Part shown: piece by piece, positions 1 to 23,497 of the stretch
How positions within the stretch are numbered: the first letter of the stretch is position 1
How the letters are laid out: each line of letters begins with the position of its first letter
Virus record (IMG/VR): IMGVR_UViG_3300039159_000820
Coordinates: 1-23,497 of that record
Origin: a virus
Strand: one strand, 5' to 3'
DNA: 23,497 nucleotides
The notes under the pieces: model-generated
The model's input: the letters and a program-made list of their open reading frames with translations, nothing else
Told to the model about the DNA's origin: nothing
Database searches by the model: none
Position numbers and translations under genes: made by a program

Positions 1-720
1 CCGGACGATGAAGATGGGCCAGACGGGGTAGAAATCAGCCCCGGTCAGATCGTGCGGCTGGATCCGGGCGAAGATGTCACCATCGGCCAACCTGCCGACA
101 GCGGCGGCACTTACGAGCCGTTTCAGTACCGGACCCTCCTGCAAATCTCGGCCGCACTGGGCATTCCCTATCCGTATATCGCCAATGACATGGTGAAGGG
201 GAACTTCTCAAATTCGCGCCTGGCGCTGATCGAGTTCCGCCGCCGCGTCTCAGCCTGGCAGCATTCCGTCATGGTCTGGCAGCTTTGCCGTCCTGTCTAT
301 GCACGCTGGATGGACGCCGCAGTGTTGTCAGGGGCCCTCACGCTGCCGGGCTATGAGGCCAACCGCAGCCAACTCCTCGCCGCCGATTGGCTGCCGACGA
401 AGTGGGACTGGGTCGATCCGCTGAAAGACGCCAATGCAGAAATCGCCCAGATCGAGGCGGGCCTTAAATCCCGCACGCAGGCCATCGCCGAGCGTGGTTA
501 TGACGCAGAACAAGTCGACCGCGATATCGCGGCGGAACGCGCCCGTGAACGAGCGCTGGGCCTCGACTTCCGCCGACCCGGCTCACCCGCGCAAGGCGTG
601 CAGGCTTTGTCGGGCCAGGAGGCGGATGGGAGCTCAGCCGACAACACCGACCAGACAGATGCAACCGATGACGCGGAAGAGCGTCCGCGCGAAGGAGAGG
701 ACCAGCCGGAAAGGGGATGA
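1..720 (+). CDS. Phage portal protein (lambda family), C-terminal part, 5' truncated by the window edge
   Basis: The reading frame is open from the first base, so the start codon lies outside the window; about 239 residues are visible. The protein would form the dodecameric ring at the capsid vertex through which DNA passes and to which the tail attaches. The visible part has the lambda-type portal C-terminal region: an EPFQYRTLLQ stretch, then GIPYPYIAND and SNSRLALIEFRRR, which are typical of the lambda gpB-like family, then an acidic Asp/Glu/Gln-rich tail. Position supports the call, because S49 protease, decoration and major capsid genes follow in lambda order. Its TGA stop (718-720) directly touches the stop codon of an antisense VapC gene starting at 721. 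Family assignment is firm; the exact subfamily is inferred. Confidence 0.9.
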   Translation, partial: PDDEDGPDGVEISPGQIVRLDPGEDVTIGQPADSGGTYEPFQYRTLLQISAALGIPYPYIANDMVKGNFSNSRLALIEFRRRVSAWQHSVMVWQLCRPVYARWMDAAVLSGALTLPGYEANRSQLLAADWLPTKWDWVDPLKDANAEIAQIEAGLKSRTQAIAERGYDAEQVDRDIAAERARERALGLDFRRPGSPAQGVQALSGQEADGSSADNTDQTDATDDAEERPREGEDQPERG

Positions 721-1119
721 TTACCCCAGCAACAACCGAACCCCGGGCAATCTCGCAGCTTTCCGGTCGAATGTGACAAGCTCGGCAGCACCTGCGCGCC
801 GGGCAGCGGCAGCGATCATCAGATCGGCAAAGCCAAAGCCGTCATTGCGGTAAAGATCCAGCGCGGACCCGACATCATCACCCGCCTCAATCCGCACCTC
901 GGTCGAGGACAACAACCCATCCAGCGCCCCAGCAATCTTCGCGCGCCCGTAGCCATAGGCGCGCTCCAGAACCCAGACGAGTTCGATCAACACCTCGCGG
1001 CTGACAAAGCCAGGCTCAGTATCCGTCAACTGGTCGAAGATATCGCCCGCGATCCGGGCCTGATCGGCGTCGTCCTGCACAAGGAAACGCACCAGCACAT
1101 TGGTATCAACGGCGATCAC
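721..1119 (-). CDS. vapC: VapC-type PIN-domain toxin ribonuclease (module 1)
   Basis: This 132-residue protein has the size and layout of a VapC toxin. The four acidic residues of the PIN-domain active site are visible: Asp5 in MIAVDTNVLV, Glu46 in LIELVW, Asp99 in FGFADLMIA and Asp118 in TFDRKAA. VapC proteins are Mg-dependent endoribonucleases that cut tRNA or rRNA and stop growth unless bound by the cognate antitoxin. The gene overlaps the upstream vapB by four bases (ATGA), so translation is probably coupled. It lies antisense to the phage late operon and its stop codon abuts the portal stop with no gap, so any transcript reading past it is antisense to portal mRNA. All catalytic residues are present, so it looks functional. 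The RNA target cannot be read from sequence. Confidence 0.93.
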   Translation of the reverse strand: MIAVDTNVLVRFLVQDDADQARIAGDIFDQLTDTEPGFVSREVLIELVWVLERAYGYGRAKIAGALDGLLSSTEVRIEAGDDVGSALDLYRNDGFGFADLMIAAAARRAGAAELVTFDRKAARLPGVRLLLG

Positions 1120-1367
1120 GGATCAGGCATCATGCTTGCGGCGGCACCGCTGGCGATGGCCTCGTCCATGGCCTCCAGCGTCACGGGGGCCTGACCCGGG
1201 CGCGCCAGCACCCCGCGCAGTTCCTTGACCGAGCGGGCCTTCAGGATGCGGACCTCGCCGTCGAGGATGACATAACGCACCCGGTCCCCGCTGGTCAGGC
1301 CAAGTGCTGCCCGTACATCGCGGGGCAAGGTCGTCTGGCCTTTGATCGTCACGGTTGATTCCTGCAT
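1116..1367 (-). CDS. vapB: AbrB/SpoVT-fold antitoxin (VapB/PrlF-like, module 1)
   Basis: This 83-residue protein begins with a swapped-hairpin AbrB DNA-binding domain: STVTIKGQTTLPRDVR followed by ALGLTSGDRVRY (about residues 4-32). The C-terminal half is variable and would wrap the toxin, as in other VapB proteins. It sits directly upstream of vapC-1 with an ATGA overlap, the usual antitoxin-first order. The GQTT-P motif also resembles PrlF, so the annotation could be either VapB or PrlF family; the PIN-domain partner favours VapB. Antitoxins of this type bind their own promoter and repress the operon, more tightly when in complex with toxin. The putative control region lies at 1368-1408. 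Confidence 0.88.
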   Translation of the reverse strand: MQESTVTIKGQTTLPRDVRAALGLTSGDRVRYVILDGEVRILKARSVKELRGVLARPGQAPVTLEAMDEAIASGAAASMMPDP

Positions 1368-1408
1368 GACCTTATTCCTTACAAATTACTGCATCACATT
1401 ACCTTATG
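1368..1408 (-). promoter_or_regulatory. Putative promoter/operator of the VapBC-1 module
   Basis: This AT-richer stretch lies just upstream of vapB-1. On the plus strand it holds TGCATCACATTACCTTAT (about 1390-1407), close to one half of the perfect palindrome upstream of prlF (6268-6289); the shared core is CATTACCT, with TGCA just before it. A possible minus-strand -35 TTGCAT and -10 TAATGT with a 17-bp spacer can be drawn across the region, but both match the consensus only partly. It also contains the ATG at 1406 that would lengthen the following protease gene by 14 residues. The regulatory role is inferred. Confidence 0.4.
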
Positions 1409-1447
1409 GAGATTGGAAATGCAAAACCAAACAAAGGACCAATCCTG

Positions 1448-2860
1448 ATGCTGCATGCCCGCATTGCCGCGCGCGCCTTCAATACGCCGCTGCTGATTGA
1501 GCCCTCCAAGGCCATGGCGTTTCTCTCCGGCCTTGGGCCGCGCATCCTTGGGCGCGGGGTCGAGATTGGTGACGAAAACGGCGCCTTGGAAAGCAACGTC
1601 GTCCCGCCCGCGCGCGCCAGCATCTTGGCCGGTGGCATGCTGAACGATTACCGCCAGCATGGTGAGGCGCCCTACCCGGTGGTGGATGGCATCGCCGTGA
1701 TCGAAATCTCTGGCGTGCTGATCCATCGTGGGGGCTGGATCGGACAATCCTCGGGCCAGACCAGCTACGAGGGGATCGCTGCCCAGATTGAGGCGGCGGC
1801 CAGTGACCCTGCTGTGCGCGGCCTCGCATTGGAAATTGACAGTTTTGGTGGCGAAGTTGCAGGTGTTTTTGACCTTGCAGATCGCATTCGTGCACTTCGT
1901 ACCATCAAACCCGTCTGGGCTTTTGTGGCCGAACACGCTTTCTCGGCGGGCTATGCACTGGCAAGTCAGGCAACCCGTATCCTGCTGCCGCGCACCGGTG
2001 CTCTGGGCAGTATCGGGGTCGTGGTGATGCACGCCGATCTCAGCGCGCAGCTTGATCAAGACGGGATGCGGGTAACACTGATCCATTCAGGCAGCCACAA
2101 GGTTGACGGTAACCCTTACGAGCCACTGCCTGCAGAGGTCCGGAACGACATCCAGCGCGAGATCGATGTGCTGCGGTTTCTCTTCGCCGAGACCGTCGCG
2201 GCTGGTCGTGCCGGGCGGCTGAGCCAGGACGCCGCAATGGCGACCCAAGCGGCAACCTATCGTGGGGCCGATGCCATCGCTGCGGGCCTCGCAGATGAAG
2301 TGACCGACCTTGCGCGCGGCTTTGCGGGCTTCCGGCAACTGATGACCCGCACCCCAACGCTATCACCCGAGCGCGCTCAGCGCGCATCCCTTTCCCACCC
2401 CAAACAGGAGGCACGCATGGCCACCGAACATGATCCCGGCGACAGCCCACAGGACGTCCTCGATCAGGCGACAGAACCGCAGCAGGGCAATACAGACACG
2501 GCTGATGATCCGCCTGCCGCCCCTGCAACGCCCCAAACGGCAACTGCACTGACGGCTCCCGCCGTAACGCAACCGGGCAATCTGGCGGAATTGTCAGCGC
2601 AGTTTCGTGAAGCCGCGGCAGAGATCGCCGAGATCGCGGCGCAGGCAGGCAGGCTCGGTGTGACAATCGACGCAGCGAAAGCGCTGCGCGAGGGCACATC
2701 CCCCGAGGCCCTGCGTCGCCTCGTGATTGGGCGCGCAAGTGCTGCCGCAGACGCGCGCGACATTGTCGCCGCTCCTCCCTCGCCCGTTCGGCCGCAGGCG
2801 AAGGAAAGCCCGATCGTCGCGGCTGCAAAACGCGCTGCCGCAGCAGGCGGCCGGGCCTGA
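1448..2860 (+). CDS. S49-family prohead protease (lambda gpC-like) with C-terminal scaffold region
   Basis: This 470-residue protein has an SppA/S49 ClpP-fold peptidase domain (about residues 80-300) and a low-complexity, helical C-terminal region (about 324-470). The presumed nucleophile is Ser166 in AFSAGYALAS and the general base Lys218 in GSHKVDGNPYEP. In lambda the gpC protease cleaves the portal and degrades the scaffold during prohead maturation. I chose the start at 1448 because AAGGA lies nine bases upstream and homologues typically begin MLHARIA; the in-frame ATG at 1406 has no ribosome-binding site and lies inside the antisense vapB control region. The preceding structural gene is the portal, separated from it by the antisense VapBC-1 module. 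A second in-frame start at 2417 very probably yields a separate scaffold protein. Confidence 0.9.
   Translation: MLHARIAARAFNTPLLIEPSKAMAFLSGLGPRILGRGVEIGDENGALESNVVPPARASILAGGMLNDYRQHGEAPYPVVDGIAVIEISGVLIHRGGWIGQSSGQTSYEGIAAQIEAAASDPAVRGLALEIDSFGGEVAGVFDLADRIRALRTIKPVWAFVAEHAFSAGYALASQATRILLPRTGALGSIGVVVMHADLSAQLDQDGMRVTLIHSGSHKVDGNPYEPLPAEVRNDIQREIDVLRFLFAETVAAGRAGRLSQDAAMATQAATYRGADAIAAGLADEVTDLARGFAGFRQLMTRTPTLSPERAQRASLSHPKQEARMATEHDPGDSPQDVLDQATEPQQGNTDTADDPPAAPATPQTATALTAPAVTQPGNLAELSAQFREAAAEIAEIAAQAGRLGVTIDAAKALREGTSPEALRRLVIGRASAAADARDIVAAPPSPVRPQAKESPIVAAAKRAAAAGGRA
2417..2860 (+). CDS. Nested in-frame capsid scaffold protein (lambda Nu3-like)
   Basis: Inside the protease gene and in the same frame, ATG at 2417 is preceded by a near-perfect Shine-Dalgarno ACAGGAGG (2405-2412) four bases upstream. 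Translation from there gives a 147-residue protein that lacks the protease domain. It starts MATEHDPGD, then has an acidic, Gln/Thr/Pro/Ala-rich linker and a helix-rich Ala/Glu segment (roughly residues 58-105) ending in a basic tail (AAAKRAAAAGGRA). This is the arrangement of lambda genes C and Nu3, where the scaffold is made from an internal start in the protease gene. The internal ribosome-binding site is seen; the scaffold role comes from the lambda precedent and gene position. Confidence 0.72.
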   Translation: MATEHDPGDSPQDVLDQATEPQQGNTDTADDPPAAPATPQTATALTAPAVTQPGNLAELSAQFREAAAEIAEIAAQAGRLGVTIDAAKALREGTSPEALRRLVIGRASAAADARDIVAAPPSPVRPQAKESPIVAAAKRAAAAGGRA

Positions 2861-2909
2861 CGCCACCGCCAGTCTCAGACTAAAACCCGACACCTCATTG
2901 CCTGACTGT

Positions 2910-2944
2910 CCCCCGCCGCACCGCCCCGGCGGGGGATGCCTTTT
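2910..2944 (+). terminator. GC-rich hairpin followed by TTTT, between protease/scaffold and decoration genes
   Basis: A perfect 9-bp stem pairs CCCCCGCCG (2910-2918) with CGGCGGGGG (2927-2935) around an 8-base loop, followed by ATGCC and TTTT (2941-2944). The U-run is short and displaced by five bases, so it may be a partial terminator, an attenuator or an mRNA-stabilising 3' end. It falls exactly between the low-copy protease/scaffold gene and the high-copy decoration and capsid genes. Confidence 0.5.
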
Positions 2945-2968
2945 GCCCCCTCACACAGGAACGCCACC

Positions 2969-3349
2969 ATGACCGTCCTCAACAAACCCCTGACCATGGG
3001 CGATGTCCTCAAATACGAGGTCAACCCGAACTACACCCGCGAGACCATCACGCTCTTGGCCGGCATGCCCTATCCGGTCGGCTCGGTTTTGGGCCGCATC
3101 ACCGCCAGCGGTAAATACAAGCTGGCCACCAGCGGCGGCAGCGACGGCGCGCAGACCGCTAGTGCCGTGCTGCTCTACGCCGTCGACGCCACGCTGGCCG
3201 ATGCGACCGGCATCGTCATGGCGCGGGGCCCTGCCATCGTCTCTCGGGCGGCACTCATCTACGACGCTACCGTCGATGACGGTGCCAAGATCATCACCAA
3301 AATCGGCCAACTGGCTGCAGCCGGGATTATCGCACGCGACACTGCCTGA
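2969..3349 (+). CDS. Phage head decoration protein (lambda gpD-like)
   Basis: This 126-residue protein belongs to the lambda gpD head-decoration family, whose trimers clamp the expanded capsid lattice from outside. Recognisable blocks are the LTMGDVLKYEVN start, ETITLLAGMPYPVGSVLG, the YKLATSGGSDGAQTA segment and AVLLYAVDATLADATG. The length is close to lambda gpD (110 residues). ATG at 2969 is chosen because ACAGGA precedes it at good spacing; an in-frame ATG at 2936 lies inside the hairpin region and has no ribosome-binding site. It directly precedes the major capsid gene, as in lambda (D then E). Confidence 0.88.
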   Translation: MTVLNKPLTMGDVLKYEVNPNYTRETITLLAGMPYPVGSVLGRITASGKYKLATSGGSDGAQTASAVLLYAVDATLADATGIVMARGPAIVSRAALIYDATVDDGAKIITKIGQLAAAGIIARDTA

Positions 3350-3432
3350 CCTTCGAAGCCTGATCCTCCCAGACGCGCGCCGGATTGCCTGGCGCAGCCA
3401 ACCTGTACCCCCCTCTTTCCTTGGAGTTCCCC

Positions 3433-4455
3433 ATGACCATCACCCGCAACCCATTTGATGTGGGCGGCTATTCGCTTGCCGAGATGACGCAGGCCATCAA
3501 CATCCTGCCCAACCTCTACACCCGCCTCGGCCAGATCGGCCTGTTCCGCTTCGAGGGCGTGACCCAACGCTCTATCGTCATCGAGCAACGCGAGGGTGTG
3601 CTGAGCCTGCTGCCCTCGGTCCCTCTCGGCGCGCCCGCCACTGTTGGCAACCGCGAGGCGCGCTCGATGCGCTCGTTTGCCCTGCCGTGGATCCCGCATG
3701 ACGACGTGATCTTGCCCGCCGACGTCCAGGGGATGCCTGCGCTCGGCCTCTCGGATGCGACCGATCCGCTGGTCGAGGTGATGAATCGCAAGCTGACGCT
3801 GATGCGTCGCAAGCACGCCCAGACCCGCGAATACATGGAGATGAATGCGCTGCGCGGCATCGTGAAGGATGGCGCTGGCACCACGCTCTATAACTATTTC
3901 ACCGAATTCGGCCTTGATCAGATCTCGGTCGACTTTGTTTTTGGAACCGCAGGCACCAACATCCAAGGGAAAGTCCGCACCACCCTACGCGCCATCGAGG
4001 ACAATCTGATGGGCGAGACCATGACCACCGCCCACGCGCTGGTCAGTTCCGAGTTCTTCGACAAGCTGATCAGCCACCCCAAGACGGAAGACGCTTACAA
4101 ATTCTTCTCGGCCACTGGCGGCCAGCCCCTGCGCGAGGACATGCGTCGGGCTTTCCCCTTCGCGGGCGTCCTCTTTGAGGAATATAACGGCTCGGTCACG
4201 CTCTCGAACGGCACTTCTGAGCGGCTGATCCCGACTGGCGAGGGTATCGCCTTTCCCATGGGCACGTTTGATACCTTCACCACCTATGGCGGACCCGCAA
4301 ACCTGCTGGAAACCGCCAATACCATCGGCTTGCCGCTCTATGCCCGCCAGATGATGGACGCCAAGGGCCGCTGGATCGACCTAATGACGGAAGGATCGAT
4401 CCTGCCGGTCAACAAGCGCCCGCGCCTTGCGATCCGGCTCTTCAGCGCAAACTGA
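3433..4455 (+). CDS. Major capsid protein (lambda gpE family, HK97 fold)
   Basis: This 340-residue protein is almost exactly the size of lambda gpE (341) and belongs to that capsid family. Seen are the N-terminal DVGGYSLAEMTQAINILPN, the RSIVIEQREG segment, RSFALPWIPHDDVILPADVQ, and the C-terminal block running through RQMMDAKGRWIDLMTEGSILPVNKRPRLAIRL. It would assemble as hexamers and pentamers into the icosahedral shell. The start at 3433 follows TTGGAG seven bases upstream; an earlier in-frame ATG at 3385 would add 16 residues without a ribosome-binding site. It follows the decoration gene and precedes the joining protein by ten bases, consistent with a single late transcript. Confidence 0.95.
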   Translation: MTITRNPFDVGGYSLAEMTQAINILPNLYTRLGQIGLFRFEGVTQRSIVIEQREGVLSLLPSVPLGAPATVGNREARSMRSFALPWIPHDDVILPADVQGMPALGLSDATDPLVEVMNRKLTLMRRKHAQTREYMEMNALRGIVKDGAGTTLYNYFTEFGLDQISVDFVFGTAGTNIQGKVRTTLRAIEDNLMGETMTTAHALVSSEFFDKLISHPKTEDAYKFFSATGGQPLREDMRRAFPFAGVLFEEYNGSVTLSNGTSERLIPTGEGIAFPMGTFDTFTTYGGPANLLETANTIGLPLYARQMMDAKGRWIDLMTEGSILPVNKRPRLAIRLFSAN

Positions 4456-4465
4456 GGGGTTACCC

Positions 4466-4777
4466 ATGTCCGTCTTTATCGCTGCCATCGACAACGTCTT
4501 TTGCGATCCCAACATCGCCCGAGATGCGGTCTATATTGCCGACGGTGGAACACCCGTCCTCGTCCGCGTGGTCATGCGCCGCGCGGACGACATTACTGCG
4601 TTCGGCGACACGCGTCTGTGGTCGGAAACCACCCGCGTCGATCTTCGCGTGGCCGAGGTCCCCAACCCGCGACCTGGCGAACGGATCGAGATCAGTTCTG
4701 AGGCATTCCTCATTCAGGGTGAGCCCGTCCGCGACCGCGAGCGGCTTGTCTGGACCTTGGATTTGCGCCCCGCATGA
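4466..4777 (+). CDS. Head-tail joining protein (lambda gpFII-like)
   Basis: This 103-residue protein sits between the major capsid gene and a gpZ-like gene, the place of lambda FII. The C-terminal half is predicted beta-rich (TRVDLRVAEV, GERIEISSEAFLIQGEPV, RLVWTLDLRP), in line with the small beta-barrel that completes the capsid neck and binds the tail. The N-terminal half contains an IAADGGT-like segment and VLVRVVMRRADD. The start at 4466 follows a GAGGGG sequence. Its stop overlaps the next start by four bases (ATGA at 4774). The assignment is based on size, composition and synteny, and is reasonably firm. Confidence 0.75.
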   Translation: MSVFIAAIDNVFCDPNIARDAVYIADGGTPVLVRVVMRRADDITAFGDTRLWSETTRVDLRVAEVPNPRPGERIEISSEAFLIQGEPVRDRERLVWTLDLRPA

Positions 4778-5403
4778 AACTGAAGCTCGCCATTGATCCT
4801 GACATCGTCGCCATGATGGCGGCCGAGGTTGCAGCCGGAGAACGCGCAGTCACGGCCGCCATGCGCGAGGCCGGAACGGGCCTGAAATCCGCTTGGCGCG
4901 CACAGATCACCGGCGCCGGGCTGGGCACCCGGCTTGGCAATTCTATTCGGCTCGCCAGCTTCCCAAAGTCCGGCGACAGTCTGAGCGCGGCGGCCTTGGT
5001 CTGGTCCAACGCACCAGTGATCGTCGGCGCCCATGACACCGGCCCGCTGATCCGCTCGAAAAATGGGTTCTGGCTGGCGATCCCCACCCCGGCCGCTGGC
5101 AAAAGCAGCAAAGGCGGCCGCATCACGCCGGGCGAGTGGGAACGCCGCACCGGCCTACGTCTGCGGTTCATTTATCGCCGCCGCGGGCCAAGTCTACTGG
5201 TCGCTGAGGGGCGGCTGAACAGCAAGGGTCGGGCGGTTGCTTCCAGGTCCAAGACGGGGCGCGGTGTCGCGACCGTGCCGATATTTCTGTTGGTGCCACA
5301 GGTCAAGCTGCGCAAACGGCTGGATCTGGCGCGGGATGCGGAGCAGGCGGTGAGCGGCGTGCCGGGGCTGATCGTGTCGAACTGGGTGGAGGGGGAACTG
5401 TGA
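4774..5403 (+). CDS. DUF6441-type head-tail/minor tail protein, gpZ-like
   Basis: This 209-residue protein is recognisable as the family found at this position in Rhodobacterales prophages (DUF6441). An N-terminal helical part (AEVAAGERAVTAAMREAG) is followed by LKSAWRAQI, a WSNAPVIVGAHDTG segment and a basic middle (FIYRRRGPSLLVAEGR), ending in KLRKRLDLARDAEQ. Its position after the joining protein and before the tail terminator matches lambda gpZ, a tail protein needed for DNA passage; that functional link is by synteny. It overlaps the preceding gene by four bases. Its TGA stop forms one arm of an inverted repeat whose other arm contains the stop of the antisense yhaV gene. Confidence 0.65.
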   Translation: MKLKLAIDPDIVAMMAAEVAAGERAVTAAMREAGTGLKSAWRAQITGAGLGTRLGNSIRLASFPKSGDSLSAAALVWSNAPVIVGAHDTGPLIRSKNGFWLAIPTPAAGKSSKGGRITPGEWERRTGLRLRFIYRRRGPSLLVAEGRLNSKGRAVASRSKTGRGVATVPIFLLVPQVKLRKRLDLARDAEQAVSGVPGLIVSNWVEGEL

Positions 5404-5419
5404 CGCAGCTCTTGCGTCA
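5401..5419. repeat. Inverted repeat carrying two convergent stop codons (possible bidirectional terminator)
   Basis: TGACGCA (5401-5407) and TGCGTCA (5413-5419) form a perfect 7-bp stem with loop GCTCT. The left arm begins with the TGA stop of the gpZ-like gene on the plus strand, and the right arm ends with the TGA stop of yhaV on the minus strand. TTT follows on the plus side at 5420-5422. It is short for an efficient terminator but is symmetric and could act in both directions. Confidence 0.5.
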
Positions 5420-5917
5420 TTTCTGCTCCAGCAGATCGACAAACTCGCCGCCGGTTTTCTGAACGCTGGCAAGCAGCGCTTTCCAGTCTCCAGGCGGATT
5501 TCCATCCTCGAGCATACCTTTGAACACCCGATAGGCATCGGTGCGGCTGTCATAGGCGCGAAGCGTCGTATCGTCGTTCACCCATGCAAGGATGATCACG
5601 CGGCTTTCAACGTGAAAACGGAAGAACAGCCGGTACTGCTGAAAGAATTTCGCCCGAAACCAGTGCCGGTGCTCGTCACCCAGCGTGTTGCCCTGCCGGA
5701 ACTTCGGATCGGTTGGGTCAGACGGGATCTCTTCAAAGATCAGCTTGGTGATCGCCGCGAGCCGCTTCGTGGCGTTCTTGCTACGATAACCAGCGGGGTT
5801 GGCTGCTTTGAGGGCCGTGACCTTTTCGACCAGCGCCGCGACTTGATCGAGAAAAAGAGGATGCGCGAACAGGGTCCATCCGTTCACGACCAACGGCACG
5901 ACGGAATCGCCCGTCAT
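5417..5917 (-). CDS. yhaV: YhaV-family toxin ribonuclease (module 2)
   Basis: This 166-residue protein matches the E. coli YhaV toxin along its whole length (about 154 residues there): VNGWTLFAHPLFLDQ near the N-terminus, then ATKRLAAI, FRQGNTLGDEHRHW, YRLFFRFH, RVIILAWVNDDTTLR, and DAYRVFKGMLEDGNPPGDW. YhaV is a RelE-superfamily ribonuclease active on mRNA and rRNA, neutralised by PrlF. The basic and aromatic residues of the core are present, so the toxin looks intact. It overlaps the upstream prlF by four bases (ATGA), so expression is coupled. It is antisense to the late operon, and its 3' end is 13 bases from the end of the gpZ-like gene. Confidence 0.93.
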   Translation of the reverse strand: MTGDSVVPLVVNGWTLFAHPLFLDQVAALVEKVTALKAANPAGYRSKNATKRLAAITKLIFEEIPSDPTDPKFRQGNTLGDEHRHWFRAKFFQQYRLFFRFHVESRVIILAWVNDDTTLRAYDSRTDAYRVFKGMLEDGNPPGDWKALLASVQKTGGEFVDLLEQK

Positions 5918-6240
5918 TCATCTTCGGGCGAAAGAGCCGCATTGAGGTCAAGCTCGACACCCTCGGCCAGTTCAAACAGCTTGGCACGAAGGGACGTGTC
6001 GAGCGCACGAATGTGGCCGGGATTTTGGCTGATGTCCTGCGCCAGAAACGACAGAAACGCGCCGATGGCAGGGTCTTTCCCGACCTCCGAAACGCGACTG
6101 AGAAGAACATCGCCTTCCGGCAGAATGGTGTAGGAGATGCGGTCACGCTTCTTGAGGCCGAGCGCCTTGCGCACGACTCCAGGCATCGTAGTCTGATACT
6201 TGTCGGTCAGCGTGGACTCGACCTTGAGTTCGGCAAGCAT
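5914..6240 (-). CDS. prlF: PrlF-family AbrB-type antitoxin (module 2)
   Basis: This 108-residue protein has an N-terminal AbrB-type DNA-binding domain (STLTDKYQTTMPGVVRKALG, about residues 9-28) followed by RDRISYTILPEGDVLLSR. The helical C-terminal part (FLSFLAQDISQNPGHIRALD) corresponds to the region of E. coli PrlF that contacts YhaV, and the protein ends in an acidic EDE. Start ATG at 6240 has AAGGAGA on the minus strand about six bases upstream. It would neutralise YhaV and autorepress the operon; a 22-bp palindrome just upstream (6268-6289) is the obvious operator. The toxin match makes this pair the most certain of the four modules. Confidence 0.92.
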   Translation of the reverse strand: MLAELKVESTLTDKYQTTMPGVVRKALGLKKRDRISYTILPEGDVLLSRVSEVGKDPAIGAFLSFLAQDISQNPGHIRALDTSLRAKLFELAEGVELDLNAALSPEDE

Positions 6241-6267
6241 GTGATTCTCCTTTACGTCGCCAAACCA

Positions 6268-6289
6268 AGGTAATGCAATCGCATTACCT
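6268..6289. promoter_or_regulatory. Perfect palindrome upstream of prlF: probable operator
   Basis: AGGTAATGC (6268-6276) and GCATTACCT (6281-6289) form a perfect 9-bp inverted repeat around AATC. It lies 28 bp upstream of the prlF start. On the minus strand a candidate -35 TTGATT and -10 TACCTT, 17 bp apart, enclose it, so a bound antitoxin would block the promoter. AbrB-type antitoxins bind such repeats. The half CATTACCT recurs upstream of vapB-1. Confidence 0.7.
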
Positions 6290-6354
6290 AATCAAGAACG
6301 CAACGACAGAAACTGCGAGATAGCGTTCCTAGCCGCTCTAAATTTGGTGCCCCC

Positions 6355-6777
6355 ATGCCCACCACCCGCGAAACCATCCTCACTGCACTGTACTCGCGGT
6401 TGCAGCCGCTCGCTGCCCTTGTTTTGCGCGACGAGGTGCTGCCCGAGCGGATCCCGGCGGCCGGGCTGATCATCTTGCGCGACGGCCAGCCGGGTGAACC
6501 GGAAGTGACGCTCTCGCCGCTGCGCTATCATTACCAGCATCGCGCAGAGATCGAGGTCGTCATCCAGGCCGGAACCGGCCGGGCCAGCGCCTTCGACAGC
6601 CTGATCGCCGCCATCGGCACAACGCTGGAAGCCGACCGCACCCTTGGCGGCCTCTGCGACTGGGTTGAACCCGAAGCCCCGACTTCGGTCGACTTGCCCA
6701 TCGAGGGTGCGGCGGCACTCAAGGCAGCGGTGATCATCGTTGTGTTGTACTACACCTCTACCGGCCCCTTGGCCTGA
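6355..6777 (+). CDS. Tail terminator / minor tail protein (lambda gpU-like)
   Basis: This 140-residue protein lies between the gpZ-like protein and the tail tube, the place of lambda gpU, and has the usual gpU size (131 in lambda). It begins with a helix (TRETILTALYSRLQPL), followed by alternating strands including AGLIILRDGQPGEP, YQHRAEIEVVIQA and AAALKAAVIIVVLYYTS, the alpha/beta layout of gpU-like terminators. The protein would cap the tail tube and bind the head connector. A clear Shine-Dalgarno is lacking (TTTGGTG only), unlike its neighbours; the 114 bp before it belong to the prlF-yhaV module, so its native ribosome-binding site may have been altered by that insertion. Confidence 0.75.
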   Translation: MPTTRETILTALYSRLQPLAALVLRDEVLPERIPAAGLIILRDGQPGEPEVTLSPLRYHYQHRAEIEVVIQAGTGRASAFDSLIAAIGTTLEADRTLGGLCDWVEPEAPTSVDLPIEGAAALKAAVIIVVLYYTSTGPLA

Positions 6778-6801
6778 CACCCACAACAACAGGAGACCCC
6801 C

Positions 6802-7743
6802 ATGGCACGTGCGCAAGGCGCGCGGGCGGAGATGGCGCTTGCGTATGAGACGGTTTACGGCACCCCGCCGGTCAGCGGTTTCACGAAGATGCCCTTCGCC
6901 AGCACCTCGCTGGGATCGGAACAGCCACTTTTGAACAGCGAATTGCTCGGTTATGGCCGCGATCCTCTCGCGCCGATCAAGGACGCGGTGACGGCCGATG
7001 GCGATGTCATGGTGCCGATTGATGCCGAGGCCTTTGGGTTCTGGCTCAAGGCAGCCTTCGGCGATCCCACGACCACAGGTGCTGCGGCACCTTATACTCA
7101 TGAGTTTCAGTCTGGATCGTGGGTCCTACCCAGCATGTCGATCGAGACCGCCATGCCCGAGGTGCCGCGCTTTGCGATGTATTCCGGCTGCGTGCTGGAT
7201 CAGCTGTCTTGGCAGGTGCAACGCTCGGGCCTGCTGACCGCGACTGCCCGGCTGGTGGCGCAAGGCGAGACCATCGCTACAACAACTGGCGCGGGCACGC
7301 CTGCTGAACTGGCGCTGAAGCGGTTTGGCCATTTCAACGGCGCGATCAGTCGCAATGGTTCTGCGCTGGGCAATGTGGTCTCGGCAGAAATCACCTATGC
7401 CAACAACCTCGACCGGATCGAGACCATCCGCAGCGACGGCAAGATCGACGGGGCCGACCCGTCCATCGCAGCACTTACCGGCCGGATCGAGGTGCGCTTT
7501 GCCGACAGCACGCTGGTGACGCAGGCAATCAACGGCGATCCCTGCGAAATCAGCTTCGCCTATGTCCTGCCCTCAGGCGAAAGCTTCACCTTCACCGTTC
7601 ACGCCGTCTACCTGCCGCGCCCCCGGATCGAGATTTCCGGACCGCAGGGCGTGCAGGCCACGTTTGACTGGCAGGCCGCCAAGGCCGCCAGCCCCGCACG
7701 GATGTGCACCGCAATCCTGACCAATGATGTGGAGACCTATTGA
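6802..7743 (+). CDS. Major tail tube protein
   Basis: This 313-residue protein is a phage tail tube subunit, which stacks as hexameric rings to form the DNA conduit. It is beta-rich and contains conserved blocks: AYETVYGTPPVSGF, EQPLLNSELLGYGRDP, DGDVMVPIDAEAFGFWLKAAFGDP (conserved block about residues 67-90), YTHEFQSG and VSAEITYANNLDRIETIRSDGKI, which are typical of tail tube proteins in alphaproteobacterial siphoviruses. The start at 6802 follows AGGAG. The end overlaps the next start by one base (TGATG at 7741-7745). It lies just before the frameshifting chaperone and tape measure genes, as in lambda (V, G/GT, H). Confidence 0.88.
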   Translation: MARAQGARAEMALAYETVYGTPPVSGFTKMPFASTSLGSEQPLLNSELLGYGRDPLAPIKDAVTADGDVMVPIDAEAFGFWLKAAFGDPTTTGAAAPYTHEFQSGSWVLPSMSIETAMPEVPRFAMYSGCVLDQLSWQVQRSGLLTATARLVAQGETIATTTGAGTPAELALKRFGHFNGAISRNGSALGNVVSAEITYANNLDRIETIRSDGKIDGADPSIAALTGRIEVRFADSTLVTQAINGDPCEISFAYVLPSGESFTFTVHAVYLPRPRIEISGPQGVQATFDWQAAKAASPARMCTAILTNDVETY

Positions 7744-8180
7744 TGATCCGTCTGAACCTGACCGCTTCCCCCGAATGGCTGAATTTGGCCCCCGGCCTGC
7801 GTTTGCTGGTAGCGCCGCTGACCACCGCTTTGATGGTCTCGGCCCGCGCCGATCCAGCCATCGAGGCCACAACCGAAGGCGTCACCCAAGAGGAACTGGC
7901 GCTGGCCATGGCAAAAGCCGTCGCCCGTCGCGCCGTGCTGGATTGGGAGGGCGTCGGTGATGACAACGGCACAGTTGTGCACGTTTCGCCGGAAGGCATT
8001 GATGCCCTGCTGGAAATCTGGCCGGTCTTCGAGGCATTTCAGACCCAATACGTCGCACGTGGATTGATCCTGGACACGGAAAAAAACGTCTCCGCGCCCT
8101 CGCCGACTGGTCCTTCGGCGGTGGCGACCGGTACTGCGCGTCCTGCGCAGGCCCCTGCCCGGACTGCCCTGCAAGGCTGA
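7743..8180 (+). CDS. Tail assembly chaperone, zero-frame product (lambda gpG-like)
   Basis: This 145-residue protein lies between the tail tube and tape measure genes, the invariant position of tail-assembly chaperones that coat the tape measure before tube polymerisation. It is helical with a LDWEGVGDDNG loop and an EALLEIWPVFEAFQTQYVA-like helix (about residues 86-104), ending in an Ala/Pro/Thr-rich tail after residue 115. The ATG at 7743 overlaps the tail tube stop by one base. Codons 114-115 (AAA AAC), preceded by an A, form the heptamer A_AAA_AAC at 8081-8087, where a fraction of ribosomes should slip back one base and make a 226-residue gpGT-like fusion that continues to 8422. Confidence 0.8.
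   Translation: MIRLNLTASPEWLNLAPGLRLLVAPLTTALMVSARADPAIEATTEGVTQEELALAMAKAVARRAVLDWEGVGDDNGTVVHVSPEGIDALLEIWPVFEAFQTQYVARGLILDTEKNVSAPSPTGPSAVATGTARPAQAPARTALQG
8081..8120 (+). other. Programmed -1 ribosomal frameshift site with downstream hairpin
   Basis: AAAAAAC at 8081-8087 is in the exact phase for tandem -1 slippage (zero frame GAA AAA AAC). The -1 frame entered here stays open to TGA at 8420-8422. Thirteen bases downstream, CGCCGA (8101-8106) pairs perfectly with TCGGCG (8115-8120) around an 8-base loop, a candidate stimulatory stem. The frameshift between G and GT-type products is conserved in siphoviruses. Confidence 0.85.
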
Positions 8181-8422
8181 ACCGGCCGCAGACGCAGGAC
8201 GGCTGGCAAGTCTGGGATCTGGTCGGCCGCCTTGGTGGCCAGCTGCGCGTGATCCCCGGCGCAGTGCTCGGCTGGGACATGGGGGCCGCCTTGGCTCTCG
8301 CTAATGCGTTGGGCATCGACACTCTCATCGCCGCCGAACTGCTGCCCGAGATCGAGGCCGTGATGGTGCGCAAGCTGAACGAACAGATCGCAGATGGCAG
8401 CACCTCTGCCGTCAGTCCTTGA
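8087..8422 (+). CDS. Second-frame (GT-like) extension of the tail assembly chaperone
   Basis: The -1 frame from 8087 gives 111 residues: RLRALADWSFGGGDRYC, a tetracysteine motif CxxC-x3-CxxC (CASCAGPCPDC), then LNRPQTQDGWQVWDLVGRLG, an AALALANALGIDTLIAAELL helix and a C-terminal AVMVRKLNEQIADG. There is no usable ATG, GTG or TTG at its beginning, and only CTG stands where the zero-frame gene stops, so fusion by frameshift is the natural way to express it. The whole fusion (7743-8422) would be 226 residues, and the T-like part would recruit the tape measure. The last 11 bases overlap the 3' end of the antisense vapC-2 gene. Confidence 0.78.
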   Translation, partial: RLRALADWSFGGGDRYCASCAGPCPDCPARLNRPQTQDGWQVWDLVGRLGGQLRVIPGAVLGWDMGAALALANALGIDTLIAAELLPEIEAVMVRKLNEQIADGSTSAVSP

Positions 8423-8792
8423 ACTTCTCGATCAGGGTGACCCCCGGCAAACCTTCGAAATGCGCGTCGCAGGTGAGCAGCGTCGCCCCGCGCGCCCGCG
8501 CCGTGGCGAACATGATGGCATCCGCCGTTGCCAGTTTGTGGTCCCGCCAAGCATCTGCGGCGGCAAGGGCAATCTCGGTGTCGAGTGGCACGACCTGACA
8601 GACCTGTGTGAAGGCAATCACCTGATCCGCTTTATCCTCACCAACTTCGCGGGTCAGCCATTTTGCCAGTTCCAGCTGGACCATGGTCGGCACCAGCCAA
8701 TCTGCTTGTTCGGGCAGATGTTCAGCCACGCGCTCTCCGGTGGCCGATCCAATCAGCCACTCGATCCACGCCGACGTGTCGACAAGAACCAT
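8412..8792 (-). CDS. vapC: VapC-type PIN-domain toxin ribonuclease (module 3)
   Basis: This 126-residue PIN-domain protein has the four expected acidic residues: Asp5 in MVLVDTSAWIEW, Glu41 in VQLELAKWL, Asp91 in KLATADAIMFATA and Asp109 in LLTCDAHFEGLPGV. It is a different lineage from the module 1 toxin: the VDTSAWIEW start and TADAIM motif contrast with VDTNVLVRF and FADLMI there. It is translationally coupled to the upstream antitoxin (stop and start share one base). It lies antisense to the late operon, and its 3' end overlaps the last 11 bases of the chaperone frameshift product. It looks intact; its RNA target is unknown. Confidence 0.93.
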   Translation of the reverse strand: MVLVDTSAWIEWLIGSATGERVAEHLPEQADWLVPTMVQLELAKWLTREVGEDKADQVIAFTQVCQVVPLDTEIALAAADAWRDHKLATADAIMFATARARGATLLTCDAHFEGLPGVTLIEKFKD

Positions 8793-9007
8793 TAGAACCG
8801 GTCCACGCGATCACGGTATTCCGTAGCTGATGCTCCGCGTGCGATGCCCTTCAGCGCGTCCCGCTTCGGGACCGGCACCAGCAAAACCCCTGTGCCCTTT
8901 GGGATAAAGGCAAAGGTCAGCCCGGCCTCCCACGCTTGGGCCGTCCGGATCGCCTTGGGGATCGATATCTGAAACTTCGAGGACAGGGTTGCGGTTTCGG
9001 ACATCAT
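8792..9007 (-). CDS. vapB: AbrB-type antitoxin (VapB-like, module 3)
   Basis: This antitoxin of about 71 residues contains the AbrB-fold signature TATLSSKFQISIPKAIR, then FAFIPKGTGVLLVPVPKRD and a C-terminal toxin-binding tail ending YRDRVDRF. Three consecutive ATG codons (9010, 9007, 9004) precede SETATL. GGAGG at 9014-9018 on the minus strand is 3, 6 and 9 bases from them respectively, so 9007 or 9004 is preferred; a much longer in-frame reading reaching 9349 would be antisense to the tape measure gene and is rejected. The 64 bp between it and the tape measure start must hold the module's promoter; no convincing palindrome is visible there. Confidence 0.88.
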   Translation of the reverse strand: MMSETATLSSKFQISIPKAIRTAQAWEAGLTFAFIPKGTGVLLVPVPKRDALKGIARGASATEYRDRVDRF

Positions 9008-9074
9008 CATACGCCTCCATGATCGATACACATAACGTAAGACGCCAAAGCGGCAAAAGCAAGGAACTAGGGAA

Positions 9075-11516
9075 ATGGCCGAGAAACGCGTATCCGTCCG
9101 CCTCGTCGCGGAAGGCGGCCGCCAGGTGCGCGCCGAGCTGGAAGGTGTGGGTGATGCCGGGGCGCGGGGCTTCGGGCGGCTGTCGCGCGAGATGGACATG
9201 GCGAATGCGCGCGTTGCCGCTTTTGCCCGCCGCGCCACGCTTGCCGCAGCGGCTGCCACTGCGGCGCTGGCGGCGGCGGGGGTCGCGATGATCCGCTCCG
9301 GCCTGCAGACCGTCGATGCGCAGGCCAAGATGGCGCAATCTCTGGGCACGACCGTCGCCAGCCTTCAGGTACTGGAGCGGGCGGGCGATCTGGCGGGCGT
9401 GTCGATGGGTCAGGTCGAGCAAGCCACCGTACAACTGACGCGGCGGCTGAGCCAGGCGGCCGCCGGAACCGGACCAGCGGTCGATGCCTTGGACCGCCTG
9501 CACCTCTCGGCCGAGGCGTTGCAACGCCTGCCGCTGGATGCGCGCATCGCGGCCATTCAGGAGGCGCTGGGGCAATTTGTCCCCGAAGCCGAACGCGCGG
9601 CGGTGGCCTCGCAGCTCTTCGGCGACCGCGCGGCCTTGGTATTCACCCGGATCGACACGGCGACACTGCGCCAGGCGACCGAGGACGTTCTTGCCTTCGG
9701 GGTTGTCGTTTCCGAAGCTGACGCAGACCAGATCGAACGCACCAATGACGCGATTTCACGGTTGGGCCTGATCTGGCGCGGGCTGTCAAACCAGCTTGCT
9801 GTCGCCGCTGCGCCCTCCTTGGAAGCGGTCGCGAATGCCATGGCCGCTATTGCCAGCCGCACCGGGCCACTGGGCATCGCGATCAAGGCGCTCTTTGATA
9901 ACCTCGGACGGCTGACGACTTATGCCGCGACCTTCGCAGGTATCATGGCCGGGCGCTGGGTGGCTGGCATGGCGGTGGCTGCGCTCTCGGTGCGCGGGTT
10001 GGCCACCGCTCTGGTCTTCTTGCGTGGTGCGCTGATCCGCACCGGGATCGGGGCGCTGATCGTCGGCGCTGGCGAGCTGGTCTATCAGTTCACCAGGCTG
10101 GTCGCCGGAGCGGGCGGCGTGGGAGAGGCGTTCCGCCTAATGGGCGATCTCGCCAAAGAGGTCTGGTCGCGCATGGGGCTGGCGCTGGATGGGGCGTTGG
10201 CGCGCATGGCGGCAGGCTGGGAGGGGCAGAAGGCGGCGGGGCTTTCGGCGCTGGAAGGGACTGTCGCAGGCGTGGTGAACTTCGGCGACAGGACGGCGGC
10301 GATTTTCCAGGGGACCTATGACGCTGCCGTGGCGATCTGGGGCAGTCTGCCCGGTGCCATTGGTGACTTTGCGTTTCAGGCGGCGAACGGGCTGATTTCC
10401 GGCGTCGAGGCGATGCTGAATGGCGTGGTCACCCGCATCAACAGTTTCATCAACGGATTGAACGCCGCACTGGCCCTGCTGCCGGAATGGGCGGCCGGCG
10501 AGGGTGGCGTGCAGATCGGCACGCTGGATCCTGTGGGCCTGGCCCGGATCGGCAACCCGTTTGAAGGCGCGGCCGAAGCTGCCGGTGCCGCCGCAGCCGA
10601 TGCTTTCTCGGCGGCACTGTCGCGCACCTATCTGGAGCCGCCCGACCTCGGCCTTGGGGCCATGGCCGAGGATGCCCGCGCCCGGGCCGATGGATACCGC
10701 GAAGCGGCTGGCATGCTCGCCGATGCCGCAGGTCGGCCACTCGCCAGCTGGCAGGCGCTGCGCGATGCCGTGTCGGGCAGCGGGGCGGATGCCGAGGCCG
10801 CGCTGGCCGGTGCCACTGCTGCCGCCAGCGCGCTGGGCGATGAACTGGACGACACCGGCGGGGCCGCAGGTCGGGCCGGGGCAGCTGGTCGCGCGGCAGG
10901 GGCAGCGGCGGCCGAGGGCGCAGATACCGCCCTGACCGGCTGGGCGGCCGTCACAGCCGCACTCGCCGATTATGCCGCCAAGGCGCGCGAGATCGGCAGC
11001 GATATCGGACAGGCGCTAGTCGGCGCTTTTCAGAGCGCCGAGAACGCCGTGGCCACGTTCGTCAAGACCGGCAAGCTCGACTTTCGTGATCTGGTCACCT
11101 CGATGATCGCCGATCTGGCCAAGCTGGCGGCGCGGCGTTTCATCCTGGGCCCGATTGCCAATGCACTCTCTGGCGCGCTGGGCGGTGCGGGCGGACTGTT
11201 TGCCAACATCCTGCACGCCGGTGGCATGGTCGGATCACCGGGCCCGGGCCGCATGGTCCCCGCCATGGTCTTCGCTAATGCCCCGCGCATGCATTCCGGT
11301 GGCTGGGCAGGACTGCGCCCGGACGAGGTTCCGGCAATCCTGCAGCGCGGGGAACGGGTGCTGTCACGGCGAGAAGCGGCGGGCTATGGCCAATCCAGCG
11401 CGCCCACCGTCAACGTCACGATCATGTCGCGCGACGCCGAGAGCTTCCGACAATCGCGCACGCAGGTCGCGGCCGATATTGCCCGGGCGGTCTCGCTGGG
11501 TCGGAGGGGTATGTGA
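9075..11516 (+). CDS. Tail tape measure protein
   Basis: This 813-residue protein sets tail length and is ejected ahead of the DNA. The N-terminal 100 residues are alanine-rich helix (RVSVRLVAEGGRQVRAELEG, then an Ala-rich stretch near 50-75). The middle, about 270-340, contains hydrophobic segments (YAATFAGIMAGRWVAGMAVAA-like, RTGIGALIVGAGELVY) that could span the host membrane. Residues about 640-720 resemble the lambda tape-measure C-terminal domain (DIGQALVGAFQSAENAVATF, then GKLDFRDLVTSMIADLAKL). The end contains GGxVGSPGPGR-like Gly-rich turns and EVPAILQRGERVLSRREA, which are frequent in tape measures. The start has AAGGAA eight bases upstream. At 813 residues it implies a tail of roughly 120 nm by the usual ~1.5 Å-per-residue rule. 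Confidence 0.9.
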   Translation: MAEKRVSVRLVAEGGRQVRAELEGVGDAGARGFGRLSREMDMANARVAAFARRATLAAAAATAALAAAGVAMIRSGLQTVDAQAKMAQSLGTTVASLQVLERAGDLAGVSMGQVEQATVQLTRRLSQAAAGTGPAVDALDRLHLSAEALQRLPLDARIAAIQEALGQFVPEAERAAVASQLFGDRAALVFTRIDTATLRQATEDVLAFGVVVSEADADQIERTNDAISRLGLIWRGLSNQLAVAAAPSLEAVANAMAAIASRTGPLGIAIKALFDNLGRLTTYAATFAGIMAGRWVAGMAVAALSVRGLATALVFLRGALIRTGIGALIVGAGELVYQFTRLVAGAGGVGEAFRLMGDLAKEVWSRMGLALDGALARMAAGWEGQKAAGLSALEGTVAGVVNFGDRTAAIFQGTYDAAVAIWGSLPGAIGDFAFQAANGLISGVEAMLNGVVTRINSFINGLNAALALLPEWAAGEGGVQIGTLDPVGLARIGNPFEGAAEAAGAAAADAFSAALSRTYLEPPDLGLGAMAEDARARADGYREAAGMLADAAGRPLASWQALRDAVSGSGADAEAALAGATAAASALGDELDDTGGAAGRAGAAGRAAGAAAAEGADTALTGWAAVTAALADYAAKAREIGSDIGQALVGAFQSAENAVATFVKTGKLDFRDLVTSMIADLAKLAARRFILGPIANALSGALGGAGGLFANILHAGGMVGSPGPGRMVPAMVFANAPRMHSGGWAGLRPDEVPAILQRGERVLSRREAAGYGQSSAPTVNVTIMSRDAESFRQSRTQVAADIARAVSLGRRGM

Positions 11517-11577
11517 GTGCGACCCCGCAAGTGGGAACCGGTCGCGGGGACCAGAGCACGAACAACGGAGAGTATTG

Positions 11578-12204
11578 ATGGCGTTTCATGAGGTCCGCTT
11601 TCCCGACAACATCAGCCGCGGGGCGCGGGGCGGGCCGGAACGGCGCACGCAAGTGGTCGAACTGGCAAGCGGCGATGAAGAGCGCAACGCCAGCTGGGCA
11701 AACAGCCGCCGTCGCTATGATGTCGCCTATGGCATCCGGCGCGCCGATGATCTGGCGGCGGTGGTTGCCTTCTTCGAGGCCCGCAACGGCCGCCTGCACG
11801 GGTTTCGCACCAAGGATTGGGCCGACTACAAATCCTGCCTGCCGTCGCAGGCGGTCGCCCCCACCGATCAACCCATCGGCACCGGCAATGGGGCCATAAC
11901 TACCTTTGCATTGCTGAAACGCTACACGTCTGGTGCCCAAAGCTGGACCCGCGCCATCGCCAAGCCGGTCGCAGGCAGCGTCCGCGTGGCCCTGAACGGG
12001 GTCGAGCAGATGACCGGCTGGAGCGTCGATACCACCACCGGCAGCGTCACCTTCACCGCCGCGCCCGGCGCAGGAATCGCGATCACCGCAGGCTTCGAAT
12101 TCGATGTCCCCGTGCGTTTCGACACCGACACGCTCGACGTCACCCTCGATATCGAGCGGCTGGGCTCGATCACCTCAATCCCTCTGCTGGAGATCCGCAG
12201 ATGA
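11578..12204 (+). CDS. DUF2460 distal tail protein (GTA gp12-like)
   Basis: This 208-residue protein has the DUF2460 signature: FHEVRFPDNISRGARGGPER at the start, VVELASGDEERNASWANSRR, YDVAYGIRRADDL, FFEARNGRLHGFRTKDWADY, and DVTLDIERLGSITSIPLLEIR at the end. In Rhodobacter capsulatus GTA the homologue (gp12) is the distal tail protein that closes the tube and connects to the hub. The start at 11578 follows CGGAGAG; the long upstream in-frame reading overlaps the tape measure and is not real. It is followed four bases later by the stop codon of the antisense GNAT toxin, which interrupts the usual gp12-gp13 junction. Confidence 0.92.
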   Translation: MAFHEVRFPDNISRGARGGPERRTQVVELASGDEERNASWANSRRRYDVAYGIRRADDLAAVVAFFEARNGRLHGFRTKDWADYKSCLPSQAVAPTDQPIGTGNGAITTFALLKRYTSGAQSWTRAIAKPVAGSVRVALNGVEQMTGWSVDTTTGSVTFTAAPGAGIAITAGFEFDVPVRFDTDTLDVTLDIERLGSITSIPLLEIRR

Positions 12205-12208
12205 AACG

Positions 12209-12733
12209 CTATGTCTCGCCCATCATCGCCTTCAGATCCTTGATACGAGCAAACAGTGTCATCGGCTCTGCTGTCGTCTCAGTAAACCCGACATCGAGAT
12301 AGAATGCCTTGGCGCGGTCATTCAGAGCGTGAACAAGAATGGCCGCGATGCCAACCTCATGTGCAGCGGCGGTGATCCGCAGCATGGCATCGCGCAGCAG
12401 CGCCCGACCAAGACCGTTGCCCTGCTCGGACGCATCAATTGCCAGACGGCCCAGCACGATGACCGGGATCGGATCGGGCATATTCTGCTTGAGCTTGCGC
12501 GGCATCAGATCGTGGCTCACCGATCCGGCTGCCAGCGCGTAGAATCCGACAACCTTTGCCCCCCGGCAGAGCACAAAGGTCCGTGATGCGCCGGATGCCT
12601 GATTGGCCTGTGCCTTGCGCTTCAACCACGCATCAAGCGTCGGCGCGCCAGAAGCGAAGGCATCAACCTGATGGGTATCGTTCAGGGGTTCGGGTGCTGT
12701 CAGAGGCCCCTCACCGGGCGTCACTTGTCCCAT
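12209..12733 (-). CDS. tacT: GNAT-family acetyltransferase toxin (TacT-like, module 4)
   Basis: This 174-residue GNAT protein has the size of TacT/AtaT toxins, which acetylate the amino group of charged tRNA and stop translation. The acetyl-CoA site is visible as LGRLAIDASEQGNGLGRALL (residues 94-113, with QGNGLG at 104-109), and a conserved tyrosine in AKAFYLDVGF (Tyr145) matches the catalytic position of TacT. The N-terminus has the characteristic FASGAPTLDAWLKRKAQANQ block of this toxin subfamily. It overlaps the upstream DUF1778 antitoxin gene by 13 bases. It lies antisense to the late operon, four bases from the DUF2460 stop. The DUF1778 partner is what marks it as a toxin and not a metabolic acetyltransferase. 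Confidence 0.9.
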   Translation of the reverse strand: MGQVTPGEGPLTAPEPLNDTHQVDAFASGAPTLDAWLKRKAQANQASGASRTFVLCRGAKVVGFYALAAGSVSHDLMPRKLKQNMPDPIPVIVLGRLAIDASEQGNGLGRALLRDAMLRITAAAHEVGIAAILVHALNDRAKAFYLDVGFTETTAEPMTLFARIKDLKAMMGET

Positions 12734-13014
12734 GGGGCGGGTGTGGCCAGCAACTTGCGCAAGCGTTCGTTCGGTGCGGGTGGCGCGTCCAGCTGCGCCA
12801 TGAAGGCTCCAAACTGATCGGCATCCAGTCGAAACGCCGTGCGATCCAACAATGCATCCTCGGCGGCCTGCCGACTGGCCTCCATCATGAACTCCGAGCG
12901 GTTTTTGCCAAGTGCCGCCGCAGCACGGTCGATCAGATCGCGGTCCCGAGGGGTGACGCGAAGATTGATCAGCGACCGACGCTGGGTATCCTCATTGGGT
13001 GTCATGGCGACCAT
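12721..13014 (-). CDS. tacA: DUF1778 ribbon-helix-helix antitoxin (TacA-like, module 4)
   Basis: This 97-residue protein has a ribbon-helix-helix DNA-binding N-terminus (RRSLINLRVTPRDRDLIDRA) and the DUF1778 hallmark NRSEFMMEASRQAAEDALLD. The C-terminal toxin-neutralising tail (LDADQFGAFMAQLDAPPAPN, then ERLRKLLATPAPWDK) is typical of TacA proteins. I place the start at 13014 because AGGAG lies eight bases upstream on the minus strand; an in-frame ATG at 13047 has no ribosome-binding site and overlaps the operator. It would repress its own promoter through the palindrome at 13046-13068 and block TacT. Antitoxin and toxin overlap by 13 bases. Confidence 0.9.
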   Translation of the reverse strand: MVAMTPNEDTQRRSLINLRVTPRDRDLIDRAAAALGKNRSEFMMEASRQAAEDALLDRTAFRLDADQFGAFMAQLDAPPAPNERLRKLLATPAPWDK

Positions 13015-13045
13015 TTCGGATTCTCCTGCGATGAATTCACCCCAC

Positions 13046-13068
13046 ATGTAAAGACAACAGCTTTACAT
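13046..13068. promoter_or_regulatory. Perfect inverted repeat upstream of tacAT: probable operator in its promoter
   Basis: ATGTAAAG (13046-13053) and CTTTACAT (13061-13068) form a perfect 8-bp inverted repeat with a 7-base spacer. On the minus strand a candidate -35 TTGAAA (13073-13068) and -10 TACATG (13050-13045) lie 17 bp apart and enclose it. A third half-site, GTAAAG, occurs at about 13087 just before the hub gene start. Ribbon-helix-helix antitoxins bind such repeats. Confidence 0.65.
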
Positions 13069-13093
13069 TTCAACTGCGGAACGGACGTAAAGA

Positions 13094-13978
13094 ATGAAAG
13101 CCCTCTCCCCTGCGCTGCAGAACCATCTCGATGATGGCACCACCACCTTGTCGTGGTGCTGGCGGATCAGCCGCGCCGACGGTTTGGCACTGGGCTTCAC
13201 CGATCATGATCGCGCCCTCGCTTTTGATGGCACCGACTTTGAACCTGATAGCGGATTTGCCGCCTCCGAAATCCGCGCTGGCTCCGATCTGGCTGTCGAT
13301 GCGCAGGACGCGAGTGGCGTGCTGACCTCGGACCGCATTACGGAAACCGACATCCTCGACGGGCGCTGGGACAATGCCGCTGTGGAGCTTTGGCGGGTGA
13401 ACTGGTCCGATACGAGCCAGCGGGTGTTGCTGCGCCGGGGTGCGGTCGGGCAAATCCGTCGTGGTCGCATGGCCTTTGTCGCAGAGGTCCGGTCCCTGGC
13501 GCATGTGCTGGGCCAGACCGTTGGGCGGACGTTTCAGGCGGGGTGTGATGCCCGTTTGGGCGATGCCCGCTGCCGGATCAATCTGGAAAACGCCATTTAT
13601 AAGGGCACGGGTGTGGTCAGTGACCTGTTGCGTGACCGGGCGTTTTTGGCCACCGGGTTATCCGGTTTTGACGCTGGATGGTTCACATCCGGCACAATCA
13701 CTTGGACCAGCGGCGCAAATGTCGGGCGCATAACTGAAGTGCTGTCCCATGGCTTGGCCGATGCCATCGCGACACTGACCCTCTTAGAAGCACCGGTACG
13801 CGCCATTGCCGAGGGCGATAGCTTCATCGCGCGCGCGGGCTGCGACAAGCGCATCGCGACCTGCGGCACCAAGTTCGCCAACACCGCCAACTTTCGCGGG
13901 TTCCCGAACATTTCCGGCCAAGACGCCGTGCTGCGCTATGCCAGCCAAGACGGCGGCCATGAAGGTGGCGTGCTGTGA
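13094..13978 (+). CDS. DUF2163 tail hub protein (GTA gp13-like)
   Basis: This 294-residue protein has the DUF2163/phage BR0599 layout: LQNHLDDGTTTLSWCWRI and LGFTDHDRALAFDG at the N-terminus, SGVLTSDRITETDILDGRWD in the middle, and the hallmark CDKRIATCGTKFANTANFRG near the C-terminus. In R. capsulatus GTA the homologue (gp13) forms the baseplate hub. Cys151, Cys160, Cys250 and Cys257 form two pairs that could coordinate an iron-sulfur cluster, as reported for lambda gpL; that is inference here. The start at 13094 is preceded by GTAAAG, weak as a ribosome-binding site and shared with the tacAT half-site motif. The end overlaps the peptidase start by four bases (GTGA). Confidence 0.92.
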   Translation: MKALSPALQNHLDDGTTTLSWCWRISRADGLALGFTDHDRALAFDGTDFEPDSGFAASEIRAGSDLAVDAQDASGVLTSDRITETDILDGRWDNAAVELWRVNWSDTSQRVLLRRGAVGQIRRGRMAFVAEVRSLAHVLGQTVGRTFQAGCDARLGDARCRINLENAIYKGTGVVSDLLRDRAFLATGLSGFDAGWFTSGTITWTSGANVGRITEVLSHGLADAIATLTLLEAPVRAIAEGDSFIARAGCDKRIATCGTKFANTANFRGFPNISGQDAVLRYASQDGGHEGGVL

Positions 13979-14430
13979 GCCTTTCTCATTCTGTGGCCGA
14001 TCCCGCCTTGGTCATCGCCGTCGCGCGGTCATGGCTTGGCACGCCATATCACGATCAAGCCAGCCTGCGCGGTGTCGGCTGCGATTGCCTCGGCCTCGCG
14101 CGCGGTGTCTGGCGCGACGTCGTCGGCGACGAGCCGTTCCCCATTCCACCCTACAGCCGGGATTGGGGCGAGACAGGGCCGAACGAGGTACTGGCGGAAG
14201 GCGCGCGGCGCATGATGCCTGAAGTTGCCGTAAGCGATACCGGTCCCGGCGCGCTGGTCCTGTTTCGCATGGCTCCGCGCGCAATCGCCAAGCACGTCGG
14301 CATCCTGACCGCATCCGACCGCTTCATCCATTCCTATGAATACCTTGGCGTGGTCGAGGAGGTCCTGACCCCGGCATGGCGGCGGCGTATCGCCTTCGCT
14401 TTCCTAATTCCACGCTCCAGCAACATCTGA
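13975..14430 (+). CDS. NlpC/P60-family tail peptidase (GTA gp14-like)
   Basis: This 151-residue protein has the NlpC/P60 cysteine-peptidase layout: SWLGTPYHDQASLRGVGCDC with catalytic Cys38 in GCDCLGLARG, His107 in AIAKHVGIL and a third polar residue, His119, in FIHSYEYLG. Such enzymes cleave peptidoglycan stem peptides; in tail tips they open the cell wall during infection. The GTG start overlaps the hub stop by four bases, so translation is coupled. It lies between hub and megatron genes exactly as in the Rhodobacter GTA cluster. It differs from the late-acting M15 endolysin downstream, which serves release. Confidence 0.92.
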   Translation: MSLSHSVADPALVIAVARSWLGTPYHDQASLRGVGCDCLGLARGVWRDVVGDEPFPIPPYSRDWGETGPNEVLAEGARRMMPEVAVSDTGPGALVLFRMAPRAIAKHVGILTASDRFIHSYEYLGVVEEVLTPAWRRRIAFAFLIPRSSNI

Positions 14431-14440
14431 GAATTTCATC

Positions 14441-17400
14441 ATGGCGACTTTGGTTCTTGGTGCTGTCGGCTCCGCGCTCGGTGCGGGATTCGGCGGCGCG
14501 ATCCTCGGCTTTTCTGGCGCTGCCATCGGCGGCTTCGTCGGCTCGACCATCGGGTCGGTGGTCGACAGTTGGATCGTCTCGTCCCTAGCCCCGGCCCAAC
14601 GGATCGAGGGCGCGCGGCTCGACAGTCTGCGCATCACATCCTCGACTGAAGGTGCTGTGATCCCGCGCCTGTTCGGTCGGATGCGGATCGGCGGCAATAT
14701 CATCTGGGCCACGGATTTTCGCGAGGAGATCAAGACCACCAGTCAGGGCGGTGGGAAAGGCCTTGGTCCGAAGGTCAGAACCACGGAATACCTCTATTAT
14801 TCCTCCTTCGCCGTTGCACTCTGCGAGGGCAAGATCACCGGCATTGGCCGAATTTGGGCTGACGGCAAACCGATGGACATGAGTGGCGTCACTTGGCGCT
14901 GGTATCCAGGTGACGAAACACAAACCCCAGATCCGTTCATTTCGGCCAAGATGGGGGTGGTCAACACCCCCGCCTATCGTGGCACGGCTTATGTCGTCTT
15001 CGAAGAACTCGATCTGAGCGCCTTCGGCAACCGCCTGCCACAGATCAGTTTTGAGGTATTCCGGCCGCTGGCCGATGCTGACACCGCCGAGGGGTTGGTC
15101 AAGGCTGTGACGCTAATCCCGGCCTCGGGCGAATTCAGCTACGCGACCACACCCGTCAAAAAGACCAGCGGCGGCACAATCATCGGCTTTGATCAGACCT
15201 CGGGCGGCACAACGGTTGCCGAGAACCTGAATGCGATCATCGATACCGCCGATATTGTTGTGGCGCTGGATCGGCTGCAGGCCATGGCCCCGGCGGTGGA
15301 AAGTGTGTCGCTGGTGGTGGCCTGGTTCGGCGATGACCTGCACGCGGGCAGTTGCAAGGTACGTCCCGGTGTCGAGGTTGCCACCAAGACCACGACGCCA
15401 TCGTCCTGGTCCGTGAACGGTGTCGCACGCGCGGATGCCTTTCTGGTCAGCCGTGATGCTGAAGACCGTCCCGTCTATGGCGGCACGCCTGCCGACTTCG
15501 CAGTGGTGCAGGCGATCCAGGAGATGAAAGAGCGCGGGCTGCGGGTGACCTTCTATCCCTTCATCCTGATGGATGTGCCGCCCGGCAACACCAAGCCGAA
15601 CCCCTACAGCGCCAATGCTGCCACTTCTGGCCAGCCGACATTCCCCTGGCGCGGCCGGATCACCTGTTCGCCCGCCGCAGGCTTCGCAGGATCGGTGGAC
15701 AAGACCGCCACCGCTGCCACGCAGGTTGCAGCCCTGTTCGGCGCGGCGACACCCGCCAACTTCAGCGTGTCTGGCACCAATGTCAGCTGGACTGGCCCAG
15801 TCGGCGAATGGTCCCTGCGTCGGATGATCCTGCACTATGCGCATCTCTGCAAAGCCGCCGGGGGCGTCGACGCCTTCCTGATCGGCTCGGAAATGCCCGG
15901 TCTGACCACGATCCGCTCGGGCGCCAGCACCTATCCTGCCGTCACTGCCTTCAAATCACTCGCCGCTGATGTGCGCGCGATCCTCGGCGTGGGGCCCAAG
16001 ATCGGATACGCGTCCGACTGGTCGGAATACTTCGGCCATCATCCCAACGATGGGTCAGGCGACGTGTTCTTCCACCTCGACCCGCTCTGGTCGGATGCGA
16101 ATATCGACGTCATCGGCATCGATAACTACATGCCGCTGTCCGACTGGCGCGATGGTTTCGATCATGCCGACGCTGCGCTGGCACCGGCGATCTATGACCG
16201 GGCCTATCTGCAATCCAACATCACTGGTGGTGAAGGCTTTGACTGGTTCTATGCCAGCGCCTTGGACCGAACCGCGCAAAATCGCGCGCCGATCAGCGAT
16301 GGCGCGGCCGCGAGGCCATGGGTTTTCCGCTTCAAGGATCTGCGCGCTTGGTGGCAAAACCCGCATTTCAACCGCCCGGGTGGGGTGGAGAGCGGCACGC
16401 CGACGGCGTGGGTGCCGCAGTCCAAGCCAATCTGGTTCACCGAACTGGGGTGCCCGGCCATCGACCGCGGGACCAACCAGCCGAACGTCTTCTTTGATCC
16501 CAAATCGTCGGAGAGCTTCACACCCTACTTTTCACGCGGCTGGCGGGATGATGCGATCCAGCGCGCCTATCTCGAGGCGACCTATCTGTTCTGGGGCGCT
16601 GCGGCGAACAACCCGACCTCATCGGTCTATGGCAACCGGATGGTGCATGTGCCCGAATGCGCCGCCTGGACATGGGACGCCCGCCCCTATCCGTTCTTCC
16701 CCGGGCTGACCGAGGTCTGGACCGATGGTCCGAACTGGCGGCTCGGGCATTGGCTGACCGGGCGGCTGGGGGCTGTGTCCTTGGCCGCGCTGGTGCGGCA
16801 TCTGTGCCTGCGCGCTGGAATGCCCGAGGAATTGATCGACGTCTCCGGCCTCTGGGGCGCAGTCGAGGGCTACGTGATCTCGGCGATCGAGGCTCCGCGC
16901 GCCTCGATTTCCACGCTGGCCCGTCATTTCGGGTTCGATGCTGTCGAGAGCGAGGGGCGCATCAAGTTCCTGATGCGGGGGCGTATCGCCGGTCTGACCA
17001 TCACGCCCGACAGCATGGTCGCGTCATCGTCCGCGCAGGGCGACGTCATGGAACTGACCCGCGCGCAGGAAACCGAACTGCCCCATGCCCTGAAATGGCA
17101 GGTCGCGCGGGCGGACGAGGATTATGACGCGGCGCAGGTCGAGGCGCGGCGGATCACCGTCGACACCACCCGCATCGCCTCGGAAAGCTTCCCGATGGCG
17201 ATCCCGCCCGAAGAGGCCGAACGCCGCTGCCGTCGCGCCTTGATGGAAGCATGGGTGGGCCGGGAAAGTGCCGTTTTCCGCCTGCCGCCATCTCGTCTGG
17301 CGCTGGATCCCTGCGACGTGATCCTGCTCGACCACGACGGCCGCCTGACGGAAATGCGCCTCGTGTCCATTGCGGACTCCGACCTGCGCAGCGTCGACGC

Positions 17401-18439
17401 GGTGCGTCAGGACCGGTCCGACTATGACCTGCCACCGGGAGAACCCCGCCCCGCGACACTGTCGACGCCGACAGTGTTTGGCATGCCGGATGTGGTCCTG
17501 CTCGACCTGCCGCAGCTGCGCGAGGACCAGCCCGCGCACCGTCCGTTTGTCGCGGCCCATGCCAAACCGTGGCCCGGCGAAATCGCAGTCTACCGCAGCG
17601 CCGCGACGGACGGCTTTGCCCTGCTGACCACGTCTCAGTCACGGGCGCGCATGGGCGTTCTGGCGGCGGACTTCTTTGCCGGGCCGGTGTCGCGCTTCGA
17701 TCTGGGCAATGCGCTGGTCGTCGATCTGTTCTCTGGCACGCTGGAGAGCATCACGGACATCACGCTGCTGGGTGGGGCCAATGCGCTGGCCATTGAGGCT
17801 GCTGCTGGGCAGTGGGAGATCGTCCAGGCAGGCGCCGCCGAGTTGATCGCACCCGGGCGGTATAGGCTGACCCGCCTGCTGCGCGGCCAGCGTGGAACCG
17901 AAGGGGCGATGGTCAGCATGGTGCCGACCGGCGCTCGAGTGGTCGTGCTGGATGCGACCTTGGCTACCCTGCCAATTTCCGAAGCCGACCTCGGCCTGCC
18001 GTGGAACTGGCGCATCGGCCCGGCCTCTCGCCCAGTCAGCGACCAGACCTTTGTTGCTACCAGCTTCACCCCCGAGGGCGCTGGGCTGCAGCCCTTCTCT
18101 GTGGTCCATGTCGAACAGCCTTGGCGATTTTCTCGCAGCCCCGGCGATTTGACGATCCGCTGGACGCGCCGATCGCGGTCATTGGCCGCCGACACCTGGG
18201 GCCTAGGCGACGTGCCTTTGGCGGAAGACCGTGAAGCCTATGAGGTGGAAATCCTCAACGGAGCAACAGTCACGAGAACCTTACAAGTTGCCACCACCAG
18301 CGCCCTCTACACCGCCGCCCAGCAGACCACCGATTGGGGCGCACCCCTCGGCCCCAGCCAATCCCTCGCCATCCGCATCTACCAGCTTTCGGCTCTGATC
18401 GGTCGGGGCGCTGGGCGATCCGTCACACTCACGTTCTGA
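14441..18439 (+). CDS. Baseplate megatron: GTA TIM-barrel / phage tail domain protein (GTA gp15-like)
   Basis: This 1332-residue protein is homologous to GTA gp15, the central tail-tip protein that reaches the cell surface. The N-terminus is a Gly/Ala-rich hydrophobic segment (about residues 5-40) that could enter membranes. LRITSSTEGAVIPRLFGRMR and TEYLYYSSFAVALCEGKI (about 63-135) are typical of gpJ/gp15 tail proteins. Residues about 465-720 form the glycoside-hydrolase-like TIM barrel, with candidate acidic residues in FLIGSEMPG and WFTELGCPAIDRG. A phage tail domain follows (MELTRAQETELPHALKW near 870), then a C-terminal beta-rich domain containing RLTRLLRGQRGTEGAM. Size matches GTA gp15 (about 1300). 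It starts ten bases after the peptidase stop, with a weak ribosome-binding site. Confidence 0.93.
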   Translation: MATLVLGAVGSALGAGFGGAILGFSGAAIGGFVGSTIGSVVDSWIVSSLAPAQRIEGARLDSLRITSSTEGAVIPRLFGRMRIGGNIIWATDFREEIKTTSQGGGKGLGPKVRTTEYLYYSSFAVALCEGKITGIGRIWADGKPMDMSGVTWRWYPGDETQTPDPFISAKMGVVNTPAYRGTAYVVFEELDLSAFGNRLPQISFEVFRPLADADTAEGLVKAVTLIPASGEFSYATTPVKKTSGGTIIGFDQTSGGTTVAENLNAIIDTADIVVALDRLQAMAPAVESVSLVVAWFGDDLHAGSCKVRPGVEVATKTTTPSSWSVNGVARADAFLVSRDAEDRPVYGGTPADFAVVQAIQEMKERGLRVTFYPFILMDVPPGNTKPNPYSANAATSGQPTFPWRGRITCSPAAGFAGSVDKTATAATQVAALFGAATPANFSVSGTNVSWTGPVGEWSLRRMILHYAHLCKAAGGVDAFLIGSEMPGLTTIRSGASTYPAVTAFKSLAADVRAILGVGPKIGYASDWSEYFGHHPNDGSGDVFFHLDPLWSDANIDVIGIDNYMPLSDWRDGFDHADAALAPAIYDRAYLQSNITGGEGFDWFYASALDRTAQNRAPISDGAAARPWVFRFKDLRAWWQNPHFNRPGGVESGTPTAWVPQSKPIWFTELGCPAIDRGTNQPNVFFDPKSSESFTPYFSRGWRDDAIQRAYLEATYLFWGAAANNPTSSVYGNRMVHVPECAAWTWDARPYPFFPGLTEVWTDGPNWRLGHWLTGRLGAVSLAALVRHLCLRAGMPEELIDVSGLWGAVEGYVISAIEAPRASISTLARHFGFDAVESEGRIKFLMRGRIAGLTITPDSMVASSSAQGDVMELTRAQETELPHALKWQVARADEDYDAAQVEARRITVDTTRIASESFPMAIPPEEAERRCRRALMEAWVGRESAVFRLPPSRLALDPCDVILLDHDGRLTEMRLVSIADSDLRSVDAVRQDRSDYDLPPGEPRPATLSTPTVFGMPDVVLLDLPQLREDQPAHRPFVAAHAKPWPGEIAVYRSAATDGFALLTTSQSRARMGVLAADFFAGPVSRFDLGNALVVDLFSGTLESITDITLLGGANALAIEAAAGQWEIVQAGAAELIAPGRYRLTRLLRGQRGTEGAMVSMVPTGARVVVLDATLATLPISEADLGLPWNWRIGPASRPVSDQTFVATSFTPEGAGLQPFSVVHVEQPWRFSRSPGDLTIRWTRRSRSLAADTWGLGDVPLAEDREAYEVEILNGATVTRTLQVATTSALYTAAQQTTDWGAPLGPSQSLAIRIYQLSALIGRGAGRSVTLTF

Positions 18440-18448
18440 AGGCGTCCA

Positions 18449-20374
18449 ATGTCCGACATCACCACCCATCTTCTGCTGCCGTACATCCTGGCATCGCAGG
18501 CGCAAAAACATGTCACCCATAATGAGGCGCTGCGCCTGCTGGACGCCATGGTGCAACTGTCGGTGTTGGACCGCAGCCGCACCGCGCCGCATGCATCTCC
18601 CGCTGACGGCGACCGGCACATCGTTGCCTCTGGAGCCACCGGCCTTTGGGCGGGCTGGGATCTGAACGTCGCTTTCTGGGTCGATGGCGTCTGGATGCGG
18701 CTGGTGCCGCGCCCGGGCTGGCTGGCATGGATCGCGACCGAGCAGATGTTTTTGGTCTGGAATGGCAGCGCCTGGCAGCCGGTTGGCGAACCGGTGGACG
18801 TATCAGACGCTGTCTTCAGCCTGGTGAATAATGCCGATCCGACCAAGCGGGCGCTGTTCTCGCTGTCAGGGATTACGACAGGCACGACCCGGACCTTCAC
18901 CCTGCCGAACACATCATCCGAACTCGCAATCCTTGCTGGCACGCAGACCTTCACAGGCAACAAGACCTTCTCCGGCACGCTGACCGCCTCGGGCACCGTC
19001 ACTGTCTCGGCGGCCTCGGCCACCATCGGCACAGCCACGACGACCGCCACCTATGGAATGGGCACCGGGGCCACGGCGAATGGCGTCACCAAGACCGTGA
19101 ACATTGGCACCAGCGGTGCGAATGGATCGACCACTGTCGTCAACATCGGTTCCGCAACGGCCGGTGCGGGCGGAACGACGGTGATCAACACACCCAATGT
19201 CACCTTCGCCAACGCCGTCACGCAGGTCGGCATGCCCCAGGCGAACCTCACCGCCCAGCTTCTGGGCCTCGGCGGGGCGACAGCTGACAGCTACAACCGC
19301 CTGTCTATGAACACCCCGGCAGTGCTTTTGAACAACGCTGGCGCCGGAATCGAGGCCACGGTCAACAAAGCGGCTGCCGGGAGCGACGCAGCCTTTGCCT
19401 TCAAGACCGGGTTTTCCGCCCGCGCCCTGATCGGCCTTCTCGGCAGCGATGATTTCAGCTTCAAGGTCAGCCCGAATGGCTCGACCTTCTATGACGCGAT
19501 CCGGATCGACCGTACCTCGGGCCGGGTCGAACTGCCCGAACCGCTGGTGATGCCTGCCCTGCCCGCCGCCCCCGATCCACCGCCTGCGGGCAAGCTCGCC
19601 GTCTATGCGCGCGATCGCGCCGGGGCCGGATGGCTGGATGTGCAGCGACCCTCGGGCCGGTTCTTTCCGCTGCAACCGCATTTCGGGGTTAACCGGATCG
19701 CGACATGGGCGCCCTCGACCAGCACCACTGTCAACACCAACGGCATGCCGCGCACCGCTGTCGGCACCGTCGCGACACCGACCCTAGCGACGACCAACCT
19801 CTCGACCAGCATGCGGCGCTGGCGGGTGACCAGTGCGGCGACAGTCGATGCGGTGGCCGAGGAACGCTCGGCGGGCTGGGTCTGTTGGCGCGGCAATGCC
19901 GCTGGTTTGGGTGGTTGGAACTACGTCAACCGCCTGTCGCTGACCGCTTTGCAGGCAACTGGAATGGGGTTTTTCGGGCTTTATGGATCGACGGCAGCGC
20001 TCGCCACCACACTCACACTGGCGGCGGCGATCAACTGCATCGGCATCGGCTTTCAACGCGGCACCCACACCAACTGGCAGCTGGTCCACAACGATGGCGC
20101 GGGCGCACCGACGCTGATCGATCTGGGCGCCAGTTTCCCGGTGAACAGCACGACCAATGTGCTGACGCTCTACATCGCCGCCGCGCCGAACGGGTCGGAC
20201 ATCGGCGTGCGCGTGGTCGAGGAGGTCAGTGGTGCTGCTGTCGAATTCACCATCACCAGCGACATGCCCGCCGCGACCCAGCTCCTCAGCCCGCGCAATT
20301 ACATGAACACCGGCGCGACAGCGGCCGCCGTCGCCTACGACTGCTCCGGCGTCTACGTCGAGACGGATTATTGA
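18449..20374 (+). CDS. DUF2793 tail fibre / receptor-binding protein
   Basis: This 641-residue protein opens with a DUF2793 domain (about residues 1-115; [58 protein letters not shown]), which occurs in alphaproteobacterial phage fibres and probably joins the fibre to the megatron. Residues about 165-255 are short beta-repeats rich in Thr, Gly and Ala, with [22 protein letters not shown] and TVINTP in register, as in trimeric beta-helical shafts. A head region (about 430-641) is beta-rich with aromatic residues ([20 protein letters not shown]) and would bind the surface receptor. It follows the megatron by nine bases. Receptor specificity cannot be read from sequence. Confidence 0.85.
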
Positions 20375-20385
20375 GGAATATCAAC

Positions 20386-20670
20386 ATGACAGAACGTACC
20401 ACCCTGATGCAGGAGGTCGGCGCGGCCTTCCGCGACAACGGACTGACCGCCGCCATCACCGCTTTGATCGGCGGCTTCATCGCGCTCCTAGCCGCCGTCA
20501 CGCGCCGCGCTTTCACCAATGACGCGATGCTTGTCCGTCTGGACCGACCGGGAGCTATTGGCCGAGCGCGACCGCGTGGACCGCCAGCGCGCAGAGGACC
20601 GCAAGGGCGATGCCGACCGGCTGGGACGGATGGAGACCGACATCCGCGCCATGCGGGATCTGATGTTTGA
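20386..20670 (+). CDS. Small membrane protein of the lysis region, apparently frameshifted
   Basis: Starting at 20386, after TGAGGA, the frame encodes a short N-terminus (TERTTLMQEVGAAFRDNG), one hydrophobic segment (LTAAITALIGGFIALLAAV, about residues 20-38) and the basic TRRAFTNDAML. From about residue 53 the composition turns abruptly to Arg/Pro/Gly-rich low complexity, ending at 20670 after 94 residues. In the +1 frame the sequence resumes as a convincing charged coiled coil to 20698. A 4-bp tandem repeat, GACC GACC at 20542-20549, sits at the junction; removing one copy would join both parts. The intact form would be a membrane protein with a cytoplasmic coiled coil placed just before the endolysin, possibly holin-like, but that role is only positional. 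Confidence 0.6.
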   Translation: MTERTTLMQEVGAAFRDNGLTAAITALIGGFIALLAAVTRRAFTNDAMLVRLDRPGAIGRARPRGPPARRGPQGRCRPAGTDGDRHPRHAGSDV

Positions 20671-20698
20671 AGCGTTCCAGCGCGGCCGCACCGACTAA
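20519..20698 (+). pseudogene. Coiled-coil remainder of the small membrane protein in the +1 frame (or a separate overlapping small gene)
   Basis: From ATG at 20519 this frame encodes 59 residues: TRCLSVWTD, then a charged helix ELLAERDRVDRQRAEDRKGD and ADRLGRMETDIRAMRDLMFE, ending GRTD at TAA 20696-20698. Heptad-like spacing of Leu, Val and Met suggests a coiled coil, and composition is far more protein-like than the Arg/Pro-rich overlapping frame. It joins perfectly to the upstream membrane segment if one GACC of the tandem pair at 20542-20549 is deleted (VRLD followed by RELLAERD). It could be the broken C-terminus of that protein, or a gene with its own start; no clear ribosome-binding site precedes 20519, which favours the first view. 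Confidence 0.5.
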
Positions 20699-20731
20699 CC
20701 GAGACCAAAACCACACTGAATCTGCCACCCC

Positions 20732-20750
20732 ACCCGCCCCAGAGGCGGGT
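20732..20750 (+). terminator. Short GC-rich hairpin upstream of the endolysin gene
   Basis: ACCCGCC (20732-20738) pairs perfectly with GGCGGGT (20744-20750) around a 5-base loop, followed by ATTGCATTTC. The shape and the following ATxGC-TTT resemble the hairpin at 2910-2944. It could end or process the structural transcript ahead of the lysis genes; the T-run is poor, so strong termination is unlikely. Confidence 0.4.
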
Positions 20751-20772
20751 ATTGCATTTCTGGAGAGCCATC

Positions 20773-21447
20773 ATGCCAACCACGACCTATGCCCATTTCC
20801 GCGACGTGCCTGAATCCGCCTGGCGCTGGCCCAGCTTTTCCCCGGCCGAGATCGCCTGCCGCGGCACCGGCACGATTAAGATCAACACCGAAGCGATGGA
20901 CAAGCTGCAATCCCTGCGCAACCGCCTCGGCAAGCCACTGATCGTCCGCTCCGGCTATCGCAGCCCCAGCCACAACCGCGCTGTCGGCGGGGCCCCGGCC
21001 TCCAAGCACATGCTGGGCACCGCGTTTGACATCGCTATGTCGAACCACGATCCGGTGGCTTTCGCCGAGGCCGCACGCGCGGTGGGTTTCCTTGGTTTTG
21101 GTACCTATCCGCGCTCGGGTTTCATGCACATCGACCTCGGGCCAGCGCGATCCTGGGGTGACCCCTTCGCGGTTCGCGCTACGCCCTTTGTGCCGGAAGT
21201 GGCTCCTGCCCGCGAAGTGCTGGCCGATAGCCGCACCCTGAAAGGCGGCGGGGCAGCTGGCATCGCCACGGTCGGTGCCGCTGGTGTCGAAGTTGCGCAA
21301 GATGTCCTGGCGGAAACGCAATCCGCGATCCTACCGCTGGTGCCTTACCTCGACACCCTGCGCTGGGTGCTCATCGCCGTGGCGCTGATCGGCATCGCCG
21401 TCGCGGTCTGGGCCCGGGTCGATGACTGGAAGAAGGGCCTGCGCTGA
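20773..21447 (+). CDS. Endolysin: M15 family D-Ala-D-Ala-type peptidase with C-terminal membrane anchor
   Basis: This 224-residue protein has an N-terminal zinc peptidase domain of the M15 family (about residues 1-130). The metal ligands are visible as His79 and Asp86 in SKHMLGTAFDIAM and His119 in FMHIDLG; VRSGYRSPSHNRAVGG is the typical preceding block. It would cut peptidoglycan cross-links at release. After a linker, a hydrophobic segment (about 198-213, LIAVALIGIAVAVW) followed by a basic end (KKGLR) predicts a C-terminal membrane anchor, unusual for lambda-type endolysins. The start at 20773 follows GGAGAG; an in-frame ATG at 20752 lies beside the hairpin and is rejected. Its stop overlaps the next start by one base. 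Confidence 0.9.
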   Translation: MPTTTYAHFRDVPESAWRWPSFSPAEIACRGTGTIKINTEAMDKLQSLRNRLGKPLIVRSGYRSPSHNRAVGGAPASKHMLGTAFDIAMSNHDPVAFAEAARAVGFLGFGTYPRSGFMHIDLGPARSWGDPFAVRATPFVPEVAPAREVLADSRTLKGGGAAGIATVGAAGVEVAQDVLAETQSAILPLVPYLDTLRWVLIAVALIGIAVAVWARVDDWKKGLR

Positions 21448-21704
21448 TGTGGGACTCTCTGCGGATCGGGGCCCTTGCCCGGCCATGGGCGCGGCAAGCG
21501 GCGGCCCTCGCCCTTGCCGCACTCACAATCACCCTATTCATCCTCAACCTTCGTCGTACGGCCGAGCGCGCAGGCCGCGCAGCCGAACGGATCGACCAAC
21601 TGGAGATCAGCGATGCCATTCACCGCCAGATGCTGGATGCGGCCAGCCGTCGCCCTCGCAGCCGCGACGATCTTCTTGACCGCCTGCGCGGCGGGGAGTT
21701 CTGA
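21447..21704 (+). CDS. Rz-like inner-membrane spanin (i-spanin)
   Basis: This 85-residue protein has a single N-terminal hydrophobic helix (RQAAALALAALTITLFILNL, about residues 16-35) followed by a charged periplasmic coiled coil (AERAGRAAERIDQLEISDAI). That is the type II, N-in arrangement of Rz-type i-spanins, which link to an outer-membrane lipoprotein and fuse the membranes in the last step of lysis. The gene overlaps the endolysin stop by one base, and the o-spanin gene begins inside it in another frame, as in Rz/Rz1 pairs. Families diverge too much for a sequence match; topology, size and position carry the call. Confidence 0.8.
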   Translation: MWDSLRIGALARPWARQAAALALAALTITLFILNLRRTAERAGRAAERIDQLEISDAIHRQMLDAASRRPRSRDDLLDRLRGGEF

Positions 21705-21879
21705 CACCCCGCGCAAGGCCTGCCCACCCGTGGTGGAGTACAGCCGGGCCGAGCAGGCGCGCGTCGCAGAGGAAATGGCGGTGCTGCCGGAGGAGGCCGC
21801 GATTGCTGAATGGCTGGCGGATTATGCCGTGCTGCGCGCTCAGGCTCGGGCGTGCAGATCCCTACGTGCAGGCCGCTGA
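21613..21879 (+). CDS. Rz1-like outer-membrane lipoprotein spanin (o-spanin)
   Basis: This 88-residue protein starts inside the Rz-like gene in the +1 frame, with GGAG eight bases upstream of ATG 21613. It has a lipoprotein signal peptide: a basic Arg10, hydrophobic VALAAATIFL and lipobox FLTAC with Cys25 as the lipidated residue. The mature part contains CPPVVEYSRAEQARVAEEMA and ends with a helix, a pattern common to o-spanins in alphaproteobacterial phages. It would sit in the outer membrane and contact the i-spanin across the periplasm. It overlaps the i-spanin gene by 92 bases and is the last clear phage gene in the window. Confidence 0.85.
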   Translation: MPFTARCWMRPAVALAAATIFLTACAAGSSDTPRKACPPVVEYSRAEQARVAEEMAVLPEEAAIAEWLADYAVLRAQARACRSLRAGR

Positions 21880-22369
21880 ATCTCGACTGGACTGCGTAAA
21901 ACCTGCGTGCCGTCACTTTTCTCGATTGTCATCGCGCACCGTCAAATTGGCTGAAAACCGCCTCCACCAACTGCAAGCTACCAGTCGTAGGCATAGGCGT
22001 AGAACTGGTCATAGACATGAAACCTCGGCATCAGATCAATGTCCTAGATCTATCACATCCCCCTGGCACCATTAACCCACGGGGTTCCCTTGCCGCTTAC
22101 GGTGAGCATGGTGCAGTCACCTCTTAAACGCCCTGCCTGGGACAGACCCAATGACGTGGGCACCTATTCGGTGAACATGGCCTCCGCAGAGAGGGCGCGC
22201 AATGCCCTGACCCTCTGGCTACGCCAAATGGAAAGTGCAACACCTTTGCCGAATCCTGCAAATCTGCTGGTGATCGGCGGAATAGACAGTCGCTCGGCAT
22301 TGGTGATGCTGGGTCTGACCGAGGTTCAGAAGGGGACGACGTGACGCTCGGGGACAGAGAATGGCCGGA
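21880..22369. other. Mostly non-coding junction, probable right prophage end
   Basis: This 490-bp stretch separates the last phage gene from a convergent glycosyltransferase gene. It is less GC-rich than its surroundings, especially 21880-22090. I see no tRNA, no integrase site of known type and no strong terminator, only a weak AACCC/GGGTT hairpin (22074-22086). One small uncertain reading frame is listed separately (22108-22344). The attachment site is likely here, but without the left end no direct repeat can be identified. Confidence 0.4.
22108..22344 (+). CDS. Hypothetical small protein (uncertain)
   Basis: This frame encodes 78 residues from ATG 22108, with a weak GGTGAG in front; a TTG at 22090 would add six residues. 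The sequence includes TYSVNMASAERARNALTLWL, faintly similar to the start of DUF982 proteins (VSSxxEAAExLLxxWP), and ends LVMLGLTEVQKGTT. There is no recognisable domain and no operon partner. It lies convergent to the glycosyltransferase, 25 bases from its end. Reasonable composition is the only support, so it may not be a gene. Confidence 0.3.
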   Translation: MVQSPLKRPAWDRPNDVGTYSVNMASAERARNALTLWLRQMESATPLPNPANLLVIGGIDSRSALVMLGLTEVQKGTT

Positions 22370-23497
22370 TCAGGGCAAGCCAGAGAGCGACTTTAAAGCG
22401 CGCATGTAGCGATCGATCACAATCGTTTCGTCAAACTGGCGTTCCATCTTTGACCGGCCCATCTGCCCCATTTGCACCCGCGCGATCTGGGGCAAATCCA
22501 TCATTTGGCGCATCTTGTCAGCAAGGTCGTCAGCATCCTGAGAACGGCAAAGAAAGCCGGTCTGGCCGTTATCAACGGCCTCGCGGCAGCCCACAGCATC
22601 GGTAGTGATGATCGGCTGCGCCATCGCGGCTGCTTCCAGCAGCGATCGCGGCGTGCCTTCACGGTAGCTCGGCAGCACGACACAGTCGCAGTCTGCCAGA
22701 TGCGGGCGCACATCCTCCGCCGCGCCCAGATAGCGGACAAGCCCCTGTGCTTCCCAGGCCGCGACCGTCTCGGGCGGGATTGCGGTCGGGTTGTCAACCC
22801 CGAGAAACCCGAGGAGATCGCATTCCACATCCCGGCAATCCGCCTTGAGTTTCCGGGCCGCTTCAACATATTCCCCGACACCCTTGTCCCACAGCATCCG
22901 CGCGACCAGTAGGAAACGGAAAGGCGCAGTGCCGTCACGTTCGGCCACGGGATGCGGCGAGAACCGCGCAAGATCCACGCCGGAGCCGGGCAAAATCTGT
23001 GTTTTCCCCGCCTGCACCAGCCCAAGTTTGACAAACAATTCGTGATCATCCGGGTTCTGGAAAAAAACTGTCCCCGCATTTTTCAACGCTTGACGATACA
23101 GAATTCTGACCACGCGCGTGAGCCAACTCTCGCGGACAAACGCCGTACCAAGGCCCGTAATATTGTGAACCGATGGAACTGCCAACATTCGGCAGGCCAG
23201 CCCGCCATAGATATTGGGCTTTATCGTGAAGCCCAAGAAGACAGCGGGGCGCTCCTGACGGAGCAGCCGGAAAAGGCGGATGAAAAGTAGAAAATCGCTC
23301 GCCGGATTGGTTCCCTTGTTGTCCACCAGCAATGGCACGAAACGAACACCTGCCGCCTCGATCCGTGCGGAATCGGTGCCAGGAGGAGCAACTGCGATCA
23401 CCTCGAATCCCGCTTCTTGCAGAGAACGGGTCAGGTTCATACGAAAATTCGCCAGATACCATGCAGAGTTTGCAACAAGCGCAACTTTTGCTTTCAT
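22370..23497 (-). CDS. GT4-family glycosyltransferase for surface polysaccharide (PglA-like)
   Basis: This 375-residue protein has the GT-B fold of family 4: an N-terminal acceptor domain starting KAKVALVANSAWYLANFRMN with FVPLLVDNKGTNPASD and TIKPNIYGGLACR, and a C-terminal nucleotide-sugar domain with ILPGSGVDLARFSP, RFLLVARMLWDKGVGEYVEA and the REGTPRSLLEAAAMAQPIIT block holding the EX7E-type glutamates. These enzymes transfer a sugar to an undecaprenyl-linked acceptor in O-antigen, capsule or exopolysaccharide synthesis at the inner membrane. The ATG is the last codon of the window; its promoter and neighbours are not visible. It is on the strand opposite to the phage and is most likely a host gene flanking the prophage, though a phage-carried gene cannot be excluded. 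Confidence 0.9.
   Translation of the reverse strand: MKAKVALVANSAWYLANFRMNLTRSLQEAGFEVIAVAPPGTDSARIEAAGVRFVPLLVDNKGTNPASDFLLFIRLFRLLRQERPAVFLGFTIKPNIYGGLACRMLAVPSVHNITGLGTAFVRESWLTRVVRILYRQALKNAGTVFFQNPDDHELFVKLGLVQAGKTQILPGSGVDLARFSPHPVAERDGTAPFRFLLVARMLWDKGVGEYVEAARKLKADCRDVECDLLGFLGVDNPTAIPPETVAAWEAQGLVRYLGAAEDVRPHLADCDCVVLPSYREGTPRSLLEAAAMAQPIITTDAVGCREAVDNGQTGFLCRSQDADDLADKMRQMMDLPQIARVQMGQMGRSKMERQFDETIVIDRYMRALKSLSGLP

Follow-up and report, generated by a model that had tools for sequence, protein, structure and literature searches.

Four toxin-antitoxin (TA) modules are nested antisense within an otherwise co-oriented head and tail operon of a Rhodobacterales prophage family that is found in many Rhodobacterales genomes. 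In related loci the same families occupy the same junctions on the same strand, and inserts are antisense at three junctions; thus, the arrangement is more than chance. The evidence consists of the position and strand of the modules, their conserved coding sequence, operator-like motifs and the turnover of the slots in which they lie. With some confidence, we read these TA cassettes as morons that lie antisense in a noncontiguous late operon and would be on in lysogeny and lowered by late transcription. The stretch of DNA analysed, referred to as the window, comprises positions 1 to 23,497 of the record IMGVR_UViG_3300039159_000820, with the TA region at 721–13,068.

The Four Modules and Their Structural Neighbors

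According to PHROGs, the plus strand of the window carries a siphophage head and tail operon composed of portal, S49 protease, D, E, g6, Z, U, V, G/GT, H, and the GTA-like genes g12 to g15 downstream of H. Some of these names, e.g., Z and g12, derive from gene order. Tight packing of the head and tail genes suggests that they form a single transcript. The preliminary description had placed four TA modules on the opposite strand, and open reading frames together with Pfam matches bear this out for all of them.

Slot 1 lies between the 3' part of the portal gene (1–720, plus strand; PHROG portal; stop codon 718–720) and the gene of the S49 head maturation protease (1448–2860, plus; PHROG 53). 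It contains the PIN toxin gene vapC-1 (721–1119, minus; Pfam PIN, E 7.6e-16), whose stop abuts the portal stop, and the VapBC-1 antitoxin gene of the AbrB fold and PrlF/MazE type (1116–1367, minus; PrlF_antitoxin 1.9e-8, MazE_antitoxin 4e-6). Slot 2 is bounded by the Z-like gene (4774–5403, plus; phrog_6367, no PHROGs function), named by gene order, and by the tail terminator gene U (6355–6777, plus; PHROG 4204); it is filled by yhaV (5417–5917, minus; Toxin_YhaV 1.7e-59) and prlF (5914–6240, minus; PrlF_antitoxin 7.5e-34). Between the tail assembly chaperone genes G/GT (7743–8422, plus; PHROG 313 and 11212) and the tape measure gene H (9075–11516, plus; PHROG 8462), slot 3 carries a second PIN toxin gene, vapC-2 (8412–8792, minus; PIN 1.3e-19), and the AbrB/MazE-like VapBC-2 antitoxin gene (8792–9007, minus), which gives a weak match to MazE_antitoxin (0.0018, below the curated cut-off). 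Slot 4, between the GTA-like tail gene g12 (11578–12204, plus; PHROG 2913) and g13 (13094–13978, plus; PHROG 778), harbors the GNAT acetyltransferase toxin gene tacT (12209–12733, minus; Acetyltransf_7 1e-8) and the RHH antitoxin gene tacA (12721–13047, minus; TacA1 7.8e-25), whose start is uncertain and maybe at 13014.

Each antitoxin gene is located upstream of its own toxin gene and overlaps it by 1–13 nt. All four toxins are assignable to known toxin families by Pfam, and by toxin family and adjoining antitoxin gene the modules are type II TA systems, with toxicity and neutralization predicted. The earlier label of four unrelated families overstates their diversity: Pfam places both VapC toxins among the PIN proteins, and the antitoxin of VapBC-1, a PrlF relative, shares 50% identity over 46 aa with the PrlF of the window. 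A BLAST alignment between VapC-1 and VapC-2 was not found.

In the window, the four toxin stops lie −11 to +13 nt from the stop of the preceding phage gene. The earlier statement that no structural gene is broken holds as such, but the GT stop (8420–8422) lies inside the 3' end of vapC-2, where the two convergent genes overlap by 11 nt, and hence the C-terminus of GT depends on the cassette. G/GT contains the −1 frameshift heptamer A AAA AAC (8081–8087 in the window), which 209 of the 216 sequences with both G and GT mapped carry in the G frame.

Junctions Occupied in Related Loci

Our census comprises 318 related loci, with some contigs repeated. They are composed of the best 80 of at least 594–598 confirmed matches in each of the viral scans and the best 80 of 267 in the genome scan. 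Matches covering less than half of the query were dropped, such that short remnants are uncounted. Open reading frames of inserts were picked by coding score and conservation, as a choice of the longest frame yields shadow frames.

Among the 318 loci listed, VapC-1 and its antitoxin have 15 distinct relatives each, all located at portal/S49 and antisense, while PrlF-YhaV (5 distinct) and TacAT (7 distinct) were found antisense at Z/U only and at g12/g13 only, respectively. VapC-2 is represented by 29 distinct relatives at GT/H and one at a truncated GT junction, all on one strand, and its antitoxin by 32 at GT/H. Some junctions, such as D/E (0/153) and G/GT (0/190), were never filled among the loci listed. 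The preliminary description had proposed a survey of related prophages in which random position and orientation would point to chance accumulation; each of the four TA families of the window maps to a single junction in a single orientation, and on the basis of this slot and strand specificity we reject chance accumulation with random orientation.

After dereplication, all inserts at portal/S49 (12/12) and GT/H (34/34) are antisense, as are the 26 of 26 at U/V that belong to a conserved cluster (29 in all). Counted by hand as conserved cargo families per junction, and only for inserts with a gene in a cluster of at least three, antisense exceeds sense by 18 to 5 (p=0.011); a hand tally of TA families gives 11 to 2 (p=0.022). 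The 18-to-5 tally leaves out 106 of 151 inserts at Z/U, 6 of 37 at g12/g13, 3 of 29 at U/V, 5 of 11 at V/G, 6 of 7 at g6/Z, 4 of 5 at g14/g15, and all 4 at g13/g14, H/g12 and g15/fibre. It also excludes IS110 (c19), a cluster of 47 aa (c27) and a vapC shadow frame (c30), and YhaV enters it with only two dereplicated inserts (cluster c52), the census holding 5 distinct copies.

Z/U also carries sense TA modules, ParDE and a DUF433/PIN_10 module; consequently, antisense orientation is not obligatory there. Non-TA cargo occurs in both orientations: DUF1186, NERD and c33 in sense at V/G and Z/U, and bactofilin, SNase, BLUF and REase-ARP in antisense. At g12/g13 a recurrent sense block encodes phage lysozyme, a late function, whereas TacAT is antisense there. 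Short portal/S49 inserts in two loci (L015, L100) were considered as deletions and are instead read as misplaced portal stops, because internal stops are absent from all VapC-1 copies.

Searches started from the toxins covered 394 genomes, a few of which also yielded loci by capsid search, and they match the census for three of the four families. VapC-2 adjoins GT/H in 20 of 25 copies, all 20 antisense, and lies away from recognised phage genes in the other 5. Five of the six VapC-1 matches with at least 62% identity adjoin the portal gene, all antisense; one partial match (71%, L362) is not beside the portal but shares its strand with a g15-like gene at a distance of 1.2 kb. TacT matches with at least 60% identity are located between g12 and g13 in 6 of 7 cases, all 6 antisense, so that slot-located copies of the three toxins are antisense in 31 of 31 cases. 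For YhaV, none of 30 loci in these genomes has a phage neighbor, and PrlF-YhaV is therefore not tied to phage.

Selection, Boundaries and Turnover

Over 15 TA gene sets, median dN/dS values of 0.07–0.16 reveal purifying selection (vapC-1 0.13, vapC-2 0.12), and the invariant residues of VapC-1 include D5, E42, D99, and D118. Modules that are generally broken or decaying can be rejected, as disrupted copies are rare, though not absent: tacA in L288, VapC-2 in L347 and YhaV in L379.

The spacers upstream of the antitoxin genes hold conserved candidate control sites. The prlF spacer (6241–6354) is operator-like with the inverted repeat AGGTAATGC-AATC-GCATTACCT, and arms of 8–10 bp recur in 4 of 5 distinct PrlF spacers; the tacA spacer (13048–13093) is likewise operator-like with ATGTAAAG-N7-CTTTACAT, with arms of 7–9 bp in 7 of 7. 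Both VapB spacers show conserved motifs without a consistent palindrome. The putative promoter/operator spacer of VapBC-1 (1368–1447) includes the ribosome-binding region of S49, and TCCTTAC is present in 14 of 14 distinct VapBC-1 spacers. That of VapBC-2 (9008–9074) contains AACGTAAGA, ATCGAT and the H ribosome-binding site CAAGGA; among 30 distinct spacers, AACGTAAGA and ATCGAT are each found in 26 and an SD-like motif in all 30. No sigma-70-like promoter was found upstream of any of the four cassettes, with a consensus that may fit alphaproteobacteria poorly.

At empty sites the flanking genes are contiguous, with modal overlaps of 1, 7, 8, and 4 nt at the four junctions, and the filled junctions inspected keep the stop of the preceding and the start of the following gene. 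Short bases are duplicated at portal/S49 (GGACCA..CCTG) and g12/g13 (ATGAAA); the second GGACCA..CCTG copy lies in the spacer 1368–1447, and empty portal/S49 sites have a single one. Such duplications are equally expected if overlapping genes are to retain their stop as well as their start signals. We rejected a mobile element with common ends: a repeat search of the window lists no long repeats at the cassette edges, and the boundaries differ between TA families.

Slot content turns over quickly. Occupancy of GT/H requires 35 changes on the V gene tree, where label shuffling gives 36.3 on average, and one slot is filled by different families in different loci. The window and three further loci (L002, L004, L083) have capsids that are 99–100% identical and yet differ in their cassette sets; L083, from Antarctobacter heliothermus DSM 11445, carries VapBC-1 and TacAT. 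Among 78 loci spanning portal to GT/H, which are not dereplicated and do not all reach g12/g13, 37 have no TA slot filled, 28 have one, nine have two and three have three; the window is the only one with four. TA presence at Z/U is associated with that at GT/H (odds ratio 3.4, p=0.017 dereplicated, p=0.001 before), with a median p of 0.125 over phylogenetically independent pairs, and presence at portal/S49 with that at g12/g13 (p=0.015 dereplicated, 0.012 before). The remaining four dereplicated slot pairs give p values of 0.058, 0.21, 0.30, and 0.58 (six tests, uncorrected).

Proposed Mechanism and Alternatives

In the mechanism that we propose, the late operon holds cargo slots at certain junctions, and in the window four of these would contain TA cassettes of type II that are autonomous. 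In the lysogen, late transcription would be off and each cassette transcribed from its own autoregulated promoter, serving prophage and host in addiction and/or in defence against phages. Lying antisense, the cassettes would keep their promoters from driving late genes. Once the late operon is on, transcription would cross the cassettes backwards and lower them, while virion production would be unharmed. Cassettes may pass from phage to phage chiefly through homologous recombination within conserved genes on either side, and every slot would thereby retain its own TA families. Tha and Tai provide published precedent for this noncontiguous-operon logic. Weighing against the proposal are the promoter scan, the sense TA modules and sense non-TA cargo, the YhaV loci remote from phage genes, the VapC-1 and VapC-2 copies outside their slots, and the broken copies.

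A possible, though clearly less likely, alternative is constraint only: selfish TA cassettes would land anywhere and bring no benefit to the phage, and sense copies, being polar or driving late genes in the lysogen, would be purged, such that antisense copies remain. Slots at tolerated junctions, fast turnover, the likewise antisense non-TA cargo (bactofilin, SNase, BLUF, REase-ARP) and a YhaV family that is common outside phages are consistent with this. However, close relatives of three TA families occur predominantly in the slot proper to each, and the TA genes are under purifying selection, though addiction alone could give that.

We consider it improbable that the late operon works as a tripwire, in which late transcription, including that caused in trans by the late activator of a related superinfecting phage, silences all four antitoxin promoters together. 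If this were true, labile antitoxins would be lost and several toxins released at once, with the infection aborted or host shut-off timed after the prophage's own induction, and the slots would make late transcription itself the trigger.

Little credence is given to a role of the transcripts instead of the proteins. Cassette mRNAs would extend into portal, Z, GT, and g12, where they would suppress leaky transcription of late genes in the lysogen, and the TA proteins would merely maintain the cassettes. The terminator scan found no terminator-like site between the toxin stop and the stop of the preceding gene in any of the four cassettes, and the convergent stops of the window are close together. 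Precedent exists in Salmonella prophage BTP1, for which an antisense RNA inside late genes is reported to mediate superinfection exclusion (PMC7067206). Against this stand the 37 of 78 loci with no TA slot filled, which presumably form lysogens nonetheless.

Least credible is one distributed system acting together: it would fit the two positive slot associations and the sole four-slot locus, but 37 of the 78 loci lack a filled TA slot and the others besides the window have one to three, four of the six slot pairs have p values above 0.05, and the slots accept different families and non-TA cargo. Since GT/H occupancy does not follow the tree of a neighboring gene and association between slots is weak, we regard the slots as exchangeable rather than as one four-part system. 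Of the selected arrangement that had been suggested, the nonrandom position and strand are upheld by the census of 318 loci, and the joint action of the four modules is not supported.

Comparison with Known Systems

The literature is cited here from partial texts, and the comparisons extend as far as these. Paracoccus offers published cases of single TA modules that run antisense to neighboring prophage genes: prophages Pben1 and Pkon1 carry HicA- and RelE/ParE-type modules, one of which stabilized a plasmid, and a Paracoccus prophage arsB is also opposite to the structural genes (PMC6536676). Pben1 and Pkon1 have a single module each, as described there in a text with no survey of slots or orientation, and the window has four. 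One or two modules are described for the Campylobacter CJIE4 prophage, with variably present MazF and CopG/RelE genes among head and tail genes (PMC3995785), and for Mannheimia lambda-like phages, with a variably present hicAB preceding the tape measure gene (PMC4553209); the texts cited give a strand for neither.

Phage phi80 resembles the window in that an opposite-strand gene of TaiEcA/AtiEcA interrupts its late operon (PMC11364771). Tai is presumably active in lysogeny, and the level of its product drops upon expression of the late regulator Q. In phi80, a single immunity gene and its counter-gene were tested experimentally, whereas the window has several TA cassettes in separate slots, whose expression is predicted. 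Tha/Ith of S. aureus 80alpha, a noncontiguous operon that couples immunity to the life cycle, likewise places an antisense gene, driven by a promoter of its own, inside an operon of the prophage; this is the cI operon and the nested gene is the inhibitor, whereas the window concerns the late operon (PMC11087260). P2-like phages and P4 satellites share fixed loci with exchangeable defence cargo, but their hotspot adjoins the cos site, whereas here many slots lie within the structural operon (PMC9122126).

The RcC phages of Rhodobacter capsulatus (e.g., RcBaka and RcOceanus) have the gene order of the window, with V 60–63% and g13 about 64% identical. Unlike the window, they have no cargo from terminase to g15 in the two annotations examined, and the distance between the starts of V and g13 is 4497–4551 among the 11 listed. 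Their lifestyle is given as 'not determined' in the portion of the report available (PMC8601537). The phage collection searched contained no capsid with at least 60% identity to that of our prophage family. In the literature searched, which excludes subscription journals and preprints, no title or abstract opening listed describes multiple antisense TA slots within a single late operon.

Biological Significance

The scattered backward TA and immunity genes of prophages thereby become a layout that can be tested, in which a late operon holds fixed slots for antisense cargo, several of them with their own TA families. Filled and empty slots beside near-identical capsids constitute a natural experiment on the role of prophage TA systems and on whether late transcription controls them. 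Taken at the strength of our analysis, the antisense cassettes probably work during dormancy and switch off when the prophage wakes.

The late operon and its antisense modules

The plus strand of the 23,497-base virus record carries a siphophage late operon composed of portal (3' part), S49 protease, D, E, g6, Z, U, V, G/GT, tape measure H and GTA-like g12-g15, with names taken from PHROGs and in some cases from gene order. The tail assembly chaperone gene G/GT contains the canonical -1 frameshift heptamer A AAA AAC (8081-8087), and 209 of 216 sequences have it in frame. At the right end, a glycosyltransferase gene on the minus strand (22370-23497) runs to the end of the record and represents either host flank or a conversion gene.

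The minus strand bears four type II toxin-antitoxin (TA) modules, VapBC-1 (721-1367) at portal–S49, PrlF-YhaV (5417-6240) at Z–U, VapBC-2 (8412-9007) at GT–H, and TacAT (12209-13014) at g12–g13. The preliminary description had placed them correctly and its overall observation is confirmed, with corrections: "four unrelated" modules is not quite right, since Pfam assigns VapC-1 as well as VapC-2 to the PIN proteins, and the antitoxin of VapBC-1 shares 50% identity with the window's PrlF across 46 aa. Each of the four modules begins with its antitoxin gene, which overlaps the toxin gene that follows, and the toxin stop lies near that of the preceding phage gene (0 nt from portal, 13 from Z, 4 from g12, and an 11-nt overlap with GT). 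GT ends at a stop codon located within the 3' end of vapC-2 and, in HigBA-filled relatives, within higA. A scan of the window found no terminator-like site between the convergent stops at the TA modules.

In the window, between 46 and 114 bases separate each antitoxin start from the next phage gene, and these spacers contain operator-like motifs specific to each family: PrlF has AGGTAATGC-AATC-GCATTACCT (4 of 5 distinct spacers, with arms of 8-10), TacA ATGTAAAG-N7-CTTTACAT (7 of 7), VapB-2 AACGTAAGA (26 of 30), and VapB-1 TCCTTAC (14 of 14). By a simple pattern, a ribosome-binding-like motif for the next phage gene is found in 30 of 30 VapB-2 and 13 of 14 VapB-1 spacers; the same pattern occurs in 0 of 5 PrlF and 1 of 7 TacA spacers.

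Occupancy of the junctions in related loci

Capsid, g13 and V searches (best 80 matches per scan) yielded 318 related loci, which together with the window form 219 clusters by shared 300-mers. Eighty of these loci are bacterial genome contigs, mostly titled as Rhodobacteraceae and some very long (e.g., 4.1 Mb); hence, the phage family is prophage-borne. Three close capsid relatives (L084, L144, L160) lie in MAGs labelled Burkholderiaceae or Gammaproteobacteria, likely by binning contamination. The records L322 (OP858991, "Synechococcus phage Sc-Yong805-1") and L323 (PP438413, "Nostoc phage Nsp-JY21") encode a V protein 61% identical to that of the window's family in a similar structural gene order, and the cyanobacterial hosts stated for them may be wrong.

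Occupancy was counted over distinct junctions among the matches listed, and a junction was scored as filled if its insert reached 130 bases. Z–U (window 5404-6354) is filled in 170 of 190 cases, followed by g12–g13 (41/130), GT–H (41/183), U–V (32/211), portal–S49 (15/112), V–G (13/203), g14–g15 (6/110), g6–Z (8/196), E–g6 (6/169), S49–D (4/122, with spacers of 132-235 in the first set of loci), g15–fibre (1/53), g13–g14 (2/123) and H–g12 (1/140), while D–E (0/153) and G–GT (0/190) are never filled. At unfilled junctions the flanking genes are tight or overlapping. Z–U (319 sequences) is a general cargo hotspot whose contents, TA modules among them, vary greatly and lie on both strands; most of this cargo is unclassified.

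Slot contents and orientation

Slot contents were assigned by Pfam on representatives and by a tblastn census of distinct DNA (match at least half of the query, among the matches listed). When the junctions were scored in related prophages, the check proposed in the preliminary description, each of the four families was found at one junction and on one strand, antisense to the late operon: VapBC-1 only at portal–S49 (15 distinct), VapBC-2 only at GT–H (29 VapC and 32 VapB, with one further VapC where the GT junction is truncated), the window's type of TacAT only at g12–g13 (7 distinct), and PrlF-YhaV only at Z–U (5 distinct). Further antisense TA modules are a second TacAT type, restricted to Z–U (6 distinct), RHH/ParE (ParE 12, plus one truncated) and HipA (2) at Z–U, HigBA at GT–H (6; HigA also once at Z–U), and RelE/Xre at GT–H (3-4; also once upstream of portal). 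ParDE at Z–U (4-5) and a DUF433/PIN_10 module in locus L065 are sense. In locus L156 the GT–H insert (16461-17519) has VapBC-2 stacked next to an Xre-type (HTH) gene, apparently a remnant of another cassette.

Non-TA cargo at U–V is antisense (e.g., L116:15469-15861, L021:14591-15046, L121:12967-13392, L100:13528-14355) and comprises bactofilin, unexpected in a phage late operon, staphylococcal nuclease (SNase), a BLUF light sensor, a B12-binding protein and a weak GIY-YIG match. A REase-ARP family endonuclease adjoins the capsid gene at E–g6, antisense (L092:6747-7592; 5 dereplicated inserts at this junction belong to its cluster). DUF1186 at V–G is sense; at Z–U or elsewhere occur NERD, FRG and an Abi_2-like protein (sense), a HEPN protein (antisense), nitroreductase and IS elements. 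At g12–g13, some phages carry a recurrent sense block including phage lysozyme, a late phage function (20 dereplicated inserts, e.g., L190:4600-5487), and others antisense TacAT.

Among dereplicated inserts, antisense orientation holds for 12 of 12 at portal–S49, 34 of 34 at GT–H, 5 of 5 at E–g6, and all 26 classified ones at U–V (29 in all). Since dereplicated inserts are not independent events, orientation was also tallied by hand by family per junction, giving 18 antisense vs. 5 sense (p=0.011), and 11 vs. 2 for TA families (p=0.022). The antisense rule holds strictly at some slots and loosely at others, because only 45 of 151 inserts at Z–U are classified and V–G carries sense cargo.

Starting from the toxins, we searched 394 genomes of one family group, a few of them also reached by the capsid search. 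Of 25 VapC-2 matches, 20 adjoin GT and/or H, all antisense, whereas the other five are not near recognised phage genes. Among the six VapC-1 matches with at least 62% identity, five adjoin portal, antisense; the sixth (L362), a partial match where a contig ends, has a g15-like gene about 1.2 kb away on its own strand and is possibly a sense copy elsewhere in a related phage. Ten weaker VapC-1 matches in these genomes had no phage neighbour in reach. For TacT, six of the seven matches with at least 60% identity are antisense inserts between g12 and g13; the seventh and seven weaker ones lie elsewhere. YhaV had a phage neighbour at 0 of 30 loci (of 40 places among the matches listed in the 394 genomes), and thus PrlF-YhaV is not bound to the phage; an internal stop interrupts the closest YhaV copy (L379, 85%).

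Selection, turnover and co-occurrence

Median dN/dS is 0.07-0.16 across 15 TA gene sets, in which one copy, the tacA of L288, has an internal stop within the match. Slot occupancy is not congruent with the neighbouring gene's tree: changes on the tree vs. shuffles number 35 vs. 36.3 (range 32-40) for GT–H, 12 vs. 14.3 (12-15) for portal–S49, 19 vs. 22.8 (18-24) for U–V, 13 vs. 14.2 (11-15) for Z–U, and 7 vs. 6.9 (5-7) for TacAT. The values for portal–S49 and U–V fall at the low end of the shuffles and thus indicate some inheritance. Judged from these sequence comparisons, the turnover may reflect exchange via recombination between flanking genes.

In dereplicated data, the presence of TA modules at Z–U is associated with their presence at GT–H (11/22 vs. 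24/105, p=0.017), and a similar association links portal–S49 with g12–g13 (2/4 vs. 0/25, p=0.015); the other four slot pairs give p=0.058, 0.21, 0.30 and 0.58 (all uncorrected). Among 78 loci spanning portal to GT–H, not dereplicated and not all reaching g12–g13, 37 carry TA modules in none of the slots; one slot is filled in 28, two in nine, three in three, and four in a single locus, the window. The proposal of a selected arrangement acting as a system is supported in part: the layout is non-random and slot- and strand-specific in relatives, but that the four modules form one system is not supported, p exceeding 0.05 for four of six slot pairs.

Relation to known systems

Layout, conservation, slot specificity and turnover of the TA cassettes are observed here. 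Most likely, their expression during lysogeny would come from their own promoters, and after induction late transcription would run over them. TaiEcA of phi80 lies within and opposite to the Q-dependent late operon and its level is lowered on Q expression (PMC11364771); Tha/Ith of 80alpha is a second case backing the same logic (PMC11087260). Both cases concern immunity genes; for the TA cassettes the logic would apply by analogy.

The isolated R. capsulatus RcC phages share the gene order of the window's family but are without cargo (RcBaka and RcOceanus annotated), with V-to-g13 start distances of 4497-4551 in the 11 listed; their lifestyle is given as "not determined" (PMC8601537). Paracoccus prophages carry single TA modules opposite to the surrounding genes, one of two tested stabilising a plasmid (PMC6536676), whereas the window's family has several slots with slot-bound TA families. 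In the available portions of the literature on antisense TA or cargo genes in prophage structural regions, we found no description of such a layout. Single antisense TA or immunity genes are known from prophages; the multi-slot layout with slot-bound TA families is apparently new.

Follow-up and report, generated by a model that had tools for sequence, protein, structure and literature searches.

The window, that is, the whole stretch of DNA analyzed here, is a virus record of 23,497 bases and probably a fragment; its features are listed in Table 1. Between the tail tube and tape measure genes, the position characteristic of the lambda G/GT type, lies a tail assembly chaperone gene with a predicted continuation in another frame. 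The chaperone start overlaps the stop of the tail tube gene in the sequence TGATG. Its 0-frame product belongs to the phrog_313 family of tail assembly chaperones (1.4e-23), and in a viral structure library its predicted structure finds its matches among tail assembly chaperones. The chaperone alone had no match in the PDB by sequence, and by fold neither the model of the 0-frame product nor that of the -1 domain had a PDB match below E 1.

Table 1. Features of the window, with their positions, strands and the evidence or remarks that go with them
Feature	Position	Strand	Evidence or remark
Tail tube gene (upstream neighbor)	6802..7743	+	Pfam Phage_tube_2, 6.8e-58
Tail assembly chaperone (gpG-like), 145 aa	7743..8180	+	phrog_313; predicted fold
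Slippery heptamer A_AAA_AAC	8081..8087	+	Phase from ATG at 7743; kept in relatives
-1 continuation (gpT-like domain)	8087..8422	+	111 codons + stop; DUF7697 in C-terminal half
Predicted stem-loop	8095..8126	+	8095-8106 pairs with 8115-8126; 8-nt loop; 7-nt spacer after heptamer; MFE fold
Four-cysteine motif CxxC-x3-CxxC	8135..8167	+	C19, C22, C26, C29 counted from 8081
Internal GTG, -1 frame	8249..8251	+	DUF7697/phrog_11212 effectively begin there; probably not the true start
VapC-like PIN-domain gene	8412-8792	minus	Between T-like domain and tape measure gene
AbrB/MazE-like antitoxin gene	8792-9052	minus	Between T-like domain and tape measure gene
Tape measure gene (downstream neighbor)	9075..11516	+	phrog_8462, 1.5e-216
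Baseplate hub protein	13094-13978		TIGR02218; related to gene transfer agent baseplate genes
'Megatron' protein	14441-18439		NF048004; related to gene transfer agent baseplate genes

Counted from the chaperone's ATG, the codons GAA (8079), AAA (8082) and AAC (8085) are residues 113 to 115, which confirms the claim of the original prediction that AAAAAAC stands here in the exact phase for -1 slippage. Once shifted, translation would resume with CGT (8087) in a frame that is open over 8087-8419 and ends at the stop 8420-8422; the 111 additional codons proposed at the outset are therefore present, and the predicted fusion has 226 residues (115 + 111). This second frame is protein-coding, and it had been said to lack a start of its own. 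That holds for the full domain: the sole open reading frame of at least 20 residues that begins with ATG, GTG or TTG and ends at 8422 starts at the GTG at 8249 and encodes 57 residues. As a bare word, the heptamer is not beyond chance in the window, where it was found twice against 0.77 copies expected, two or more copies being present in 19 of 100 shuffles; the case therefore rests on comparison with relatives.

Canonical XXXYYYZ heptamers occur at the same codon in 273 of 276 distinct relatives, a set that reaches down to about 30% identity with the window's second domain and that, given the relatedness of its members, does not stand for 276 independent events. Conservation of the heptamer in homologues had been proposed as a check, and it is thus borne out. 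Among the 161 close relatives first examined, which come from many separate contigs, the second frame lies at the same -1 offset in every one and 160 carry GAAAAAAAC; sequenced isolates show the same layout as the window. The heptamer is replaced by G_GGA_AAC in divergent lineages (Rhodobacter RcC phages and several metagenome groups), and the slip site is A_AAA_AAA in Synechococcus and Nostoc phages. Such swaps alter the residues in both frames yet keep the site slippery, which is hard to explain other than by selection for slippage. Nor does codon preference account for the AAA kept at the slip site, since most lysine codons in the upstream part of the gene are AAG (298, versus 96 AAA). The non-canonical exceptions carry GAAGAAAAC (L089/L253) or GGGACAC (L400), or lie beside masked bases (L227). 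Two members of the 273, L185 and L229, have respectively one A fewer and one A more, so that the upstream frame enters differently. With eight A instead of seven, L229 (Roseisalinus antarcticus) encodes the chaperone and the T-like domain as a single open reading frame, which is either a natural fusion in one frame or a sequencing error in the homopolymer.

The pattern of substitution changes frame at the same point. In 231 close relatives, variability upstream of the heptamer is concentrated at third positions of the 0 frame (mean entropy 1.01, versus 0.41 and 0.31 at the other two positions), while downstream of it the third positions of the -1 frame are the most variable (0.83, versus 0.52 and 0.42); the heptamer itself is nearly invariant (0.02 or less). 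Structure prediction, for which alignments were rebuilt after leaving out the rows from annotated phage records, points the same way. Confidence in the 0-frame model collapses after residue 114, where the slip site lies, and is below 50 for residues 115 to 135, whereas the AlphaFold2 model of the -1 domain reaches a pLDDT of 90.8 and a pTM of 0.81. In two relatives, L405 and L408, the 0 frame stops about one codon past a G_GGA_AAC heptamer and the -1 domain runs on; a long disordered 0-frame tail like that of the window is therefore not required.

A perfect 6-bp stem at 8101-8120 had been noticed downstream of the heptamer. Its pairs (8101-8106 with 8115-8120) are retained in our fold, but the stem is longer and starts nearer the heptamer, at 8095; it comprises 12 positions, of which one is mismatched in the window copy (8099C/8122T). 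Across 179 unique sequences, 94.9% of the cells form standard pairs in this register, compared to 41-57% in registers slid by 1 to 4 bases, and in a divergent group resembling L165 the register is shifted by two bases, with 86% paired. A few of the pairs are swapped in both arms (C-G to G-C at 8095-8126), and substitutions at most third positions of the 5' arm are mainly exchanges of C and T, each of which can pair with G. Compared with synonymous recodings of the -1 frame, the stem has a mean z of -2.0 over 82 sequences, although GC-rich dual coding limits how far this conservation can be pressed. The window's own stem (z -0.91) found no support as a significant signal when taken alone; only the family shows one. 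These comparisons support a putative stimulatory stem at the level of the family, of which the window would hold a weaker copy. A search of Rfam gave no match.

The domain encoded by the -1 frame has no convincing counterpart in the PDB by sequence or by fold; the family profiles gave only marginal PDB matches by sequence, the best being to designed proteins (E 0.001). Its C-terminal half is recognized by DUF7697 (PF24752; residues 57-105, 1.7e-27, 95.5 bits against a cut-off of 27) and by phrog_11212 (residues 55-105, 6.3e-29). Unlike the window's domain, these families do not include the first 54-56 residues, among them the cysteine motif. Both begin about where the internal GTG lies, and they were probably built from truncated gene calls. 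A further family, DUF1799 (PF08809), matches weakly in 25 of 46 diverse -1 domains (best 8.3e-05), a relation that rests on the relatives, as the window's own protein has no match to it at E 1. Phage VarioGold has a DUF1799 gene after its tail assembly chaperone gene and before its tape measure gene (PMC9658991).

The four cysteines are invariant in the 46 diverse sequences, with a spacing that varies in divergent members. Their paired CxxC arrangement is that of zinc modules, and this spacing suggests that they probably form a zinc site. Against zinc families, the window protein had no match and one relative had only a marginal zinc-ribbon match; as far as titles and the opening lines of abstracts reveal, no paper evidently describes zinc in a tail chaperone. 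We propose, at about even odds, that the frameshift appends a metal-binding module: the cysteines would constitute a zinc site without which the T-like domain could not recruit tail tube subunits, and DUF7697 would then be a domain fragment created by gene callers that start at the internal GTG.

Our main reading, to which we give a probability of roughly 0.94, is that 8081-8087 is a programmed -1 ribosomal frameshift site of the lambda G/GT type. It draws on the phase of the heptamer, the open frames, the conservation of both site and frame, the foldability of the domain and the family membership of the 0-frame product. Weighing against it are the unremarkable stability of the window's own stem, the altered heptamer in a few relatives, the lack of a solved structure resembling the T-like domain, and that domain's weak tie, through DUF1799, to known T-like families. 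There is only a slight chance that the second frame is instead a separate gene with a start of its own, for example the GTG at 8249, and no frameshift. Such a gene would fit the extent of DUF7697 and phrog_11212, which are confined to what lies beyond about residue 55, as well as cyanophage records in which a short separate open reading frame is annotated for the second half. Strong conservation begins at the slip site, however, 56 codons before that GTG, and takes in the four invariant cysteines; moreover, the residue at the GTG position varies among relatives, most of which lack any usual start codon upstream. We reject an independent start because conservation precedes the only internal one and most relatives have no start codon to offer. 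A homologue with its own start and no heptamer, named in the original prediction as the refuting case, was looked for among the 276 relatives and none was found.

Production of the fusion by transcriptional rather than ribosomal slippage is highly improbable. The site consists of seven consecutive A, a length near that required for polymerase slippage, but in divergent relatives the same codon carries GGGAAAC, a word without any long A run, and in others the run is limited to six A; the conserved downstream stem, too, suits ribosomal frameshifting. It is the use of GGGAAAC or of a six-A run by relatives that leads us to disfavor it. As for a single gene split by an assembly or sequencing error, or a frameshifted gene in decay, the homopolymeric nature of the site and the different run lengths in L229 and L185 are what one would expect from it. 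The probability of this last explanation is nonetheless negligible, because it is contradicted by the independent contigs of the 161 relatives, all with the same -1 offset, and by the isolate genomes with the same layout.

A programmed ribosomal frameshift at this site might operate as follows. We infer that slippage would occur with an efficiency such that most ribosomes read through 7743-8180 and yield the 145-residue chaperone, while some pause on A_AAA_AAC, presumably aided by the stem-loop 7 nt downstream. In the latter, the tRNAs for AAA and AAC would slip back by one base and pair anew with AAA AAA. Translation, resumed at CGT in the -1 frame and continued to 8422, would then produce the 226-residue fusion, whose compact C-terminal domain bears four cysteines. 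If lambda is a guide, the T part may bring tail tube subunits to the tape measure protein, which would itself be bound by the G part.

In the window, the PIN-domain and antitoxin genes separate the T-like domain from the tape measure gene. A PIN gene is present at the same place in 21 of 254 relatives, whereas in 166 of them no gene intervenes and the tape measure gene is estimated to start about 7 nt ahead of the T stop; the pair therefore looks like an inserted moron. Relatives that reside in cellular genomes are mostly in Rhodobacterales, and a host of this order is therefore likely for the window virus. At the far end of the window, a glycosyltransferase-like open reading frame on the minus strand (22370-23497) reaches the end of the record and scores under every NCBIfam cut-off; it may belong either to the phage, as an accessory gene, or to host DNA at the flank. 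The second AAAAAAC of the window (23062-23068) lies opposite this gene.

The closest described systems are the RcC-cluster phages of Rhodobacter capsulatus (RcOceanus, RcKemmy and RcKai), which have the chaperone pair at the same gene position as the window, with 36-40% identity in the 0-frame protein and 54-55% in the -1 domain. They differ from the window in their heptamer (G_GGA_AAC instead of A_AAA_AAC) and in a tape measure start that overlaps the end of the fusion, with no PIN/antitoxin pair between the two. In these three phages the fusion is already annotated as a joined CDS, and the paper describing RcC phages considers a frameshift to be usual for the chaperone genes of this group (PMC8601537). 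The expectation that annotation would miss the second half thus does not always hold: the RcC phages have it in their joined CDS, and DUF7697 and phrog_11212 cover its C-terminal half alone. The reading of the locus as a gpGT-like chaperone fusion stands, supported by gene position, phrog_313, fold, conservation of the second frame and the joined CDS of the Rhodobacter phages.

Among tailed phages the G/GT frameshift is conserved widely, and in lambda, as in the window, a chaperone gene between the tail tube and tape measure genes carries near the end of its first frame a -1 heptamer that appends a second domain (PMC5009743); the likeness is known here from gene position and frameshift layout. 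The frameshift of the window is in this respect ordinary, an instance of a well-known arrangement already annotated in related Rhodobacter phages. Less expected, in comparison with lambda gpG/gpGT, is that the appended domain, for which no counterpart was found among solved structures, has four invariant cysteines. The analysis suggests that DUF7697 and phrog_11212 represent the end of a frameshift-encoded domain, and the four-cysteine motif of the T-like domain offers a specific feature on which ideas about the working of such fusions can be tested.
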